DNA from: Streptacidiphilus pinicola
GTDB lineage: Bacteria > Actinomycetota > Actinomycetes > Streptomycetales > Streptomycetaceae
Direction: 5' to 3'
Length of the DNA: 64,000 nucleotides
NCBI RefSeq assembly: GCF_003258295.1
Contig: NZ_QKYN01000027.1
Coordinates: forward strand, 1-64,000
The notes beneath the pieces were generated by a model. It was not told where the DNA came from, searched no databases, and worked only from the letters and a program-made list of their open reading frames with translations. The position numbers and the translations under genes were made by a program. Below are positions 1 through 64,000 of this stretch, piece after piece (position 1 is the first letter of the stretch; the number at the start of each line of letters is the position of its first letter).

Positions 1-2199
1 CCGCTCTTCCCCCACGCCGTCGCCCTGTGTGGTGACGGTGAGGTCCGGGCGGCCCGGGCGGTGGACGACGGCGTGGGGGAAGAGCGGGGTGGACAGCGCG
101 AGCGTCGTGGTGCCGGGCGTCTCGGGGTAGAGGCCGAGGGCGGCCCAGACGTACCAGGAGCTCATCGCGCCGAGGTCGTCGTTGCCGGGTTCGCCGCCTG
201 GGGTGTCGCCGTAGAGCTGGTCGGTGATCGCCCGCACCACGCTCTGGGTGCGGTCGGGCCGGCCGGTGCTGTCGTAGAGCCAGGGGGTGCCGAACCCGGG
301 CTCGTTGCCCTGCCAGTCGTAGGGCCGTCCCGGGCCGGCGTTGAGCTGGGTGAAGAACGTGTCGAGCCGGTCGGTGACCGCGCTCGGGCCGCCGAGGGTG
401 TCGACGAGGGCGGGGATGTCCTGCGGCACCATCCACAGGTACTGCGCGGCGTTGCCCTCCTGGAAGCCGTCCTGGGCGCGGCCGTCCTGCAGGTCGAGCG
501 GCGGCCCCGGCGGGAACGCCCCGGCCGCGTCGCGCGGGCGCAGGTAGCCGGTGGCAGGGTCGTAGAGGTGGTGCCAGTTGCGGGAGCGGACGCGGAACCG
601 GGCGGCGGTGTCGTCGTCGCCGAGGGCGGCGGCCAGCCGGGAGACGGCGAAGTCCGCGACGGCGTACTCCAGGGTGCTGGAGGCTCCGTTGTGCACGTGG
701 GAGGTGGAGTCCTGTGAGTCGTTGGGCACGTAGCCGAGTTGCAGGTAGCGGTCCTCCCCGGGGCGTTCCACGTACCAGCCCTGGCCGGGCGGGCCGTCGA
801 GGTCCTCGGCGCCGTGGACCATCAGCCGCAGCGCGTGGGCGGCGTCGAAGCCCTGGTCGCCGAAGGCGTGGATCCCGGCGAGGATCGCGTCGGCCGCGTC
901 GCCGTTCATGACGCCGGTGTAGCCGTCGGCGTAGGGCCACTTGGGCAGCCAGCCGCCCTGGTCGGCGTCGGCGAGCAGGGAGTCGGCGAGGTCGTCGGCC
1001 CGCCCGGGGAAGAGCAGCGCGAGCAGCGGGACCTGACAGCGGTAGATGTCCCATCCGGAGATGTCCGCGTACTGCACGTGGCCCGGGGCGACGCTGTGGA
1101 CCTGGCCGTCGAAGCCGCGGTAGCGGCCGTCGGCGTCGCTGAAGGTGTCCGGGTGCAGCAGGGAGTGGTAGAGCGCGGTGTAGAAGACGGTGCGCCGGGC
1201 GCGGGTCCCACCCGAGACCCGGATCGCTCCCAGCGCGTCGCGCCAGGACTCCCGCGCCTGCTCGGCGACCTCGTGGACGTCCCAGTTGCCGCCCTCGGCG
1301 TCCAGGTTGGCGCGGGCCCCGTCCGTGCCGACGTAGGAGACGCCGGCCTGCAGGTGGACGAACGGGTCGAGGCTCGTGTCGAAGGCCAGGGTCGCGCCGG
1401 GCGCGGGGCCGCGCGCGGAGGCGGGCCAGATGGTGGCCTGGAAGGGCCGGTCGAAGCGGAGGTCGAAGGAGAGCCGGGTGGCGTGCGGGGCGCCGCAGAA
1501 GTGACCGGAGGTCACCTGCCCGACCAGCTCGCGGTCGCCGACCACCCGCACCGTCGCGCCGGAGGTGCGCGTCGCCCCGCCCCCGGCGTTGACCAGCAGC
1601 ACGGCGGAGCCGGTGCGCGGGTAGGTGAACCGGGCCGCGCCGGTCCGCGTGGTGACGCTGAGCTCGGTGCGGACGCCGCCGGCGGTCACCGCGTAGTAGC
1701 CGGGGCGGGCCGTCTCCTGGCCGTGGTCCAGCGGCACGGTGGCCGTCTGCGGCTGCGCCGGGGCGGGTCCGGCCAGCGGCAGCACCGGCAGGTCCCCCTG
1801 GGCGGGGCAGCCGGGCCCGGACAGGTGCGTCAGGCTGAAGCCCGTGATGGCGTTGTCGCCGTAGGCGTATCCGCCGCCGTCGGGGCGGGACGGGGTGTCC
1901 GGGCTCCACTGCACCATCCCGAACGGCACCGAGGCCCCGGGGAAGGTGTCGATCCGCCCCACCCAGCGCCCGCCCACGCCGGTGCCGACGAACGGGTCGA
2001 CGGCCGTTGTCGGATCCTCGTCCGCCGTCGGATCACCGTCCCTCGTCGGACCACCATCCTCCGTCGGACCACCATCCGCCGTCGGACTCTTCGCAGCGGA
2101 TCCCGAGGGCCGCGCCGCGCCCTGCGCCGGGGCGGCGGCCGAGGCGAGGGCGAGTGCGACCGCCACGATCCCGGACACGGCGATGCGACCGATCCGCAC
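1..2199 (-). CDS. GH92 family exo-alpha-mannosidase, secreted (3' end beyond the window)
   Basis: A 733-codon frame enters from the left edge; its C-terminus is missing. It starts at a GTG and opens with an export signal (MRIGRIAVSGIVAVALALASAAAPAQG). A low-complexity Pro/Thr/Asp linker of about 25 residues follows, with the unit PTxDGG(D)PT. The body has GH92 landmarks: DPFVGTGVGGRW near the start, PFGMVQWSPDT, a GYAYGD-TGFSLTHLSGPGC block, the late GNEPGFGTPWLYD and NDDLGAMSSWYVWAALGLYPETPG. GH92 enzymes are calcium-dependent exo-mannosidases that trim alpha-mannosides, often from fungal or glycoprotein glycans; the exact linkage cannot be read here. It is transcribed away from the ArsR gene. 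Confidence 0.95.
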   Translation of the reverse strand, partial: MRIGRIAVSGIVAVALALASAAAPAQGAARPSGSAAKSPTADGGPTEDGGPTRDGDPTADEDPTTAVDPFVGTGVGGRWVGRIDTFPGASVPFGMVQWSPDTPSRPDGGGYAYGDNAITGFSLTHLSGPGCPAQGDLPVLPLAGPAPAQPQTATVPLDHGQETARPGYYAVTAGGVRTELSVTTRTGAARFTYPRTGSAVLLVNAGGGATRTSGATVRVVGDRELVGQVTSGHFCGAPHATRLSFDLRFDRPFQATIWPASARGPAPGATLAFDTSLDPFVHLQAGVSYVGTDGARANLDAEGGNWDVHEVAEQARESWRDALGAIRVSGGTRARRTVFYTALYHSLLHPDTFSDADGRYRGFDGQVHSVAPGHVQYADISGWDIYRCQVPLLALLFPGRADDLADSLLADADQGGWLPKWPYADGYTGVMNGDAADAILAGIHAFGDQGFDAAHALRLMVHGAEDLDGPPGQGWYVERPGEDRYLQLGYVPNDSQDSTSHVHNGASSTLEYAVADFAVSRLAAALGDDDTAARFRVRSRNWHHLYDPATGYLRPRDAAGAFPPGPPLDLQDGRAQDGFQEGNAAQYLWMVPQDIPALVDTLGGPSAVTDRLDTFFTQLNAGPGRPYDWQGNEPGFGTPWLYDSTGRPDRTQSVVRAITDQLYGDTPGGEPGNDDLGAMSSWYVWAALGLYPETPGTTTLALSTPLFPHAVVHRPGRPDLTVTTQGDGVGEER

Positions 2200-2351
2200 G
2201 CGGATCCCTCCCTCTCCCCTGCACACGCGAGGTCACGGCCTGGAGGATGCAGGCTAGACCGGGCGCCCGCCCGCACCCCGGGCGACACCGCCGCGTCGGC
2301 TCCGCCTCCCTCGAACGTGTCGGCCCGTTGGCCTGACCGGGCGCAGTGCCG

Positions 2352-2371
2352 AATTGAAGATTTCTTCAATT
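2352..2371. promoter_or_regulatory. Palindromic operator upstream of the arsR-type gene
   Basis: Perfect inverted repeat AATTGAAGA-TT-TCTTCAATT, very AT-rich against its surroundings, 64 bp before the GTG of the ArsR-family regulator and about 150 bp from the divergent GH92 gene. ArsR/SmtB repressors bind 12-2-12-type AT-rich palindromes, so autoregulation is the simplest reading. Confidence 0.7.
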
Positions 2372-2435
2372 GCTGCGATGCTGCGCTCTGTGCCGACGTC
2401 CGTCGGACACGTCCGTGCGGGAGGAGACGAGACCG

Positions 2436-2837
2436 GTGCCGGTCCCGCTGTACCAGGCCAAGGCGGAGTTCTTCCGCATGCTGGGCCACCCCGTACGGAT
2501 CCGGGTGCTGGAGCTGCTGCAGGACGGGCCGATGCCGGTGCGCGACCTGCTGACCAACATCGAGGTCGAGCGGTCGAACCTGTCGCAGCAGCTGGCCGTG
2601 CTGCGGCGCTCCGGGATCGTGACCTCGGTCCGCGAGGCGGACACCGTCGTGTACTCGCTGGCCGGTCCGGACGTGGCGGAGCTGCTGGGCGCCGCCCGGC
2701 GGATCCTGACCGAGCTGATCACCGGGCAGCAGGACCTGCTCGACGAGCTGCGCGCGGCCCAGCCGGCCGACACCCTGTCCCGCGCTGATCTCTCCCGAGC
2801 CGGCCTCTCCCGAGCCGGCCTGTCCGGCACCCGATGA
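2436..2837 (+). CDS. ArsR/SmtB-family winged-helix transcriptional repressor
   Basis: The product is 133 aa from the GTG at 2436, which follows GGAGGAG at 2419-2425 and gives the usual family start (VPLYQAKAEFFRMLGHPVRIRVLELL). The recognition helix region is VRDLLTNIEVERSNLSQQLAVLRRSGIVTSVREADTVVYSLAGPDV. No CxC metal site is visible, so the signal may not be a metal. The C-terminus ends in a degenerate LSRAG repeat encoded by a tandem 15-bp DNA repeat (2790-2828). Its TGA overlaps a possible ATG of the next ORF. A perfect palindrome at 2352-2371 is its likely own operator. Confidence 0.9.
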   Translation: MPVPLYQAKAEFFRMLGHPVRIRVLELLQDGPMPVRDLLTNIEVERSNLSQQLAVLRRSGIVTSVREADTVVYSLAGPDVAELLGAARRILTELITGQQDLLDELRAAQPADTLSRADLSRAGLSRAGLSGTR

Positions 2838-2863
2838 CCGCCCTGCCCGAGGAGAGCACCCCG

Positions 2864-3040
2864 ATGTCCGCCGACTCCCAGCCCGCCGGCGCCCCCGATC
2901 CCGAGGAGCTCGACACCGAGGGCAGCGGGCGCCGCGCGAACAAGGGCGTCTGGATCCGCGCGTTCATCTACGTCATCGGCTTCCACGTTTTCGCGGGGTT
3001 TGTGATGCTCCTGTTCTACTTCGGTTCGCACCGCCACTGA
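2864..3040 (+). CDS. Small DUF6126-like membrane protein
   Basis: A 58-aa protein with a charged N-terminus rich in Pro/Glu and one C-terminal membrane segment (IRAFIYVIGFHVFAGFVMLLFYFGSHRH). This matches the layout of the actinobacterial DUF6126 family, whose function is unknown. GAGGAGAG at 2849-2856 favours the ATG at 2864. An in-frame ATG at 2834 overlaps the arsR stop (ATGA) and would add ten residues. It is probably cotranscribed with the regulator. Confidence 0.75.
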   Translation: MSADSQPAGAPDPEELDTEGSGRRANKGVWIRAFIYVIGFHVFAGFVMLLFYFGSHRH

Positions 3041-3074
3041 GCCGCACCGCACCACCCCGAGAGAAGGAGCCGAG

Positions 3075-3449
3075 ATGACCATCCAGTGGCACCTCACCAC
3101 CCGACAGGAAGCCGACGTGCTGCAGATCACCGGCTACCTCGGCGACGACGCGGTGCACCGGTTCAGCGGCGCGGTGGGCTGGGCCCTGGCCCGCGGCCAG
3201 GGCCCCCTGCTGCTCGACCTCTCCCGCCTCAAGGGCTGGTCGGCGGGCGGCCGCGACGCCGTCGCGGACGCGGCGGCCCAGCTCGCCGAGCAGGGCCGGC
3301 GCCTGGAGCTGGTCGCCGGCCCCGGCGATCCGGACCTGCCGCCGCCCGCGGACCTCACCGTCCACGCGGACCTCGCCTCGGCGCTGACCGCCCACGCCGG
3401 CCCGACTGTCGACGGTTCCGTCTGGCACAGCAGCCACTGGCGCGACTGA
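3075..3449 (+). CDS. STAS-domain-like protein (anti-anti-sigma type)
   Basis: A 124-aa protein starting after GAGAAGGAG. The pattern is STAS-like: IQWHLTTRQEADVLQITGYLGDDAVHRFSGAVGWALARGQGPLLLDLSRLKGWSAGGRDAVADAAAQLAEQGRRLELVAG. It has an N-terminal strand pair, LDLSxL before the helix normally bearing the phosphorylated Ser/Thr, then an amphipathic helix. The usual DSSG motif is replaced by GWSAGG, so phospho-switching is uncertain. It lies 34 bp after the DUF6126 gene and probably shares its operon. Confidence 0.7.
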   Translation: MTIQWHLTTRQEADVLQITGYLGDDAVHRFSGAVGWALARGQGPLLLDLSRLKGWSAGGRDAVADAAAQLAEQGRRLELVAGPGDPDLPPPADLTVHADLASALTAHAGPTVDGSVWHSSHWRD

Positions 3450-3464
3450 AGGACTGACGGTTCG

Positions 3465-4211
3465 TCAGTAGTGGATGGCGCTAGGCCGCGTGCCCTTGGC
3501 GTGCGTGGCCGCCGCGCCGCCGCCACCGGAGGCCGGGACGATGGCGAAGGAGCCGCCGTTCAGCGCCGTCTCGGTGTACTGGCCGCTGTCGATCGCCTGC
3601 GGCGAGAACGAGTCGAAGCTCTGACCGTTGACGGTGACGCCGCTGAAGTCGAGCTCGTTGAAGGACGGGTAGCTGCCGCTGGGCGACTCGATGACCGCCT
3701 CCGCGCTCACGTCCTGGGCGTCGAGCTGCTGTTGGGTGTTCTCGGTCCAGCCGGCGGTGTTGTCGGTCAGCGTGAGCGTGTACGTGCCCGAGCCGTCGGT
3801 GGTCACCGAGCCCGTCATGGAGTCCCCCGCCGAGACGGCGTCGTTCCAGTAGACGGGCGCGGCCGGGTACATCTCGTACCAGGGGGAGAGCACCGGCGAA
3901 CCGCTGGAGCAGTCGACCTGGACGCCGGTCTGCTCCACCGTCTGCGAGCCGTAGCCGTCGATGCCGACCCAGGGCGCGAACAGGTCGTTGCTGCTGTTGC
4001 AGGTGACCTGCGGCATGGTCCAGGAGCCGGAGATGCTCTGGAAGCCGCTGCCCTGGGCGACATAGCCGCCCCAGACGCCACCGGCGAAGGAGGTGCTGTG
4101 GTGGTGGCGGCTGACCTGGGCGGCGTCGGCCGTGGCGGGGAGGGCCAGCACCACGGCTCCGGTGGACGCGCAGATCACGGCGGCGAGACGGGGAAGGCGC
4201 GATCGGTTCAC
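3465..4211 (-). CDS. Secreted G1-family (eqolisin, glutamic) peptidase 1
   Basis: 248 aa from the GTG at 4211, preceded by GAGGAG. A signal peptide ends near residue 30 (ALPATADAAQ). The mature part has G1 landmarks: WGGYVAQGSGFQSISGSWTMPQV (48-69), APWVGIDGYGSQTVEQTGV (79-97), SPWYEMYPAAPVYWNDAVSAGD (109-130) and SAEAVIESPSG (169-179). By analogy with scytalidoglutamic peptidase the catalytic pair is Gln94 and Glu171. A Gly-rich tail follows residue 228. Family members usually cleave proteins at acid pH. It is divergent from the TrmB/LuxR regulator. It lacks the TTGACC-palindrome module found at G1 peptidase 2. Confidence 0.9.
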   Translation of the reverse strand: MNRSRLPRLAAVICASTGAVVLALPATADAAQVSRHHHSTSFAGGVWGGYVAQGSGFQSISGSWTMPQVTCNSSNDLFAPWVGIDGYGSQTVEQTGVQVDCSSGSPVLSPWYEMYPAAPVYWNDAVSAGDSMTGSVTTDGSGTYTLTLTDNTAGWTENTQQQLDAQDVSAEAVIESPSGSYPSFNELDFSGVTVNGQSFDSFSPQAIDSGQYTETALNGGSFAIVPASGGGGAAATHAKGTRPSAIHY

Positions 4212-4263
4212 AGAAGTCTCCTCATTGGATCGCTTGCTGACGACCCGACAGGTGGCGGGACGA

Positions 4264-4284
4264 CACCCCCCACCAGTGGGGGTG
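4264..4284. promoter_or_regulatory. GC-rich inverted repeat in the divergent G1 peptidase 1 / regulator promoter region
   Basis: CACCCCCCAC-CA-GTGGGGGTG is nearly perfect, with one extra C on the left arm. It sits 53 bp before the G1 peptidase GTG and 125 bp before the regulator ATG. It could be an operator or a hairpin in the leader. Only the CAC/GTG ends recall the palindrome at the other protease genes. Confidence 0.4.
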
Positions 4285-4408
4285 GCGTGGGGCCAAGGGT
4301 GTGGTGAGGTGAGTGCGTGAGGTAAGGCGCAGGACGGTTCCGGAACCCGAAATGGCGGGAACATGCCAAGCAGGCCGAGTTCGGGCACGGAGGACGGAGG
4401 GTTCGGCG

Positions 4409-5647
4409 ATGGGGACGGCGGCGCTGCTCGACTGCGTGGGACTGACCAGGCCGGAGGAGGCGCTCTACCTACGGCTGTTGGCCGAGCCGGGCACCACCGC
4501 GACGGAACTCGGCGAGGGCCTGGGCGTGCCGACCTCGCTGGTCCGCGCACGGCTGGCGGCCCTGGCCGCCCTCGGCCTCGCCACGCAGGTGCGGGAGCAC
4601 GCGCGCGAGCAGGACCGCGAACTCGCCCGCGGCCGGCACCCGCACCACCGCGAGCGTGACGCCCGGGACGTCCACCTCGGAGGGGACCCGGGCGGCGTCG
4701 ACGGTGCGCGCGGCACCCACGACGTGCCCGACCTGCACGAGACGCACGACCCCGAGGGCGCGATCTGGCGGGCGACCGCGCCCGACATCGCGCTGGAGGC
4801 GCTGGTGCGCGGCCGCGAGGCGGAGCTGATCCGGCTGCGCGGCCGCGTCGAGGAGCTGATGCGCGGCTACCGGCACGGCCAAAGGGCCTCTCGGCCAGAG
4901 GAGTTGATCGAGGTCGTCAGCGGCAGGGAAGCCATCGCCGCGTGCTGGCGGTCCCTGCAGTCGGGCGCGCGAGACTCGCTGCGGATCCTGGACAAGGCCC
5001 CGCACATCCAGGTGGCGACCCCGAAGGACGAGGCGGCGATGCTGCGACGCGGCGTGCGCGTCGAGGTCATCTACGAGCACGAGGCGGTACACGACCCGCA
5101 GGCGCTGGCCGCGATCCGGGAGTGCATGGCGATCGGCGAGCAGGCCCGGATGCTGCCCACGCTGCCGTTCAAACTCGCCCTGGTGGACGACCGTTGGGCG
5201 CTGCTTCCGGTCAGCACCGGCTCGGCGTTGGACAGCGCGCTGGTGGTGCGGCGGTGTTCGCTGCTGGACGCGCTGTCGCGGTTGTTCACGCTGTGCTGGT
5301 CACAGGCGATGCGGATTCCGCGCAGTCTGCCGGACGGCGCGGAGCCGCCACGGGGTGCCGGCACGGACGCCCTCACCGGTCCTCCCGGCGGCCTTCCCTC
5401 CGGTCCCGCCGCCCATCCCGGCGCCCGCGCCACGGTCGGCGCCGCGCCCGACCTCACCGACCCCCTGCACCGGCGGCGGGAGCTGCTCACGCTCCTCGCC
5501 GCCGGGCTGACCGACGACAGCATCGCCCGCAAACTGGGCGTCTCCACCCGAACCGTGCAGCGGCTGGTCCGCGAGTTCATGGACAGCTGCGGTGCCCGGA
5601 CCCGTTTTCAGGCCGGCGTCCAGGCCGCACGCGAGGAGCTGATCTGA
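4409..5647 (+). CDS. TrmB-like / LuxR-type transcriptional regulator
   Basis: 412 aa; the ATG at 4409 follows GGAGG with 8-nt spacing. The N-terminus is a TrmB-type winged helix (LTRPEEALYLRLLAEPGTTATELGEGLGVPTSLVRARLAALAALGLATQV). The middle resembles the TrmB effector/phospholipase D-like region (VSGREAIAACWRSLQSGARDSLRILDKAPHI ... RGVRVEVIYEHEAV). The C-terminus is a LuxR-type HTH (RRRELLTLLAAGLTDDSIARKLGVSTRTVQRLVREFMDSCGARTRFQAGVQA). A His/Arg/Asp-rich insert lies around residues 70-110. It sits between G1 peptidase 1 and the HEWHE gene, so it is a candidate regulator of the secreted proteases; that link is inference. Confidence 0.88.
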   Translation: MGTAALLDCVGLTRPEEALYLRLLAEPGTTATELGEGLGVPTSLVRARLAALAALGLATQVREHAREQDRELARGRHPHHRERDARDVHLGGDPGGVDGARGTHDVPDLHETHDPEGAIWRATAPDIALEALVRGREAELIRLRGRVEELMRGYRHGQRASRPEELIEVVSGREAIAACWRSLQSGARDSLRILDKAPHIQVATPKDEAAMLRRGVRVEVIYEHEAVHDPQALAAIRECMAIGEQARMLPTLPFKLALVDDRWALLPVSTGSALDSALVVRRCSLLDALSRLFTLCWSQAMRIPRSLPDGAEPPRGAGTDALTGPPGGLPSGPAAHPGARATVGAAPDLTDPLHRRRELLTLLAAGLTDDSIARKLGVSTRTVQRLVREFMDSCGARTRFQAGVQAAREELI

Positions 5648-5965
5648 GCTGCGGCCAAACGCCGGACTCCGGGCCGTCCGGTCCTGACCCGGCGGATTCT
5701 CGACGTGTTTCCGGGCGGTTCCGAGGCCGTTAAGAACACCTCGATTTCGCACCAAGCATTGACCACGCACGAACAACTCTGCTTCAGTACACCACGGCCA
5801 GTGGTGCAACTACTCGGCCGATCCGCCAGCAGTCCCTCAAGCACGTTTCAACACCGGCGGGTTGGCCATTCTGGTCCGTGGAACCCCAGGGACCGGAGCC
5901 ATCCCGCAGGCAGTGCGCCGCCTCCGACCGGAGGCGGCGTGGAGCGCAGAGAGGATCTTCCTTCC
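5648..5965. other. Long promoter and leader region of the HEWHE gene
   Basis: 318 bp without a gene. It holds promoter module A (5759-5806) and then a leader of about 160 nt that ends in GAGCGCAGAGAGGATCT just before the ATG. The same stretch precedes the paralogue at 24936, so leader and ribosome site are conserved between the two genes. Confidence 0.6.
5759..5806 (+). promoter_or_regulatory. Protease promoter-operator module, copy A
   Basis: TTGACC (5759-5764), an 18-bp spacer, TTCAGT as the -10 position, then the palindrome CACCACGGCCAGTGGTG (5790-5806), which would cover the transcription start. TTGACC begins 31 bp before the palindrome, as in copies B and C. Copies A and C also share CAACTCTGCTT in the spacer. 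The palindrome end is 160 bp before the ATG at 5966. Confidence 0.8.
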
Positions 5966-7132
5966 ATGGGTCACCCCCACTCGCGTGGCGCGAGCCACAA
6001 GGTTCTGACCGGACTCGCCTCGCTGACCCTGGTCACCGGCGCCGCCCTCGTCGCGGCCCAGGCTCCGACGGCCGTGGCGGCCAGCCCGGCCCACACCGCC
6101 TCCCAGGCCGACCCGTACAGCCCGCAGTACCAGCACGCCTACCGCCACGGCGCGATACCGACGCGCGGGCAGAACGCGAAGATGAAGGCCTGGGCGTCCT
6201 CCCACGCCGCGGCGGCGACCGGCCCGGAGACGCTGTCCTACGGCGGCGGCATCGACGGCATCGGTGTGCAGAGCGGCCACAGCAAGGTCTACCTGGTCTT
6301 CTACGGCACCCAGTGGGGAACCAAGACCACCGACTCGCACGGCAACGCGGCCTTCAGCAAGGACCCCGACCACGCGGCCTCGGCGGCACAGCAGATGTTC
6401 AAGGGCATCGGCACCAACAGCGAGAAGTGGTCCGCCGACCTGACCCAGTGGTGCGACGGCCCCAACGTCTCGGCCGGCGCCACCAGCTGCCCGAGCAACG
6501 CCAACTTCATCCCTTACCAGACCGGCGGCGTGCTGTCCGGCGTCTGGTACGACAACTCCAAGGCCTCGCCGGCCAAGGCCTCGGGCCACCAGCTGGGCGT
6601 GGAGGCCCTCGCCGCCGCCAAGCACTTCGGCAACACCACGGCCGCGGCCAACCGTGACGCCTACTACGTCATCCTCTCGCCCCACGGCGTGAACCCGGAC
6701 GACTACCAGAACCCGACCACGGGCTACTGCGCCTGGCACGACTGGAACGGCGACACCACGCTCACCGGCGGCGCGGTCTCCTCGACCGTCGGCGACATCG
6801 CCTTCTCCAACCAGCCCTACAACATGGACCTGGGCGCCAGCTGCGGCGTCGGCTTCGTCAACTCCCCCGGCACGCTCGACGGTTACACCATGACGCTGGG
6901 CCACGAGTGGCACGAGATGATGTCGGACCAGAACCCGGCGGGCGGCTGGACCAACAACACCGGCAGCTCCTACAACGGCCAGGAGAACTCCGACGAGTGC
7001 GCCTGGCTCTCCCCCGGCACCGCCGGCGGCGCCGCGAACATCTCCTTCGGCAGCTTCGGCACCTACGCCGAGCAGGCCAGCTGGTCCAACGACACCAACA
7101 GCTGCGCCATCTCGCACGCGATCCTGCACTGA
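5966..7132 (+). CDS. Secreted HEWHE-motif protein, putative zincin-like protease 1
   Basis: 388 aa. The ATG follows GAGAGGATC; a signal peptide runs to about residue 39 (AQAPTAVAAS). Conserved with the paralogue at 23782: YRHGAIPTRGQNAKMKAWA, ETLSYGGGIDGIGV, KVYLVFYGTQWG, WCDGPNVSAGATSCPSNANFIPYQTGGVLSGVWYD, YYVILSPHG, SNQPYNMDLGASCGVGFVNSPG, LGHEWHEMMSDQNPAGGW (HEWHE at 313-317) and NSDECAWLSPGT. This is not HExxH. HE..E..(S/T)D.....GW....DE.C recalls the HExxE signature of the EXORDIUM/PHI-1-like zincin relatives, so a metal site is plausible but unproven. Expression is likely driven by module A. Its 3' end overlaps the convergent NTF2-like gene by 70 bp. Confidence 0.85.
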   Translation: MGHPHSRGASHKVLTGLASLTLVTGAALVAAQAPTAVAASPAHTASQADPYSPQYQHAYRHGAIPTRGQNAKMKAWASSHAAAATGPETLSYGGGIDGIGVQSGHSKVYLVFYGTQWGTKTTDSHGNAAFSKDPDHAASAAQQMFKGIGTNSEKWSADLTQWCDGPNVSAGATSCPSNANFIPYQTGGVLSGVWYDNSKASPAKASGHQLGVEALAAAKHFGNTTAAANRDAYYVILSPHGVNPDDYQNPTTGYCAWHDWNGDTTLTGGAVSSTVGDIAFSNQPYNMDLGASCGVGFVNSPGTLDGYTMTLGHEWHEMMSDQNPAGGWTNNTGSSYNGQENSDECAWLSPGTAGGAANISFGSFGTYAEQASWSNDTNSCAISHAILH

Positions 7133-7527
7133 TCCACTGCTGACGCCGGCGTCACATGCGCGGCGACGACCCGCCACCCGCCCTCCACGGTGTGCACCCA
7201 GGTGCGGGTGTAGCGCACACGTGCGGTGAACTCCTGCCCGCCGAGCGTCCCGGCGACGGTTCCGAGGAACCACGTGACGCCGGTCGTGCCGACCACCAGC
7301 AGGGCCAACTCCTCCTCGTCGACCCGACCCAGACGCTGCTGACCACTGCGCTGGATCTCCAGGTCCTCCTTCTTCCCGTACAACTGCCCGTCGGGCCCGG
7401 TGAAGACCAATCGGTCGTCCAGCAGGAGTTCCAGGGCATCGGCGTCACCCGCAAGCTGCGCGGCTTGGAGTCGGCGCTCCGCAGAGCGCAGTTCCTCAGT
7501 CGATCGACCGTTCTCGTCAGCACTCAT
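7063..7527 (-). CDS. NTF2/SnoaL-like (DUF4440-type) protein
   Basis: About 154 aa with the cone-shaped NTF2-like fold pattern: STEELRSAERRLQAAQLAGDADALELLLDDRLVFTGPDGQLYGKKEDLEIQRSG, then the strands ELALLVVGTTGVTWFLGTVAGTLGGQEFTARVRYTRTWVHTVEGGWRVVAAHVTP. Family members include isomerases, cyclases and non-catalytic proteins, so substrate and role cannot be inferred. The last 30 residues lie beyond the domain and overlap the convergent HEWHE gene. An ATG three codons upstream (7536) is also possible; no strong ribosome site separates them. Confidence 0.8.
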   Translation of the reverse strand: MSADENGRSTEELRSAERRLQAAQLAGDADALELLLDDRLVFTGPDGQLYGKKEDLEIQRSGQQRLGRVDEEELALLVVGTTGVTWFLGTVAGTLGGQEFTARVRYTRTWVHTVEGGWRVVAAHVTPASAVDQCRIACEMAQLLVSLDQLACSA

Positions 7528-7626
7528 GCACGGCACGCTACCGCCAGGAAGCGTTCCGCGATGTGAAATGATCCGCTTTGCGCGCGTTCACGCACGCAAC
7601 AGCAGTTCGAGAACGGAGAACAGACG

Positions 7627-9009
7627 ATGGGCGGCCTCGGCGTCGGGTGGAAGCTGCACAATGAGGGCCGCCCGCCCGCCCCGGGCGCGGTCGTCGCACC
7701 GGACGAACGGCTCAGCTGGGGCCGCACCATCGGACTCGGCGCACAGCACGTCGTCGCCATGTTCGGTGCTTCTTTTGTCGCACCGGTGCTGATGGGTCTG
7801 AACCCGAACCTGGCCATCATGATGTCCGGGTTCGCGACGATGCTGTTCCTGCTCTGGACCCGCGGAACCATCCCCTCCTACCTCGGCAACAGCCTCTCCT
7901 TCGTCGGCGCGGCCGCGACCATCAGGGCGCAGGGCGGCGGCATCGCCGAGGTCACCGGCGCGCTGCTGGTAACGGGCGCGGTGCTCGCCGGCTGCGGACT
8001 GCTCGTCAGGACGCTCGGCGCCCGCGTCGTCCACGCCGTGCTGCCACCCGCCGTCACCGGCGCCGTGGTGATGCTGATCGGCTTCAACCTCGCGCCCGTC
8101 ACCGCCGGGACGTACTGGCCGCAGGACCAGTGGGTGGCCCTCGCCACCATGGCCGCCACCGGCTTCGCCCTCGTCGCACTGCGCGGTTTCTGGTCGCGCA
8201 TCGCCATCTTCCTCGGCCTCGTCTTCGGCTATGCCCTGTCCTGGATCCTCGACCGCACCGCCGGCAAGATCCACTCCGCGGACGGCAGCGGCCAGGTCAC
8301 CGACCACTGGCGCCTCGATCTCTCCGCCGTCTCCCACGCCCCCTGGATCGGCCTCCCCCACTTCCACGCCCCCGCGTTCGACGCCTCCGCGATCCTGGTC
8401 GCCCTCCCCGTCGTCATCGCCCTCATCGCCGAGAACACCGGCCACGTCAAAGCCGTCAGCGAGATGACCGGCGCCGACCTCGACGACCGCATGGGCGACG
8501 CCATCGCGGCCGACGGCGTCGCCACCGTCCTGTCCACCGCGGTGGGCGGCGGAGCCACCACCACCTACGCCGAGAACATCGGCGTCATGGCCGCCACCCG
8601 TGTCTACTCCACCGCCGCCTACTGGGCCGCCGCCTGCTTCGCCCTGCTGTTCGGCCTCTGCCCCAAGTTCGGCGCCATCGTCGCCGCCATCCCCGGCGGC
8701 GTCCTCGGCGGCATCACCGTCGTCCTCTACGGCATGATCGGCCTGCTGGGCGCCCAGATCTGGATCCACAACAAGGTCGACCTCACCAACCCCGTCAACC
8801 TCATCCCCTGCGCCTGCGGCATCATCATCGGCGCCGGCGGCGTCACCATGCACATCACCAAGAACTTCGAGCTCGGCGGCATCGCCCTGGGCACCATCGT
8901 CACCCTCACCGGCTACCACGCCCTACGCGTCCTCGCCCCCGCCCACCTGCGCGAGACCGCCGGACACGACCCCGGCGCCCAGGAATCCCCGCAACCCCAA
9001 GACCTCTGA
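7627..9009 (+). CDS. NCS2-family uracil/xanthine permease
   Basis: 460 aa, polytopic, of normal family length. It has the UraA/RutG-type signatures GLGAQHVVAMFGASFVAPVLMGLNPN early, GNSLSFVGA, LPVVIALIAENTGHVKAVSEMTGADLDDRMGDAIAADG (the NCS2 ENxGH motif) and GGGATTTYAENIGVMAATRVYS. These resemble uracil permeases more than purine ones. It would import a nucleobase by proton symport at the membrane. A GGAG lies just before the ATG. No catabolic genes lie next to it, so it is probably a lone salvage transporter. Confidence 0.93.
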   Translation: MGGLGVGWKLHNEGRPPAPGAVVAPDERLSWGRTIGLGAQHVVAMFGASFVAPVLMGLNPNLAIMMSGFATMLFLLWTRGTIPSYLGNSLSFVGAAATIRAQGGGIAEVTGALLVTGAVLAGCGLLVRTLGARVVHAVLPPAVTGAVVMLIGFNLAPVTAGTYWPQDQWVALATMAATGFALVALRGFWSRIAIFLGLVFGYALSWILDRTAGKIHSADGSGQVTDHWRLDLSAVSHAPWIGLPHFHAPAFDASAILVALPVVIALIAENTGHVKAVSEMTGADLDDRMGDAIAADGVATVLSTAVGGGATTTYAENIGVMAATRVYSTAAYWAAACFALLFGLCPKFGAIVAAIPGGVLGGITVVLYGMIGLLGAQIWIHNKVDLTNPVNLIPCACGIIIGAGGVTMHITKNFELGGIALGTIVTLTGYHALRVLAPAHLRETAGHDPGAQESPQPQDL

Positions 9010-9084
9010 GCGTGCTCAAGATCGTGATCACCGGGCGTCACACCTAGGGAGCTCCAACGCGAGGGCCGAGTCGGCAGCGAGCGC

Positions 9085-9846
9085 TCACCCGGGCGCCGCC
9101 TCCCCCGGCCGGGAGCCGCCTTGTGAGGCACGCTCAAGGGCGTCCAGGACGGTCTCGGCGGTCCAGTGTCCGGCTGCTCCGGGGCGGGTGGCGAGGTAGC
9201 GGGCGCAGCGGTCCAGGGGCCAGCCGTGGCCTTCGGTGAGGCCGGTGGCGAGGTTGGCCAGGTAGGCGGCGGCAGGAGCGTTGAGCTCGGCGTCGGCGAC
9301 GTTCCGGGGCGCGGTGAAGGTGCAGACGGGGATGTCGTCGATCGCTCCGGGGCAGACCAGGGTTTCGTAGCGGCCGGGGCCGTACTGGTCGCGGCCGGCG
9401 GTGAGTACCCCGGTGAGGTCGAGGTCGGTGCCGGGTTCCCGGTGCATCTCCTGGGCGGCGATGTCGGAGAACTGCTGCTCGGTCACGAGGTAGGCGCGGG
9501 CGGGCATCTCGCCGTCCCGGGCGGGGTCGTAGAAACCGATGCCGCCGGTCCACACGAGCGAGTGCAGCGCGAAGTAGAGCTGACCGGGCAGCAGGACCGC
9601 GACCCGCTGCCGCGGGGGCCGGCGGTCCCGGCAGCCCGGGTAGGTCCGGGCGCTGCCGGGCGGGCGTCCGCCGGCGATGTAGTACGCCAGCCGGTCGGCG
9701 TGCATGTTCGACCCGTACGCCGCGTACCAGACCAGTCCCTCCGCGCCCGAACCGCCGGACCGGGGCTCCGCCCGGCGGGCACGGAGGACAGCAGAGGTAG
9801 CACCACGCCTGGGTCCATTACTGACAACCCGTCGGATCTCGTCCAT
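9085..9846 (-). CDS. Gamma-glutamylcyclotransferase-like protein
   Basis: 253 aa from the ATG at 9846. The core holds the GGCT-fold phosphate-loop motif WYAAYGSNMHADRL, followed by the barrel region GQLYFALHSLVWTGGIGFYDP...PARAYLVTEQQFSDIAAQEM and a Trp-rich C-terminal helix. The first 40 residues are Arg-rich and poorly structured, so the true start may lie later. GGCT folds open gamma-glutamyl amines or bind related ligands; the real substrate is unknown. It is a single gene, convergent with the permease. Confidence 0.75.
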   Translation of the reverse strand: MDEIRRVVSNGPRRGATSAVLRARRAEPRSGGSGAEGLVWYAAYGSNMHADRLAYYIAGGRPPGSARTYPGCRDRRPPRQRVAVLLPGQLYFALHSLVWTGGIGFYDPARDGEMPARAYLVTEQQFSDIAAQEMHREPGTDLDLTGVLTAGRDQYGPGRYETLVCPGAIDDIPVCTFTAPRNVADAELNAPAAAYLANLATGLTEGHGWPLDRCARYLATRPGAAGHWTAETVLDALERASQGGSRPGEAAPG

Positions 9847-10035
9847 GACGTACGACGGTATCCGCAGACAGGCCCGATCCGATCGCCGGGAGCCAGCCCC
9901 GCCGTGGTCGAGGCGACGGACAGGGCGATGCTCAGCGAGGTCGCCGCCCTGGCGAATTCGCGGTCCTGCTGCGGGACTTGCTCCGCGTTCCTATCCTTAC
10001 GCCAAGGGCTGGAGACGACCTGGGGGGCAGGCCGC

Positions 10036-10806
10036 ATGGGAGCAGCGAGCAGCACAACGTCGGTGTTGAAGTCGGGGGCCAGGCAGCTCCTGGGGCGTTT
10101 CGGATTCGACATCGTGCGCAGCACCAACAACCGGGGAGGCGTCGACGACTTCATCCCGTTCGAGGCGACGTTACGGGCCGCACAGTCGGCCGGCCTGTCG
10201 GTCGGCGACTACATCGACGAGGTCGTGAACGGGACGCCCGGCGCGACCCGGGCCACCATCGACGAACTGCGTGCCCTCGGCGTCTTCTCGGCCGGTCTGA
10301 GGACGGTGCTGGAGATCGGCCCCGGGTCAGGGCGGTATCTGGAGAAGACCCTGAAGGAGGCTTCACCGGAGCGCTACGAGATCTACGAGACGGCGGCGCC
10401 CTGGGCCACCTACCTGGTGGACACCTTCGGCGTGGTCGCCCAGCCGACCACGGGAAGGAGCCTGGCGCCGACGCCGGACGACAGCGTCGACCTCGTGCAG
10501 GCGCACAAGGTCTTCAGCGGCGTGACCTTCCTCAGCTCGTCCCGCTACTTCTTCGAGATGGCCCGGGTCACCCGACCCGGCGGTCGGATCGTCTTCGACG
10601 TGATGACCGAGACCTGCCTGGACCCGGCCTCAGTTCGGGCGTGGGTGACGAAGGGCGGAGCCGGCCACGACTCCTACCCCGCCGCCATGCCTCGCTCGAC
10701 GTGTGTGGACCTCTTCGCCTCCCTCGGCTGCAGCTTGGAGGCCGGCTTCCTGGTACCCATGGGCATCGCCTCGACGGAGGTGCTCGTCTTCCGTAAGGAC
10801 GCCTGA
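10036..10806 (+). CDS. Class I SAM-dependent methyltransferase
   Basis: 256 aa; the ATG at 10036 follows a GGGGGGCAGG stretch. Motif I is VLEIGPGSGRYLEKTLKEA, then YEIYETAAPWATYL (acidic ligand region), SVDLVQAHKVFSGVTFLSSSRYFFEMARVTRPGGRIVFDVMTETC (motifs II/III with the post-motif RPGG). The N-terminal 60 residues (LLGRFGFDIVRSTN) resemble the helical start of small glycan-cluster methyltransferases, but this is weak. The substrate is unknown. It is convergent with kup. Confidence 0.85.
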   Translation: MGAASSTTSVLKSGARQLLGRFGFDIVRSTNNRGGVDDFIPFEATLRAAQSAGLSVGDYIDEVVNGTPGATRATIDELRALGVFSAGLRTVLEIGPGSGRYLEKTLKEASPERYEIYETAAPWATYLVDTFGVVAQPTTGRSLAPTPDDSVDLVQAHKVFSGVTFLSSSRYFFEMARVTRPGGRIVFDVMTETCLDPASVRAWVTKGGAGHDSYPAAMPRSTCVDLFASLGCSLEAGFLVPMGIASTEVLVFRKDA

Positions 10807-10883
10807 CCCGGGCGCGCCGACGGTCCACGTCTCGGGCCGCCTTGAAGAGACCCTGCGTGGCCGTCCCGGAATCCCGGTACCGC

Positions 10884-12836
10884 CTAGACCTCCACGTTCG
10901 AGCCCATGATCACCGTGCGGTCCTGCGGCAGCTGGAAGTACGTGGCGGCGGCTGAGGTGATGTGGGAGGTCGCGATGAACAGGCGCTTCTGCCACTTCGG
11001 CATCGTCCGCTCCGGGCCGGGCGTCAGCTCGATCTTGGAGAGGAAGTAGGTGCAGGTGTCCACGTCGATACGGCCCTCGGTCTGTTCCTCGGTCAGAAGG
11101 GCCAGCGCGGCCGGGACGTTCGGGGTCTCGATGTAGCCGAACCTCGCGGTGACCTGGATGATCCCGTCCCCGCCGCTGCCGAGGCTGTCGACGACCATCC
11201 GGTCCTCCTGGCGGATCCGGGGAACGGGCTCGGTGCGGATCGCCACGACCGCGAGGTGCTCGTGGCGCACGTGGTTGTGCTCGACATTGGCCCGTAGCGC
11301 CAGTGGCACCGTCGTGGACGAGCGGTTGAGGAAGATCGCCGTGCCGGGCACGACCCGTACGACCTTGTCGGCCTGCAGCTTGTCGACGAAGGGCCGCAGT
11401 GGGCCCTCCAGCCGTTCGCGGCTCGCGGTGACGATGTCGCGGCCGCGGCGCCAGGTGGTCATGATCGTGAAGGCGATCAGGCCGATCAGCAGTGGCAGCC
11501 ACGCACCGTGAATGATCTTGGTCAGGTTGGCGGCGAGGAACATCAGGTCCCCCGAAAGGAGCACGGCGCCGCCGACGATGATCCAGGGCAGGGGGATCTT
11601 CCAGCGCTGCCAGGCGACGTAGAGGAAGAGCACAGTGGAGATGGTGATCGTCGCGGTCACCGCCATCCCGTAAGCGAAGGTGAGCCGCGCCGAGGACTGG
11701 AAGCCGAAGATCAGGCCGAGCACGGAGACCATCAGCAGCCAGTTGATCCAGGGGACGTAGATCTGTCCGATCGTCTTCTCGGACGTGTGGGCGATCCGCA
11801 GGCGCGGCAGGTAGCCGAGCTGTGCGGCCTGGGATGCGACGGAGAAGGCGCCACTGATGACGGACTGCGAGGCGATGACGGTCGCGACGGTGGACAGGAC
11901 GACGAGCCCGACCCGGGCCCAGCCGGGGGCCAGCAGGAAGAACGGACCGCTGATGTTCGCCGGGTCCTTGAGGACGAGGGCAGCCTGGCCGAAGTAGCTC
12001 AGCGTCAGCATCGGGAGCACCAGGAAGGTCCAGGACCGGCTGATCGAGCGGCGGCCGAAGTGGCCCATGTCCGCGTAGAGCGCCTCCGCGCCGGTGAAGG
12101 AGAGGACGACCGCCGCAAGGGCGAAGAACGCGATGTTGAAATGATGGAACACGAAGCCGAGTGCATACGTGGGAGACAGCGCGCGCAGGACGGCCGGCTC
12201 GTCCGCGATGCCGCTGACGCCGAGCGCGCCGATGGCAAGGAACCAGAGGACCATGATCGGCCCGAACAGCTTGCCCACGGCCTCGGTGCCGCGCTTCTGA
12301 CCCAGGAACAGCAGCACGGCGATGACGGTCGTGATCGGGATGACCAGGTCGTGCAGGCTCGGATCGACGATCTTGAGGCCCTCGACCGCGGACAGCATCG
12401 ACATGGCCGGTGTGATCATGCTGTCGCCCAGGAACAGCGCGGCCCCGAAGATGCCGAGCGCGGACAGCCACACCGCGGTGCGCTTGCCCCGCTTGGACAG
12501 TTTCTGCTGCAGCAGCGTGATCAGGGCCATGATGCCGCCCTCACCCTCGTTGTCGGCGCGCATCGCGAGGGACACGTAGGTGACCGAGACGACCATGATG
12601 ATCGACCAGAAGACCAGCGAGACGACGCCGTAGACGTTGGCGGTGTTCACCGGCACCGGGTGCGGATCGGTAGGGTCGAACACCGTCGCCATCGTGTAGA
12701 TGGGGCTCGTACCGATGTCGCCGAAGACGACACCGAGGGCGCCGACCATCAGCCCCAGCCGCACCGTGTCGCGCGCGGCGCCCGCGCCGGCGTGCGTGCT
12801 CTGTTCGGCGCCGTTCTCAGCGTTGATCGCTCTCAC
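10884..12836 (-). CDS. kup: Potassium uptake protein Kup (low-affinity K+ transporter)
   Basis: 650 aa, matching the family. It starts LGLMVGALGVVFGDIGTSPIYTMATVF, the Kup/HAK/KT signature, then has about 12 membrane segments including GGIMALITLL, FLGDSMITPAMSMLSAVEGL, GTEAVGKLFGPIMVLWF and QSVISGAFSVASQAAQLGYLPRLRIAHTSEKTIGQIYVPWINW. A cytoplasmic C-terminal domain of about 180 residues follows. It takes up K+ (with H+) and often works at acid pH. A monocistronic gene divergent from the TetR gene, 126 bp apart. Confidence 0.96.
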   Translation of the reverse strand: MRAINAENGAEQSTHAGAGAARDTVRLGLMVGALGVVFGDIGTSPIYTMATVFDPTDPHPVPVNTANVYGVVSLVFWSIIMVVSVTYVSLAMRADNEGEGGIMALITLLQQKLSKRGKRTAVWLSALGIFGAALFLGDSMITPAMSMLSAVEGLKIVDPSLHDLVIPITTVIAVLLFLGQKRGTEAVGKLFGPIMVLWFLAIGALGVSGIADEPAVLRALSPTYALGFVFHHFNIAFFALAAVVLSFTGAEALYADMGHFGRRSISRSWTFLVLPMLTLSYFGQAALVLKDPANISGPFFLLAPGWARVGLVVLSTVATVIASQSVISGAFSVASQAAQLGYLPRLRIAHTSEKTIGQIYVPWINWLLMVSVLGLIFGFQSSARLTFAYGMAVTATITISTVLFLYVAWQRWKIPLPWIIVGGAVLLSGDLMFLAANLTKIIHGAWLPLLIGLIAFTIMTTWRRGRDIVTASRERLEGPLRPFVDKLQADKVVRVVPGTAIFLNRSSTTVPLALRANVEHNHVRHEHLAVVAIRTEPVPRIRQEDRMVVDSLGSGGDGIIQVTARFGYIETPNVPAALALLTEEQTEGRIDVDTCTYFLSKIELTPGPERTMPKWQKRLFIATSHITSAAATYFQLPQDRTVIMGSNVEV

Positions 12837-12962
12837 CTGGACCCGTCACAGTTCGGTGGCCCGGAGACCGGATGACAACAACTGTGTCCATATAAGCAGC
12901 TCGAACGGCAACTGGCCGACATCGACTCCAGCACTCCGGTTCGGGGGGACCAGGGTTGCTGC

Positions 12963-13538
12963 TCATACCCCGGTTGGGTGGCCTGTCTCGAGGGTGAGGA
13001 GGAGCCGCGCCGCCTTCTTGGCCTGGCGGGCTGGTGCGGGCGTGCCCGAGATCGCGGCGGTGGTCATGGCTCCCTCGGCCAGCAGGGCGATCTGCGCGCC
13101 GACGTCTGCTGCCGCCCCTGCGGCCGTTGTGAGTTCCTGCAGGTAAGCGTGGAACGCGTCCTTGTGGTGACGGGCGGCGGCCACGACCTGTGGCGAGGTG
13201 CCGCCCAGCTCTCCGAAGGAGTTGACGAAGGCGCACCCGTGGTAGTCGGGTTGGGTGAACCAGTCTTCCAGCCAGTCGAAGACTGCGAGCACCCGCTCCT
13301 GCGGGGTTCGCGCGGATGCGTCGACGTGGGTCGTGACGCTGTGGAGCCAACGGGTGTCCCTGCGGGCCAGGTAGGCCCCGAGGAGATCCCCCTTGGAGGG
13401 GAACAGCTGGTAGAGGCGCCGCAGCGTCACGCCCGCGGCGTCACGGATCACGTCCATGCCGACGGCCTGGATCCCTTGGGCGTAGAAGAGGTCCTCGGCC
13501 GCGTCCAGGATCCGCTCGCGTGCCAGATCAGTGTCCAC
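12963..13538 (-). CDS. TetR/AcrR-family transcriptional repressor
   Basis: 191 aa from the GTG at 13538, which follows GGAAGGATC. HTH: RERILDAAEDLFYAQGIQAVGMDVIRDAAGVTLRRLYQLFPSKGDLLGAYL. The C-terminal domain carries WLEDWFTQPDYHGCAFVNSFGELGG (TetR_C type seen in YxaF/LmrA-like repressors) and binds an unknown ligand. It is divergent from a DUF1348 gene, with two matching palindromes between them, so it very likely controls both itself and that gene. Confidence 0.93.
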   Translation of the reverse strand: MDTDLARERILDAAEDLFYAQGIQAVGMDVIRDAAGVTLRRLYQLFPSKGDLLGAYLARRDTRWLHSVTTHVDASARTPQERVLAVFDWLEDWFTQPDYHGCAFVNSFGELGGTSPQVVAAARHHKDAFHAYLQELTTAAGAAADVGAQIALLAEGAMTTAAISGTPAPARQAKKAARLLLTLETGHPTGV

Positions 13539-13560
13539 GATCCTTCCGCCCCCCTTTCGC

Positions 13561-13576
13561 GAGAACCATCGTTCTC
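13561..13576. promoter_or_regulatory. TetR operator 1 (GAGAACCATCGTTCTC)
   Basis: Inverted repeat GAGAAC-N4-GTTCTC, 22 bp upstream of the TetR GTG. The same half-sites recur at 13598-13613. The two centres are 37 bp apart, and CTAGTCTAG lies between them. Confidence 0.8.
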
Positions 13577-13597
13577 CTAGTCTAGGAAGCACATCAC

Positions 13598-13613
13598 GAG
13601 AACGCTCGTTCTC
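13598..13613. promoter_or_regulatory. TetR operator 2 (GAGAACGCTCGTTCTC)
   Basis: Second GAGAAC-N4-GTTCTC palindrome, 26 bp upstream of the DUF1348 ATG. With operator 1 it would let one repressor shut both divergent promoters. Confidence 0.8.
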
Positions 13614-13639
13614 ACCAGTGCCGGCCAGAGGAGTGCCAC

Positions 13640-14110
13640 ATGTCAGACCAGCGCCCCCCATTCCCGCCGTTCACGCGGGAAACGGCAATCGCCAAGGTCC
13701 GCCAGGCCGAAGACGGCTGGAACACACGCGACCCCGAGAAGGTTGCCCTCGCCTACACGCCCGGCTCGCGCTGGCGCAACCGCGCGGAGTTCGTCACCGG
13801 CCGCGACGAGATCGCGAGGTTCCTGTCCCGCAAGTGGAACCAGGAACTGGACTACCGCCTCATCAAGGAACTGTGGGCGTTCGACGGGAACCGCATCGCG
13901 GTGCGGTTCGCCTACGAGTACCACGACGACTCCGGCCAGTGGTACCGCGCCTACGGCAACGAGAACTGGGAGTTCGACGACAACGGCCTCATGCGCGCCC
14001 GCCACGCCAGCATCAACAACCTCCCTATCGCCGAGGAGGACCGCACGTACCACTGGCCGCTGGGGCGCCGACCCGACCACCACCCCGGCCTGACCGAGCT
14101 CGGACTGTAA
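13640..14110 (+). CDS. DUF1348 nuclear-transport-factor-2-like protein
   Basis: 156 aa after GAGGAGTGCCAC. Typical DUF1348: [120 protein letters not shown]. The NTF2-type pocket suggests a small-molecule enzyme or binder, but no activity is established for the family. Divergent from, and probably repressed by, the TetR protein. Such pairs are commonly induced by a toxic small molecule; here that is inference. Confidence 0.9.
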
Positions 14111-14366
14111 CGCCCGGCGGGACAGCGCAGCGATGCCAGGCGACCGCTGACCCCACGACAGCGGAGCCCACGCTCACCCACCCCCAAAGCCCGTCAGGCC
14201 CCGGCACACGCGGGGTGGGCCGAAGCGGCGAAGTGTCCGGAGAACGTCCGGCCAACGTCGTTCCCCGGCTTGGCCGTTCAGGGTCAGTCTGAGGTCAGGA
14301 CGAACCACGGGGGGACGTCCGCGCGGCTCCACGCGGGCCGCCACCACATTCAGGGGGAGCACACCC

Positions 14367-16181
14367 ATGCGCAAACCCGGCAACATCCGGGGCGCCATCG
14401 CCATGACCGCGGCTGCCGCCGCGATCGCCACCGGTATCACGACGGCGGGCGCCGCCAGCGCTGCCGCCGCAGCTCCGGCCGCTCCGGCCGGCACGTTCAC
14501 GGTCGCCTTCCAGGCCAACACCAACTACCTGTGGGAGTCGCCCGGAACGGCGTCCGGCTCGTTCAGCACGGGCCTGGGCATGATGCGCGGCACCAGCCCC
14601 AGCACCGCGCGCGGAGGGTGCAACGGGAGCAGCGGCGAGACCGCGTTCCAGGCCAACACCACCGACCTGCTGCTCAGTCGTGACGAGCACAACACCGACA
14701 CGCATCTGGGCATGATGCACGGCACCAGCCCCAGCATCGGCAGCGTCTGCGAGGGGGAGACCAGCGTCTTCTGGACCGCGTTCCAGGCCAACACCACCGA
14801 TCTGTGGGTGACCGGGAACGGGCGCAGCATCGACACGCATCTGGGCATGATGCGCGGTACCAGTCCCAGCATCGTCGCCCACTACGACAGCGCGAACCAC
14901 ATCGAGTACGACGTCGCCTTCCAGGCCAACAACGGTGAGCTGTACCGGTACAACTCGGAAACCGGACTGGGCACCGACCTGCACCTCGGCATGAAGGCCG
15001 GAACGAGCCCCAGCATCGCGTCCACCGGCGGGCCCGACGTCGAGATCGCGTTCCAGGCCAACTCCGGGGACCTGTGGACCACACCGGGGACCACCGTCGG
15101 CACCGACCTGCACCTGGGCATGATGGCCGGCACCAGCCCCAGCATCACCAGGAACTACAACAACAGCAGCCACTTCGGGATCGCGTTCCAGGCCAACACC
15201 GGGGACCTGTGGGTCGCGCCCGGGACCAGCGTCGGCACCGACCTGCACCTGGGCATGATGCACGGCACGAGCCCGAGCTACACCGTCAGCGGCTCGGGGG
15301 TCCCCGAGATCGCGTTCCAGGCCAACACCGGATATCTCTGGGTCACCTCGGACAAGAGGGCGACCGGCGAGAACCTGGGGCTGGGCATGGCTCCCGGGAC
15401 CAGCCCCGGCATCATGGAGGGAAGCCTTCCGCCCGGTGGCGGGACGACCTACAGCACCTCGGGCGAGAAGACCGTCGGCAAGCTGTACTACCACATCCCC
15501 GGCATCGCGAGCTGGAACTGCACCGGCACGGTGATCGGCCGGGACATCGTCGCGACCGCCGGCCACTGCATCTTCAACGACTACAAGAAGGCCCTCGGTC
15601 TGCCGTGGTGGACGCCTCTTCCGTCCGGGTGGTTCAACGGCCCCAGCCCCGACAAGTTCGTACCGAACGACAACTCCCAAGGAGGTCACGTCGCCTGGTC
15701 GGTGCAGCATACCGCCTACGTCGACGAGCACTGGCACGGTGATCACGCCCCCGATGCCGATTTCGGGATCTACGTGATCGCGCCGCGCAACGGCGTGCAC
15801 ATCGGGGATGTGACCGGGACCCACCCGTGGAAGGTCTCGAACGGTGTGAACGCGGCCTCGACGCCCACTCACACCATCGGCTACCCGCACGACTTCCAGG
15901 ACCCCCGCGCGTGCGACTCGCCGGCGGTCCGGTTCAACGGCGACAACAGCCAGGTGAGGATCGACTGCGTCTACGCCGACGGAGGATCCGGCGGCCCGCT
16001 CAGCAGCGGCGGCATCGCGTACGCCAACATCGGCGGATTCCAGCAGGGTGGCTCCAACGCGTACCCCTCCTACGGGGTCGTGTGGAACAGCGCATTCGGA
16101 GGCCTGGTCAGCTGGTTGAACGGCGGCCCCGCCGGGCGCGGCTCCGCTGCCCCGGTGCCGGTGACCTCGCTCCCGTTCTGA
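14367..16181 (+). CDS. Secreted trypsin-like serine protease with seven FQANT propeller repeats
   Basis: 604 aa; GGGGGAG lies 8 nt before the ATG. Signal peptide to about residue 35. Residues 45-350 are seven repeats of about 42 residues, each FQAN(T/S)xxLW...LGMMxGTSPSI (FQAN at 48, 94, 139, 185, 229, 273 and 317). That is the number expected for a seven-bladed, tectonin/PLL-like beta-propeller lectin. Residues 360-590 are an S1 protease: His400 (ATAGHC), Asp465 (DADFG), Ser541 (GGSGGP), with GTVIGRDIVATAGH and disulfide-type Cys. The propeller probably targets the protease to glycans or cell surfaces. A strong terminator follows. Confidence 0.92.
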   Translation: MRKPGNIRGAIAMTAAAAAIATGITTAGAASAAAAAPAAPAGTFTVAFQANTNYLWESPGTASGSFSTGLGMMRGTSPSTARGGCNGSSGETAFQANTTDLLLSRDEHNTDTHLGMMHGTSPSIGSVCEGETSVFWTAFQANTTDLWVTGNGRSIDTHLGMMRGTSPSIVAHYDSANHIEYDVAFQANNGELYRYNSETGLGTDLHLGMKAGTSPSIASTGGPDVEIAFQANSGDLWTTPGTTVGTDLHLGMMAGTSPSITRNYNNSSHFGIAFQANTGDLWVAPGTSVGTDLHLGMMHGTSPSYTVSGSGVPEIAFQANTGYLWVTSDKRATGENLGLGMAPGTSPGIMEGSLPPGGGTTYSTSGEKTVGKLYYHIPGIASWNCTGTVIGRDIVATAGHCIFNDYKKALGLPWWTPLPSGWFNGPSPDKFVPNDNSQGGHVAWSVQHTAYVDEHWHGDHAPDADFGIYVIAPRNGVHIGDVTGTHPWKVSNGVNAASTPTHTIGYPHDFQDPRACDSPAVRFNGDNSQVRIDCVYADGGSGGPLSSGGIAYANIGGFQQGGSNAYPSYGVVWNSAFGGLVSWLNGGPAGRGSAAPVPVTSLPF

Positions 16182-16260
16182 GCGTCAGCGACGCGGTCGA
16201 GGCACCGACAACCGCCCGGGAACAGGCCGAGTCGGACAGCGAGTGACCGAGTAGAGACAC

Positions 16261-16292
16261 AGGCCCCGGCGCCCGTAGTGGCGCCGGGGCCT
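16261..16292. terminator. Bidirectional intrinsic terminator hairpin
   Basis: Perfect 13-bp stem (AGGCCCCGGCGCC / GGCGCCGGGGCCT) with a 6-nt loop. It lies between the serine protease and the convergent rbpA, without a strong U-tract, as is usual in high-GC actinomycetes. Confidence 0.8.
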
Positions 16293-16357
16293 CCCAGCGG
16301 TGCCGCCCACTGGGCACGCATCCGCGCCCGCAGCGATGACTGCGGGCGAACGGCTGA

Positions 16358-16696
16358 TCAGATGGTCCCGCGCAGCCTGGCCAATGCCTCGTTGAGCAGG
16401 ATCTCGCCCTCCTCCTGGCTGCGGCGCTGGCGCACGTAGCCCATGTGGGTCATGTAGGGGGCGTGGCCCTCCGCCACCGGTGCATCGTCGCGGTCGCGGC
16501 CCGCAGGCAGGCCGCATTTGGGGCAGTCCCACGAGTGCGGGATCTCGGCCTCGATCGCAAAGCTGAGCTGCGAGTGGTGGCCCTTGCCGCACCAGAACGA
16601 CACCCGCGTGCGCGGCGCGAGGTCACCCCGTTCCGGCTCCCCCAGCGGCCCAGACCCGACCCGCGCACCCCTGATGCCAGAACTTCGCTGCGCCAC
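16358..16696 (-). CDS. rbpA: RNA polymerase-binding protein RbpA
   Basis: 112 aa from the GTG at 16696 behind GAGGAGG. Matches RbpA: N-tail IRGARVGSGPLGEPERGDLAPRTRVSFWCGKGHHSQLSFAIEAEIPHSWDCPKCGLPAGRDRDDAP, then THMGYVRQRRSQEEGEILLNEALARLRGTI (sigma-interacting domain). CxxC is present in CPKC; the first site has a single Cys (FWCGKGHH) with His nearby. RbpA binds RNA polymerase and group I/II sigma factors and stabilises the open complex. A second copy elsewhere cannot be excluded from this window. Confidence 0.93.
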   Translation of the reverse strand: MAQRSSGIRGARVGSGPLGEPERGDLAPRTRVSFWCGKGHHSQLSFAIEAEIPHSWDCPKCGLPAGRDRDDAPVAEGHAPYMTHMGYVRQRRSQEEGEILLNEALARLRGTI

Positions 16697-16941
16697 GCTT
16701 TTCCTCCTCGGTCATGATCACCACGCCTCGGATACGCATGGAGAAGGCACAGCCTACGGCCACCGCGACCGGGCATCCCCCAGCCCTCCCGACCGCCGAT
16801 GCCGCACTCCCCCCGTACGAGGCTTGAGCGAGGCCCTACTGCGATTTCAGTAGGCGGGTTCACTGCAGCGGAACGACGACACGAAAGCGCTGGTCAGGGA
16901 GGGTAGGCGGGAATTGGTTCTGGATCGGAAGGCCCCCTGCC

Positions 16942-19218
16942 ATGGCTACATTCCTCTACCGTCTCGGCCGGCTGGCCGTTCGATGGCGCTGGTTCGTCTC
17001 GCTGCTGTGGGTGGGCGTGCTGGCGGCCGTGGGAGCCGGTGCGGCGCTCGCTCCGGCTGCCCCTGACACCGGCTTCACCATGCCCGGGACCGAGTCGCAG
17101 CAGGCTTCGGACCTGATGCAGCAGCGGTTTGCCGGCGCGCACGGAGCGAACGGCGCGAGCGGCGCTACCGCGAAGATCGTCTTTGTCGCCCCGTCGGGCC
17201 AGAAGGTGACGGCGGTGGCGAACGAGAAGGCGATCGAGCGGGCGGTCACCGAGGTCGCCGGCGGAGCCCAGGTGTCGAGCGCCGTCGACCCGTTCCAGGT
17301 GAACGCGGTCAGCAAGGACGGCTCGACCGCCTACACCACCGTCTCCTACAAGGTGGCGGCCAAGGACCTGACCGACACCAGCAAGGCGCAGTTGAAGGAC
17401 GCCGCACAGCAGGTTCGCGACGCAGGCCTGACCGTCGAGATCGGTGGGACCGCGCTGGAGTCGCAGCCGTCCGCCGGTGGGGCCACCGAGGCGATCGGCG
17501 TCCTCATCGCGGCGGTGGTCCTGCTGGTGACCTTCGGCTCCATGGCCGCGGCGGGTGTGCCGCTGCTGACGGCGCTCATGAGCGTCGGCATCGGGGCGGC
17601 GGCGATCATGGCGCTCGGGAGCACGCTCGGCCTGTCGTCGAGCACGTCCACGCTGGCGACCATGCTCGGGCTGGCCGTCGGCATCGACTACGCCGTGCTG
17701 ATCATCTCTCGCTACCGCGAGGAGCGAGCGAACGGCCACGAGCCGCAGGAAGCCGTTGGACGGGCTCTCGGCACAGCAGGCTCCTCCGTCGTCTTCGCCG
17801 GCATGACCGTCGTCATCGGACTGGCCGGGCTTTCCGTCGTCGGTATCCCCATGCTGACCAAGATGGGGCTGGCAGCCGCCGGTACGGTCGGCGTCGCCGT
17901 CCTGGTCGCGCTCACGCTGGTTCCCGCGCTGCTGGGCTTCTGGCGAAAGGCGGTGCTGCCCCGGAAGGCGCGCAAGGCGGGCCGTGGGAAGCGCGCCGAA
18001 AGCAGGGACAAGCCCAACGGCGGGACGCGTTGGGCACGGTTCGTGCTGCGCCGTCCGCTGCCCGTTCTGCTGCTCGGTGTCGTCGGCCTCGGTGTGATCG
18101 CCTCGCCGGTCACGAAGTTGCATCTGGGCACGACCGGGGACGAGTCCAAGCCCACCTCCACGACAGAGCGACGGGCCTACGACGACCTGTCTCAGGCCTT
18201 CGGCCCCGGCTTCAACGGCCCGCTCACCATCGTCGTCGACGCGTCGAAGTCCCAGGACGCCAAGGGCGCCGTGGGCACGATCGAGGAGAAGGTGAAGCAG
18301 ACCTCGGGAGTGGTCTCGGTCTCCCCGGCCCGCTTCAACCCCGCAGGCGACACGGCCGTCTTCACCGCGACCCCGGCGACCAGTCCGACGGACACGAAGA
18401 CCGCGGACCTCGTCAACGCCCTGCGTGACGAGCGGCCCGCGGTGACGGCCGGGACCGATGCCACCTACCAGGTCACGGGAACGACGGCGGTCAACATCGA
18501 CAGCGCCGCCAAGGTCCAGGGCGCACTCGTGCCCTACCTGCTGCTGGTCGTCGGGCTCGCGTTCCTGCTGCTGATGGTGGTCTTCCGGTCGCTGCTGGTG
18601 CCGCTGAAGGCGGCGCTCGGCTTCGTGCTGTCGGTTCTGGCCGCGCTGGGCGCGGTGGTGGCGGTCTTCCAGTGGGGCTGGGGCGCCTCGCTGCTGGGGG
18701 TCCACACGACCGGGCCGATCATGAGCCTGATGCCGATCTTCATGGTGGGCATCGTCTTCGGCCTGGCCATGGACTACGAGGTCTTCCTCGTCTCCCGGAT
18801 CCGCGAGGCCCACGTCCACGGCGAGAAGTCCGCCGACTCGATCGTGACCGGGCTGCGGGCCAGCTCTCGCGTGGTGGTCGCGGCGGCACTCATCATGATG
18901 TCGGTCTTCTCCGGCTTCGTCGGGGCGAGCGACTCGATGATCAAGATGATCGGCTTCGGCATGGCCGTCGCGGTCCTCTTCGACGCGTTCGTCGTCCGGA
19001 TGGCGATCGTGCCCGCCGCACTCGCCCTGCTCGGCCGCCGGGCGTGGTGGCTCCCCCGCTGGCTGGACCGTCTGCTGCCGCGCATCGACGTGGAGGGCGA
19101 GGCCTTGAGCCGAGGTCCCGCCGCCGAGCGGAACGGCGGAGCAACGGACGACTCGCACGACGAGAGCGGGGAGCCGGACGACTCGGCCAGCAGTCGGCGC
19201 GCGCTCACCCGCGGCTGA
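16942..19218 (+). CDS. MMPL-family RND-type membrane transporter
   Basis: 758 aa with the two-half MMPL architecture. The first membrane segment is RWRWFVSLLWVGVLAAVGAGAALAPAAP; then an extracellular domain, a first block of membrane helices (IGVLIAAVVLLVTFGSMAAAGVPLLTALMSVGIGAAAIMAL...LGLAVGIDYAVLIISRYREE), a second extracellular domain and a second block (LLVVGLAFLLLMVVFRSLLVPLKAALGFVLSVLAAL...GLAMDYEVFLVSRIREAH). GIDYAVL and AMDYEVF carry the proton-relay Asp. Likely exports lipids or drugs. It lies 6 bp before a NarL-type two-component pair, the common arrangement for regulated drug exporters in Streptomyces. Confidence 0.93.
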   Translation: MATFLYRLGRLAVRWRWFVSLLWVGVLAAVGAGAALAPAAPDTGFTMPGTESQQASDLMQQRFAGAHGANGASGATAKIVFVAPSGQKVTAVANEKAIERAVTEVAGGAQVSSAVDPFQVNAVSKDGSTAYTTVSYKVAAKDLTDTSKAQLKDAAQQVRDAGLTVEIGGTALESQPSAGGATEAIGVLIAAVVLLVTFGSMAAAGVPLLTALMSVGIGAAAIMALGSTLGLSSSTSTLATMLGLAVGIDYAVLIISRYREERANGHEPQEAVGRALGTAGSSVVFAGMTVVIGLAGLSVVGIPMLTKMGLAAAGTVGVAVLVALTLVPALLGFWRKAVLPRKARKAGRGKRAESRDKPNGGTRWARFVLRRPLPVLLLGVVGLGVIASPVTKLHLGTTGDESKPTSTTERRAYDDLSQAFGPGFNGPLTIVVDASKSQDAKGAVGTIEEKVKQTSGVVSVSPARFNPAGDTAVFTATPATSPTDTKTADLVNALRDERPAVTAGTDATYQVTGTTAVNIDSAAKVQGALVPYLLLVVGLAFLLLMVVFRSLLVPLKAALGFVLSVLAALGAVVAVFQWGWGASLLGVHTTGPIMSLMPIFMVGIVFGLAMDYEVFLVSRIREAHVHGEKSADSIVTGLRASSRVVVAAALIMMSVFSGFVGASDSMIKMIGFGMAVAVLFDAFVVRMAIVPAALALLGRRAWWLPRWLDRLLPRIDVEGEALSRGPAAERNGGATDDSHDESGEPDDSASSRRALTRG

Positions 19219-19224
19219 CGAGGA

Positions 19225-20490
19225 ATGCGGCCTGATGGACCGATGATGGAATCCCGCCGGGCTGCTGCTCCGGCCCGAACCACAGGTTGGCCCTCCGCTA
19301 TGATCCGCCGCTGGCAGCTCTATCTGCGCCGCCACCCACGCGCCGCAGACCTGTGGCTGGCCGTGCTGCTCTTCGTGGCCACCGGGCCCGGGGCGGCCAT
19401 CCCGACCGGCGCGTCGAAACCGGGCGCATGGTGGCCGCCCTCCGTCGTGGGGGTGGTCGCCTGCGGAGCGATCATGTGGCGACGCAGCCACCCCCGGGCG
19501 GTGGTCGTGGTGACGGCCGCCTGCGCGACGACCGTCAGCGCCCTCGGCTATCTGCCGTCGGCGCTGTTGCTGGGGCCCCTGATGGTGGCTCTCTACTCGC
19601 TCGTGGTGCGGGCGACGACGCGGACCACCGTGATCTACGCAAGCGCCGCCATCGCGGCTGTCCTCGTCGCGACGCTGCTGGGCCGGTCGACTCAGGGGGC
19701 CTGGCTGGTCAAGACCGTTGTCCCCACCTCGGCTCTGCTCCTGCCACTCGCGATCGGCCAGGCCGTCCGGCTGCACCGCGCCTGGCTCGGGGCTGAGCGC
19801 GCTCGCGCCGAGTACGCGGAGCGCACGAGGGAGGAGGAGGCCCGGCAACGCGTGGTGGAGGAGAGGCTGCGCATCGCCCGTGAACTGCACGACGTCGTCG
19901 CGCACCATCTGGCGCTCGCGAACGCACAGGCCGGTGCGGTCTCCCGGCTGATCGCCCGCGATCCGGCGCGCGCCCAGGAGTTCGTCGACCAGCTCACGGA
20001 CACCACCTCGGCGGCCCTGCGCGAGCTCAAGGCCACCGTCGGCCTCATGCGCCAGGGCGAAGACGCCGACGCGCCGCTCGAGCCGGCACCGGGTCTCGCC
20101 CAGCTGCCGCAACTGACCGACTCCTTGGCGGGCACGGGGCTCCATGTCGCCGTCGTGATCGACGGAGAGCCCCGCCCGCTGTCCCCCGGAACGGACCTGA
20201 CGGCATTCCGCATCATCCAGGAGGCGCTGACCAACGTCACCAAACACGCTGCCACCGACCACGCGCAGGTGCGCCTGAGCTACACCCGCAACCGGCTGAC
20301 CATCACCGTCACGGACGAAGGACCCGGCACCGACGCACCTTCCGCCGTTCCCGGCTACGGCGTGCTCGGCATGCGCGAGCGCGCCCAGTCGCTCGGCGGC
20401 CGCCTCGACGCCGGACGCCGGGCCGCCGGCGGATTCGAGGTCACCGCCGAACTGCCCCTCGACCACCGCCTCAAGGAGCACGACACATGA
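19225..20490 (+). CDS. NarL-type sensor histidine kinase
   Basis: 421 aa from the first ATG; ATGs at 19243/19246 and at 19300 (MIRRWQLYLRRHPRAADLW) are also possible because no ribosome site decides. Four to five N-terminal membrane helices (LWLAVLLFVATGPGAAIP ... LLLPLAIGQAVRL), a coiled coil, then HisKA_3 EERLRIARELHDVVAHHLALANAQAG with the phosphorylated His in RELHDVVAHH. HATPase: TAFRIIQEALTNVTKHA and DEGPGTDAPSAVPGYGVLGMRERAQSLGG. Its stop overlaps the regulator start (ATGA). Probably senses an envelope or drug signal and regulates the MMPL exporter. Confidence 0.93.
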   Translation: MRPDGPMMESRRAAAPARTTGWPSAMIRRWQLYLRRHPRAADLWLAVLLFVATGPGAAIPTGASKPGAWWPPSVVGVVACGAIMWRRSHPRAVVVVTAACATTVSALGYLPSALLLGPLMVALYSLVVRATTRTTVIYASAAIAAVLVATLLGRSTQGAWLVKTVVPTSALLLPLAIGQAVRLHRAWLGAERARAEYAERTREEEARQRVVEERLRIARELHDVVAHHLALANAQAGAVSRLIARDPARAQEFVDQLTDTTSAALRELKATVGLMRQGEDADAPLEPAPGLAQLPQLTDSLAGTGLHVAVVIDGEPRPLSPGTDLTAFRIIQEALTNVTKHAATDHAQVRLSYTRNRLTITVTDEGPGTDAPSAVPGYGVLGMRERAQSLGGRLDAGRRAAGGFEVTAELPLDHRLKEHDT

Positions 20491-21167
20491 CCGTCCGCGT
20501 CCTGCTGGTCGACGACCAGGCGCTGCTGCGCACCACCTTCCGTGTCGTCATCGACTCCGCTGAAGACCTGGAGGTCGTCGGCGAGGCGGCGGACGGCGCC
20601 CAGGCCGTGGCACTCGCCGTACAGCACCGGCCCGACGTGGTGCTCATGGACATCCGCATGCCGGGGATGGACGGCCTGGCCGCTACGGCGGCGATCTGCG
20701 ATCGTCCGGAGCTGGCCGGCACCCACGTGCTCATCCTGACGACGTTCGAGACCGACGAGCACGTGGCCACGGCCCTGCGGGCGGGCGCCGCCGGGTTCCT
20801 GGGCAAGGACGTGCAGGCCGACCAACTCCTGGACGCCATTCGCACCGTCGCGGAGGGGGAAGCGCTGCTGTCTCCGACGGCGACCCGCTCCTTGATCACC
20901 CGCTTCCTGGCCACGCCGCAGGCGCTCGAGGCGGCCTCCGGGCCGGATCCGTTGGGCGATCTGACGGCACGCGAGCGGGAGATCATGTCGCTGGTCGCGG
21001 AAGGCATGACCAATCAGCAGATCGCCGCGAAGCTGCATGTCAGTCACCTCACTGTGCGCACGCACGTCCATCACGCCATGCAGAAGCTGGACGCCCGCGA
21101 CCGTGCGCAACTCGTGGTGATCGCCTACCAGACCGGCTTGGTGCAGCCGGGAGCACCGTCCGACTGA
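20487..21167 (+). CDS. NarL/FixJ-type response regulator
   Basis: 226 aa. The receiver domain has VLLVDDQALLRTTF and the phospho-acceptor Asp55 in VVLMDIRMPGMDGL, with Lys in GFLGKDVQ. C-terminal LuxR HTH: LTAREREIMSLVAEGMTNQQIAAKLHVSHLTVRTHVHHAMQKLDARDRAQLVVIAYQTGL. It starts in an ATGA overlap with its kinase, so the two are translationally coupled. Confidence 0.95.
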   Translation: MTVRVLLVDDQALLRTTFRVVIDSAEDLEVVGEAADGAQAVALAVQHRPDVVLMDIRMPGMDGLAATAAICDRPELAGTHVLILTTFETDEHVATALRAGAAGFLGKDVQADQLLDAIRTVAEGEALLSPTATRSLITRFLATPQALEAASGPDPLGDLTAREREIMSLVAEGMTNQQIAAKLHVSHLTVRTHVHHAMQKLDARDRAQLVVIAYQTGLVQPGAPSD

Positions 21168-21206
21168 GGGGCGAAGACGGCGGTCGGTGCAGCGTAGCCG
21201 AGCCCG

Positions 21207-22025
21207 TCAGCCGGGCCGGTGTGCGATGACCGCGAACATGGTGACCGACAAGTGGAAGGCACTGCGTTCGGCGGCGGCCGTGAGGTCGGCGTAGAGCCGG
21301 TCCCGCTGCTCCTCGGTGATCAGACCCCGCTGGAGCGCGGCCGCGCCCAGCCCTCGGACGAGCGGCCAGGTGACGGTCCGTGGATCGTGGAGCAGGACGT
21401 CGGATCCGAGGTCGTCCACGATCAGGCCTGCCTCGGCGAGCCAGCCCGCCAGGTGGCGTCCGGCCTCCGGGGTGGCGGCGGCTGCCCGGGTGACGGAGGC
21501 CAGCCCGGCGCGGATCTCCGGGGCGGCCGGGTGGAGGATGAACGTGGCCCAGTCGCTGTCGAGCAGGGCGACCCGGCCGCCCGGGCGCAGCACCCGGGCG
21601 ATCTCGGCCACGGCTCGGGCCGGATCGGCCAGATGCTGCAGGACCCGCTCGCATCGGACGACATCGACACTCGCGTCGGCGAGCGGGAGTGCGAGCGCGT
21701 CACCGTCCACGAACCGCGCTGGGCTGTCGACGTCGGCCGCGCGCCGCTCGGCGAGCGCGCGCAGGCCCGGGTGGGGTTCCAGGCCGAGCGCGACACCGTC
21801 CGGACCGACCGCCGCGGCGAGTACCTGGGTCTCCGACCCGGTGCCTGACCCGATGTCCAGTGCCCTCTCCCCCGGACGCACGCCGAGGCGGGCGTGCGCC
21901 CATGCCCGCAGCCGGCGCACGCCGTCGTAGACGGCCTGCGCGTCCAGCGCGGTGACCAGCCGGTCGGTGACCGCAGGGTCGGCATTGGCCGCATGGAAGG
22001 CCGAGGTGGGGCGCGGTTCGCTCAC
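21207..22025 (-). CDS. Class I SAM-dependent methyltransferase (UbiE-like)
   Basis: 272 aa. Motif I: LDIGSGTGSETQVLAAAVGPDGVALGLEPHPGLRALAERRA. Then ARFVDGDALALPLADASVDVVRCERVLQHLADPARAVAEIARVLRPGGRVALLDSDW, the textbook Methyltransf_11 block. The C-terminal half has LAEAGLIVDDLGSDVLLHDPRTVTWPLV and a helical cap. The acceptor is unknown; this shape is common in quinone-, polyketide- or small-molecule-modifying enzymes. Convergent with the response regulator and 159 bp from promoter module B. Confidence 0.88.
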   Translation of the reverse strand: MSEPRPTSAFHAANADPAVTDRLVTALDAQAVYDGVRRLRAWAHARLGVRPGERALDIGSGTGSETQVLAAAVGPDGVALGLEPHPGLRALAERRAADVDSPARFVDGDALALPLADASVDVVRCERVLQHLADPARAVAEIARVLRPGGRVALLDSDWATFILHPAAPEIRAGLASVTRAAAATPEAGRHLAGWLAEAGLIVDDLGSDVLLHDPRTVTWPLVRGLGAAALQRGLITEEQRDRLYADLTAAAERSAFHLSVTMFAVIAHRPG

Positions 22026-22347
22026 GCACTCACTATAGGCAGGCCTGACGACCGTTCAGCGGCTTGGGCCGCCGGCCCCCTGGTCCTTCTGACGGATCCC
22101 ATGGAACAGGCGGGGTACAGACGTTCGTCCTGCGCCCTGAGTTTCGCCCGTGTCAACGGAACTTCTCATTCTCGTAAGAACCATTGACCGCAAACCATCA
22201 AGTCTGGTTCTCTACACCACGGCCAGTGGTGCACCGCTTGTCCGATCAGCCGATCTACCGTCATGCACGTTTTCCTGCACGTCAGTTGGTGATCCGCGCG
22301 CGCTTGTCCCCGCGCGGGTCGCCCTGGCGTCCCGCTCAAGGAGAAGC
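22026..22347. other. Divergent promoter region holding module B
   Basis: 322 bp without a gene between the methyltransferase and G1 peptidase 2. It contains promoter module B and a leader of about 115 nt with CAAGGAGAAGC before the ATG. Nothing else is recognisable. Confidence 0.5.
22184..22231 (+). promoter_or_regulatory. Protease promoter-operator module, copy B
   Basis: TTGACC (22184-22189), an 18-bp spacer, TTCTCT, then CACCACGGCCAGTGGTG (22215-22231). The palindrome is identical to copy A and the 31-bp offset is the same, while the spacer sequence differs. It drives G1 peptidase 2; the palindrome ends 117 bp before the ATG. Confidence 0.8.
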
Positions 22348-23097
22348 ATGCGCAGGTTCCTGACAGGCACCGCCGCCCTCGCCGCCGTCGCGACGTCCCT
22401 CGCCGGCCTCGTCGTTCCGGTCAGCGCGGCAGCGGCCTCCGGGCTGCCGTTCCGGCCCATCAGCCACAACGTCACCACCGGCCAGCACCACAAGGGCTAC
22501 AACATCAACGGCTACAACTGGGGCGGCTACGCCGCCACGGGCAGCGGCTTCACGTCCGTCTCGGCGTCGTGGACCGAGCCGCGGGCGACGTGCAACTCCA
22601 CCAACGACCTGTACGCCCCCTGGGTCGGCATCGACGGCTACGGGTCGAGCACGGTGGAGCAGACCGGGGTGGCGACGGACTGCTCGAGCGGCAGCCCGGT
22701 GAACCAGGCCTGGTACGAGATGTACCCGGCCAACCCGGTCTACCTCAGCCTCAGCTCCTACCCGGTGTCGGCGGGCGACTCCATCCACGCCTCGGTGACC
22801 TACGCCGGCAGCAACCGGTACACGCTGAAGCTGTCGGACTCCACCAAGGGGTGGACGTACACCACCACCAAGAGCCTCTCGGCGTCGCGGGCCAGCGCCG
22901 AGGTCATCATCGAGTCGCCGACCGGGGCCTACCCCAACTTCGGGACGCTGAACTTCAGCTCGGCGACGGTCAACGGCGCCTCGCTCGGTTCGTCCGGCCC
23001 GACGGCGTTGGACCCCAGCTCGGGCGGCGTCTACGAGGCGCACACGAGCGCCCTCTCCGGCGGGACCAGCTTCTCTGAGCAGTACCTGCACGAGTAG
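22348..23097 (+). CDS. Secreted G1-family (eqolisin, glutamic) peptidase 2
   Basis: 249 aa after AAGGAGAAGC. Signal peptide to about residue 30. Body: YNWGGYAATGSGFTSVSASWTEPRATC, LYAPWVGIDGYGSSTVEQTGV (Gln105), QAWYEMYPANPVY, SAGDSIHASVTYAGSNRYTLKLSDSTKGW and ASAEVIIESPTG (Glu185). Gln105/Glu185 should be the catalytic dyad by family analogy. It is clearly related to G1 peptidase 1 but lacks its Gly-rich tail. Module B lies upstream and a strong hairpin downstream, so it is a single-gene unit. Confidence 0.92.
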   Translation: MRRFLTGTAALAAVATSLAGLVVPVSAAAASGLPFRPISHNVTTGQHHKGYNINGYNWGGYAATGSGFTSVSASWTEPRATCNSTNDLYAPWVGIDGYGSSTVEQTGVATDCSSGSPVNQAWYEMYPANPVYLSLSSYPVSAGDSIHASVTYAGSNRYTLKLSDSTKGWTYTTTKSLSASRASAEVIIESPTGAYPNFGTLNFSSATVNGASLGSSGPTALDPSSGGVYEAHTSALSGGTSFSEQYLHE

Positions 23098-23149
23098 GAG
23101 CAGGCGCCGGCGGCGCGGTGGGAATCCCCCGTCCCGTCAGGTCGCCACC

Positions 23150-23188
23150 GCACCGCCCGACCGCCGGCCCTCGGCGGCCGGGCGGTGC
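23150..23188. terminator. Terminator hairpin after G1 peptidase 2
   Basis: 17-bp stem with one mismatch (left arm GCACCGCCCGACCGCCG) and a 5-nt loop, 53 bp after the stop. It also ends close to the convergent hypothetical gene. Confidence 0.75.
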
Positions 23189-23249
23189 GCGCCGTCTGAC
23201 GGCCTGTCGGCACTCCGCGGGGTTCAGCGCCACCCGCTCGCCACGCCGG

Positions 23250-23678
23250 TCATTCCGGGGAGCTTGGCGGGGGCTGCAGGTACATCAGCGAAGTGGTGGG
23301 GAGACGAACCCGGCTGACGGCGAGTCGGCAGCGGTGCGGGTCGAGCCAGGTGCTGCGCCAGCCCGGTGGGTCGGCCGCCTCCCATCGGGTGCGGGCGATG
23401 CCGGTGGCGGGGGTGTGCTGTTCGGGGAGGAAGAGTTGGACCCAGCCGGCCGCACGTTGGGGTTCGACGCGGTGGGGGATGCCGGCGGTGGCCAGGGCCG
23501 CGACGAGGTCGACCGCGTGGGGCGGCCAGCCTTGTGCGACGGCGGCGTGGATGAGTTCGGCCGGACCGCGGCCGCTGGGGGCGGCGCTGTCGGCGGCCGA
23601 CGTCGGGGCGGGGTGGTGGTGGTCGGGTTGCACGATGGCGTACCTGGTGTCGCGGGTCGTGTGGGTCTGAGCGGACAC
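23250..23678 (-). CDS. Hypothetical protein
   Basis: 142 aa from a GTG at 23678 (VSAQTHTTRDTRYAIVQPDHHH). I do not recognise a family. It has a Pro/His-rich start, a helical core (AELIHAAVAQGWPPHAVDLVAALATAGIPHRVEP) and a strand-rich half (GWVQLFLPEQHTPATGIARTRWEAADPPGW...CRLAVSRVRLPT). No signal or membrane segment. Strong GC3 bias supports coding. An upstream in-frame ATG at 23738 would add a Pro/Arg-rich tail and is less likely. It lies just downstream of the HEWQE gene on the same strand. Confidence 0.6.
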   Translation of the reverse strand: MSAQTHTTRDTRYAIVQPDHHHPAPTSAADSAAPSGRGPAELIHAAVAQGWPPHAVDLVAALATAGIPHRVEPQRAAGWVQLFLPEQHTPATGIARTRWEAADPPGWRSTWLDPHRCRLAVSRVRLPTTSLMYLQPPPSSPE

Positions 23679-23781
23679 TGCTTGGCGTGATGGGCGGACG
23701 CCCCGGGGTGGGTGCGGACGCGACGGGCCCGCACCCACCCCGGGTGTCCACCGCTCGTGCGGTCGGACGACCGGCGGCCGG

Positions 23782-24936
23782 TCAGTGCAGAGTGGCGTGG
23801 GAGAGGTCGCACTCGTTGGTGTCGTTGGACCAGGTGGCCTGCTCGGCGAAGCTGCCGGTGCCCATGCTGACCATGCCGGCGCCGCCCGCGGTGCCAGGGG
23901 AGAGCCAGGCGCACTCGTCGGCGTTCTCCTGGCCGTTGTAGGAGCTGCCGGACTGCTGGTTGGTCCAACCGCCCGCCGGGAACTGGTCCGACATCATCTC
24001 CTGCCACTCGTGGCCGAGCGTCATCGTCCAGCCGTCGAGCGTTCCGGGCGAGTTGACGAAGCCGACGCCGCAGCCCGAGCCGGAGTCCATGTTGTAGGGC
24101 TGGTTGGAGAAGGCCAGGTCGCCGTAGGGCGAGTTGACGGCACCGCCGGTGAGCGAGGAGTCGCCGGTGTAGTCGTGCCAGGCGCAGTACTGGCCCTGGT
24201 AGTTGTCGGGGTTGGTGCCGGTCGGCGACAGGATCACGTAGTAGGTGTCACGGTTGGACGCGGCCGTGGTGTTGCCGAAGTGGGCGGCCGCGTTGACGGC
24301 CTCGGTGCCCAGCTGGTTGCCGGAGGCGGCGGCCGGGGAGGCACCGGAGTCGTCGTACCAGACGCCGGAGAGGACGCCGCCGGTCTGGTAGGGGATGAAG
24401 CTCGCGTTGCTGGGGCAACTCGTCGCCCCGGCGCTCACGTTGGAGCCGTCGCACCACTGGGTGAGCACCGAGGACCACTGCTCGCCGCCGGTGCCGATGC
24501 CCTTGAACATCTCCTGCGCGGCCGGCGCGCCGCCGTCCGCGTCGCCGGAGAAGTTCAGGTCGCCGTTGCCGTTGGTCGACTGCGTGCCCCACTGGTTTCC
24601 GTAGAAGACCAGGTAGACCTTGGCGTGGCTGTCCAGGACGCCGACGCCGTTGATGCCGCCGCCGTAGGACAGGGTCTCGGGGCCGGTCGCTGCGGTGGTG
24701 GCGTGGGTCTTGGCCCAGGCCCGCATCTTCGCGCCCTGGGCGCGGGTGGGGATGGCCCCGTGGCGGTAGGGGTGCTGGTACTGGGGGTTGAAGGGGTTGG
24801 CCTGCGGCGCGGCGTGCGTGGCAGGTGCCGCGAGGGCCGCCGGCGCCTGGGTCGCGACAAGCGTCGCTGCGGTGAGCAGAGTCAGCGAGGCGAGTCCGGT
24901 CAGGACCTTGCGGCCGTGCTGGTGGGGGTGACCCAT
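23782..24936 (-). CDS. Secreted HEWQE-motif protein, putative zincin-like protease 2
   Basis: 384 aa from the ATG at 24936, behind GAGAGGATC. Close paralogue of the protein at 5966: same signal peptide style (KVLTGLASLTLLTAATLVATQAPAALA), same blocks (ETLSYGGGINGVGV, KVYLVFYGNQWG, FIPYQTGGVLSGVWYD, SNQPYNMD, GVGFVNSPGTLDGWTMTLGHEWQEMMSDQ, NADECAWLSPGTAGG). The motif is HEWQE (309-313), so the second His of HEWHE is not conserved while His309, Glu310 and Glu313 are. This supports H-E-x-x-E rather than HExxH as the functional pattern. Promoter module C lies upstream. Confidence 0.85.
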   Translation of the reverse strand: MGHPHQHGRKVLTGLASLTLLTAATLVATQAPAALAAPATHAAPQANPFNPQYQHPYRHGAIPTRAQGAKMRAWAKTHATTAATGPETLSYGGGINGVGVLDSHAKVYLVFYGNQWGTQSTNGNGDLNFSGDADGGAPAAQEMFKGIGTGGEQWSSVLTQWCDGSNVSAGATSCPSNASFIPYQTGGVLSGVWYDDSGASPAAASGNQLGTEAVNAAAHFGNTTAASNRDTYYVILSPTGTNPDNYQGQYCAWHDYTGDSSLTGGAVNSPYGDLAFSNQPYNMDSGSGCGVGFVNSPGTLDGWTMTLGHEWQEMMSDQFPAGGWTNQQSGSSYNGQENADECAWLSPGTAGGAGMVSMGTGSFAEQATWSNDTNECDLSHATLH

Positions 24937-25283
24937 CGGGAGAGATCCTCTCTGCGCTTCGGACGCCACCACCGATGCAGAGGCGACGCCTGACGTGCCG
25001 TCGACGGCCGCAGACACGGTATGACCGGGCCGCGTGCCGTCAACTGGCCAGTGGGGGTGGGTGCTTGAGGACGTGCTCGTCGAGCGGGCCAGTTGTGCAC
25101 CACTGGCCGTGGTGAACACAAGCAGAGTTGTCCGGGTCAGGTCAATGACGTGTGCGAAGTCCCCTCCACTGTTCGCACACCCCCCACCACTCCCCCGCCA
25201 AAACTCCATGCCCGCGGCGCCAGCGCACCCGACTCCCCGCCGACGATCACTGTGGACACGGATCAGCACGGCATGACAGGTTG
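24937..25283. other. Leader and promoter region of the HEWQE gene
   Basis: 347 bp without a gene. It holds module C (25098-25145), a leader of about 160 nt similar to that of the 5966 gene (both carry CCTCAAGCAC downstream of the palindrome), and the 3' side of the DinB-like gene. Confidence 0.5.
25098..25145 (-). promoter_or_regulatory. Protease promoter-operator module, copy C
   Basis: Read on the minus strand: TTGACC (25145-25140), 18-bp spacer with CAACTCTGC, TTGTGT, then CACCACGGCCAGTGGTG (25114-25098). The palindrome and 31-bp offset match copies A and B. It ends 162 bp before the HEWQE ATG, almost the same as copy A (160 bp). Confidence 0.8.
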
Positions 25284-25829
25284 TCAGTCGTCCTGCCAGC
25301 GGTAGAGGTCACGCAGCAGGGAAATCTCGGCGCCGTGATGGATCAGCTCCCTGTTGACGTGCAGGACCCTGTTCTCCATGGGAAACCGCTCGGGACCCAC
25401 CGTGGGCGGATTCTCCAGGTCAGCATCCGAGAGTTCGCGGACCCCCGCGTTCCATCTCTCATACATCTCATCGAGCTGCTTCAGCGCCTCGCCAGCGGTC
25501 CCCGCGTAGGCGAATGTCTGGGCGTCGAAGTCCTGGCCACCGAAGTACCATCCGACCCGATAGCCCAGGCACGAGACGATGATGTGCGCCAGCCGCCAGG
25601 CAATCGTGGTCACCGGCGCCGGCACCGGGTCAGGGGACACGAAGTCCATCGTCCACTCTCCCGAACCCGCCGACATCGGTGAGGCCGACGTGCCACGTGG
25701 GCGGATGCTCCAGCAGCCGCGCACCGGCTCCCAGAAGTACTCCTCATCCGTAAGACCGTCCAGCTGCGGCCGCAAGTTGTTGCGCCAGTGCCAGTCCAGC
25801 TGCTCCGCGAGCCGCTCGCTTCTTGTCAT
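25284..25829 (-). CDS. DinB-superfamily protein
   Basis: 181 aa. Four-helix DinB/YfiT-type pattern: RLAEQLDWHWRNNLRPQLDGLTDEEYFWEPVRGCWSIRPR, PAPVTTIAWRLAHIIVSCLGYRVGWYF, LKQLDEMYERWNAGVRELSDADL and ENRVLHVNRELIHHGAEISLLRDLYRWQ. The three His usually needed for the metal (one in WRLAH, two near RELIHHGAE) are present. Members include mycothiol-dependent transferases and hydrolases; the activity here is unknown. Confidence 0.88.
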   Translation of the reverse strand: MTRSERLAEQLDWHWRNNLRPQLDGLTDEEYFWEPVRGCWSIRPRGTSASPMSAGSGEWTMDFVSPDPVPAPVTTIAWRLAHIIVSCLGYRVGWYFGGQDFDAQTFAYAGTAGEALKQLDEMYERWNAGVRELSDADLENPPTVGPERFPMENRVLHVNRELIHHGAEISLLRDLYRWQDD

Positions 25830-25909
25830 TTCCGCACACTACATACAACGGAGACCTGGCTGCGACCCTGGCCGGGTTGGGTCCGATGACCTAACCCCCC
25901 CGCCGTCCG

Positions 25910-26626
25910 CTACCGCTGCAGCGGGCGGCCTGAGGCGTCGCCGCCGTCTTCGCTGAGCACAGCTCCGGGTGCCGCCGGCTGAGTGCCGGTCAGGTGGGCG
26001 TAGACCACGACGTTGCTGGAGTACTCCTGGGTGGCGCGGTCGAAGGTGCCACCGCACGTGATCAGGCGTAGTTCCGCGCGTCCGGTGTTGGCGTAGACCG
26101 TGCTCTCGTCGAACTGGTCGCGGGGGATCACCTGGATACGGTCGACGGTGAAGTCGGCGGTCGTGCGATCGGTGCGCTGGACGGCGACCAGGTCCCCGGG
26201 CCGGCTGGAGGTCAGCGGGTAGAAGACGGCCGGACCGGTGTGGGTGTCGACGTGACCGACGATGACGGCGGTCCCGTTCTGGCCCGGGGTCACCGAGCCG
26301 GTGTACCAGCCGGCGGCGTCGGGGCGGGAGAAGGGTGGCGTGGCCACGGTGCCGTCCTCGGCCTGGGCGACCGCCATGAGCGGGGCATTGACTCCGAGTC
26401 GGGTGATCACGATGCGTACCGGGTCGGATCTGCGCATAGGCGCGGCGGGCGCCGTGGATCGTGCCGGGCCGGACCGGGTGGGCGGCGCCACGGGCTTGGA
26501 CTGTGCCGGCTGAGAGTGCCCCGGGGTGCCGCAGCCGGTGAGCGCTGCGCACACCAGCGCCGCGAAGAGGGTCGCGGTGGCGGCCGAACTCCGTCGGCCG
26601 CCACCGCCGGTGCGTGTGTCAGCCAC
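25910..26626 (-). CDS. Class F sortase
   Basis: 238 aa from the GTG at 26626, which overlaps the stop of the upstream small gene (GTGGCTGA). An N-terminal membrane segment ends in LTGC, lipobox-like, then a Pro-rich linker. The catalytic domain has PVRIVITRLGVNAPLMAV, GQNGTAVIVGHVDTHTGPAVFYPL (His125) and ELRLITCGGTFDRATQEYSSNVVVYA (Cys191). Class F sortases are transpeptidases that attach proteins to the cell wall; their substrates are often unknown. Coupling to the small exported protein suggests a joint role. Confidence 0.92.
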   Translation of the reverse strand: MADTRTGGGGRRSSAATATLFAALVCAALTGCGTPGHSQPAQSKPVAPPTRSGPARSTAPAAPMRRSDPVRIVITRLGVNAPLMAVAQAEDGTVATPPFSRPDAAGWYTGSVTPGQNGTAVIVGHVDTHTGPAVFYPLTSSRPGDLVAVQRTDRTTADFTVDRIQVIPRDQFDESTVYANTGRAELRLITCGGTFDRATQEYSSNVVVYAHLTGTQPAAPGAVLSEDGGDASGRPLQR

Positions 26627-26891
26627 CGATGTGCTGGCTGAGCCTGGCGACCTCGGCGGCCATGGCGCCGCCGCCGGCGTCGACACCGTGCTCGCGGCAC
26701 TCGCGCTCCCAACGGTCCCCACGGTCGCAACGGCACTCGCGCTCCCAACGGTCCCCACGGTCGCAGTGGCGGTGGTGGTGACCCGTCTGCACCTGCGCGA
26801 CGGTACGCGGGGCGGCCTGGGCGGCCGGGGCCATCACGCCGATCACGGCCGAGGCGGCCACGGCCGCGAGCACGGTTGAACGCATGAACAT
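26619..26891 (-). CDS. Small secreted His/Cys-rich protein with two 12-residue repeats
   Basis: 90 aa. The ATG at 26891 follows GGAGG. Signal peptide MFMRSTVLAAVAASAVIGVMAPAAQA, then a His patch (TGHHHRH) and two tandem CDRGDRWERECR units, encoded by a 36-bp DNA repeat (26695-26766), then a 25-residue tail. No LPxTG-type sorting signal or C-terminal anchor. Its stop overlaps the sortase start, so they are translationally coupled. Function unknown; the Cys pairs (C..EC) could bind metal or form disulfides. Confidence 0.7.
   Translation of the reverse strand: MFMRSTVLAAVAASAVIGVMAPAAQAAPRTVAQVQTGHHHRHCDRGDRWERECRCDRGDRWERECREHGVDAGGGAMAAEVARLSQHIGG
26695..26766. repeat. Tandem 36-bp repeat within the small exported gene
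   Basis: Two head-to-tail copies, identical except at the very end of the second copy. They encode the repeated CDRGDRWERECR. Such a unit can expand or contract by slippage without breaking the frame. Confidence 0.85.
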
Positions 26892-27099
26892 CACAATTTC
26901 CTCCATTGTTGAAAGGGCGACACTGCCAAGGGTGGTCACCTGATGTGATCTTCCGTCAGAATCCCCGACTCCAGCCCCGGAACCACGCGATGCAACCCAG
27001 ATACACACCATCGGTTGATCAGATCGAATGCCCACCCGGGATGGTGCGAGGTCAAACAGCCCACTCCGCCCGCGACGCGGCCACCCCGGCTTCGCCCAA

Positions 27100-27402
27100 T
27101 CAGTCCTGGAAGGTCCGTTCGTTGAGCAGATCGAGGTTGCGAAACACCGGGGGGCCGTCGCACAGCGCCGCGAGCTGCGCCGCGAACTCCGCCGTCTCCG
27201 GGCGGTTGGAGTTGTCCATCGCCTGCTCGTAGGACGGGAACTCCACGATGTTCAGGTACACGTTCTCCTTGTCCCGGTCCCGGACCTGCAAGGCCCGCGA
27301 CGCCAGACGGTTGCCCGCGTTCTTTTCGACCCAGCTGTCCAGCAGGGCGTTGAATTCGTCGATGCGACTGGTCTTGAACTCGATGATCTGCACGAATCTC
27401 AT
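27100..27402 (-). CDS. Dimeric alpha/beta barrel (ABM-like) protein
   Basis: 100 aa after AAGGAGGAG. MRFVQIIEFKTSRIDEFNALLDSWVEKN...ALQVRDRDKENVYLNIVEFPSYEQAMDNSNRPETAEFAAQLAALCDGPPVFRNLDLL fits the ferredoxin-like dimeric barrel of antibiotic-biosynthesis monooxygenases and related stress proteins. No catalytic residue can be assigned. Single gene, divergent from the cupredoxin-like gene. Confidence 0.75.
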   Translation of the reverse strand: MRFVQIIEFKTSRIDEFNALLDSWVEKNAGNRLASRALQVRDRDKENVYLNIVEFPSYEQAMDNSNRPETAEFAAQLAALCDGPPVFRNLDLLNERTFQD

Positions 27403-27716
27403 GGCTCGGCTCCTCCTTGACGCAGCGGCTCAGCAGCCGACTGTCTCCGTCAGCGTCCATCAGGCCTGGGCGCTCGGGGCGCCGCCTCGCCGTGCCCGCA
27501 CCCTGTTGGCTCCGAGTGGGTCGAACTGGTGTCGCTCGGCCTACGGCCGAACGGCTGAACTCGGGGCGCGGGGCGGGCGTCCTACCCGGCGCGCGCGGGC
27601 TGCCGTCGGATGCTGGCCACGCTGGCCCCCTTCCCTGCCACTGGGACAGCACGGCCGTGGTCTGGTGACGGCCGTTCGGGGCCACCGCCCACATCAGCTA
27701 CCGAAGGGCACGTCCG
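27403..27716. other. Divergent intergenic region, no recognised feature
   Basis: 314 bp between the ABM-like gene and the cupredoxin-like gene. I see no palindrome longer than a short CGGCCTACGGCCG hairpin, no RNA gene and no coding remnant. It presumably holds both promoters. Confidence 0.4.
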
Positions 27717-28595
27717 ATGCCGTTCACCCCACCCATGACTCTCCGACTGACCGGCGCGTGTCTCACCGCAGGCTGTCTGGCACTGGCCGGGCCGGCCGGC
27801 AGCGCTGCCGCGGGGACCGACCACCCGCAACAGGTCGACGTCGTGATGAAGAATTCCGGCTTCGCCTTCCCCCACCACCTCCACGCGGGATGGGTCACCT
27901 TCCGCACCACCACCAAGGACGCGCAAGGCCACACCCTCCAGGGGTTCCGGCTCCGCAAGGGCCACACCCTGGCTCAGCTCAGCGCCGACCTCAACAACGC
28001 CGTCAGCAACACCCCCGCGACCGCAGCCGCGGGCATCAGCGGAGTCGCCAAGGACGCCCTGCTCGTGGGCGGAACCGCCGTCGAGCCGTCCACCGCCGTC
28101 TCGTCCACGATGCCGCTGCGGGCGGGCACGTACTGGTTCTTCGACTTCAACCAGGTCTTCGCCCACCAGCCGTTGACGTTCCACAAGGTCCAGGTCCACG
28201 GTGACTTCGAGGACGCGCCGCTGCACTTCGCGGCCGTGGTCAAGCAGGTCGAGACCAAGAACGGCCCCCGGTTCCTGGCGCCCGAGAGCTTCAACACAGA
28301 CAACAACGTGCTCGTGGAGAACCGCGCCGACGAAATCCACGAACTGTCCTTCCAACGCGTCAAGCCGGGCGTCACGGACAAGGACCTCACCAAGGTCTTC
28401 AACGGCACGTCGACGACGAACCCCTTCGCCGAGAACGGGAGCCGCGGCCTGGCCCCGATGTCACCCGGCCGCGTACAGGTGCTCCACTTCGACCCCGTGG
28501 GCGGCCGCTACGCCATGCTCTGCTTCATCCCCGACGACAAGTCGGGTATCCCGCATGCCTTCCTGGGCATGCACAGGATCATCCGCCTCCGCTGA
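27717..28595 (+). CDS. Secreted cupredoxin-like protein
   Basis: 292 aa with a signal peptide (LRLTGACLTAGCLALAGPAGSAAAG). Two beta-sandwich-like halves: VDVVMKNSGFAFPHHLHAGWVTFRTTTKDAQGHTLQGFRLRKG and a second ending GRVQVLHFDPVGGRYAMLCFIPDDKSGIPHAFLGMHRIIRL. The end reads Cys-x9-His-x4-Met, the type 1 copper ligand order of cupredoxins, with a His upstream. Copper binding is plausible, not proven. An ATG six codons later (27735) could be the start. A hairpin terminator follows. Confidence 0.7.
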   Translation: MPFTPPMTLRLTGACLTAGCLALAGPAGSAAAGTDHPQQVDVVMKNSGFAFPHHLHAGWVTFRTTTKDAQGHTLQGFRLRKGHTLAQLSADLNNAVSNTPATAAAGISGVAKDALLVGGTAVEPSTAVSSTMPLRAGTYWFFDFNQVFAHQPLTFHKVQVHGDFEDAPLHFAAVVKQVETKNGPRFLAPESFNTDNNVLVENRADEIHELSFQRVKPGVTDKDLTKVFNGTSTTNPFAENGSRGLAPMSPGRVQVLHFDPVGGRYAMLCFIPDDKSGIPHAFLGMHRIIRLR

Positions 28596-28602
28596 CCCCC
28601 AT

Positions 28603-28629
28603 CGGTCGTCCGGCTCAGCCGGACGACCG
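28603..28629. terminator. Bidirectional terminator hairpin
   Basis: Perfect 12-bp stem CGGTCGTCCGGC / GCCGGACGACCG with loop TCA, exactly between two convergent genes (stops at 28595 and 28632). Confidence 0.85.
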
Positions 28630-28631
28630 CA

Positions 28632-29336
28632 TCAGTTCGCGGCGTCGTCGGCCTGCTGGGGCACGGGACGCAGGACCATGAGCGAGTCTTCCAGGGCTGC
28701 CACCATGGCAAAGGGAAACCGGTCGAGTTCAAGACAGAGTGCGACGTCATCGGGATGCACTCCCTGACGCACGCCCTGCGCAAGCTCGGCCGCGGCGCGC
28801 GAATCGGCGGCGCGGCGAAGGAACTCGGCCGCATCCGCTCTGGTCTCGGTGGCTCTGCGAGCGATGTACTGAGCACACGCCAGGTCTTCTTCGGCCTGTC
28901 CGTCTTCTCCGGTGACCACGAACGTGACGCTGTCGCTCTTGCGTGTCCGCAGGACTCGAGCGGTTGCCTCCGCCACCACGAAGCCGGCGCACAGCACCAT
29001 CGCCGCATCCTTGACGGCGAGGGCACCGACCGTCCCTGCGGTGGTCTTCTGCACGACGGTGCGCCCGCGAAGGTCGGCAGACCTCAGCAGACCCGGCGAG
29101 TTGACCATGTCGAACCCAGGCGCGGGCGGACCGTCCTTGAGTGCCACCCAGTCCGGGTGACGGGCTTTGAACGCCAGGGCGTCATCAAGTGACTCGGAAA
29201 GGACGATTCTTTCCGCCCCTTGGGAGAAGGCCCAGGCGGCCACCGTGAAGGCACGCATGACGTCGACCACGACCGCCACGGACGGTGGCTCGACCAGCTC
29301 AGCGATACCAACGAAACGAGCGTCCATTCCGATCAC
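28632..29336 (-). CDS. ComB-family 2-phosphosulfolactate phosphatase
   Basis: 234 aa. Core: [111 protein letters not shown] matches the ComB family (xVVDVxRA, GFDxxNSP, GRTVVQxTTxGT). ComB hydrolyses 2-phosphosulfolactate in coenzyme M biosynthesis. Actinomycetes lack that pathway, so the physiological phosphate ester is probably different. It lies 4 bp after the serine hydrolase operon on the same strand. Confidence 0.88.
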
Positions 29337-29340
29337 GGCG

Positions 29341-30855
29341 CTAGGCGGACTTGGCCGTCGCGCGAACGCCGAAGTGGACGTACCGGCTGCCGTCGGCGAG
29401 GGCGTAGAACACCACGGGTATCCAGGCGTCCTTCTCGTTGCGGCGGCCGGCGAAGACCGTCTTCGTCGGCGTGTGCGAGACCGGGGTCAGCTGCCAGACC
29501 AGCGGGTCGAAGGTGCCCGCCAGACCGTCCGCGCCCTCGTACCTCAGCCGCAGCGAGCCCGGACCGCCCTCGTCGACGTCGGCGATGGTCATGAGGAAGC
29601 CCTCGCGCTTGTAGCTGCCGAGGAACGGCTCCGTCTCCACGGCCAGGGGTTCGGTGGCAGGCGCGAACCCGGGCATGGTGACCCCGGCGAGTTCGGCGCA
29701 GAGCTCGCGGCAGAGCGCCTCGAAGACCTTGGGCGCGGCGCCGCCGCCGTTGGTCAGCAGGGCGATGGCGAGGCCCTTCTCCGGGATGGCGCGCAGGTAG
29801 GCGAGTTGGCCGAAGGTGCTGCCGTCGTGGCCGAAGCCGCGCACGCCGTCCCACTCGAACAGACCCCAGCCCAGACCCCAGTGGGCGCCGAGGAACCACT
29901 GGTCGGGCATCTCGACCTCGCGGGTCAGCATCGCGTCGACCACGGCGGCCGGCAGCACCCGGGTGCCGTCCGGCGCGGCACCGCCGTCCACGAAGACCTG
30001 GGCGAACCGGGCCACGTCGGCGGCGGTCGCGCTGATCCCGCCGTACGGGCCGGCCGAGCGCGGCAGCATGTTCCAGAGCGGGGTGGGGACGGGCGTCTCG
30101 CCCGGCTCGCCCATGTGCCCCATGGCCGCGAGGAAGCGCAGCACCTCCTCGGGCAGGGTCATGGTGTGCTCCAGCCCGAGCGGGGCGAGGAGCAGCTCCT
30201 TGAGCGCCTCGTCCCAGGTCTGGCCGGTGACCACCTCGACCATCCGGCCGAGGACGTTGTAGGCGGTGCTGGAGTACGACATGGTGGCGCCGGGCGGGTT
30301 GGTCAGGCCGACGGTCCCCGTGCCCTCGACGTAGCGGGCCAGGCAGTCGTCGCCCCGGCCGGTGTCGTTGACGTAGTCGCCCTCGATACCGCTGGTGTGG
30401 TTGAGCAGCTGACGAGGCGTGATCGTCCGGGTGGCCGCGGCATCGGCGACCGCGAAGTCCGGAAGGACATCCGTGACCGGCGCGTCGAGGTCCAGCTTTC
30501 CGGCGTCGGCGAGCAGGACCACGAGCGCCGCGGTGTAGCCCTTGCTGACGGACCCGATCTGGAACACGGAGTCCGGGGTCACCGTGACGCCGGTGCCGGT
30601 GTGCAGGACGCCGGCGGCCATTTCGTGGATCGTGCCGTCGGCGAGCACGGCCAGGGCGGCGCCGGGGATGCGGTGGTCGGCGAGGAGCTCGCCGAGCCGG
30701 GCCTGCCAGCGGGCGGTGTCGAGCGCGGGGCTGCGCTCGCTCACGCCCAGCGCACGGTTGACCGTACGGGCCACGTCACGGTCGGTCTGTTCCAGGATCT
30801 TGGCCACCTCCTGGTCGACGAGCTTCGACACGTCCCGACGCAGGTTTTCCGACAT
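29341..30855 (-). CDS. Serine hydrolase, beta-lactamase class C / penicillin-binding-like
   Basis: 504 aa after GAGGAAG. The nucleophile motif is SVSK ([18 protein letters not shown]), and [21 protein letters not shown] provides the YxN-type Tyr. It has [30 protein letters not shown] late, then a C-terminal lipocalin-like extension ([21 protein letters not shown]...). No signal peptide, so it acts in the cytoplasm or leaves by another route. Family members include esterases and peptidases; no substrate can be named. It follows a small membrane ORF behind the 31192 palindrome. Confidence 0.9.
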
Positions 30856-30914
30856 GCTGTCTTCCTCGTGGTCTCGGTGGAACGGCTCGGGTGGGGTGGG
30901 GTGCGGCCCGCCGC

Positions 30915-31135
30915 CTAGTCGGCGCCGCGGGTCCGCCGGCCGACGAGCCCGGTCAGCGAGGCGACGCTCCTGCGCGGCGCCTGCCGGAGGTCGCGGTCCG
31001 GGTGCAGGACGGTGCGGAAGGCGGCCCAGGCGAGTGCGCCGAGGGCGAAGCCGTAGGCGCAGACGAGCCCGTGGCCGTTCTCCTGCGCGGTGCCGCCGTG
31101 GTCACGATGAACAGCAGGTCGTCCATCGTCACCAC
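30915..31135 (-). CDS. Small membrane-protein ORF, apparently frameshifted
   Basis: ATG at 31135 sits 7 nt behind GGAGGGGGG and opens a hydrophobic start, MDDLLFIVTTAAP, but that frame then turns Arg/Ser-rich. Another frame carries a good continuation with high GC3 (GHGLVCAYGFALGALAWAAFRTVLHPDRDLRQAPRRSVASLTGLVGRRTRGAD) to a stop at 30915. Joining them needs one frameshift near 31095-31105. An alternative start in the second frame is the ATG at 31169, but the likely -10 (TAGTCT) abuts it. So it is either a decayed or mis-sequenced gene of about 70 residues, or a recoded one. Confidence 0.4.
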
Positions 31136-31191
31136 CCCCCTCCGAGCCGTGTGCGATCTTGCCGATCATGAGACTAGCGCGACGCGGAGCG

Positions 31192-31212
31192 TTTTCAAAC
31201 AGTGTTTGAAAA
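31192..31212. promoter_or_regulatory. Perfect 21-bp palindrome in a divergent promoter
   Basis: Arms TTTTCAAACA and TGTTTGAAAA around a single G. It is AT-rich in a GC-rich region and overlaps the -35-like TTGAAA of the leftward promoter (TTGAAA, 16 bp, TAGTCT). It lies between the small ORF/serine hydrolase and the rightward serine hydrolase. The shape is typical of a TetR-family site, but no such regulator is adjacent. Confidence 0.75.
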
Positions 31213-31405
31213 TTGACGCCGCTCGCCCCGCACAAGCCGACCCGGCGGACACCTCTGGGATAGTCCGACCCGTCGCGGGTCATCCTGGAGGCCGAGCACC
31301 CCGATCCGGGAGGTTCGCCCACTGTCGTCGCGCCCAGCCCGGCAGGAGCCGCGCTATCTGCTAGGTATGACGCTGAGATCCCGTGTGCCGAGGAAGCGAG
31401 CCGTG

Positions 31406-32593
31406 ATGACAGCGTTCGACTGGAACCGGCTGTCGGCGGTCGTGTCCGAGCATGCCGCGGCCGGGGAGGCGCCCGGCGCGGTGATGGCTCTGTCGCACGA
31501 CGGTGAGACGCAGGTCGCGAGTGTCGGCGCACGCGCCACGGACGGCGCTGTTCCGTTGTCCGGCGACGAGGTGTTCCGGATCTCCTCGATGACCAAGCCA
31601 ATCGCGGCGGCCTTGACATTGATGCTGGTCGAGGAGGGCGTTCTGGCGCTTGACGCCCCGATCGAGCGGTGGGTTCCCGAACTCGCCGACCGTCGCGTGC
31701 TGCGGCGCCTCGACGGGCCGATCGCGGACACCGTTCCGGCGGACCGGCCGATCACGGTGGACGACCTGCTGACGATGCGGATGGGCTTCGGATTCGTCTT
31801 CGACACACCGTGCCCGGCCTTCGAGCGCGCTGCCGCAGCCGGCCTCGGTCTGGGCCCACCGGATCCGTCCGTCCCGCTCACACCGGACGCGTGGGTGGCC
31901 CGGTTCGCCGAACTTCCGCTGATGCACCAGCCAGGCGCGGACTGGATGTACGAACTCAGCTTCGCCGTCCTCGGCGTGGTCCTGGCCCGCGCGGGCCGGC
32001 AACCTCTCGACGACCTGCTCCGAGACCGCTTGCTCGACCCGCTGGGCATGACCGACACCGGGTTCGAGGTTCCCGCCCAGGCACTCCCCCGCCTGGTCCC
32101 CTGTTTCACCCCAGGCGAGAACGGCCTGGAGGTCTTCGACAGCGCCGACGCCGCCAGCCGTTGGAACCACCGGCCGAGCTTCCCCGACGCGCGCGGCGGA
32201 CTCGTCTCCACCGCCTCGGACTACCTGCGGTTCGCCCGCATGCTGCTCGACGGCGGCACGCACGAAGGCACACGGCTCCTGTCCGAGCAGTCGGTCGCGG
32301 CCATGATCACCGACCACCTCGGAGCCGATCGAGATCGCTCCACCTCAGCGCAGGCCTTCCTCAGCTCAGGTGCGGGCTGGGGCTACGGCCTCGAGGTCCT
32401 CACCACCGGAGTTGCCCCCAACGCCCGCACCACGCGGTACGGATGGGGCGGCGGACTCGGGTCCACCTGGTACTCCTTCCCCGAACTCGACACCGCCGCC
32501 GTCCTGTTGACCCAGTGCCTGCCCCCACCGGAGCCCCTGGTCACCGCCTTCTGGTCCGAGCTGATCACCATGCTCGGTCGACGGAGCCGGTGA
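31406..32593 (+). CDS. Serine hydrolase, beta-lactamase / EstB-like
   Basis: 395 aa from the ATG at 31406 behind AGGAAG; GTG at 31403 and an upstream ATG at 31367 are alternatives. Nucleophile SSMTK (EVFRISSMTKPIAAALTLML), catalytic Tyr region MYELSFAVLGVVLARAG, later GWGGGLGSTWYSFPELDTAAVLLTQ in the KTG position. This is the EstB-like branch of class C folds, mostly esterases. No signal peptide. It is divergent from the other serine hydrolase across the 31192 palindrome, so the two may be coregulated. Confidence 0.9.
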   Translation: MTAFDWNRLSAVVSEHAAAGEAPGAVMALSHDGETQVASVGARATDGAVPLSGDEVFRISSMTKPIAAALTLMLVEEGVLALDAPIERWVPELADRRVLRRLDGPIADTVPADRPITVDDLLTMRMGFGFVFDTPCPAFERAAAAGLGLGPPDPSVPLTPDAWVARFAELPLMHQPGADWMYELSFAVLGVVLARAGRQPLDDLLRDRLLDPLGMTDTGFEVPAQALPRLVPCFTPGENGLEVFDSADAASRWNHRPSFPDARGGLVSTASDYLRFARMLLDGGTHEGTRLLSEQSVAAMITDHLGADRDRSTSAQAFLSSGAGWGYGLEVLTTGVAPNARTTRYGWGGGLGSTWYSFPELDTAAVLLTQCLPPPEPLVTAFWSELITMLGRRSR

Positions 32594-32621
32594 ACGCGGG
32601 CACGCACGGTGCGGGGCTCAG

Positions 32622-32647
32622 GTGGCCGGCCCGTCAAGGCCGGCCAC
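32622..32647. terminator. Bidirectional terminator hairpin
   Basis: Perfect 10-bp stem GTGGCCGGCC / GGCCGGCCAC with a 6-nt loop. It is extended outward by imperfect pairing (GGGGCTCA with TGAGGCCCC). It lies between convergent stops at 32593 and 32674. Confidence 0.85.
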
Positions 32648-32673
32648 GTGAGGCCCCACGCCCGTCAGTTCTG

Positions 32674-33951
32674 TCAGCGCAGGTCCGCGAGGAGGGTGTT
32701 GAGTTCCGCCTCCTGCTGCGCCGACGACATCGGCGGATTCGGGTGGTCGATGCCGAAGGTCTTCAGGACGTGGTCCATCTGTGCGTCGATGGACGTCCAG
32801 CCGGTGTCGTCCAGCGGCTGCAGCGAGGCCTGGTCGGCGTCCCAGAGGTCACGCAGTGACTGGGCGGCGGCGTGGGCTCCGGTCGGGTTGCCCGTCTGGG
32901 CGTCCTTGAGCGAGGTCGATGCGAGGGCCCTCAGCGCAGCGACCTTGGCCGGCGGGAAGTTCTTCACGGCCTGGCCGGGGGCGAGTTGGACGGTGGAGGT
33001 GGCATCGGTCTCCGGCGCCGGGCCGACGTGGGGTCGGCTGTGAGCCCAGACCAGCAGGACTGCGGTGGCGACCGCCAGGACACCGAAGCCGGCCAGCCCG
33101 ACGCGCTCCCTGCGAGTGTTGGCGGTGTCCTGCGGGTGGTGCGTGGCCTCGTACGTCTCGGTCACGTCGGAGCGCGTGACGGTCAGGTAGACGACCGTCG
33201 CAAGGATCAGTCCGAGGAAGATCAGGCTGGTGGTGAAGGTGCCCAGCGCGAGGCCGGTCGGGTCGCCCGGGTTCTGTGCGACCTTCGGGGAGGCGAGCCA
33301 GTCACCGATGTTGGCGCCCAGCGGGCGGGTCAGGATGTAGGCGAGCCAGAAGGACAGCACCGGGTTCGCGCCGAACCTCCACAGCAGGGTGATCGACGCG
33401 ATGAGGCCGAGCGGCAACAGGACCGAGACCCCCGGGCTCCAGCCGGTGAGCTCGAGGGTCCAGTCGCCGGTCGCGGTGCCGAGCGCGAAGGTGACGAGGA
33501 CGGTGAGCCAGTAGAACGACTCGCGCGACAGTGTCGTGACCGAGTGGATGGACAGGGTGCGCTCGCGGAACCACCACACACCGAAGACCACCGCGAGCAG
33601 GACCGAGAACACCGCGGAACTGATCCACAGCGGCACGTTGAGCTGGTCGGTCAGGATGTCCGTGTACAGCGTGCCCGTAACACTGACCACGACCACGGTG
33701 AGCCAGTACGGGAACGGGACGTACCGTTTCAGCCGTAGCTGGACGCCCAGAACCACCACGAAGACCGCGGTGAAGATCCAGGCCGTGTTCACCAGGCCGA
33801 CGCCGAGCTTCGTGTTGATCCAGTCGGCGAAGCTCTCCCCGACGGTCGTACACAGGATCTTGATCACCCAGAACCAGACGGTGACCTCGGGAACCTTGTT
33901 GAGCTGGAGCCGCCCGCGACGCCGCGTGCGTACCGCGCTTGTCGTAGTCAT
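32674..33951 (-). CDS. DUF347 / COG4705-type membrane-anchored protein
   Basis: 425 aa from the ATG at 33951. Several membrane segments with the repeated DUF347 pattern: VWFWVIKILCTTVGESFADWINTKLGVGL, PLWISSAVFSVLLAVVFGVWWF, FYWLTVLVTFALGTATGDWTLE, LSFWLAYILTRPLGANIGDWLASP. A single helix and a soluble C-terminal part of about 120 residues follow. COG4705 proteins are often beside two-component genes; their role is unknown, and transport has been suggested for DUF347. It sits 38 bp after the histidine kinase and is probably the target of that system. Confidence 0.88.
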   Translation of the reverse strand: MTTTSAVRTRRRGRLQLNKVPEVTVWFWVIKILCTTVGESFADWINTKLGVGLVNTAWIFTAVFVVVLGVQLRLKRYVPFPYWLTVVVVSVTGTLYTDILTDQLNVPLWISSAVFSVLLAVVFGVWWFRERTLSIHSVTTLSRESFYWLTVLVTFALGTATGDWTLELTGWSPGVSVLLPLGLIASITLLWRFGANPVLSFWLAYILTRPLGANIGDWLASPKVAQNPGDPTGLALGTFTTSLIFLGLILATVVYLTVTRSDVTETYEATHHPQDTANTRRERVGLAGFGVLAVATAVLLVWAHSRPHVGPAPETDATSTVQLAPGQAVKNFPPAKVAALRALASTSLKDAQTGNPTGAHAAAQSLRDLWDADQASLQPLDDTGWTSIDAQMDHVLKTFGIDHPNPPMSSAQQEAELNTLLADLR

Positions 33952-33989
33952 ACGTCGAGGTTGGCCGGACAAACCTGCACATAACCTGA

Positions 33990-35258
33990 CTACGTGGTCA
34001 CCGCCGGCGCAGGGAACGTCACCTCGACCCGACCGTGGCCGTCCGCGATCGCGCGGACGCCGACCCCCGCGGACGTGGCGAGACGTCGCACCACCGCCAG
34101 CCCCAACCCGTGTCCGCGGCCGGCGGTGACGCCCGCCTCGAAAACCCGGTCGACCTGCGCGGCGTCGAACCCCGGGCCGTCGTCGAGGACATCGACCGCC
34201 ACGCCCTGGGGCTGCACCCGCGCCGTGACCCAGACGCGCGAGCTCGCATGCCGCAGGCCGTTTTCCAGCAGGGGCGACAACACGGCCACGACGAGTTCGG
34301 CCGCCACGGCGACGTCGATGTCGGCCGGAACGGCGAGCTCGACCGAGCGGCCGGCGATCGCCTGTCGCGCCGCCGCGCGCAGATCGCAGCGGGTGCCGCT
34401 GTCTATCCGGGTCCGGGCGGCACGCAGAATCGTCGTGATCGCCGAGTTCAGGCGGTCGACCTCGTTCAGGACGGCCGTCGGTGCCAGATTCTGATCGGAG
34501 AGCTGCGCCAACTGAGCCTCACCCCGCAGGACCGTCAAGGGCGTCCGCAACTCGTGGGCGATCTCGTCGGTGAGCCGGCGCTCGTCCGCGAGCGCATTGT
34601 CGACGCGGTCGAGCAGACGGTCGAGCGTGCGCCCGAGCTCGCCGAACTCGTCGCGCGGTATTCCGAGGTCGAATCGGCGTCCGGGTTCGTGATCGCCCCA
34701 GTCGTCGGCGAGAACGGCCATGTCGTGAACGACCCGCAACGCACGACGCACCACGACGTACGCGACGACGCCGGCCAGCAGGATCGAGAGGCCGCCCAGT
34801 ATCAGCGACAGCGCCAGACTGCGCTGCTCCGACGTCTCGTACGGCGTCAGATCGACCCTGACGACCACCACGACGTGGTGGCCTTCCACCGGGATCGGCT
34901 GGGCGTACAGGAGAGAGTTGTCGACCGTGGCGGTCCGGGCTCGCCCGGTCCCGGTCAGCGCTTGGACGCGGTCAAGGACGTTGCCCGGCACGATCCCGTC
35001 GACGAGGTGCCCGTCGGCGTACACCCACGTGACCGTGTCCAGCGCCTCGTTGTCACTCTCGGTCAGCACGACGCGGCCACCACTCACCGTGACATTCGCC
35101 GCAGCAGCCTCGGCGCGCGTACGCGCCAGATCTATCGAGTCGGCGTCGGTCACCCGGCTCAGCAACACGTGCGAGAGCGCCACCAGCACCGCGACCACCA
35201 CTGTCGCGACAAGAACCGTCAGTGCGACGACCCTCCCCCGGAAGCCCGTCACTCCCAT
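33990..35258 (-). CDS. Sensor histidine kinase (HAMP-HisKA-HATPase)
   Basis: 422 aa. One N-terminal membrane helix (VVALTVLVATVVVAVLVAL), an extracellular domain of about 120 residues, a second helix (LALSLILGGLSILLAGVVAYVVV), then HAMP. HisKA: RRLTDEIAHELRTPLTVLRGEAQL, with the phosphorylated His in AHELRTP. HATPase: N-box LLENGLRHA and G-boxes DDGPGFD and GRGHGLGLAVVRRLA. It overlaps the end of the response regulator by 10 bp. The signal is unknown. Confidence 0.95.
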   Translation of the reverse strand: MGVTGFRGRVVALTVLVATVVVAVLVALSHVLLSRVTDADSIDLARTRAEAAAANVTVSGGRVVLTESDNEALDTVTWVYADGHLVDGIVPGNVLDRVQALTGTGRARTATVDNSLLYAQPIPVEGHHVVVVVRVDLTPYETSEQRSLALSLILGGLSILLAGVVAYVVVRRALRVVHDMAVLADDWGDHEPGRRFDLGIPRDEFGELGRTLDRLLDRVDNALADERRLTDEIAHELRTPLTVLRGEAQLAQLSDQNLAPTAVLNEVDRLNSAITTILRAARTRIDSGTRCDLRAAARQAIAGRSVELAVPADIDVAVAAELVVAVLSPLLENGLRHASSRVWVTARVQPQGVAVDVLDDGPGFDAAQVDRVFEAGVTAGRGHGLGLAVVRRLATSAGVGVRAIADGHGRVEVTFPAPAVTT

Positions 35259-35902
35259 CGGTAGCCCACCCCGCGGACCGTCGCCAGACGGTCGGCCGCG
35301 CCCAACGCCCCGAGCTTGGTCCGCAGCCGCCGCACGAAGGAGTCCAGGGTGTTGTCGCTGACCTGCGCGCCGTGCGGCCAGCCGGCGGCCACCAGGGCGT
35401 GGCGGCGCACCGCGTCCCCCTGCGAGGCGATGAGCCTGCCCAACAACCGGAACTCGGTCGGCGTCAGACTCTCGCTCGTGGAACCGTAGGTGACGACATG
35501 TCTGGCCGGGTCGAGGACGACGCCCCTCGGCGCGGCCGCCGCGGTTGACCTGCGCAGCAGGGCACGCACCCGCACCAGCAGCTCCGGGACGTCGAACGGC
35601 TTGGTCATGTAGTCGTCGGCGCCGGCCTCGAAGCCGCCCACCTTGTGATGCATGCCGTCCAGGGCGGTGAGCATCAGCACCGGCGCGTCGACGCCTCGGG
35701 CCCGCAGCGCCAGGCAGACGTCGCGACCGTTGGCGTCCGGGAGCCCCAGATCCAGGACGACCAGGTCAGGGACCGGCTCGAGGTGCCGCAGCAGGCTGTC
35801 CGCGGTGGCGGCGCCTGAGACCGTGTGGCCGTCGTGCTCAAGTGCGCGCCTGAGGACGTCGCGGACGGCCGCGTCGTCTTCGCACACCACGATAAATGCC
35901 AC
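35249..35902 (-). CDS. OmpR/PhoB-type response regulator
   Basis: 217 aa. Receiver: FIVVCEDDAAVRDVLRRAL, acceptor Asp51 in LVVLDLGLPDANGRD, Thr in MLTAL, Lys in YMTKPFDVPELL. DNA-binding winged helix: VVLDPARHVVTYGSTSESLTPTEFRLLGRLIASQGDAVRRHALVAAGWPHGAQVSDNTLDSFVRRLRTKLGALGAADRLATVRGVGYRWE. First gene of a three-gene unit with the kinase and the DUF347 protein. Confidence 0.95.
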   Translation of the reverse strand: MAFIVVCEDDAAVRDVLRRALEHDGHTVSGAATADSLLRHLEPVPDLVVLDLGLPDANGRDVCLALRARGVDAPVLMLTALDGMHHKVGGFEAGADDYMTKPFDVPELLVRVRALLRRSTAAAAPRGVVLDPARHVVTYGSTSESLTPTEFRLLGRLIASQGDAVRRHALVAAGWPHGAQVSDNTLDSFVRRLRTKLGALGAADRLATVRGVGYRWE

Positions 35903-35948
35903 ATGCCGACCCTAGGGCACTCCAGTAAGAGTTCCCTGTCTGCGCCAC

Positions 35949-37049
35949 TCAGCGGGCCTGATGTCGGGCCAGGTCACCTGTGGGCGCCGTCGTGGCGGCG
36001 CCGGCCGCAGGCAGGGCGTGAACGGGACCTGTGGCGACGACGTGCACCGAGGTGCCGACCGGTGGCGGGGCGGTGTCGGTGTAGGCGATCAGGGGGTGGT
36101 CGAGTCCGTCTGCGGCGGGCGTGACTTCCACGCGGTGGTCGTGGCCCCGGAACTGTGTGGCCGCCACGGTGGCCCTGAGCGTGTGGGTCCAGCTGTCCGT
36201 GTCGGCCCGGGTCAACAGACGCAGTTGCCGTGGCCGCAGCATCACGGTGCCGGCGTCGTCCCTGCCGGTCGGGCGGGCAAGGAGCAGGGTGCCGAGCGGG
36301 GTCGTCGCCTCGTCACCGTTGAGAGCCGCGGGGAGGAGGTTGGCTTCTCCGAGTGCCCGGGCCACGTGGGCGTCGGTGGGGCGGTGGAACAGGTCGTCCG
36401 GGGTTCCGGACTGGGTGATGCGGCCGTCACGCATGACCGCGACGAGGTCGGCGAAGGCCAGGGCCTCGTCGACGTCATGGGTGACCAGGACCGCGGTCGC
36501 GCCGGCGCGGCGCAGGGCGGCGGCGACCTCGGTGCGCAGTTCGGCACGCAGCGCCGCGTCGAGCGCGGAGAAGGGCTCGTCGAGCAGGAGCAGGTCGGGG
36601 CGGGGGGCGAGGGCGCGGGCCAGCGCCACGCGTTGCTGCTGTCCGCCGGAGAGCTGGTGCGGGTGGCGGTCGCCGAGGCCGGCGAGGCCGACCAGGTCGA
36701 GCAGTTCGGGGACTCGGGCGGCGCGTTCGGCGCGCGGGAGGCCGAAGCCGATGTTGGCGGCGGCGGTCAGATGGGGGAAGAGGGCGCCGTCCTGGGGGAC
36801 GTAGCCGATGCGGCGCTTCTCGGCGCGCTCGCGCCGCCGGCCGTCGTCGAGGACGCGGTCCCCGACGGTGACGGTGCCGGTGGTGGCGGGGTGGAAGCCG
36901 GCGACGATGCGCAGCAGGGTGCTCTTGCCGCAGCCGGACGGGCCGAGCACGCAGGCCAGTTCGCCGTCCTTGACGGTGAGGTCGACGCCGCGCAGCACGT
37001 CGTTCCTGCCGTGGTGGGCGTGCAGGTCGGTGACGGTCAGGCCGCTCAT
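35949..37049 (-). CDS. Iron(III) ABC transporter ATP-binding protein
   Basis: 366 aa, starting in an ATGA overlap with the permease. Walker A GPSGCGKST (36-44), signature LSGGQ (133-137), Walker B LLLLDE (153-158), D-loop SALD (161-164), switch His191 (VTHDVDEAL). The C-terminal 120 residues are a TOBE-like regulatory domain, usual for FbpC-type subunits. It energises iron uptake with the two upstream genes. Confidence 0.95.
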   Translation of the reverse strand: MSGLTVTDLHAHHGRNDVLRGVDLTVKDGELACVLGPSGCGKSTLLRIVAGFHPATTGTVTVGDRVLDDGRRRERAEKRRIGYVPQDGALFPHLTAAANIGFGLPRAERAARVPELLDLVGLAGLGDRHPHQLSGGQQQRVALARALAPRPDLLLLDEPFSALDAALRAELRTEVAAALRRAGATAVLVTHDVDEALAFADLVAVMRDGRITQSGTPDDLFHRPTDAHVARALGEANLLPAALNGDEATTPLGTLLLARPTGRDDAGTVMLRPRQLRLLTRADTDSWTHTLRATVAATQFRGHDHRVEVTPAADGLDHPLIAYTDTAPPPVGTSVHVVATGPVHALPAAGAATTAPTGDLARHQAR

Positions 37050-38662
37050 CGCCCAGCCTCTCTGGTGGTGTGGGTGCGGGAGTCGCCGAGGGTGCGGCGG
37101 GTGAGCAGGAGGACGGCGGGGACGGACAGCGCCGTCATGACGGCGGCATACGGGGCGGCCGCGCCCCAGGCGAGGCCGGTGGTGTAGGTCCAGAACTGGG
37201 TGGCCAGGGTGTCCGTGCCCGTGGGGCGGAGCAGCAGAGTGGCCGTCAGTTCCGTACTGGCCGTCAGCCCCACCATCGCGAAGGCGGCGCCGAGTCCGGG
37301 CAGGATCAGCGGCACGGTCACCCGGGCCAGGACGGCGAGCGGCCGGGTGCCCAGGGAGCGGGCGACGTCCTCGACCGCGTGCGGGACCTGCGCCAGCGAG
37401 GAGCGCACCGCGGTGAGCGCGAGCGGGAAGAACAGAGCCACGTAGCCGGCGACGAGCAACGGCGCCTGCTGGTAGAGCGGCTGCGCGTAGCGGATCGCGA
37501 AGAAGACGACGGCCAGGGCCACGGCGATGCCGGGCAGCGCGCGGGTCAGATAAACGGTCTGCTCGACGGCTCGGGCCAGCCGCGTCTCGCGGCGCCACGC
37601 GTACAGCGCGACCGGGATCGCGGCGGCGGTCGCGACGGCCGCGGCACCGAGCGCGTAGCCGAGGGTGGTCAAGGTCAGCGACCAGATCGAGGCGGAGGGC
37701 AGCGTGGTCGAACTGCCCTTGACCAGCCAGTACCCGAGTGCGTAGACGGGGACGCCCACCGCGGTGCCGACCAGCGCCGTCATCGCGAGCAGTGCGAGCG
37801 GCTTGGTCCGGCCGAGCGGGATCGGCGCGGCCGGCCGCCCGGACGTGCGCTCGCGCACGACGCGTCCGCGCTGACGGACCACCCATGCCTGGAGAAGCAC
37901 GATCAGCAGCGCGAGGGCGATCAGCACGAGCGCGAGCACCGAGGCGGAAGTCATGTCGAAGGCGGTCTCGAACTCGGTGAAGATGGCGGTGGCGAAGGTG
38001 GTGTAGCGCAGCATCGCGAACGCGCCGTACTCGCCTAGCAGGTAGAGCGCGACCAGCAGTGCTCCGCCGGCCAGCGCCGGGCGGCACTGCGGCAGCGTGA
38101 CCCGCCACAGAACGGACAGGCGGCCGTGGCCCAGGCTGCGGGCGACCTCCGCCGCGCCCGCGTCGCTGCGCCGCAACACGGCGGCGACGGGCAGGAAGAC
38201 CAGCGGGTACAGCGAGGAGACCATCACCAGGGAGGCGCCCCACAGACCCTGCACGGAGGGCATCAGCGAGACCCAGCAGTAGCCGTGGACGAACTCCGGG
38301 ATGGCCAGCGGCATCGCGGCCAGCACTGTGAAGGTCCGGCGCAGCGGCAGGTCGGTGCGCTCGACCAGCCACGCGGCCCCGAAGCCGAGGACCAGCGAGG
38401 CGGCGGTGACGACCGCCGTCAGCGCGGCGGTGTGCCCGAGCAGGGTCAGCACCATGGGGCGGCCCAGGAGTTGGCGGGTCGCATCCCAGCCCGACTGTCC
38501 GGCCTCCAGGGCGACGAAACCCAGCGGGCACGCGACCAGCAGCGCCACGACCATGGCCGTCAGCGGAAGCGCCGCAGCGCCCGGCCGCCACCCGCCCAGC
38601 CGCGAGGAGCGCGGCGGGCGGGTGGCGAGGGGCGCCGAGGAGGAGGGGGACGTGAGTGTCAC
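37046..38662 (-). CDS. Iron(III) ABC transporter permease (fused, FbpB-type)
   Basis: 538 aa from the GTG at 38662, in a GTGA overlap with the binding protein. About 12 membrane segments in two BPD-type halves, each with an EAA-like loop: AGAAEVARSLGHGRLSVLWRVTLPQCRPAL and HAVEDVARSLGTRPLAVLARVTVPLILPGL. This internally duplicated architecture is typical of HitB/FbpB. The charged linker VVRQRGRVVRERTSGRP separates the halves. Confidence 0.95.
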   Translation of the reverse strand: MTLTSPSSSAPLATRPPRSSRLGGWRPGAAALPLTAMVVALLVACPLGFVALEAGQSGWDATRQLLGRPMVLTLLGHTAALTAVVTAASLVLGFGAAWLVERTDLPLRRTFTVLAAMPLAIPEFVHGYCWVSLMPSVQGLWGASLVMVSSLYPLVFLPVAAVLRRSDAGAAEVARSLGHGRLSVLWRVTLPQCRPALAGGALLVALYLLGEYGAFAMLRYTTFATAIFTEFETAFDMTSASVLALVLIALALLIVLLQAWVVRQRGRVVRERTSGRPAAPIPLGRTKPLALLAMTALVGTAVGVPVYALGYWLVKGSSTTLPSASIWSLTLTTLGYALGAAAVATAAAIPVALYAWRRETRLARAVEQTVYLTRALPGIAVALAVVFFAIRYAQPLYQQAPLLVAGYVALFFPLALTAVRSSLAQVPHAVEDVARSLGTRPLAVLARVTVPLILPGLGAAFAMVGLTASTELTATLLLRPTGTDTLATQFWTYTTGLAWGAAAPYAAVMTALSVPAVLLLTRRTLGDSRTHTTREAGR

Positions 38663-39717
38663 GACAGCAGGCCCACGCTCTGCATCAGCTGGAGCGCCTG
38701 CTTGCCGTCGCCCAGCTCGGCGGGCGAGGCGATGGGCCCGGACTGGTCCAGCGGGCGGGAGAGTCGGGTGTCCGTCACCCCGGCGAGCAGCGGGTACTCG
38801 TAGCTCTCGGAGGTGGCGATGATCTGCTGGGCGGGCTTGCTCACCAGGTAGGCGAGGAACGCCTGCGCGGCCGCCTGGTGCTTGCTGGAGGCCAGCACGC
38901 CGGCGCCGGAGACGTCGACCAGCGCACCCGGGTCGCCCTTGGCGAAGTACGACATGGTGCTGTGGACGCCGGACGCGCCCTGCTCGTCGCGCAGGCGGTA
39001 CCAGTAGTAGTGGTCGATCACACCGCCCGCGACGTCGCCGCGGTTCACGGCGGCGACCAAGTCCTCGTTGGAGCCGTAGACCTTGGCGTTGTCCTTGAGC
39101 GCCTGCAGCCACGTCTTGGTGGCGGCGACGCCCTGCTGCTTGATCATCAGCGAGACGACCGGGCTGAAGTCCGTCTCCGAGGGCGCGATCCCGAGCCTGC
39201 CCTTCCACGCGGCCGAGGCCAAGTCCTTGATCGCGGTCGGGGCCTGGGCCGCCGTCACCTTGCCGGTGTTGTACACGAACGCGGCCTCACGGGCCGAGAG
39301 GCCGACCCAGTCGCCCTGCGCCGAACTGTCCCCGGCGGGGACGGCGGCCAGGGTGGACGCGGTGACCTTCGCGAGCAGGCCCTTGTTCTCCAGCGTGGTC
39401 AGCGCCGGCGGGTTCTCGGCGACGTACACGTCGGCGGGCGAGGCCGACCCCTCCACCAGCAGCTGATTGGCCAGCTCCGCCTCATCCCCGGAACGCAGCT
39501 GCACCTTGACGCCCGTGCGGGCGGTGAAGTCCTGCACCAGCTTGCCCATCGTCTGCTCGTGCTGACCGCTGTAGACGGTTATGGTCTGGCCTGCGAGGGA
39601 GCCGCCGGACCCGCCGGAGGAGGCCACGGAGGTCCCGGAGCTGCCGCACGCGCTCAACGAAAGGGCACACGCTCCAGCCAAGGAGATCGCCGCCATCGAA
39701 ACCGCAGACCGCTTCAT
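38659..39717 (-). CDS. Iron(III)-binding lipoprotein of the ABC transporter
   Basis: 352 aa from the ATG at 39717. Lipobox LSAC with Cys24; mature part SLAGQTITVYSGQHEQTMGKLVQDFTARTGVKVQLRSGDEAELANQLLVEG. GGVIDHYYWYRL has the paired Tyr that bind Fe3+ in FbpA-type proteins. It is anchored outside the membrane and delivers iron to the permease. An iron box lies about 124 bp upstream, so transcription should rise under iron starvation. Confidence 0.95.
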   Translation of the reverse strand: MKRSAVSMAAISLAGACALSLSACGSSGTSVASSGGSGGSLAGQTITVYSGQHEQTMGKLVQDFTARTGVKVQLRSGDEAELANQLLVEGSASPADVYVAENPPALTTLENKGLLAKVTASTLAAVPAGDSSAQGDWVGLSAREAAFVYNTGKVTAAQAPTAIKDLASAAWKGRLGIAPSETDFSPVVSLMIKQQGVAATKTWLQALKDNAKVYGSNEDLVAAVNRGDVAGGVIDHYYWYRLRDEQGASGVHSTMSYFAKGDPGALVDVSGAGVLASSKHQAAAQAFLAYLVSKPAQQIIATSESYEYPLLAGVTDTRLSRPLDQSGPIASPAELGDGKQALQLMQSVGLLS

Positions 39718-39840
39718 CGACCGCACACCGCCGAACACCGCACAAACCTCCAGCAGAAGACGAACACCCGATCCACCTGTGGTGCGGACCAAGCCACCCC
39801 GCGCGAGCGAGGGCGGGCCACAACCCGATCCACCACCAAG

Positions 39841-39859
39841 CAAGGCAAGGCTTACCTTA
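39841..39859 (-). promoter_or_regulatory. IdeR/DmdR-type iron box
   Basis: Minus strand TAAGGTAAGCCTTGCCTTG matches the IdeR/DtxR consensus TTAGGTTAGCCTAACCTAA at 13 of 19 positions, including the AGGT and GCCT core. The promoter position ahead of an iron(III) ABC operon makes iron-dependent repression likely. Confidence 0.7.
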
Positions 39860-40447
39860 CTAAGTTCGGGGCGATCTTCGCTCACCACGGTCCCGTGTCA
39901 TCGGCGAAGCGAGGTTGGAATGTCTGCTCTATACCTGTTTGTCAGGTTGGCTCGGGCAAGCGCGAGACCATTTCGCAACACTGGTTCCACGCCAGTACGA
40001 ATCGTCGAGGTGGCCCGCCCCCTTGTCCTCGCCGTACTGCGAGCCGTCGGAACCCGGTAGGCGCCGGCCTCGGGCGCGCGTCGCGACCTCGCCTCCTGGC
40101 CCGTCGGCGGTGCGAGGAGCCGGTCATAACATCTTGCCCACGGGTCGGCGGGATCATATTGAATGACCGTCAACTCCGGTGCCGATCGGAGCTTCGCGCC
40201 GCCCGCCTGGGGCATCATTCATCGCCTCCGGCGCCTGCCGCCCGCATCAAAGCCTCCAGCCTTGCCCGGATGGGCGGTAGCCAGGTCGCCCGCCGCACAA
40301 CCGTGCGCGCTCCAGGGGGCGCGCGCCGACCTGCAACGCGCCGCCGGTCGTGGCCTGCTCGGGCGCGCTGACACCCCCGCATGCAGCTCCGGCGGCATAG
40401 TGGCGACGGCTAACTCATTTGCGTCCGTCCAGATGTGAGGAGCACAG
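39860..40447. other. Intergenic region without a recognised gene
   Basis: 588 bp between the iron operon and the next rightward gene. Short frames here are Arg/Ser/Pro-rich and look non-coding. A stem-loop at 39980-39996 is only superficially tRNA-like. TTGAATGACCGTCAAC near 40157 could belong to the promoter of the gene at 40448. Confidence 0.4.
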
Positions 40448-41683
40448 GTGACCACCATTCAGGGCCTGACCTATCTCGAGGTCGCCTTCGACGAGCAGGG
40501 CCAACTCACGTCAGGCGGGGACGAACTGCTGGCCGCTGCGGCAGGGGCCAGTGCTGCGGCGGCCCCCGGGGCGTGCAACGTCTTCTTTATGACGCACGGC
40601 TGGAACAACAGCGAGGACTCGGCGCGCACCCTCTACCAGAACATGTTCCGGCTGTTGAGCGGAATGCTCGGAACCAACCTGTCGTCCACGATCGCCGTCG
40701 GGGTGATCTGGCCGGCGCGGGCACTGTCCGAGGACGACCCCGCAGTGGAGCAGGCCGCAAGCCCCACGGATGACGTCCTCTCCCTGGCAAAGGTGTTTCC
40801 CCAGCAGCAGGACGACGTCGCCGCCCTGGGCGCTGCTCTGGGCGCGCCCCAGCCCGCGGTGGCGGGGGCTGCCGGACTGTACGCGCAGGCAAGGGCGCTG
40901 GTCACGTCACCGGCTAGCCCGGTGCCCGGCTACGACGAGGACGCCCCGCTGGTCCGCGGCCCGGGGGCGGGGCTGGGTCTGGACCTTGAACGGCTCATCG
41001 AGCACGTCTGCGGCAACAGCCTCGACATCGTGCGGGTGTTCACCTACTACGAAATGAAGAACCGGGCAGGTGTCGTCGGCCAACAGGGCCTGGGGCCTTT
41101 GGTTCGCGAACTTGGCGCACAGGTGGCCGGAGTTCGAGTGCACCTGATGGGGCACAGTTTCGGCGCGCGACTGGTCGCCCACGCCCTGGTGGGCCTCGGC
41201 GACGTAGAGAATCCGCAGGCCAGCCCGGTCAAGTCGGTCCTGTTCCTGCAGGGCGCGTTCTCACACTTCGCGTTCGCTCCCGCCATCACCCAGGCCGCCA
41301 CCCCAGGCGAGGAGGGGCCGCTGGCGGGACTCACCGCGCGCGTCGACGGGCCGCTGCTATCCACCTTCACGAGCGCCGACAGGGCTCTGGGCGCCTGGTA
41401 CCCGATGGCAACGATGATCCAGCACGAGGACCTGGCCCTGTTGGACCACCCCGCCAACCGGTGGGGTGCAATGGGCCACGACGGATTCCAGCAAGCGAAC
41501 GCCGTGACCGCCCTCCTCGCGCCCCAGGGCAGCCCGTACACCTTCACGCCCGGCACCTGCTACCGCCTGGATGCCAACGCCGTGATCAACGCCGACCAGT
41601 CCCCGTTCGCCGGCGCCCACAGCGACATCTGTCATCCGGAGGTCCTGTGGGCGGCAGCCAGCGCCGCCCAAACCACTGCCTGA
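40448..41683 (+). CDS. Alpha/beta hydrolase-fold protein
   Basis: 411 aa from the GTG at 40448 behind GAGGAGCACAG. CNVFFMTHGWNNSEDSARTLYQNMFRLL and VRVHLMGHSFGARLVAHAL carry the nucleophile Ser in GHSFG; late FQQANAVTALL with a His in AMGHDGF could supply the triad His. An insert at about residues 95-190 forms a lid. No export signal. Substrate unknown. Confidence 0.8.
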   Translation: MTTIQGLTYLEVAFDEQGQLTSGGDELLAAAAGASAAAAPGACNVFFMTHGWNNSEDSARTLYQNMFRLLSGMLGTNLSSTIAVGVIWPARALSEDDPAVEQAASPTDDVLSLAKVFPQQQDDVAALGAALGAPQPAVAGAAGLYAQARALVTSPASPVPGYDEDAPLVRGPGAGLGLDLERLIEHVCGNSLDIVRVFTYYEMKNRAGVVGQQGLGPLVRELGAQVAGVRVHLMGHSFGARLVAHALVGLGDVENPQASPVKSVLFLQGAFSHFAFAPAITQAATPGEEGPLAGLTARVDGPLLSTFTSADRALGAWYPMATMIQHEDLALLDHPANRWGAMGHDGFQQANAVTALLAPQGSPYTFTPGTCYRLDANAVINADQSPFAGAHSDICHPEVLWAAASAAQTTA

Positions 41684-42471
41684 CGCAACCCGGCCCAGCA
41701 ACCGCCGAATCCTCTCACCCGGAAAGTTCCTGCCTTTCGCTCGCACTCGCGCCACGCTGTGGGTGCCGAATCTTGCGTCCGCGCAGGTCGGACGGCACGC
41801 CGATACCCGTGCAGCACTCCCCCGAGAGGGTTACGCCGAGGGATGTCCAGGCACTCGATCCGGTCTGGTTCGGGCAGTCCTGGTAGGGCGCCGGATGCGG
41901 CCGCGGCCAGGGCCCTTGGGTACAGCGCCGGTTGTCGTGCCGCTCGTAGGTCCGCCGCGCTCGACGCAGGTGGGTCTCGTATCAGACGAGCGTGCGGTCC
42001 TGGGCATGCGTCGGGTGCCCGTGTCGGAGTTCTCCTTGGAGCTCTGACGTCCTTCCTTGCGACAACCATGGCTGAACGGGCCAAATTCAGACGGGCCATG
42101 GCTACCCGTTGGGACGAACGCAGGCTCGACGCCGCAGCACGACTGGATCTGGGGGCCCATACGCCGTCGACTGTCGACGACCTCGCAGGACGGCCATCCG
42201 ACCGGACCATGCCGGTCTCGACAGGGCGCGGCTACCGGTGTGGCTGTGCTGGCTCCCCGCGGCCTACATGTGTCCTGTCGTGTTCGTCTCGCACAGGGGT
42301 GTCCGTCTCGGCCTGAGCAGCTCAGAAGGCGTGCCGCCAAAGCCAGTAAGCCGTGTCCTTCCAAATGGTGATCCTCGGTGGGCCGTGCGTGTGACCGGGT
42401 ACGTGATGGTGCGTCGACCCGCGAGTCGCGCCGGTGACTCCGGGTGTCTGCAGCAGAGGTGAGGTGTCGTG
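41684..42471. other. Low-density region with decayed coding traces
   Basis: 788 bp with lower GC and weaker GC3 bias than its neighbours. The only recognisable trace is the membrane-protein fragment at 42023-42133. The rest shows short Arg/Ser-rich frames with no family resemblance. GAGGTGAGGTG at its end serves the next gene. Confidence 0.5.
42023..42133 (+). pseudogene. Fragment of a Streptomyces-type membrane protein
   Basis: 37 codons read VGVLLGALTSFLATTMAERAKFRRAMATRWDERRLDA: one membrane helix, then a basic stretch ending in TRWDxRRLDAY-like sequence, known from conserved actinomycete membrane proteins. Codons are unusually AT-ended for this window. No start or continuation is present, so this looks like a remnant. 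Recognition rests on pattern memory and needs a search. Confidence 0.45.
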
Positions 42472-43995
42472 ATGAGAGCCGTGGAGCTGGCCGTGCTGGC
42501 CGGCCTGCTGGCTACGACTGTGGCGGCGGTGCCAAGCGGAGCCGTGGCCCAGGGGTCCGTGGCGGGGGCGGGTCAGTCGTCGCGGTTCGTACCGGGCCCG
42601 TGCCCGCCCACGCTCCCGCACGGCGTAAAGGCCAGCTGCGGATACCTGACGGTGCCGGAGGACCGGACCCGGCCTGGCGGGCGAACGATCCGGCTCGCCG
42701 TCGCGATCGTCCCCGCCCGGTCTCCGCGGCACCAGCACGGTGACCCGATCGTATTCCTGCCCGGGGGCCCGGGGCAGGACGCCGTCAGCGACATCCCGGT
42801 GCTCACCGAGACCGGCCTGAACCGGGACCGCGATCTCGTCGTCATGTCGCAGCGCGGGACGCTCTCCTCGCCCCCCACTCTGACCTGCCCCGAGATCGAC
42901 AGGTTCTACCAGCAGCGGATCGGACTGCGCTACGACGCCCCCTCCACTGGCCGCCTGTACGTGCAGGCGGTGTCCGCCTGCCGCGACCGGCTGACCGGCG
43001 ACGGAGTCGACCTGGCGGCGTACAACTCCTCCGAGAGTGCGGCCGACCTGGCGGACTTGCGGACCGCGCTTGGCATCCGGGAATGGAACGTCTTCTCCCA
43101 CTCCTACGGAACCGAACTGGCGCTGACGTACATGCGCCGCTACCCGCAGGGCATCCGCTCAGTGACGATCGACGGGGTGGTGCCGCCCTCGGTGGCGACC
43201 CCGGGCTGGACCTGGAGCAGCGTCAAGGAGTCGTTCGACAACATGACCGGCGCGTGCGCGGCGCAGCCCGCCTGCCGCAGGCGCTACCCTCAGCTCGCCG
43301 CCGTGTTCACCCACCAGGTGAGCCGGCTGGAGGCCCATCCGGAGACCACGCGGGTGACCGTGCCGGGCGTGGCCGGGCTGGTGAAGGTGGTCCTCGATGG
43401 CGGGGCCCTGATGAACTGGATGATCCGGGCCAGCCACACTCCCGCCGACTTCCCGATGGCCGTGGACGAGCTGGCCCACGGCAACCCGCGACTCGTTGCC
43501 GAGCAGTGGGCGAGCACCCGGCTGCCCGGCCATGAGGGAATCTTCGCCCACGGCCTGTCCCTGAGCGTGTGGTGCAGCGAGTGGGTGCCCTTCGAGACCG
43601 CGCGCGAGCAGCTGACCGCCGGCCTGCGGGCCTTCCCGACCCTCCCCATCTCCGTCCTGGCCCAGGCGCCACAGCTGGCGTTCCTGCGCGAGGCATGTCG
43701 GGCTTGGGACGTCCCCGGGGCGGACCCGTCCATCCGCGCGGTCACCCACAGCACCATTCCGACCCTCGCCATCTCCGGGAGCTTCGACGCGCAGACGGGC
43801 GCGGTCTGGGGGCGCTACGCAGCGCTGACGCTGCAGAACTCGCACGTTGTGACGCTGGCCGGCGTCGCGCACGGCGTGATCTTCAACCCCTGCGGCTCAC
43901 ACGTGATCACCTCCTTCTACGACCGCCCCGACCACCCTGACACCCGGTGCGTGGCCTCGGTGCGCCCCGTGCCGTTCATCATCGGACCGCGGTGA
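42472..43995 (+). CDS. Secreted alpha/beta hydrolase, tripeptidyl aminopeptidase (TAP)-like
   Basis: 507 aa from the ATG at 42472 (a GTG precedes it directly). Signal peptide to about residue 27 (VAAVPSGAVAQG). Ser nucleophile in NVFSHSYGTELALTYM; FLPGGPGQDAVSD forms the oxyanion region; the C-terminal TAP-like part has IPTLAISGSFDAQTGAVWGRYAA (Asp) and VTLAGVAHGVIF (His). Related to Streptomyces SlpD/SlpE and tripeptidyl aminopeptidases that clip N-termini. It overlaps the next gene (GTGA). Confidence 0.9.
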   Translation: MRAVELAVLAGLLATTVAAVPSGAVAQGSVAGAGQSSRFVPGPCPPTLPHGVKASCGYLTVPEDRTRPGGRTIRLAVAIVPARSPRHQHGDPIVFLPGGPGQDAVSDIPVLTETGLNRDRDLVVMSQRGTLSSPPTLTCPEIDRFYQQRIGLRYDAPSTGRLYVQAVSACRDRLTGDGVDLAAYNSSESAADLADLRTALGIREWNVFSHSYGTELALTYMRRYPQGIRSVTIDGVVPPSVATPGWTWSSVKESFDNMTGACAAQPACRRRYPQLAAVFTHQVSRLEAHPETTRVTVPGVAGLVKVVLDGGALMNWMIRASHTPADFPMAVDELAHGNPRLVAEQWASTRLPGHEGIFAHGLSLSVWCSEWVPFETAREQLTAGLRAFPTLPISVLAQAPQLAFLREACRAWDVPGADPSIRAVTHSTIPTLAISGSFDAQTGAVWGRYAALTLQNSHVVTLAGVAHGVIFNPCGSHVITSFYDRPDHPDTRCVASVRPVPFIIGPR

Positions 43996-45566
43996 AACCG
44001 GCAACCATGAACCAGGCCCACCACGACGCCGCCGAAACCACTGAGCCCTCGACCGCCCACCCGCTCTCGCGCCGCAACCTGCTCGCCATCGCCGCGGGCG
44101 GCGCGGCCCTGTCGCTCACACCGGCTCCGGCCCGCGCCGCCACCCGACGATCCACCGGCACCGGGGACACCGCGTTCCAATCTCTGCTGCGGGCACTCGA
44201 CGCCAGGATCGAAGCGGCCATGCGGGCCCACGCGATCCCGGGGGCGGCGGTGGGCCTGCTGCTGGGCGACCGCGAATACGTCAGGGGATACGGCGTCACC
44301 AACGTCGAACACCCCACGCCCGTCGACGCGGACACGCTCTTCCGGGTCGGCTCGACCACGAAGACCTTCACCGGCACCGCGCTGATGCGGCTGGTCGAAC
44401 GGTCCAGGGTCGACCTCGACGTCCCCGTGCGCCGGTACCTGCCCGAGTTCACCGTGGCCGACCGTGCCGCCTCCCGACAGGTGACGGTCCGACAACTCCT
44501 GAACCACAGCTCCGGCTGGCTCGGCGACGACTACCAGGACTTCGGCCGCGGCGACAACGCCGTCGCCCGCTTCGTGGACTCCATGACCCGCCTGCCCCAA
44601 CTCACTCCGGTCGGCCGGACGTTCGCCTACAACAACGCCGGGCTCTGCGTGGCCGGGCGCATCCTTGAGGTCGCCACCGGCCGCACCTACGAAGCCGCGG
44701 TGGGCAGCCTGCTCCTGGACCCGCTGGACCTGCGTCACAGCAGCTTCTTCAGCGACGACATCATCGGCCGCAACATCGCCGCCCCCCACAACGTCGTCAA
44801 CGGCCGGGCCGTGGTGGAGCCGTCCTTCTGGCCCCAACCACGCAGCCTCGCCCCGACCGGCGGACTGATCTCCAGCGTGCGTGACCAGCTGGCCTGGGCC
44901 CGCTTCCACCTCGGCGACGGCACCGCCCCCAACGGCACCAGACTGCTGAGCAAAGCGTCCCTGAGCCAGATGCGCTCACGGCCGGGACCCGGCGGCACCA
45001 TCGTGGTGGAACTCGACGGCATGGGCATCACCTGGATGCTGCGCCCCACGGCCCAGGGACCCCGGATCGTGCAGCACGGTGGCACCTGGCCGGGTCAGGT
45101 CTCCGGCTTCCTGATGGTGCCCGGCCGCGGCTTCGCGCTGACCCTGCTCACCAACTCGGTCAGCGGCTCGCGCCTGCGCGACGAGTTGTTCACCGATGAC
45201 TGGGCGCTGCGGCGCTTCGCCCAGGTCAGCAACCTCCCCGCCGAACCCCGACGCCTGAGCGCCGCGGAACTGGCACCGTACGAGGGCCACTACCTGAACC
45301 GGCGGATCACCGAAGCCGGCACCTGGGAGGAGACCCACGTCGAGTTCCGCGCCCACCGCGGCCGCCTCCAGGGGACGACGACCACCCAGGGCGAGACCAG
45401 CGAGCTCGGCGTCGTCTTCTACCGCCCCGACTTCGCACTCGACCTCGACCCCACCGGTCGGCCGACCCGCACCCGCAGCGACTTCCTGCGCGGACCCGAC
45501 GGACACGTCGTGTGGTGGCGCAACCACGGACGACTCCACCGCCACACCGACCAGCCGACCCCCTGA
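43992..45566 (+). CDS. Tat-exported serine hydrolase (beta-lactamase class C fold)
   Basis: 524 aa from the GTG at 43992, coupled to the previous stop; ATG at 44007 is an alternative. Twin-arginine signal SRRNLLAIAAGGAALSLTPAPARA. Nucleophile STTK in FRVGSTTKTFTGTALMRL; Tyr motif YNNAGLCVAGRI; HGGTWPGQVSGFLMVPGRGFALTLLTNSV late. A C-terminal domain of about 110 residues (PYEGHYLNRRITEAGTWEETHVEF...) resembles the beta-barrel tail of such hydrolases. Likely an extracellular peptidase or esterase paired with the TAP-like enzyme. Confidence 0.9.
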   Translation: MKPATMNQAHHDAAETTEPSTAHPLSRRNLLAIAAGGAALSLTPAPARAATRRSTGTGDTAFQSLLRALDARIEAAMRAHAIPGAAVGLLLGDREYVRGYGVTNVEHPTPVDADTLFRVGSTTKTFTGTALMRLVERSRVDLDVPVRRYLPEFTVADRAASRQVTVRQLLNHSSGWLGDDYQDFGRGDNAVARFVDSMTRLPQLTPVGRTFAYNNAGLCVAGRILEVATGRTYEAAVGSLLLDPLDLRHSSFFSDDIIGRNIAAPHNVVNGRAVVEPSFWPQPRSLAPTGGLISSVRDQLAWARFHLGDGTAPNGTRLLSKASLSQMRSRPGPGGTIVVELDGMGITWMLRPTAQGPRIVQHGGTWPGQVSGFLMVPGRGFALTLLTNSVSGSRLRDELFTDDWALRRFAQVSNLPAEPRRLSAAELAPYEGHYLNRRITEAGTWEETHVEFRAHRGRLQGTTTTQGETSELGVVFYRPDFALDLDPTGRPTRTRSDFLRGPDGHVVWWRNHGRLHRHTDQPTP

Positions 45567-45578
45567 CCCGGGATCACC

Positions 45579-45866
45579 GGTCACGTCCGCTGGCGTGGTG
45601 TATCGACGGCCAGTCGGTGATCTCTTTGCAGGTTAGGCGGTGAGGGCGGTCGGGTTGGTGTCGTCGGTGGGTTCTCCCTCGATCGGGTGGAGGCGGCAGC
45701 GGCCGAGGATCTCGGAGCCGATGTAGCGCCGTTGCGCGGCCCATTCGTCGCTCTGCTCTGCCAGGACCGCACCGACCAGGCGGATGACGGATGCCCGGTC
45801 GGGGAAGATCCCGACGACGTCGGTGCGGCGGCGCATCTCCTTGTTCAGCGGCTCCTGCGCGTTGGA
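45579..45866 (-). mobile_element. 3' remnant of an IS256-family (mutator) transposase
   Basis: The reading frame SNAQEPLNKEMRRRTDVVGIFPDRASVIRLVGAVLAEQSDEWAAQRRYIGSEILGRCRLHPIE...TNPTALTA matches the C-terminal 70-odd residues of actinobacterial IS256 transposases (NxxERLNKExKRRTDVVGxFPN...). The catalytic DDE part is gone. Sequence after the stop (45579-45632) resembles an IS256 right end with CGTGACC. Truncated and inactive. Confidence 0.85.
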
Positions 45867-45953
45867 TATGAGACCGAAGGTCGGCGTGTAGGAGCCCCAC
45901 TCGTAGTTGTCGAGGGCGCTCCAGTGCAGGTAGCCGCGAACGTCGATATCCTC
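45867..45953 (-). pseudogene. Scrap of a GH1 beta-glucosidase C-terminus
   Basis: 29 codons read EDIDVRGYLHWSALDNYEWGSYTPTFGLI. This is the near-C-terminal GH1 motif (VRGYFxWSLLDNFEWxxGY...FGLI), with the conserved Trp and Glu. It runs in frame straight into the IS256 remnant, so the junction at about 45866/45867 marks an old insertion or recombination. No other GH1 part is seen nearby. Confidence 0.8.
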
Positions 45954-46079
45954 GCGCCATCAAGTCCCGCCAGGAGCGGCCCCCTGCGTGCGCCCAGCCG
46001 CCGCACCAACGTCAACACGGTGGTCGTCGGGACCGCGAGACACGCCGGATCACTGAACCCCGCAGCCTGGTCCGCGGCG

Positions 46080-48128
46080 TCAGTCACGGGTGCCGGAATC
46101 CGCCGTCACTCTCGGCGCCGACGGCCGCGCGGCCGATCGGCGCCGGGCGGCCCGCATGGCGGTGAACGCGCCCAGGTAGAGCAGAGCCGCCACCAGCAGC
46201 AGCGCCTGATAGCCCGTCACGAGTGCCAGGTATTCGAGCGCGCCACCGGTCAGCGCGCCGAGCAGGTTCGCGCCGAACGCGGAGGTCGGGTCCGCGGCGA
46301 GCGCGAGGCGGTCCGAGAAGATGAGGTTGGCGCAGAAGATGGGAGCGAAGGCCAGGGCGATCGCGGCGGCGAGCCGCGCGGGGAACGGCAAGGAGAGCAC
46401 GGCGTGCACCGGGACGATCCAGGCCACCGCGAGGGTGCCGAAGAGCAGGAGCTGCAGGAGCAGCTGGTTGACCCGTCGCAGTCGGCGCCGGACCTCGACG
46501 CCGGCAAGGACGGCGAGCAGGACGCCGATGAAGACCAGGGCGTTGACCAGCCAGGTCGTGCCGAAGTAGAGCGCGAAACCGATCACGTTCTTCGTTTCGA
46601 GCAGCATGAAGGCCGCCCCCAACAGGAACATGTCGGTGTACCGGACCATGCTGCGGATCCGGACTCCGGTCAGGCGCACCGCGAGCAGCGTCACCAGCAG
46701 GATCGCGGCCAGCGCGCCCAGGTAGAGGGTGGGGATGCTCCGATGGAGCAGGTAGGGGAACGGGCGGTCGTCGGTCGCGGCCGCCGGAACCGGGCCGCTG
46801 GGCTTCCAGACGCGCGCGCACGTCTGGTCGGCCGTGGTCATCCCGGCCACCAGCACGGCAGCGTTCCGGGCGAAGGTCGTCATGCAGGGGGCGTGGCCGT
46901 AGACGGCGTCGAGGGAGCCGGCGAAGCGGTCGACGAGCCAGCTCTGGCGGTAGTAGTTGTACATGGCGAACGCGCCGTGCGGTGCGACGTGGTCGCGCGC
47001 GGCCTGGAACGCCTGCTGGGTGAACAGGTAGCTCTCCAGACGCAGGTTGCTGTCGCCGGCCACCAGCGTCAGTGAGTCGGGCAGCGCCAGGACGACGAGG
47101 TCGTACTTCGTGTTCGCCCGCTCCAGGAAGGCCCGTCCGTCGTCGATGTGGAGGCGCACCCTCGGGTCGGCGTACGGCCGCGAGGGGTGCAGTTGCGTGC
47201 CGATCTGCGCCAGCCGGGGATCGATCTCGACCGCGTCCACACGCTCGGCGCCGCGCGCCAGCGCGACCGCGACGTCATTGCCGTTGCCGGCCCCGATGAC
47301 CAGGACGCTCCGGTGCGGGTTGCGGGGCGTCTCGTCGTACGCCTGCCGGTAGGGCGAGTTCTTCTGCATGAGGACGGGCAACGGTGCGATGTTCTGGTGC
47401 GGCACGCCGTTGGCGGAGATCTGGTACTCCGGTGGGTGGGTCGACAGGGTGGTCAGCTGGATCTTGTAGTAGGGCGACCAGGAGATGCCGGTGGTCGTCG
47501 TCTCCACCAGCAGCGCGGCGACCATCGCGGTGAGGGGGACGGCGTACCGCCAGATGTTGCGTCGCCCGCCGAGCGCCAGCAGGGCCGCGGCGACGATGAC
47601 GCCCCAGACCACCGAGGGTGCGCGCAGCCAGGACACAAGGGCGAAGGAGACCGAGCCCGTGAGGCTGCCGATCAGGTCGTAGCGGTAGGCGTCGAGCGAG
47701 GGAAGCTGCCGGAACAGGTCGGCGGTGATCTTCCCGATGGCGGCCATGATCACCGCGGTGAGCAGGAAGATCGCCGGCAGCGTCACCCAGGCGGGCAGGC
47801 CGCTGGTCCTCACGGAGGTGAAGTAGAGGACCTGGCCGCTGCTCTGACTCACCTGCACCGGATAGACGCGGACCAGGACGACGAGCAGGGCGAGTGGGAC
47901 CGGCGCCCAGCGCTTGATCCACCGTCCGCGCTCGGCGGGGATCAGGAACCCGATGCCGATGCCCAGGAATGACCCGAGCAGGATGAAGTTCGAGAAGTAG
48001 CTGAGATGGACGACGTTGGCGCCTGTCCATCTGATCAGCGCCAGCTCGACGAAGAGCATGGTGGCGCTGGAGAGCATCAGCCGCCAGCGCAACGTGGGTC
48101 TCGTTTGTCTGCTTTGAGTCACATTCAT
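46080..48128 (-). CDS. Polytopic membrane protein with spermidine-synthase-like domain
   Basis: 682 aa from the ATG at 48128; an ATG six codons upstream (48146) is the alternative and no ribosome site decides. N-terminal membrane helices (LMLSSATMLFVELALIRWTGANVVHLSYFSNFILLGSFLGIGIGFLIP ...). A soluble Rossmann domain follows: SVLVIGAGNGNDVAVALARGAERVDAVEIDPRLAQIG...RVRLHIDDGRAFLERANTKYDLVVLALPDS. C-terminal helices follow. This is the membrane-fused spermidine synthase-like group (COG4262). Aminopropyl transfer is unproven; the Asp/Glu ligand EIDP and DDGRAFL are intact. Confidence 0.88.
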   Translation of the reverse strand: MNVTQSRQTRPTLRWRLMLSSATMLFVELALIRWTGANVVHLSYFSNFILLGSFLGIGIGFLIPAERGRWIKRWAPVPLALLVVLVRVYPVQVSQSSGQVLYFTSVRTSGLPAWVTLPAIFLLTAVIMAAIGKITADLFRQLPSLDAYRYDLIGSLTGSVSFALVSWLRAPSVVWGVIVAAALLALGGRRNIWRYAVPLTAMVAALLVETTTTGISWSPYYKIQLTTLSTHPPEYQISANGVPHQNIAPLPVLMQKNSPYRQAYDETPRNPHRSVLVIGAGNGNDVAVALARGAERVDAVEIDPRLAQIGTQLHPSRPYADPRVRLHIDDGRAFLERANTKYDLVVLALPDSLTLVAGDSNLRLESYLFTQQAFQAARDHVAPHGAFAMYNYYRQSWLVDRFAGSLDAVYGHAPCMTTFARNAAVLVAGMTTADQTCARVWKPSGPVPAAATDDRPFPYLLHRSIPTLYLGALAAILLVTLLAVRLTGVRIRSMVRYTDMFLLGAAFMLLETKNVIGFALYFGTTWLVNALVFIGVLLAVLAGVEVRRRLRRVNQLLLQLLLFGTLAVAWIVPVHAVLSLPFPARLAAAIALAFAPIFCANLIFSDRLALAADPTSAFGANLLGALTGGALEYLALVTGYQALLLVAALLYLGAFTAMRAARRRSAARPSAPRVTADSGTRD

Positions 48129-48663
48129 ATACACGCACGGTGCCATCGTCGACGCGGCGAAGTGGCTTGCATCGTCGGCGGGCGTGTCGTCAGACGGGGG
48201 CGAGCGCGTATCGTCACGCGTACCGGCGACGGGCGAGAAACCGGTCGCACGAGGTCCCGGGGGCCTGCTTCAGCGTGCCTGGCTCTTCGAGCAGGTGGCC
48301 CGCTCCCGGGATCACCGCGAGGCGGTGCGGCGCGGTCAGGTTGTGGCCCAGAGCCCAGTCCGCGCAGGTCAAGCGATGTTCCGGCGCCCCTGGAGGGCTT
48401 CGCCGAGGCGGTCGCGTCGGCCTACCTTCACCTGGCGTACCCGTCGCGCCCACCCGCCGCCCGCCCGCACGGCATTCCGGTATGGCTCGGCCCAGGTCGC
48501 GACACCGCTGCCGGGCTCCGCGAAAACCTCCCTGGACGCAAGGCCCAGTACCTGAGCCCTGGTCATGTGTGAACGTTAACAATATGGTTGGGTTGCGTTC
48601 GCCCCGCCGTGTTCCGCGCTCCCTAGGTTCCTCGCCAGTAGCCCCGAGCGAGCAGGAGGGTCC
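48129..48663. other. Intergenic region with a decayed hydrolase end
   Basis: 535 bp. The only coding trace is on the minus strand at 48214-48378. The 48561-48663 part is the promoter of the PAP2 gene: an AT-rich GTTAACAATATGGTTGGG block and GAGCGAGCAGGAGGGTCC before the ATG. Confidence 0.5.
48214..48378 (-). pseudogene. C-terminal remnant of a dienelactone-hydrolase-like protein
   Basis: The frame HRLTCADWALGHNLTAPHRLAVIPGAGHLLEEPGTLKQAPGTSCDRFLARRRYA ends in a stop. APHRLxVIPGAxHLxEEPGxLxQ matches the His-containing C-terminus of alpha/beta hydrolases often fused to phosphoribosyltransferases in Streptomyces. The upstream part does not continue the gene, so only the tail survives. Confidence 0.5.
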
Positions 48664-50613
48664 ATGACCACAGTCCAGGCCATCGGAATTTCGGGGCGAA
48701 AGATCGGCAGACGCGACGTCCTGCGCGGAGCCGTCGGAGTGGTCCTCGCCGGCGGCTCGGCCACCGCACTGCAAGGGCTGTCGATCGGGCCCGCCTCGGC
48801 CGCGCCGCGGACCCCCACTGCTCCGGACCCGCTGCTCCCCTTCGTCTCCCACTACACGAGCAACATCGCCGCCGACCTCACGCCCGACACCAACGCTGCC
48901 GTCGACATCCTCTCGGGCATGGCCCGGCTGTGGCGGACCGGCGTCTCCTGGAACGACGGCACGGTTCTCGACCGTGAGGTGCTGCGCGCCAACATGCGCC
49001 ACAGCGCCGAGGTCACCGCCCGACGCACCGCCGCAGAGGCAAAGCAGGCGTTCCTGCACGATCGTCAGGACCAGAGCTACGGCATGATCGACGGCCTCGG
49101 CCCGCTGGCACCGCTCTACAAGGCGGGAGCGCTGGCGGTGACCAGCGTCACCGACGCGCCCGACGGCACGCCGCCCGGCCCGGTCAACGACAGCGTGCCG
49201 CCCGGCTCCCCCGCCGGGTCCGCGACCGGTGCCGGCTCGCCGACCTCCGCGCTCGGCGCCGTGGTGACGCTGGTCCAGACGCTGCGCGGGTCGTACTCCT
49301 CCAGCAACCCGAGCAAGGCCGCGTACGCGTACCCGCGCCCATGGCGGATGACCCTGGACAGCGGGGTCGTCGACACCGGCACACTCGATCCGTTCGGTTA
49401 CCCCGTCTACGACTCCCCCGTCCAGGTGGCCCCGCAACTGCTGCGGCAGCGCAGCACCACACCGGCCACGGACGGCGGCTTCCCGAGCGGCCACACCAAC
49501 GCCTTCTTCCTCGCCGGACTCGCCTACGCGTACGCCGTACCCGAGCGCTTCCAGGAACTGGTCACCCGCGCCTACGACCTCGCCGACAGCCGCATCGTCG
49601 CCGGGATGCACTCGGCCGTAGACGTCATCGGCGGCCGCGTGCTGGGCACCGCCCTCGCCGCCGCGACCCTCGCGGACCCAGCGAACAGCACGGTCAAAGC
49701 AGCCGCCCGCGCGCAAGCCCTGGCGTGCTTCACCGCGGCGACCGGCACCGACGCGGACGGTCTGTTCGCCGCCGCCCACACCGGCAGCGACGATCAGTAC
49801 GCCGACCGCGAGGCCAACGCGGAGGCCGTCGCCCGCCGCCGCACCTACGGCCTGCCCCGCCGCGGGCCGTGCACCGTCCCGATGAGCGTGCCGCAGGGCG
49901 CCGAGGTGCTGCTGGAGACCCGCCTGCCCTACCTTTCCGCCGAGCAGCGCCGCGAGGTGCTGCGTACGACGGCACTGCCCTCCGGCCACCCGGTCCTGGA
50001 TGGCCCCGAACTCTGGGGCCGACTGGACCTGTTCACCGCGGCCGACGGCTACGGCGCGTTCGACGACGACGTGAACGTCGTCCTGGATGCCACCCTGCAC
50101 GGCTTCCACGCGGCGGACCGCTGGCGCAACGACATCGACGGCCCTGGCGGCCTCACCAAGGGCGGCTCTGGCACGCTCACCCTCGCCGGCCGCAACCGCT
50201 ATCGGGGCGGCACGCGAGTCCGCGAGGGCGTCCTGGTCGCGGAAGCGCCACACGCCCTCGGTACCGGTGACGTCGAACTGACCAGCGGCACACTGCGGTT
50301 CACGGCCGGCGCCGCGCCGCGGCACCTCGGCGGCCGGTACACCCAACGCGGCGGAACGCTCGACCTCACGGTCTCCCCCGCCTGCGACACGACGCTCCTC
50401 GATATCGAAGGCTCCGCGGCACTCAGCGAGGGCGCGGCCCTCACCCTGCGACTTGCGGCGCATCCTCGCCTCGGCACGCTGACCGTGCTGCGAGCCCGGC
50501 GCCTGACCGGCACCTTCGCCTCCATCGACGCGGTCGGCCACGACGGGTTCGTCTACGTCGTCGAGCCCCGCTACGACGCCACCAGCCTCACTGTCCGACT
50601 GCACCGCTCCTGA
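48664..50613 (+). CDS. Secreted PAP2 acid phosphatase with autotransporter-type repeat tail
   Basis: 649 aa behind GCAGGAGGG. Tat-like start GRRDVLRGAVGVVLAGG. PAP2 motifs: KAAYAYPRP, PSGHTNAF (274-281) and SRIVAGMHSAVDVIGGR, all complete, so a class A-type acid phosphatase is expected. Residues from about 500 form a beta-strand-rich part with GPGGLTKGGSGTLTLAGRNRYRGGTRVREGVLVAE, the passenger-associated repeat of autotransporters, probably a cell-surface stalk. It lies 26 bp before the EEP-jacalin gene. Confidence 0.92.
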   Translation: MTTVQAIGISGRKIGRRDVLRGAVGVVLAGGSATALQGLSIGPASAAPRTPTAPDPLLPFVSHYTSNIAADLTPDTNAAVDILSGMARLWRTGVSWNDGTVLDREVLRANMRHSAEVTARRTAAEAKQAFLHDRQDQSYGMIDGLGPLAPLYKAGALAVTSVTDAPDGTPPGPVNDSVPPGSPAGSATGAGSPTSALGAVVTLVQTLRGSYSSSNPSKAAYAYPRPWRMTLDSGVVDTGTLDPFGYPVYDSPVQVAPQLLRQRSTTPATDGGFPSGHTNAFFLAGLAYAYAVPERFQELVTRAYDLADSRIVAGMHSAVDVIGGRVLGTALAAATLADPANSTVKAAARAQALACFTAATGTDADGLFAAAHTGSDDQYADREANAEAVARRRTYGLPRRGPCTVPMSVPQGAEVLLETRLPYLSAEQRREVLRTTALPSGHPVLDGPELWGRLDLFTAADGYGAFDDDVNVVLDATLHGFHAADRWRNDIDGPGGLTKGGSGTLTLAGRNRYRGGTRVREGVLVAEAPHALGTGDVELTSGTLRFTAGAAPRHLGGRYTQRGGTLDLTVSPACDTTLLDIEGSAALSEGAALTLRLAAHPRLGTLTVLRARRLTGTFASIDAVGHDGFVYVVEPRYDATSLTVRLHRS

Positions 50614-50639
50614 ACTACCTCATCCCGAGAGGAATCGCC

Positions 50640-51992
50640 ATGAGGTCGTCCCGCATCTCCCTGGCAGCAGCCCTGTTAGCGCTCTCATCGGTTGGCCTGA
50701 CCCTGACCGGCCAGGCCGTGCCCGCAGCTGCCGCCACCATCGCCTCCCCGAGCGGATCGTTCACGCTGCTCAACTACAACGTCGCCGGTCTGCCTGTGGT
50801 CCACGAGCCGCCGACCACGCTGTCGATGGAGAACGCAGCCACGCAGATCGGCCTACGGCTGCCTCCGTACGACGTGGTCAACGTGCAGGAGGACTTCGAC
50901 TACCACGCCTATATCTACGCCGGCGACAACCACCTGTACCGCACCGCCACCAGCGGCCCGGCCGGAGTCGGCGACGGCCTCAACCAGCTGTCGAACTACC
51001 CGTACGACGACTTCCAGCGCACCGCATGGAGCAGCTGCTACCCCGACAACGGCGACTGCTTCACGCCGAAGGGCTTCTCCTTCTCCCGGCTGCGCCTGGC
51101 CGAGGGCGTGTACGTCGACTACTACAACCTGCACACCAACGCCGGTACCAGCAGCGGCGACGAGACCGCCCGCGAGAACGAGTGGCAGCAGCTGACGTCC
51201 TTCATCGCCGCCAACTCGGCCGGGAACGCGGTCGTCATCGCCGGTGACACCAACAGCCGCTACACGCGCGGCGCGGACCAGCTGCAGGGCTTCGTCGCCG
51301 CCAACGGCCTCACCGACGCCTGGGTCCAGCTGGAGCAGGGAGGCGTCGCGCCGGCGGCCGGTGCGCCGAACCTCATGTGCGACGAGGCGGCGATCACCAA
51401 CACCTGCGAGATCACCAACAAGACCTTCTACCGCAGCAGTCCGCTGGTCACGCTGAACGCCACGGGCTACAACAACGAGCACGCCAAGTTCCTGGACACA
51501 GGCGGCCTGATGCTCTCCGACATGGACCCGATCCTGACGAACTTCTCCTGGGCGGAGAGCCCCGACTACCGCCAGAGCGACACCTTCGGCGGCCCGCACG
51601 GAAGCTTCTACACCGACCTGGCCAGCGTGCCCGCCCATGCCCAGGCCACCACGCTGACGCTGCGCAGCGGCAACCGGGTCGACGCCGTCGGCCTCACCCT
51701 CGCCGACGGCACCACCCTCACCCACGGCGGCACCGGCGGCACGCCCTCCACGCTGACGCTGGGCGCGGGCGAGTACGTGACGCAGGCCCAGCTGTGCGAA
51801 GGCCAGTACAACGGCGACACCCGCGTCTTCTACGCCAAGTTCACGACCAACCTCGGCCGTTCCCTGGCGGGCGGCACAACCACCTCGGACTGCGTCACCG
51901 ACACGGCACCGGCCGGCTGGCAGCTCGCCGGCTTCTACGGCCGCGACGGCGCCGAGGTCGACAAGCTGGGCCTGATCTACACCCAGCGCTGA
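50640..51992 (+). CDS. Secreted EEP-family nuclease/phosphodiesterase with jacalin-like lectin domain
   Basis: 450 aa behind GAGAGGAATCGCC. Signal peptide to about residue 32. EEP fold: FTLLNYNVAGLP, DVVNVQEDFDYH (Glu metal ligand), YYNLHTNAG, NAVVIAGDTNSRYT (GDxN), SDMDPILTNF. The C-terminus is a jacalin-related lectin domain (LTLRSGNRVDAVGLTLADGTTLTHGGTGG...LAGFYGRDGAEVDKLGLIYTQR). Substrates could be nucleic acids or phospholipids such as sphingomyelin. Probably cotranscribed with the PAP2 phosphatase, suggesting phosphate release from organic matter. Confidence 0.9.
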   Translation: MRSSRISLAAALLALSSVGLTLTGQAVPAAAATIASPSGSFTLLNYNVAGLPVVHEPPTTLSMENAATQIGLRLPPYDVVNVQEDFDYHAYIYAGDNHLYRTATSGPAGVGDGLNQLSNYPYDDFQRTAWSSCYPDNGDCFTPKGFSFSRLRLAEGVYVDYYNLHTNAGTSSGDETARENEWQQLTSFIAANSAGNAVVIAGDTNSRYTRGADQLQGFVAANGLTDAWVQLEQGGVAPAAGAPNLMCDEAAITNTCEITNKTFYRSSPLVTLNATGYNNEHAKFLDTGGLMLSDMDPILTNFSWAESPDYRQSDTFGGPHGSFYTDLASVPAHAQATTLTLRSGNRVDAVGLTLADGTTLTHGGTGGTPSTLTLGAGEYVTQAQLCEGQYNGDTRVFYAKFTTNLGRSLAGGTTTSDCVTDTAPAGWQLAGFYGRDGAEVDKLGLIYTQR

Positions 51993-52374
51993 GTCTCCTG
52001 ACTTCGGCAGAACGATGGACGCGGGGCTGATCTTTCCTGGCGCCGTTCCGGCTCTGGTGATCCGAGGTCGTAAGCCGCCGTCTTGATCAGCCCACCTCGG
52101 CCCCGCCTCAGCAATAGCTGGTCACGCGGCCTCGCGGCGGGGCGGCGGCATCCTGCTTCGCGGCTGGCGTTGTAAACGCGGCACGAAGGCGGCGGCTGTC
52201 GGCGCTGGGGTTACGAGCCCACGCGGCCCGGGTCCAAACGAAACGTCGCGGCTAGCACCGACGCGGCGGTCCCGGGCCGCGCGGTGTGGGCTGGTCGGTG
52301 GACGGTGGTCATGACTGGACCCGTCAAGTGGTAGCCATCACTCGCCACACCCATGGGCCGCCCCGGGAGCACCT
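51993..52374. other. Intergenic region with an inverted repeat
   Basis: 382 bp without a gene. GCGGCCCGGG at 52223-52232 and CCCGGGCCGC at 52271-52280 can pair over a 38-nt loop; this is a possible weak terminator or regulatory hairpin. GGGAGC before the GTG at 52375 is the ribosome site of the next gene. Confidence 0.4.
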
Positions 52375-53955
52375 GTGTCGAACCAGCAGCAGACCACCAC
52401 CGCGTCGCTCCTGCCATCCCGCCGTGCGCTGCTCAGAACCGCCGCGGCTGCGGCAACGGGCGCCCTGGTCGGCGTCGGCGTCCCCCGGGCGACGGCCGGC
52501 ATCCCCATGCGATCGCCCACCCTGCGGACGGGCCGGCAGCTGCGCGGCGAGTGGATCGCATCGGTCAGTAACAGCAACTGGCCGTCCCGGCCCGGACTCC
52601 CGGCCGCGGAGCAGCGCGGGGAACTGACCGCTCTGTTCGACCGGGCCGCCGCGCTGGGCCTCAATGCGGTGTTCGTGCAGGTCCGTCCAACCGCTGACTC
52701 GTTCTGGCCGTCACCGTTCGAGCCCTGGTCGCAGTACCTGACCGGCGTTCAGGGAAAGGACCCCGGCTACGACCCCTTGGGCTTCATGGTCGACGCAGCG
52801 CATCGGCGGGGTCTGGCCCTGCACGCCTGGTTCAACCCCTATCGCATCTCGCGCCACAGCGACATGCAGGCACTGGCTCCCGGTCATCCCGCCCGACGCC
52901 ACCCGGACTGGGTGGTCCGCTACGGCGGCGCCCTCTACTACAACCCAGGCGTCCCGGCGGCGCGACTCTTCGTCGAGAACGCGATCATGGACGCGGTCGA
53001 GCGCTACGAGATCGACGGGGTCCACTTCGACGACTACTTCTATCCGTATCCGGTAGGCAGCGCGCCCTTCCCCGACGACGACGCGTTCGCGACCTATGGC
53101 AGGGGCTGGACCGACCGTGCCGCCTGGCGTCGACACAACGTGGACCTGCTGGTCAGTCAGATGCTGGCCCGGGTACGCGCGGTGCGTCCCGAGGCGGCCT
53201 TCGGCATCAGCCCGTTCGGCATCTGGCGCAACGCCTCGACTGATCCGAAAGGGTCGGCCACGAGCGGACTGCAGTCCTACGACGCGCTCAGCGCGGACAC
53301 GCTCGGCTGGGTGCGCAAGGGCTGGCTCGACTACGTCGCCCCGCAGCTGTACTGGAGCATCGGGTCGACGGTCTCCGACTACGCGGTCCTGGCCCGCTGG
53401 TGGGCGAACGCCGTCGACGGCACGGACGTCCAGCTGTGGATCGGCCAGGCGGTCTCCAGGGTGGGCATCGCCGGCCAGCCCGCCGCCTGGCAAGAACCCG
53501 GTGAGCTCACCCGGCATCTCACCCTGGACGCGGGACTGCCGCAGATCAGCGGTGAGCTTCTCTACAGCAGCTCGGACGTGATCGCCGACCGGATCGGCGG
53601 GGTGAGCCGGATGGCCGCCGACCACTGGCAGTACCCCGCCCTGCCTCCAGTCCTCGCACGACTCGCGGGCGGTGCGCCCCCGCTTCCACCGCACGTCTCG
53701 GCAGCGTCAGGGCCCCGCGGAACGGTGTCCGTGACCCTGTCGGCGCGCACCGACCACGCACCGAGCCGCTATGCGATCCACCTCCACACCAACCGCTCCC
53801 CCGCCACCACGGGCAATACGACGCTGATCGCCGTCCTCCCAGGGGCGCCCTCCACGACGTGGACCGGACCCGCCGCCCCCGAAGGCTGCACCTACCTCGC
53901 GACCTCGGTCGACCGCGCCAACCGCGAGAGCGCGGCCGTCACGGTCACGTACTGA
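52375..53955 (+). CDS. Secreted glycoside hydrolase-like 10 (GHL10/DigH-type) protein
   Basis: 526 aa from a GTG behind GGGAGC. Tat-like signal SRRALLRTAAAAATGALVGVG. The GHL10 core is complete: LRGEWIASVSNSNWPSRPGL, FDRAAALGLNAVFVQVRPTADSFWPSPFEPWSQYLTG, DPLGFMVDAAHRRGLALHAWFNPYRIS, EIDGVHFDDYFYPYP and FGISPFGIWRN...VRKGWLDYVAPQLYWSIG. A fibronectin-like domain of about 90 residues ends it. Related DigH enzymes cleave denuded glycan strands of peptidoglycan; here the substrate is inferred only from family. Confidence 0.9.
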   Translation: MSNQQQTTTASLLPSRRALLRTAAAAATGALVGVGVPRATAGIPMRSPTLRTGRQLRGEWIASVSNSNWPSRPGLPAAEQRGELTALFDRAAALGLNAVFVQVRPTADSFWPSPFEPWSQYLTGVQGKDPGYDPLGFMVDAAHRRGLALHAWFNPYRISRHSDMQALAPGHPARRHPDWVVRYGGALYYNPGVPAARLFVENAIMDAVERYEIDGVHFDDYFYPYPVGSAPFPDDDAFATYGRGWTDRAAWRRHNVDLLVSQMLARVRAVRPEAAFGISPFGIWRNASTDPKGSATSGLQSYDALSADTLGWVRKGWLDYVAPQLYWSIGSTVSDYAVLARWWANAVDGTDVQLWIGQAVSRVGIAGQPAAWQEPGELTRHLTLDAGLPQISGELLYSSSDVIADRIGGVSRMAADHWQYPALPPVLARLAGGAPPLPPHVSAASGPRGTVSVTLSARTDHAPSRYAIHLHTNRSPATTGNTTLIAVLPGAPSTTWTGPAAPEGCTYLATSVDRANRESAAVTVTY

Positions 53956-54606
53956 GGCTCTCGCGGGAGGGTGACGGCAGGACGTTCGTGGCCCCGGTGG
54001 GGAGCGCCGGGAGCTGCGGCACAGGGCCCCCGATGCAGAGTGCTGACGGGGCTTCAGATTCTGAATGTAGTGCTGACGTCGGTCTTCCCGGAGCAGACAC
54101 CCTGGGGACACCGCCGTGATCCCCTATGGACGCCCGGCGGAAGTCAACAGCTGGGGGCTCCGGCTGTGGGGTGGAGCATCGGCCGCCCGGCCGATCCGGC
54201 GGTGCCGCGCACGCTCTGGCCGGACCGCGGGTTGGGTGCCCTTCCGTTGGCGGTGTTTTGCTTCGAGCCGCGCGGGATGCCGGCGGGGGCTCCTCCGGAC
54301 CCACCCCCGCCGGCTCTGGCTCCGGGGCGTTGCCTGTGAACAGTTGCCGCCGTTCGCGGGGTGTGGATCGTCGAGGGGCCCGGGGCGTCGGCTGAGGTTG
54401 GGCGTGTTGGGGCAGGTGTTCACGCCGGGGCTGGAGGACGCGGTGACAGCGGCTCTTCAGCGACCGGCCCCAATTGGCGGTGTTTTGCTTTCAATGACAC
54501 GCTTATGAGGCCTTTATCACAGAAAAACCGACACCGCACCCCGTCACCGCGGCGACGATCTTCGCCCCAAGGCGACGGCCTGCGGCAGCATCGAAAGGAG
54601 GTCGCC
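53956..54606. other. Intergenic region with a 17-bp direct repeat
   Basis: 651 bp. Frames here look non-coding. It holds two copies of TTGGCGGTGTTTTGCTT (54247-54263 and 54474-54490). AAGGAGG at its end serves the next gene. Confidence 0.5.
54247..54490 (+). repeat. Two direct copies of TTGGCGGTGTTTTGCTT
   Basis: 17-bp identical copies at 54247-54263 and 54474-54490, 227 bp apart, with no similarity beyond the repeat. T-rich in a GC-rich context. They might be protein-binding sites or a trace of an excised element. Confidence 0.6.
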
Positions 54607-55302
54607 ATGAGCAACGAACGCATGGCGCGCTGGATGGGTCCGCTCGCGCTCGCGTTCCTGGTCTCCATCGTTCTGGGTTTCTTCGTCCTCGCCCCCAGCG
54701 CGCCGAACCAGAACGCCTCTGCCGCCTCGGTCATCGCCTACTACCAGGCCCACGGAACCGCAGCGCTCGCCGGGATCTACGTCATCGGCGTCGGGTTGGT
54801 CCTGCTGGCCTTCTTCGTCGGCGCGCTGCGGATCGCCCTCAGCAAGGCCGACGGTGGCCACGACTGGATGCCCACCACCGCCTTCGCGGGCGGCATCCTG
54901 TTCATCGGCGCTTTCGCCGTCAACGGGGTCCTGCACTTCGCCCTGATCCAGGCGGCTCACAACGGCCGCGTCGACATGGTGCGAACCTTGAACTTCATCG
55001 ACAACAACTCTCAGGTCGCGGTCCTCCTGGGCGTCTCCGTGCTGGCACTCGCCACGGGAGCGGCCATCCTGGCCGAAGCATCCCTGCCCGCCTGGCTCGG
55101 ATGGCTCTCGATCGTGATCGGCGTGCTCCCCGTCATCGGCGGGCTCGGCTTCATCGCGCTCCTGGCCCTGCCGATCTTGCTGACCATCCTCGGATTCGTG
55201 ATCGGGAACCGGACAACGGCGACGGCCGCAGAAGGCACCGGGGCCTCAACGCCCCGAAGGACGACGCGCGCCCCTCACCGGCTCACCCTGCGCCACCACT
55301 GA
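54607..55302 (+). CDS. Integral membrane protein, DUF4386-like
   Basis: 231 aa behind AAGGAGG at 7-nt spacing. Six membrane segments: WMGPLALAFLVSIVLGFFVLAP, LAGIYVIGVGLVLLAFFVGAL, TAFAGGILFIGAFAVNGVLHFAL, VAVLLGVSVLALATGAAILAEA, WLGWLSIVIGVLPVIGG and FIALLALPILLTILGFVIG. The family has no known function. A basic His-rich tail ends it. Single gene. Confidence 0.75.
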   Translation: MSNERMARWMGPLALAFLVSIVLGFFVLAPSAPNQNASAASVIAYYQAHGTAALAGIYVIGVGLVLLAFFVGALRIALSKADGGHDWMPTTAFAGGILFIGAFAVNGVLHFALIQAAHNGRVDMVRTLNFIDNNSQVAVLLGVSVLALATGAAILAEASLPAWLGWLSIVIGVLPVIGGLGFIALLALPILLTILGFVIGNRTTATAAEGTGASTPRRTTRAPHRLTLRHH

Positions 55303-55627
55303 TGCGACAGACGTCGGGGAGTCGAGCATCGTGACGGGTGATCTCCCAGGGTTGGCGAGAGCCGAGCAAGCCGCATCCGGCGCTCTTCCTGGAAGCGGCG
55401 GGGTGGATTCTCCCCCGTCGTCGCGGTCGACCGTGGCGCGGGCCGCTCGAACCTCGTCGCCGTCGGCGCGGACGCCGTAGTCGACGAGCTCACTGAATTG
55501 CTGCCGCTGCTGAATCCCTGACCCGGGCTGCCGCCCGGCCGAACGATGCGTTCTGCTTCGCAACGTTGCGTGCCCGCCGGCGTCGGGACGCCGGCGGGCA
55601 CGTGCGCGTGGGACGCGGTGACCGGGA
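55303..55627. other. Intergenic region between convergent genes
   Basis: 325 bp. Apart from the strong hairpin at 55569-55602 nothing recognisable is present. Confidence 0.5.
55569..55602. terminator. Strong terminator hairpin
   Basis: Perfect 16-bp stem (CGTGCCCGCCGGCGTC / GACGCCGGCGGGCACG) with a 2-nt centre. It lies 26 bp past the stop of the transglycosylase, probably acting for it and for the convergent membrane-protein gene. Confidence 0.9.
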
Positions 55628-56509
55628 TCAGTAGCCGGACTTGGTGTAGGCGATGTTCTCGAAGGCGCCGTAGGTGGCGTTCGCGTAGCGCACGGCGGCG
55701 ACGATGTTGTCGACCGGGTTCCAGATGTCGGTGTGGCCCGGCAGCGCGTAGGTGGCGAACGTCGAGTCGATGGTCTGCATCAGACCCTTCGACGGGGTAC
55801 CGGCGGCAGCGTTGGAGTCCCAGTTGTTGATGGCGTTCGGGTTGCCCGAGGACTCGGTCATGGCGCGCGCGGTGATCGCGTCGGCGGAGGGCACGTGGTC
55901 GCCGTCGGCGGCGAGGATGGCCTGGGCCTGGGCGATCCAGCCGCTCAGATCGTTACTGTAGGTCGGCGTGGCAGCCGCGGTGGCGGCCTTGGCGGCAGCG
56001 GCGGCGTCGGCCTGGGCCTTCGCCGCGGCGGCGGCCTTCGCCTGAGCCGCGGCAGCGGCTTGGGCCTTGGCCTGGGCGGCGGCAGCGGCCTGGGCCTTCG
56101 CCTGAGCTTGCGCCTTGGCCTGGGCAGCAGCAGCGGCCTGGGCCTTCGCTGCGGCAGCAGCCCGGGCCTGCGCCTGGGCAGCGGCAGCGGCAGATGCCTT
56201 CGCCTGGGCGTCGGCCTTCGCCTTCGCGGCCGCCGCAGCCTGGGCCGCGTCGGCGGACTGGGTGGCCAACGGCGCACGCTGCTCGGAGCGGTTCGCGGTG
56301 TCGGTGCTGGGGCGCGCGATGGCCTGGGCGGCGGCCACGGCGGCGGTGCGCGGCGCGGAGCCGTTGCCGGTGAGGGCGACAGCGGTTCCGGTCGCGGCGC
56401 CGGTGATCAGCAGCGCGGCACCGACACCGGCGGTGAGGCGCTTGTTCGTGCGCACCGCGGAGAGGCGCTTGGGGAGACGGACGAGAGAAGACTGCTTGCG
56501 GTGGCGCAT
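55628..56509 (-). CDS. Secreted lytic transglycosylase (SLT-like) with long Ala-rich helix
   Basis: 293 aa; TTGGAG lies 4 nt before the ATG. Basic N-terminus and membrane-signal helix (LTAGVGAALLITGAATGTAVALTG). Residues of about 87-180 are almost only Ala, Lys, Gln and Asp (AKAQAAAAAQAKAQ), a single long helix or coiled coil. The C-terminal domain has TARAMTESSGNPNAINNWDSNAAAGTPSKGLMQTIDSTFATYALPGHTDIWNPVDNIVAAVRYANATYGAF, with catalytic Glu in MTESSGN. It cleaves peptidoglycan, perhaps spanning the wall with its helix. Confidence 0.92.
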   Translation of the reverse strand: MRHRKQSSLVRLPKRLSAVRTNKRLTAGVGAALLITGAATGTAVALTGNGSAPRTAAVAAAQAIARPSTDTANRSEQRAPLATQSADAAQAAAAAKAKADAQAKASAAAAAQAQARAAAAAKAQAAAAAQAKAQAQAKAQAAAAAQAKAQAAAAAQAKAAAAAKAQADAAAAAKAATAAATPTYSNDLSGWIAQAQAILAADGDHVPSADAITARAMTESSGNPNAINNWDSNAAAGTPSKGLMQTIDSTFATYALPGHTDIWNPVDNIVAAVRYANATYGAFENIAYTKSGY

Positions 56510-56877
56510 GGCACTCCAATGTCGACGGAGACTGCCCGGGACGGACCGAGGGCGCACTCGTCTCCGCGCGCGCCAAGTCGACGTCGCAGCACTGGGTTTC
56601 GCACACCCTTGGGCTCGCGGGTACTGACCCGACCGAGCAGGGGAGCGGTTCGGCGTGTTGACAGGTCGGCGCTGTGTGCGCCGGTCGCCGGGCTCCCGAC
56701 AGGCTGACTGCCCGCCTGCCTCGTGCACGGTCACACGGCCTTCACAAGCGGAGCAAGGATTACCATCGGTAACGTGCGCTACGCCACAGGCGGGGGCGCA
56801 ACCCACAGGTCAGGTCCGGGATCGCGGTGGCAAAAGGACCGAATACGAACGGTCGGCAGCGCGCTAGAGTGCGTGCC
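56510..56877. other. Divergent leader region
   Basis: 368 bp between the transglycosylase and the YbaK-like gene. GC-rich and foldable, but I could not match it to a riboswitch. TAGAGT about 7 nt before the ATG at 56878 suggests a leaderless transcript on that side. Confidence 0.4.
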
Positions 56878-57441
56878 ATGAGCGAGCACGTGCGCCCCCC
56901 GTTCGGCAACTTCACCACGGCTCGCAAGGCGCTCGACGTCCTCGATCTGCTGGCCGACCCCGTGGTCACGGCCCTGAAGAACTGGGGCGCCGAGGAGCAC
57001 GCCGACTCGGTGCTGTACGTGGACACCGATCCCGACAAGGCGGACACGACCGTCTTCTGCGAGACCTACCAGGTGCCGCCGGAGCTCTCCGCCAACTGCG
57101 TCGTGGTCGCCGCGAAGCGCGGCGGCGAGGTCACCCTCGCCGCCTGCCTCGCCCTCGCCCACACCCGCGTGGACGTGAACACCACCGTCCGCAAGCACCT
57201 GGGCGCCCGCCGGGCCTCCTTCGCCCCGATGGACACCGCCGTCGCCGAGACGGGCATGGAGTACGGCGGCATCACGCCTGTCGGCCTTCCGGCCTCCTGG
57301 CCGCTGTTGATCGACGAGGCCGTGGCGTCGGTCCCCTCCGTGCTGGTCGGCAGCGGACGCCGTCGCGGCAAGCTGATCGTCCCGGGCCGGGCCTTCGCCC
57401 GGCTTCCCGGCGCCGAGATCATTCCCGGCCTGGCCGGCTGA
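56878..57441 (+). CDS. YbaK/ProX-type aminoacyl-tRNA deacylase-like protein
   Basis: 187 aa. Core: HADSVLYVDTDPDKADTTVFCETYQVPPELSANCVVVAAKRGGEVTLAACLALAHTRVDVNTTVRKHLGARRASFAPMDTAVAETGMEYGGITPVGLPASWPLLIDEAV fits the YbaK fold (ANxxVxxxK, TGxxxGGxxPxGLP). Members hydrolyse misacylated tRNA; the specificity is not readable here. An upstream in-frame start would extend it 17 codons, but the ATG at 56878 fits the family start. Confidence 0.88.
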   Translation: MSEHVRPPFGNFTTARKALDVLDLLADPVVTALKNWGAEEHADSVLYVDTDPDKADTTVFCETYQVPPELSANCVVVAAKRGGEVTLAACLALAHTRVDVNTTVRKHLGARRASFAPMDTAVAETGMEYGGITPVGLPASWPLLIDEAVASVPSVLVGSGRRRGKLIVPGRAFARLPGAEIIPGLAG

Positions 57442-57467
57442 TCCGCCCCGCCCCCCTGACGCGAAGC

Positions 57468-59618
57468 TCAGCTGTCACGCTCGAACACCAGCAGGCAGGC
57501 GCCGGGGGTCTCTTCCGCGAGCGACAGCCGAAGGCTGCCCTGGTCGGCGTTCCAGCCGAGACCGGTGGGCCGGTGCGTCGGGTACAGCACACGCGGGGAG
57601 GTCCGCGAACCGGCCAGATGTGGCACCGGCAGTACCTGCTCGCCGGCCCCGCCGCGCCGCCAGACCAGCAGATAGGTCCGGTCCGCGCCGCGCAGGCCGA
57701 GGCAGAGCCAGTGGTCCTCCCAGCCCGGCAGGCCCAGCGGCCAGAGCGGCGTGGATGCCGGGATGTCCGCGCGAAGGCGCTTGTAGACCGCGATGCCCTC
57801 GGCGACGAGGGCGTGCTGGTGCGGCGTCATCCGGTCCAGGTGACCGGACAGGTGCACGCGCCCGAGCAGCGCCCCGGCCACCGTGAAGGCGATCTCCTCG
57901 TCCGTGGACCCGGGCTGCGGGTAGGCCCAGACGGCCGCCTGTTCGGGGGCGATCGCGGCGGGCGCGGAGGCCGCGATCGGCGGGTAGCGCAGCGGGTCCT
58001 GCTGGTCGCTGGTCGACTGCAACTGCGCCTGAGCCAGCAGGGCGTAGTCGGCCCGCATGCCTCCCGAAGCGCAGTTCTCGATCGTCAGCCCCGGGTGGCG
58101 GTCGAGAACGTCCGACAGCCAGTCGGTGTAGGCGCGCTGGTGGCCCAGCAGACCCGCGCCTGGGCTGCGGGACGTGCCGGTGTCCGTTCCCGGGCCGGGG
58201 TTGATGTTGTAGTCGAGCTTGAAGTAACCCACTGCGTAGTCGGCGACCAGTCGGTCGACGACGGCGTCGAGGTGGGCGCGGGCGGCGGGGTGGCGCAGGT
58301 CCAGGTGGTAGCGGCCGTGCTCGACGACACGCTCGCCGTCGCGCTGGAAGAAGGCGTCCGAAGGGAGCTGTTCGGCGACGCGGCTGCGGACTCCGACGAC
58401 CTCGGGTTCGAGCCAGAGTCCCGGCGTCATCCCGGCGGCGAGGATCGCCTGGCACACCTCGCCGAGACCGCCGGGGAAGCGTGCGGCGGACTCGCGCCAC
58501 TCGCCGACGCTGTCCCACCAGCCCTCCGCGTCGTCGTCGTACCAGCCCGCGTCAATGACGAAGTACTCGGCGCCCGCACGGGAAGCGGCGTCGACCAGGG
58601 GCAGGAGTCGCTCGGTGGTCGGGTCGCCCATCAGGGTGTTCATGTAGTCGTTGAAGATCACGGGCAGGACGGTGTGGTCGCGGTGTGGGCGGCGCACGGC
58701 CCGCCGGTAGCGGGTCAGCGCGGCGAGCGCGGCGGTGAGGGCGTCATCGCCGTGGGCCGTGACGCCGACAGCGACGGCGGCGCGGACCGTGGTGAACTCC
58801 TCCCCCGGGCGCAGGACCTGCCGCCACTGGTGCTCGCGGTCGTGCGGACCGAGCAGCGCGAGATACACGTCGGCGTCGTGCTCGCCCACCTCCCAGCGCC
58901 AACCGCCGCTGCTCTCGATCTGCCAGGCCCACGCGTGGCCACCGCCGTGGACGAGGGCTCCTGTCGGCAGGTACCGGCCGCTGGACCAACTGCCCTGGCT
59001 GGAGCGGGCGAAGCAGCCTCGCGGGCCGTGCTCGTGAGCGAAGCGGCTGAGATCGGGCAGCAGTTCGCGCAACGGGCGGGACTGCCAGCGCCCCTCGGCG
59101 AGCCAGTCGCTGGCCGCCCAGTGCACGTCGATCCGCGCGAGGCGTTCGCGCCCGGTCGACCGGCCGAAGCCGGGCAGGACGAGCGAGGTGACGGCCTCGA
59201 CCGTCAGGTCCGCGGCTCCCTCGTTGCGCAGTGTGGTCCAGGCCCGGACGACGGGGACGCCCGGCACCGCGCGGTAGTGGGCCTCGACGACGAGGCCGGT
59301 GACCGGGTCGGCCAGGTCGATCCGCAGGCTCGGCCGGGTGCCGTCGCCGTCGGCCTCATGGCCGCGGTAGAGCAGTCTGGCCCCGGCGGAGGTCTCGACA
59401 CTGCGCTCGCCCGACCACTTGCGCCCGGAACCGGACAGCTGTATCTCGACCAGCGGCAGGCCTGGGCCCTCGGTGTGCGAAGCGGCCCCGACGGGACCGG
59501 CGCGGACGATCCGGACCGCGCCCTCACCGTCGATCCGAAACCGCAGAGGAAGGGCCTCAAGGCCCCAGTCGATCTCGCTGACCTGCGGGTTCGCTGTTAG
59601 GGCCGTTGCCTGGGGCAC
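57468..59618 (-). CDS. GH36 alpha-galactosidase
   Basis: 716 aa from the GTG at 59618 behind GAGGAGC. The N-terminal beta-sandwich (WGLEALPLRFRIDGEG...) leads to the GH36 barrel: DYMNTLMGDPT, AGAEYFVIDAGWYDDD, GMTPGLWLEPEVVG, then the nucleophile Asp in GYFKLDYN and acid/base Asp region in STSDQQDPLRYPPIA; ENCASGGMRADYALL is intact. It has no signal peptide, so it works on imported alpha-galactosides such as melibiose or raffinose. It is divergent from lacI with two operators between, so coregulated with the ABC importer. Confidence 0.95.
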   Translation of the reverse strand: MPQATALTANPQVSEIDWGLEALPLRFRIDGEGAVRIVRAGPVGAASHTEGPGLPLVEIQLSGSGRKWSGERSVETSAGARLLYRGHEADGDGTRPSLRIDLADPVTGLVVEAHYRAVPGVPVVRAWTTLRNEGAADLTVEAVTSLVLPGFGRSTGRERLARIDVHWAASDWLAEGRWQSRPLRELLPDLSRFAHEHGPRGCFARSSQGSWSSGRYLPTGALVHGGGHAWAWQIESSGGWRWEVGEHDADVYLALLGPHDREHQWRQVLRPGEEFTTVRAAVAVGVTAHGDDALTAALAALTRYRRAVRRPHRDHTVLPVIFNDYMNTLMGDPTTERLLPLVDAASRAGAEYFVIDAGWYDDDAEGWWDSVGEWRESAARFPGGLGEVCQAILAAGMTPGLWLEPEVVGVRSRVAEQLPSDAFFQRDGERVVEHGRYHLDLRHPAARAHLDAVVDRLVADYAVGYFKLDYNINPGPGTDTGTSRSPGAGLLGHQRAYTDWLSDVLDRHPGLTIENCASGGMRADYALLAQAQLQSTSDQQDPLRYPPIAASAPAAIAPEQAAVWAYPQPGSTDEEIAFTVAGALLGRVHLSGHLDRMTPHQHALVAEGIAVYKRLRADIPASTPLWPLGLPGWEDHWLCLGLRGADRTYLLVWRRGGAGEQVLPVPHLAGSRTSPRVLYPTHRPTGLGWNADQGSLRLSLAEETPGACLLVFERDS

Positions 59619-59686
59619 GATGACAGCTCCTCGTTGACCGATAGCTCGACTTGGCAACGGACCTGTGAAGGGCAGGTTTCCAAGCC

Positions 59687-59740
59687 TTGACATCCAGAAA
59701 AGTGACCGGTCACAATCCTGCCATGTCTGTGACCGGTCAC
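59687..59740 (+). promoter_or_regulatory. LacI promoter with two identical operators
   Basis: TTGACA (59687-59692), 18-bp spacer, CACAAT (59711-59716), with the expected start at the A of the ATG at 59723, so the transcript is likely leaderless. Identical palindromes GTGACCGGTCAC at 59702-59713 (over the spacer and -10) and 59729-59740 (inside codons 3-6). Centres are 27 bp apart. The same sites cover the divergent GH36 promoter. Confidence 0.85.
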
Positions 59741-60802
59741 ACAAGCGCCGATACCCCCGCTGACCAGGCCGCCAAAGGCGGCAAGTCGGTGAGCATCCGG
59801 GACGTCGCGGCCGCCGCCGGCGTCTCCTACCAGACCGTCTCGCGTGTCATCAACGGAAACGCCAGCGTCAAGGAGGCGACCCGCGAGCGCGTCCAGGAAG
59901 CCATCCGGGCCCTCGGGTTCCGCCCCAACGCGGCCGCCCGGGCGCTGGCCAACCGGGACACCAGATCACTCACCGTCGTCACCTCCAACACCACCCTGTA
60001 CGGATACGCGGCAACGCTGCAGGGCGTGGAAGAGGCGGCGCGAGCTGCGGGTTTCACCGTCGGCATCAGCGTCCTGGAGTCCGAGGCGGACGAACACGTC
60101 CGTGCCACGGTCAACCGAGCCGCCGACTCCAGCAGCGGCCTCGTCGTCATCGCCTACGACAGCGCGGGCGTGCGCGCCCTCGACTGCGTCCCGGACGGAC
60201 ACCCCGTCTCGGCCGCGGTCGAGGCTCCCGCGGGACCGCTGAGCAACTCCCTGCCCAGGGCCTGGATCGACGATGCCGAAGCCGCCGCCGAGGCCACCCG
60301 CTATCTGCTGGAGCTCGGCCACCCGACCGTCCACTACGTCGCCCTCCCGTCCACCACGCATGCCTCGCGTCGCACCGCGGGCTGGCGGGCCGCGCTGGAG
60401 GCGGCCGGAGCGCCGGTCCCGGAGCCGGTCGGGGCGGGCTGGGACGCGGTGGCCGGCTACGACGCCGGCCGGCGTCTCGCGCAGGACCCGGGCGTGACCG
60501 CCGTCCTGTGCGGCAACGACGACCTGGCCCTCGGCGTGCTGCGCGCCATGTACGAGGCCGGCCGGCCCGTCCCCGGTCAGGTCAGCGTCGTCGGCTTCGA
60601 CAACGCGCCGCAATCCGCCTTCTACACCCCGGCCCTGACGACGGTGGAGATGGACTTCACCGACCTGGGTCGAGCCTGCTTCGCCCTGCTGCACGACGTG
60701 CTGGCAGGCACCTCCACCGCGGCCGCGCTCCCGCCGGTCCCGCGCCCCCGACTCGTCGTGCGCGAGAGCGCAGACGTGCACCACCCGGCACCCACCCCCT
60801 GA
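59723..60802 (+). CDS. LacI-family transcriptional repressor of the alpha-galactoside genes
   Basis: 359 aa. HTH: VSIRDVAAAAGVSYQTVSRVINGNASVKEATRERVQEAIRALGFRPNAAARALANRDTRSL. The ligand domain has SSGLVVIAYDS, VTAVLCGNDDLALGVLRAMYEAG and VSVVGFDNAPQSAFYTPALTTVEMDFTDLGR. ATG at 59723 is favoured by the -10 position. The inducer is probably an alpha-galactoside or derivative. Autoregulated through the two operators and likely repressing the GH36 gene and importer. Confidence 0.94.
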   Translation: MSVTGHTSADTPADQAAKGGKSVSIRDVAAAAGVSYQTVSRVINGNASVKEATRERVQEAIRALGFRPNAAARALANRDTRSLTVVTSNTTLYGYAATLQGVEEAARAAGFTVGISVLESEADEHVRATVNRAADSSSGLVVIAYDSAGVRALDCVPDGHPVSAAVEAPAGPLSNSLPRAWIDDAEAAAEATRYLLELGHPTVHYVALPSTTHASRRTAGWRAALEAAGAPVPEPVGAGWDAVAGYDAGRRLAQDPGVTAVLCGNDDLALGVLRAMYEAGRPVPGQVSVVGFDNAPQSAFYTPALTTVEMDFTDLGRACFALLHDVLAGTSTAAALPPVPRPRLVVRESADVHHPAPTP

Positions 60803-60834
60803 ACCCACCCCACTCAGCGAGAGCAGTCCTCCTT

Positions 60835-62145
60835 ATGAAGAAGACCCTCAGAGTCGCCGTCGGCCTCGCCATCGCTTTCTCGGTCGCCGCGTGTTCGAAC
60901 CCGTCCGCCGCCCCGGTCACCACCTCGGGTGCCGCGCCCAGCAACCCGACCGCCTCGCTCAAGGGCGTCACACTGACCTTCCTGACCGCCCAGAACAGCG
61001 TCGGCGAGCCGAAGCAGGTCATCGCCGCGTTCGAGAAGGCGACCGGGGCCACCATCAACACCGTCGTCGTCCCGGACCCCTACGAGTCCAACGTCCCGAC
61101 CAAGCTGGCCTCGGGCGAGAAGCCGGACCTGGCGTTCTGGCAGCCCACCCAGTCCACCCTGCCGATGGTCAACCCCGCGCAGAACCTGCTGCCGCTGGAC
61201 AACGAACCGTGGGTGAAGCTGCTCGGCCCGACCGAGCAGAGCCTGGGCCAGGTCGACGGCCACCGCTACGCCGCCGTCGTGACCTCGCCCGCCGTATTGG
61301 GCGTCTACTACAACAAGGCGGACTTCGCGAAGGCCGGCATCACCACCATGCCGTCCAGTTACGACCAACTGATCGCCGACGCGAAGCAGATCAGGGCGAA
61401 GGACTCCGGGGTCGCACCCTTCTTCGAGGTGGGCGGGGACAAGTGGCCGCTGCAGTGGCAGGTCCAGGTGCAGATGACGGATCTGCCCGATTCCTTCTGG
61501 CAAAATGTTAACGCTAACAAGGCCAGCTGGACCGACCCGCGGATCGTCGCGGCGATCACCAAGTACAAGACCGAGATCCTCGACGGCGGCCTGGCCCAGT
61601 CCACCTACAAGACGGGCACCTTTGTCGACCAGGGCCAGGCCCTGATGAAGGGCGACGCCGCGATGGCCCTCAACGTCACCTCGCTACAGAGCGAGATCCA
61701 GGCGTCCAACACCACCCAGCAGATGGACAACGCCCTGGGCTGGTTCCCGATCGCCAACTCCGCCGCCCAGGCCGAGTACTCCCCCGACCAGACCAACGGC
61801 GTGGTCGCCTTCAACACCGGCGACGCCACCCGCGAGGCCGCCGCCCGCCAGTTCATCGACTTCTGGCTCACCACCGACTACAAGGACTACATCGCCGCCC
61901 AGAAGCTCGTCTCCGTCGAGCCCTCCGTGCCCAACCCGGACGGCCTGCCCCAGACGGCCCTGGCCCAGGCAGCCGCGCTCTCCAAGGCCACCGGCGTCTT
62001 CCAGGTCAAGGCCCTGACCGCGCCCGACATGCACCTGGCCCTCGCGGACATGATCTACGGCAGCAAGACCCCGCAGCAGGTCGCCCAGGCGGCCGAGGAC
62101 CAGTTCGTCCAGGTCCTCAAGGCCCGAGGCGTGAGCGGGTTCTGA
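60835..62145 (+). CDS. Sugar ABC transporter substrate-binding lipoprotein
   Basis: 436 aa, 32 bp after lacI. Lipobox VAAC with Cys20. Family 1 solute-binding pattern: VTLTFLTAQNSVGEPKQVIAAFEKATGATINTVVVPDPYESNVPTKLASGEKPDLAFWQPTQSTLP, GVYYNKADFAKAGI, GDAAMALNVTSLQSEI. It captures a sugar, presumably an alpha-galactoside, for the two permeases. The ATPase subunit (often a shared MsiK) is not in this window. An operator-like TGTTAACGCTAACA lies inside the gene at 61506-61519. Confidence 0.93.
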   Translation: MKKTLRVAVGLAIAFSVAACSNPSAAPVTTSGAAPSNPTASLKGVTLTFLTAQNSVGEPKQVIAAFEKATGATINTVVVPDPYESNVPTKLASGEKPDLAFWQPTQSTLPMVNPAQNLLPLDNEPWVKLLGPTEQSLGQVDGHRYAAVVTSPAVLGVYYNKADFAKAGITTMPSSYDQLIADAKQIRAKDSGVAPFFEVGGDKWPLQWQVQVQMTDLPDSFWQNVNANKASWTDPRIVAAITKYKTEILDGGLAQSTYKTGTFVDQGQALMKGDAAMALNVTSLQSEIQASNTTQQMDNALGWFPIANSAAQAEYSPDQTNGVVAFNTGDATREAAARQFIDFWLTTDYKDYIAAQKLVSVEPSVPNPDGLPQTALAQAAALSKATGVFQVKALTAPDMHLALADMIYGSKTPQQVAQAAEDQFVQVLKARGVSGF

Positions 62146-62147
62146 CA

Positions 62148-63119
62148 ATGACCCCGAACCTCCTGCAAGCCGAGCAGCGCAAGGTGTCGCAGCGCTCGGC
62201 CGGGCCGACCAACGGGTCGGCCCGGCCCGGGCGACGCGGTCGCCTGCGCAAGCCGGCCATCCAGCACCCGTGGTGGTTCGCCCTGCCCGCGCTGGCCGTC
62301 TTCGCGGTCTTCTTCCTGCTACCGAACGTCCTCAACTTCTTCTACCCGTTCACCAATTGGTCCGCCTTCCACAACTCGATCTCCTTCGCCGGCCTGTCGA
62401 ACTTCCAGTCGATCCTGCACGACGGCTCCCTGCAGACCGCGCTGCGGACCACCATCGAGTACGCGGTCGGGGTGGCGATCTTCCAGAACGGCTTCGGGCT
62501 GGCCCTGGCGCTGCTGCTGGAGAAGGACACCCGCTTCAACCGCTTCTTCCGCGCCGTGTTCTTCCTGCCCGTGCTGCTCTCCGCCCTGGCGGTCGGCTAC
62601 GTCTTCCAGGCGCTGCTGGCGCAGGACGGCGCGGTCAACGCGATCCTGTCCGACCTGACCGGCAGTCAGGTGGACATCCCCTGGCTGGGCTCGACCTCCT
62701 GGACGCTGGTGCTGCTCACCGTCATCCACGGCTGGAAGTGGATGGGCCTGGCCATGCTGGTCTACCTCGCGGGCCTGAAGTCCATCCCCGCGGACGTGAC
62801 CGAGGCGGCGGCGCTGGACGGCGCGAGCGGCTGGCGCACCTTCTGGTCGATCCGCTTCCCGATGCTCGCCCCCGCCGTCACCTTCAACGTGACGACGGCG
62901 CTGATCGGGTCGATGAACACCTTCGACATCGTCCAGGCCACCACCCAGGGCGGCCCGGCCGACTCCACCCAGGTGTTCAACATCTACATGTTCCGCGTCT
63001 TCGGCGAGGGCCTGTACGCGCAGGCGTCCGCGATGAGCCTGATCCTCTTCCTCATCGTCGTGGTCCTCGCGATCCCCGTCATCCTCCTGCTGCGCCGCCG
63101 AGAGCAGGTCCTCCTTTGA
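62148..63119 (+). CDS. Sugar ABC transporter permease 1 (MalF-type)
   Basis: 323 aa, 2 bp after the binding protein. Six membrane segments starting WWFALPALAVFAVFFLLPNVLNF; EAA loop EAAALDGASGWRTFWSIRFPMLAPA; QGGPADSTQVFNIYMF near the end. It forms the channel with permease 2. Confidence 0.94.
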   Translation: MTPNLLQAEQRKVSQRSAGPTNGSARPGRRGRLRKPAIQHPWWFALPALAVFAVFFLLPNVLNFFYPFTNWSAFHNSISFAGLSNFQSILHDGSLQTALRTTIEYAVGVAIFQNGFGLALALLLEKDTRFNRFFRAVFFLPVLLSALAVGYVFQALLAQDGAVNAILSDLTGSQVDIPWLGSTSWTLVLLTVIHGWKWMGLAMLVYLAGLKSIPADVTEAAALDGASGWRTFWSIRFPMLAPAVTFNVTTALIGSMNTFDIVQATTQGGPADSTQVFNIYMFRVFGEGLYAQASAMSLILFLIVVVLAIPVILLLRRREQVLL

Positions 63120-63946
63120 ACCTCCCCGCTGTGCGCCACCTGCTGCGGCCTGCCACCGTGCTCGTTCTCGCCCTGGTCACCATCGGCATCCCGCTCTGGC
63201 TGGTCCTGGTGACCTCCGCCAAGCCGCAGGGTGAGGCGATCAAGCCCAACCTGACGCTGCCGCACCACTGGCAGCCGGGCACCAACTACCGCACGGCCCT
63301 TGCCGAGGGGCAGATGTGGCGTGGCTTCCTCAACTCCGTGCTGGTCGTCGTCCCCTCAGTCGTGCTGGTGCTGCTGCTCGGCGCAGGCGCGGCCTGGATC
63401 TTCGCGAGGCGCAAGGGACGCCTGGTCGCCGCCGCGTACGCGCTGTCCATCTCCGGGCTGCTGCTCCCGCCGGCCGTCATCACCATCGTCATGGATCTGC
63501 GGCAGCTGGGCATCGCCAACACCCAGCCCGGCATGATCGCCGTCTACACCGGGATGTACCTGTCCACCGCGATCTTCTTCATGACCGGCTTCATCCGCAC
63601 CCTGCCCTACGAGCTGGAGGAAGCCGCCCGGATCGACGGAGCGAGCTCCTGGACCGTCTTCTGGCGGATCATCCTGCCGCTGCTGCGGCCCGTGATCGCC
63701 ACCGCCACCATCATGGTGATGCTCTTCGCCTGGTCGGACGTCTTCTACGCCTTCTTCGTCCTGGGCGGCGGCCCCGACGCCACCTTGCCGCTCAACCTCT
63801 ACCAGGTCGCCAGCGCCGCGCTGTACCTGAACAACTGGCACCTGATCTTCGCCTACGTCGCCCTGATGTCCCTGCCGATGGTCGCCGTCTTCGTCGTCGC
63901 GCAGCGCCGCATCATCTCCGGAATCACCAACGGCGCCGTCAAGTAG
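63116..63946 (+). CDS. Sugar ABC transporter permease 2 (MalG-type)
   Basis: 276 aa. The start is taken as TTG at 63116, overlapping the previous stop (TTGA), which suits coupling; a GTG at 63131 is the alternative. Six segments, EAA loop EEAARIDGASSWTVFWRIILPLLRP, C-terminal AQRRIISGITNGAVK. The last 54 bp of the window after the stop show no feature. Confidence 0.93.
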   Translation: MNLPAVRHLLRPATVLVLALVTIGIPLWLVLVTSAKPQGEAIKPNLTLPHHWQPGTNYRTALAEGQMWRGFLNSVLVVVPSVVLVLLLGAGAAWIFARRKGRLVAAAYALSISGLLLPPAVITIVMDLRQLGIANTQPGMIAVYTGMYLSTAIFFMTGFIRTLPYELEEAARIDGASSWTVFWRIILPLLRPVIATATIMVMLFAWSDVFYAFFVLGGGPDATLPLNLYQVASAALYLNNWHLIFAYVALMSLPMVAVFVVAQRRIISGITNGAVK

Positions 63947-64000
63947 GACCGCCCCACAGACGATCACCCCTGCAAGACCTGCCCAACTCCCCACCCCCGC

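Follow-up and report, generated by a model that had tools for sequence, protein, structure and literature searches.

A palindromic operator candidate upstream of peptidase genes in Streptacidiphilus and its predicted TrmB-family regulator

Three promoter-operator modules in the window

The window, a stretch of 64,000 nucleotides from Streptacidiphilus pinicola, contains two genes for HEWxE secreted-type proteins and one for a G1 peptidase (PF01828), each preceded by a copy of the same promoter-operator module (Table 1). The two HEWxE proteins share 75% identity and are putative peptidases. Their core gave nothing above the cut-off in Pfam, the protein P0002 had no match in NCBIfam, and a search of the PDB with the HEWxE profile did not find a solved relative; the AlphaFold model had a mean pLDDT of 33.9.

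Table 1. Predicted features of the window and the TrmB-family gene located elsewhere in the genome
Feature	Position	Strand	Remarks
Second G1/Peptidase_A4 gene	3465..4178	-	Divergent from the TrmB-LuxR gene; without operator
TrmB-HTH and LuxR-like HTH regulator gene	4409..5647	+	Within P0001; adjoins copy 1; disfavored as regulator
Promoter copy 1	5759..5788	+	-35 TTGACC 5759-5764; 18-bp spacer; -10-like TTCAGT 5783-5788
Operator copy 1	5790..5806	+	CACCACGGCCAGTGGTG; 1 base past the -10
HEWxE secreted-type protein gene	5966..7132	+	388 aa; predicted target 1; putative peptidase; without Pfam match
Promoter copy 2	22184..22213	+	TTGACC 22184-22189; -10-like TTCTCT 22208-22213
Operator copy 2	22215..22231	+	CACCACGGCCAGTGGTG
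G1 (eqolisin, PF01828 Peptidase_A4) gene	22348..23097	+	Predicted target 2
HEWxE secreted-type protein gene	23782..24936	-	384 aa; P0002; predicted target 3
Operator copy 3	25098..25114	-	CACCACGGCCAGTGGTG
Promoter copy 3	25116..25145	-	TTGACC 25145-25140; -10-like TTGTGT 25121-25116
TrmB-family gene (outside the window)	G000:C111:73288-74124	-	Candidate regulator

The initial annotation had described three such copies, consisting of TTGACC, an 18-bp spacer, a TTNNNT hexamer and an identical palindrome, in front of two HEWxE genes and one G1 gene. When the sequence was reread, all of these elements were present at the positions given. The distance of 31 bp from the first base of TTGACC to the palindrome was also measured in 3/3 copies. 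The palindromes start 176, 133 and 178 bp upstream of the predicted gene starts (copies 1, 2 and 3), and the dyad is made of six-base arms flanking an asymmetric five-base center. The -10 of the modules is TTNNNT and not TANNNT, and CAACTCTGCTT in the spacer is part of the majority consensus across nine such modules.

With up to 3 mismatches, the palindrome had 7 matches in the window, six of which are both strands of the three copies, whereas 100 shuffles gave 0.56 on average and 3 at most. A scan of the whole 8.43-Mb assembly, allowing up to 2 mismatches, gave 79 matches to CACCACNGCCNGTGGTG, and the exact 17-mer occurs only at the three places in the window. A fourth module copy (C8:11116-11163), which has one mismatch but keeps the 31-bp spacing, lies upstream of another HEWxE gene. 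On the shuffle comparison and the concentration upstream of peptidase genes described below, we rejected a chance origin.

Position of the operator relative to genes and promoters

Across the 14 Streptacidiphilus genomes, the operator proper is CACC[A/C]C-N5-GTGGTG. An HEWxE, G1 or S53 gene starts no more than 500 bp downstream of 36/58 sites of the exact form, CACCAC-N5-GTGGTG (expected 0.06), and of 16/91 sites of the CACCCC-N5-GTGGTG variant (expected 0.09). Distances were measured to where the family match begins, which is not a proven start codon. The S53 genes in these counts are those among the matches listed (the total is larger), after C-terminal accessory-domain matches and short pieces had been removed by hand. 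The S53 family was identified by a kumamolisin match (E 1.3e-26). Among the genes, 29/82 HEWxE, 7/72 G1 and 16/79 S53 (matches listed) carry a site, the majority of listed peptidase genes being without one. Conversely, 22/58 exact and 75/91 variant sites had none of these three families within 500 bp, again among the S53 matches listed. These include one exact and five variant trmB sites, and several of the 22 fall inside genes; three additional trmB sites double as S53 sites and were counted with S53. None of the sites lacking a listed peptidase was dropped from the counts, and the surroundings of a minority of the 75 variants were inspected. The exact core is not enriched in the genus (58 versus 132 for the reversed control), while the variant is more frequent than its reversed control (91 versus 40). 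Because exact palindromes do not exceed the reversed control, our argument rests on the position of the sites and not on their count.

The initial annotation had proposed a dedicated regulon and had set, beforehand, a palindrome scan of this and related genomes as its refutation test. By position, the sites were not scattered at random, and their concentration before peptidase genes in 14 genomes, with differing promoters and peptidase families, supports the regulon. Sites also occur upstream of an M4 thermolysin-like gene, an M17 leucyl aminopeptidase gene, an oligopeptide-type permease gene and a solute-binding protein gene. Streptacidiphilus is an acidophilic genus, and S53 and G1 peptidases have acid-active pH optima. 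The suggested role in acid-active proteolysis fits these two families, but HEWxE belongs to no known family, and the M4, M17 and oligopeptide permease genes carry sites too, so that peptide and protein utilization is a safer name for the regulon. That the module is merely a remnant of a recent duplication of promoter and gene, with no regulation, might be suggested by the two HEWxE paralogues in the window. However, the third gene encodes a G1 peptidase, whose orthologues in three other loci (L153, L159 and L162; 79-80% identity) keep the operator while the 31-bp module is absent, and the operator is also seen in front of S53, M4 and M17 genes, in different settings and in further genera, so that we give this explanation hardly any credence.

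Thirty promoters had come from a pattern that accepts an operator only downstream of the -10 and cannot prove position. To test operator position, we ran a two-sided 80-bp search around the 36 peptidase-linked exact sites, with patterns shaped by eye on some of the same sites. TTGA[CA].-N17-18-T[TA]NNNT was found within 80 bp upstream of 26/36 sites, and either this pattern or TTGNNN-N17-18-TANNNT upstream of 32/36. Neither was found within 80 bp downstream (0/36), or on the reverse strand on either side (0/36). By these patterns, the 4/36 sites without a promoter-like pair include the three G1 orthologues. The end of the -10 lies 1-21 bp from the operator without a fixed helical phase. The 31-bp spacing that the initial annotation had emphasized holds for the window copies, but elsewhere the operator starts 2-21 bp after the -10; the spacing marks one promoter subclass.

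The position of the promoter-like pairs, upstream at 32/36 and downstream at 0/36 sites, fits a repressor, and the variable distance without helical phase is that expected of a roadblock. According to excerpts of PMC4158304 and PMC4706686, archaeal TrmBL1/Tgr repress from sites downstream of the promoter and activate from upstream ones. An activator, which would aid RNA polymerase instead of blocking it, could be accommodated by this second mode and by the poor -10 (TTNNNT), as found in some activated promoters. Given that the archaeal relatives repress from positions such as those seen here, and given the absence of downstream promoters and of helical phasing, we regard activation as improbable.

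Alternatively, the palindrome could act as RNA, forming a hairpin in the 5' part of the messenger that controls stability or translation. Lying downstream of the -10-like hexamer, it would be transcribed, and it could fold into a stem of 6 bp closed by a loop of 5 nt. However, in the frequent CACCCC variant one stem pair is lost (C facing U) and no compensating change is present, at 16 peptidase sites and 8/9 genus trmB sites (three being in both sets). In addition, the same dyad is found between divergent genes, and its conservation, in genome-wide scans that covered the CACCAC and CACCCC forms, resembles base identity and not pairing. We rejected the hairpin, a very improbable explanation, on the uncompensated variant.

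A TrmB-family protein as candidate regulator

The initial annotation had left the regulator unknown. This is no longer quite so, since trmB, the operator and peptidase genes are linked across the family, although the TrmB-family protein is still a candidate. Its gene is present in 14/14 genus genomes, in pieces in one of them (G013). A wider scan gave at least 66 trmB loci, of which 48 (L283-L330) were used; the 18 dropped (L331-L348) were archaeal, clostridial, Chloroflexi and other partial matches, with one partial Streptomyces match. Among the matches listed, trmB was divergent to an S53 (40) or HEWxE (4) gene in 44/48 named loci, counted over an upstream stretch of up to 3 kb per locus, while such a gene lay downstream of trmB in 0/48. 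In the 44 loci parsed by script, the operator was exact in 32 (three patterns allowed), had one mismatch in 9 and was absent in 3 (L283-L285), again among the matches listed. In the other 4, it was present in 3 and not found in L303 within the span searched. Random-control pieces gave an exact match in 45/960 cases, but they were drawn from the same trmB loci and include true sites. Within the genus, an operator lies within 500 bp of trmB in 9/14 genomes, 8 of these 9 having the CACCCC variant. Of 16 parsed trmB loci from other genera (L246-L262, leaving out L250), 13 have it with at most one mismatch and two have it with two mismatches, and it was not found at L246.

Co-occurrence outside the genus is in agreement with this linkage. 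Modules not of the acetyltransferase type were found in 17/54 trmB-bearing genomes versus 5/326 trmB-less ones (P 5e-12), and in 11/48 versus 5/326 (P 1.4e-7) after removal of the six genomes in which the trmB promoter itself holds the site. Against it, with the strict TTGAC...CACCAC pattern, 37 of the 54 trmB-bearing genomes had no non-acetyltransferase match and 35 had no match at all. This table was tallied by hand from the rows listed, and the acetyltransferase-type group (20 genomes) was separated by sequence appearance, the gene being inspected in 10 of the 20.

It is unlikely, in our view, that the regulon and operator are as described but read by a TrmB paralogue or some other protein, in which case trmB would be linked through co-location only. 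Three observations would favor such a reader. First, 18 genomes that have no close trmB contain a similar palindrome (CACCACGAGTCGTGGTG type), which in the 10 loci inspected (9 trmB-less) lies upstream of an Eis-like acetyltransferase gene. Second, in one genome (G005), two distant TrmB paralogues are preceded at about 140-150 bp by CACCCC-N5-GTGGTG (C16:342886 and C38:9457). Third, the trmB upstream region of S. pinicola itself lacks the operator, the best match within 300 bp having 4 mismatches, as do those of G002, G006 and G007; in G008 this region contains a run of N. On the other side stand the divergent S53 or HEWxE genes in most listed loci, with the operator usually in between, the co-occurrence with trmB and the motif geometry common to archaeal TrmBL1/Tgr as given in the source excerpts. 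Because the trmB promoter of S. pinicola is without operator and TrmB-less genomes have a similar palindrome, a second reader besides TrmB is possible.

The regulator could also be the TrmB-LuxR protein encoded next to copy 1. It combines a TrmB-type winged helix with a LuxR-like HTH, and the three exact sites all lie within 21 kb. However, close orthologues (72-78% identity) occur only in G002, G004, G007 and G008 besides S. pinicola, and moderate ones (38-47%) in G001, G011, G012 and G013, whereas five genomes with operator sites before peptidase genes (G003, G005, G006, G009 and G010) have no match above 38%. The exact core was not found in the intergenic regions of nine TrmB-LuxR loci, and a looser pattern, applied to seven of them, found only CCCCACCAGTGGGGGTG, in two. 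Moreover, the protein pairs with another G1 gene, itself without operator, and its recognition-helix region appears unlike that of TrmB. We therefore rejected it on its patchy orthologues and on intergenic regions without the exact core, and consider it quite improbable as the regulator.

The candidate TrmB has an N-terminal TrmB winged helix (PF01978; E 1.8e-17 for P0004 and 5.2e-18 for the S. pinicola copy, above the curated cut-off) and a C-terminal PLD-like/effector domain resembling that of TrmB and TrmBL proteins. In Pfam, the C-terminal part did not match the TrmB effector domain and gave only a sub-threshold DUF7436. The protein matched TrmBL2 over residues 12-263 of 289 (E 5.6e-15). 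AlphaFold gave a model of moderate quality (mean pLDDT 72.7, pTM 0.52), and Foldseek retrieved TrmBL2 (E 4.5e-15), the TrmB sugar domain 2f5t and PLD folds. The TrmBL2 matches had TM-scores of 0.40-0.48 and rmsd values of 19 and above, indicating that the two TrmB domains cannot be overlaid together as a single unit.

Taken together, the palindromes are likely to be operators of a secreted protein-breakdown regulon in Streptacidiphilus and relatives, and a TrmB-family repressor, for which this protein is a strong candidate predicted from sequence, would be their most likely reader. RNA polymerase would use promoters of the form TTGAC[C/G]-N17-18-TTNNNT. A dimeric repressor would occupy the operator, at the transcription start or shortly after it, and stop initiation or early elongation until a signal frees it. 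TrmB-family regulators respond to small molecules, in most cases sugars; here the ligand may be a nutrient, either a sugar or a peptide-breakdown product. On balance we lean towards a broader scenario, in which a bacterial TrmB with near-archaeal operator geometry would control extracellular protein digestion (S53, G1, HEWxE as a putative new peptidase family, aminopeptidase and oligopeptide uptake) in many Streptomycetaceae. The system would derive from an ancestral divergent trmB-operator-S53 unit whose operator spread to unrelated promoters. Regulators of secreted proteases are relevant to soil protein turnover and to enzyme production in Streptomyces hosts, and a specific operator, a candidate repressor and a target list are now defined for a named soil species. 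The sites also provide evidence of co-regulation for the unannotated HEWxE family.

Comparison with known TrmB systems

An excerpt of PMC4158304 indicates that TrmB regulators are known mainly from archaea; if our reading is true, they also run a bacterial regulon with a recognizably similar operator. The literature matches listed, available in part, contained no account of S53/G1 regulation in these bacteria and nothing on this operator system under TrmB or S53 regulation in actinobacteria. The kumamolisin-type sedolisins (S53) and eqolisins (G1) are peptidase families of the regulon, that is, targets rather than the switch. The closest solved relative of the bacterial TrmB is TrmBL2 of Pyrococcus furiosus (5bpd, 5box and 5bqt), with about 22-25% identity in the Foldseek alignments; it is, however, described in part of PMC4877046 as a chromatin-like protein covering DNA. 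TrmBL4 of Thermococcus barophilus likewise belongs to the TrmB-family regulators, and its connection with the extent of protein secretion has been studied, but it concerns sugar conditions in an archaeon, and the opening of the abstract mentions no such operator (PMC10667668).

The nearest parallel is the Thermococcales glycolytic motif (TGM), TATCAC-N5-GTGATA, bound by TrmBL1 of P. furiosus and Tgr of Thermococcus kodakarensis (excerpts of PMC4158304 and PMC4706686). The TGM system is archaeal and serves sugar metabolism, whereas the bacterial targets are mostly peptidases. The bacterial operator would act in the manner of a TGM, but we did not class it as one, since its outer triplets are CAC/GTG instead of TAT/ATA. 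The CACCCC variant departs from the TGM core in one inner triplet (CCC-N5-GTG). Nevertheless, as far as these excerpts describe it, the TGM shares with our operator the inverted repeat, the 5-bp center and the CAC-N5-GTG core. The two systems are also alike in having a TrmB-family regulator with many scattered targets, and in the location of repressor sites downstream of the promoter, as predicted here from the promoter-like pairs upstream of most peptidase-linked sites.

Operator sites and the genes behind them

The initial annotation had described three copies of a promoter-operator module with identical palindromes, and a sequence check confirmed all three (see the table). In each copy, 18 bp separate TTGACC from a TTNNNT hexamer, and CACCACGGCCAGTGGTG starts after one further base; in a search of the whole 8.43-Mb assembly this exact 17-mer was confined to these three places. 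When nine modules drawn from five genomes were aligned, the majority sequence between the hexamers was CAACTCTGCTT. Because the model built on these nine modules also picked up promoters in which the palindrome differed in centre and position, we searched for the core CACCAC-N5-GTGGTG alone. The 14 genomes held 58 exact sites compared to 132 for a reversed control, and thus no overall excess. Among the matches listed, however, 36 of the 58 sites were located within 500 bp upstream of HEWxE, S53 or G1 matches (22, 8 and 6, respectively), where 0.06 was expected, which supports the dedicated regulon proposed in the initial annotation. Similarly, the variant CACCCC-N5-GTGGTG preceded these families within 500 bp at 16 of 91 sites versus 0.09 expected (14 genomes, matches listed). 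A majority of the genes lacked a site, which was borne by 29/82 HEWxE, 7/72 G1 and 16/79 S53 genes among the matches listed. The S53 assignment is based on the similarity of P0003 to kumamolisin (E = 1.3e-26) and the G1 assignment on PF01828.

In the genome of S. pinicola, a member of an acidophilic genus, sites ahead of peptidase or peptidase-like genes were found in the window (three) and on contigs C2, C8, C62, C128, C173 and C252; a further one, on C147, carries the arm AACCAC. A literature search consisting chiefly of titles and abstract openings returned no account of this regulon among the entries listed.

Coordinates and loci of the modules, operator-bearing genes and regulator genes
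Feature	Location	Remarks
Module copy	5759-5806	ahead of HEWxE gene 5966-7132 (+)
Module copy	22184-22231	ahead of G1 gene 22348-23097 (+)
Module copy	25145-25098	ahead of HEWxE gene 23782-24936 (-)
Fourth module	C8:11116-11163	one mismatch, spacing unchanged; ahead of another HEWxE gene
M4 thermolysin-like gene, site upstream	C252:14437	own genome
M17 leucyl aminopeptidase gene, site upstream	L127, L141	two genomes; Pfam for L127, sequence likeness for L141
OppC-like, binding-protein-dependent permease gene, site upstream		two genera; 396 and 423 bp off
Solute-binding protein gene with site	L133, L134, L139, L140, L142, L147	six genomes; SBP_bac_1 in L147
TrmB-LuxR gene	4409-5647 (+)	
TrmB-LuxR gene divergent to G1 peptidase gene	3465-5647; L083, L086-L090	several Streptacidiphilus genomes
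CACCCC-N5-GTGGTG near distant TrmB paralogues	G005:C16:342886; G005:C38:9457	~140-150 bp upstream

In the six solute-binding loci, the core lies between a DUF2092-like gene (by eye) and the solute-binding gene, and its centre varies.

For HEWxE proteins such as the two of the window, this genome yielded 17 matches with E values up to 1e-15, and the H-E-W-x-E residues were invariant in seven aligned members. No match was found for the HEWxE core above the Pfam cut-off, for P0002 (the product of 23782-24936) in NCBIfam or for HEWxE in the PDB. Longer members carry C-terminal He_PIG/CBM-like domains, several of them 73-81% identical to those of an S53 sedolisin. We consider these proteins putative proteases because of their motif, a signal-like N terminus (by eye) and their predicted co-regulation, and they possibly represent a new secreted peptidase family having accessory domains in common with sedolisins.

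Position of the operator relative to promoters

Thirty promoters were picked with a pattern that admits downstream operators only. They have a -35 TTGAC[C/G], a spacer of 17-18 bp and a -10 TTNNNT, and the operator begins 1, 2, 12, 13, 15, 16, 19 or 20 bp past the -10. The 36 exact sites assigned to peptidase genes were also all examined on either side, over 80 bp and on both strands. TTGA[CA].-N17-18-T[TA]NNNT occurred within 80 bp upstream of the operator at 26 of the 36 sites, and at 32 when TTGNNN-N17-18-TANNNT was also accepted, while neither pattern was found within 80 bp downstream or on the reverse strand (0/36). The distance from the -10 to the operator ranged from 1 to 21 bp. Such a placement of the operator, downstream of the -10 and at varying helical phase, is consistent with a steric repressor as its predicted reader.

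The sites lacking a promoter-like pair were L169 and L153, L159 and L162. The last three belong to orthologues of the window G1 gene (79-80% identical; G002, G007 and G008), which carry the operator without the 31-bp module. Their operator may have been retained through a promoter change or acquired separately.

By eye, an inverted repeat TTGACC-N3-GGTCAA spans the -35 of two HEWxE promoters (L053 and L049), and TTGAC-N8-GTCAA-like repeats are present in further promoters. Such repeats could perhaps be read by a second factor.

A TrmB-family protein as candidate regulator

The neighboring TrmB-LuxR protein fits poorly as regulator: a close orthologue is absent from five site-bearing genomes, its own gene lacks the operator, and its conserved partner is a different G1 gene. 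The window and L083 share CCCCACCAGTGGGGGTG between the TrmB-LuxR and G1 genes. Could this pair be a second, separate peptidase switch?

TTGAC-N26-55-CACCAC-N5-GTGGTG had matches in 52 of 394 family genomes, and one class of these precedes a plain TrmB-family gene. A close orthologue is encoded in 14/14 genus and 68/394 family genomes. In the 48 named loci listed (upstream stretch up to 3 kb), the gene divergent to trmB encodes S53 in 40 and HEWxE in 4; the other four are Streptacidiphilus strains with a transporter-like divergent gene (by eye). No S53 or HEWxE gene was found downstream of trmB in these loci among the matches listed. The operator was exact in 32 (three patterns allowed), had one mismatch in 9 and was absent in 3 of 44 parsed trmB loci, and it was present in three of the remaining four. 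One locus with the operator between trmB and an S53 gene, L292, is from the soil species S. hygroscopicus ATCC 21589. Within the genus, it lies within 500 bp of 9/14 trmB genes; the S. pinicola gene has none within that distance. Outside the genus, modules other than the acetyltransferase type occurred in 17/54 trmB-bearing versus 5/326 trmB-less genomes (P = 5e-12, from hand-counted tallies). Both the regulon and the proposed role of TrmB rest wholly on comparative sequence evidence.

The acetyltransferase type is a CACCACGAGTCGTGGTG-type palindrome 37-40 bp past the TTGACC start, found in 20 genomes. It directly precedes an Eis-like acetyltransferase gene in the 10 loci read (L189, L195-L199 and L201-L204), and the one protein scanned (L195) has GNAT domains. 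Since 18 of the 20 genomes lack a close trmB, another protein probably also reads such palindromes. The operator type may also be common to more than one TrmB protein, as its CACCCC form stands ahead of the G005 paralogues.

In L216-L228, the apparent trmB promoter (TTGCCA, TACGGT/TAACGT; by eye) ends about 6 bases before the ATG, and the messenger is perhaps leaderless. With the trmB promoter so close to the ATG, the operator, which lies farther upstream, may act on the divergent gene instead of trmB.

Comparison with archaeal TrmB regulators

The TrmB protein aligns with archaeal TrmBL2 across residues 12-263. TrmBL2 was also the top match of its structure model, with low TM-scores and high rmsd, and this weak superposition perhaps reflects a differing placement of the two domains.

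As described in passages of PMC4158304 and PMC4706686, archaeal TrmBL1/Tgr bind TATCAC-N5-GTGATA, the Thermococcales glycolytic motif (TGM), and repress from sites downstream of the promoter but activate from upstream ones. Compared with the TGM of those passages, the bacterial operator has the same CAC-N5-GTG core, equal spacing and equal position, whereas its outer bases and targets differ. By analogy, it would be TGM-like in its working, yet no TGM.
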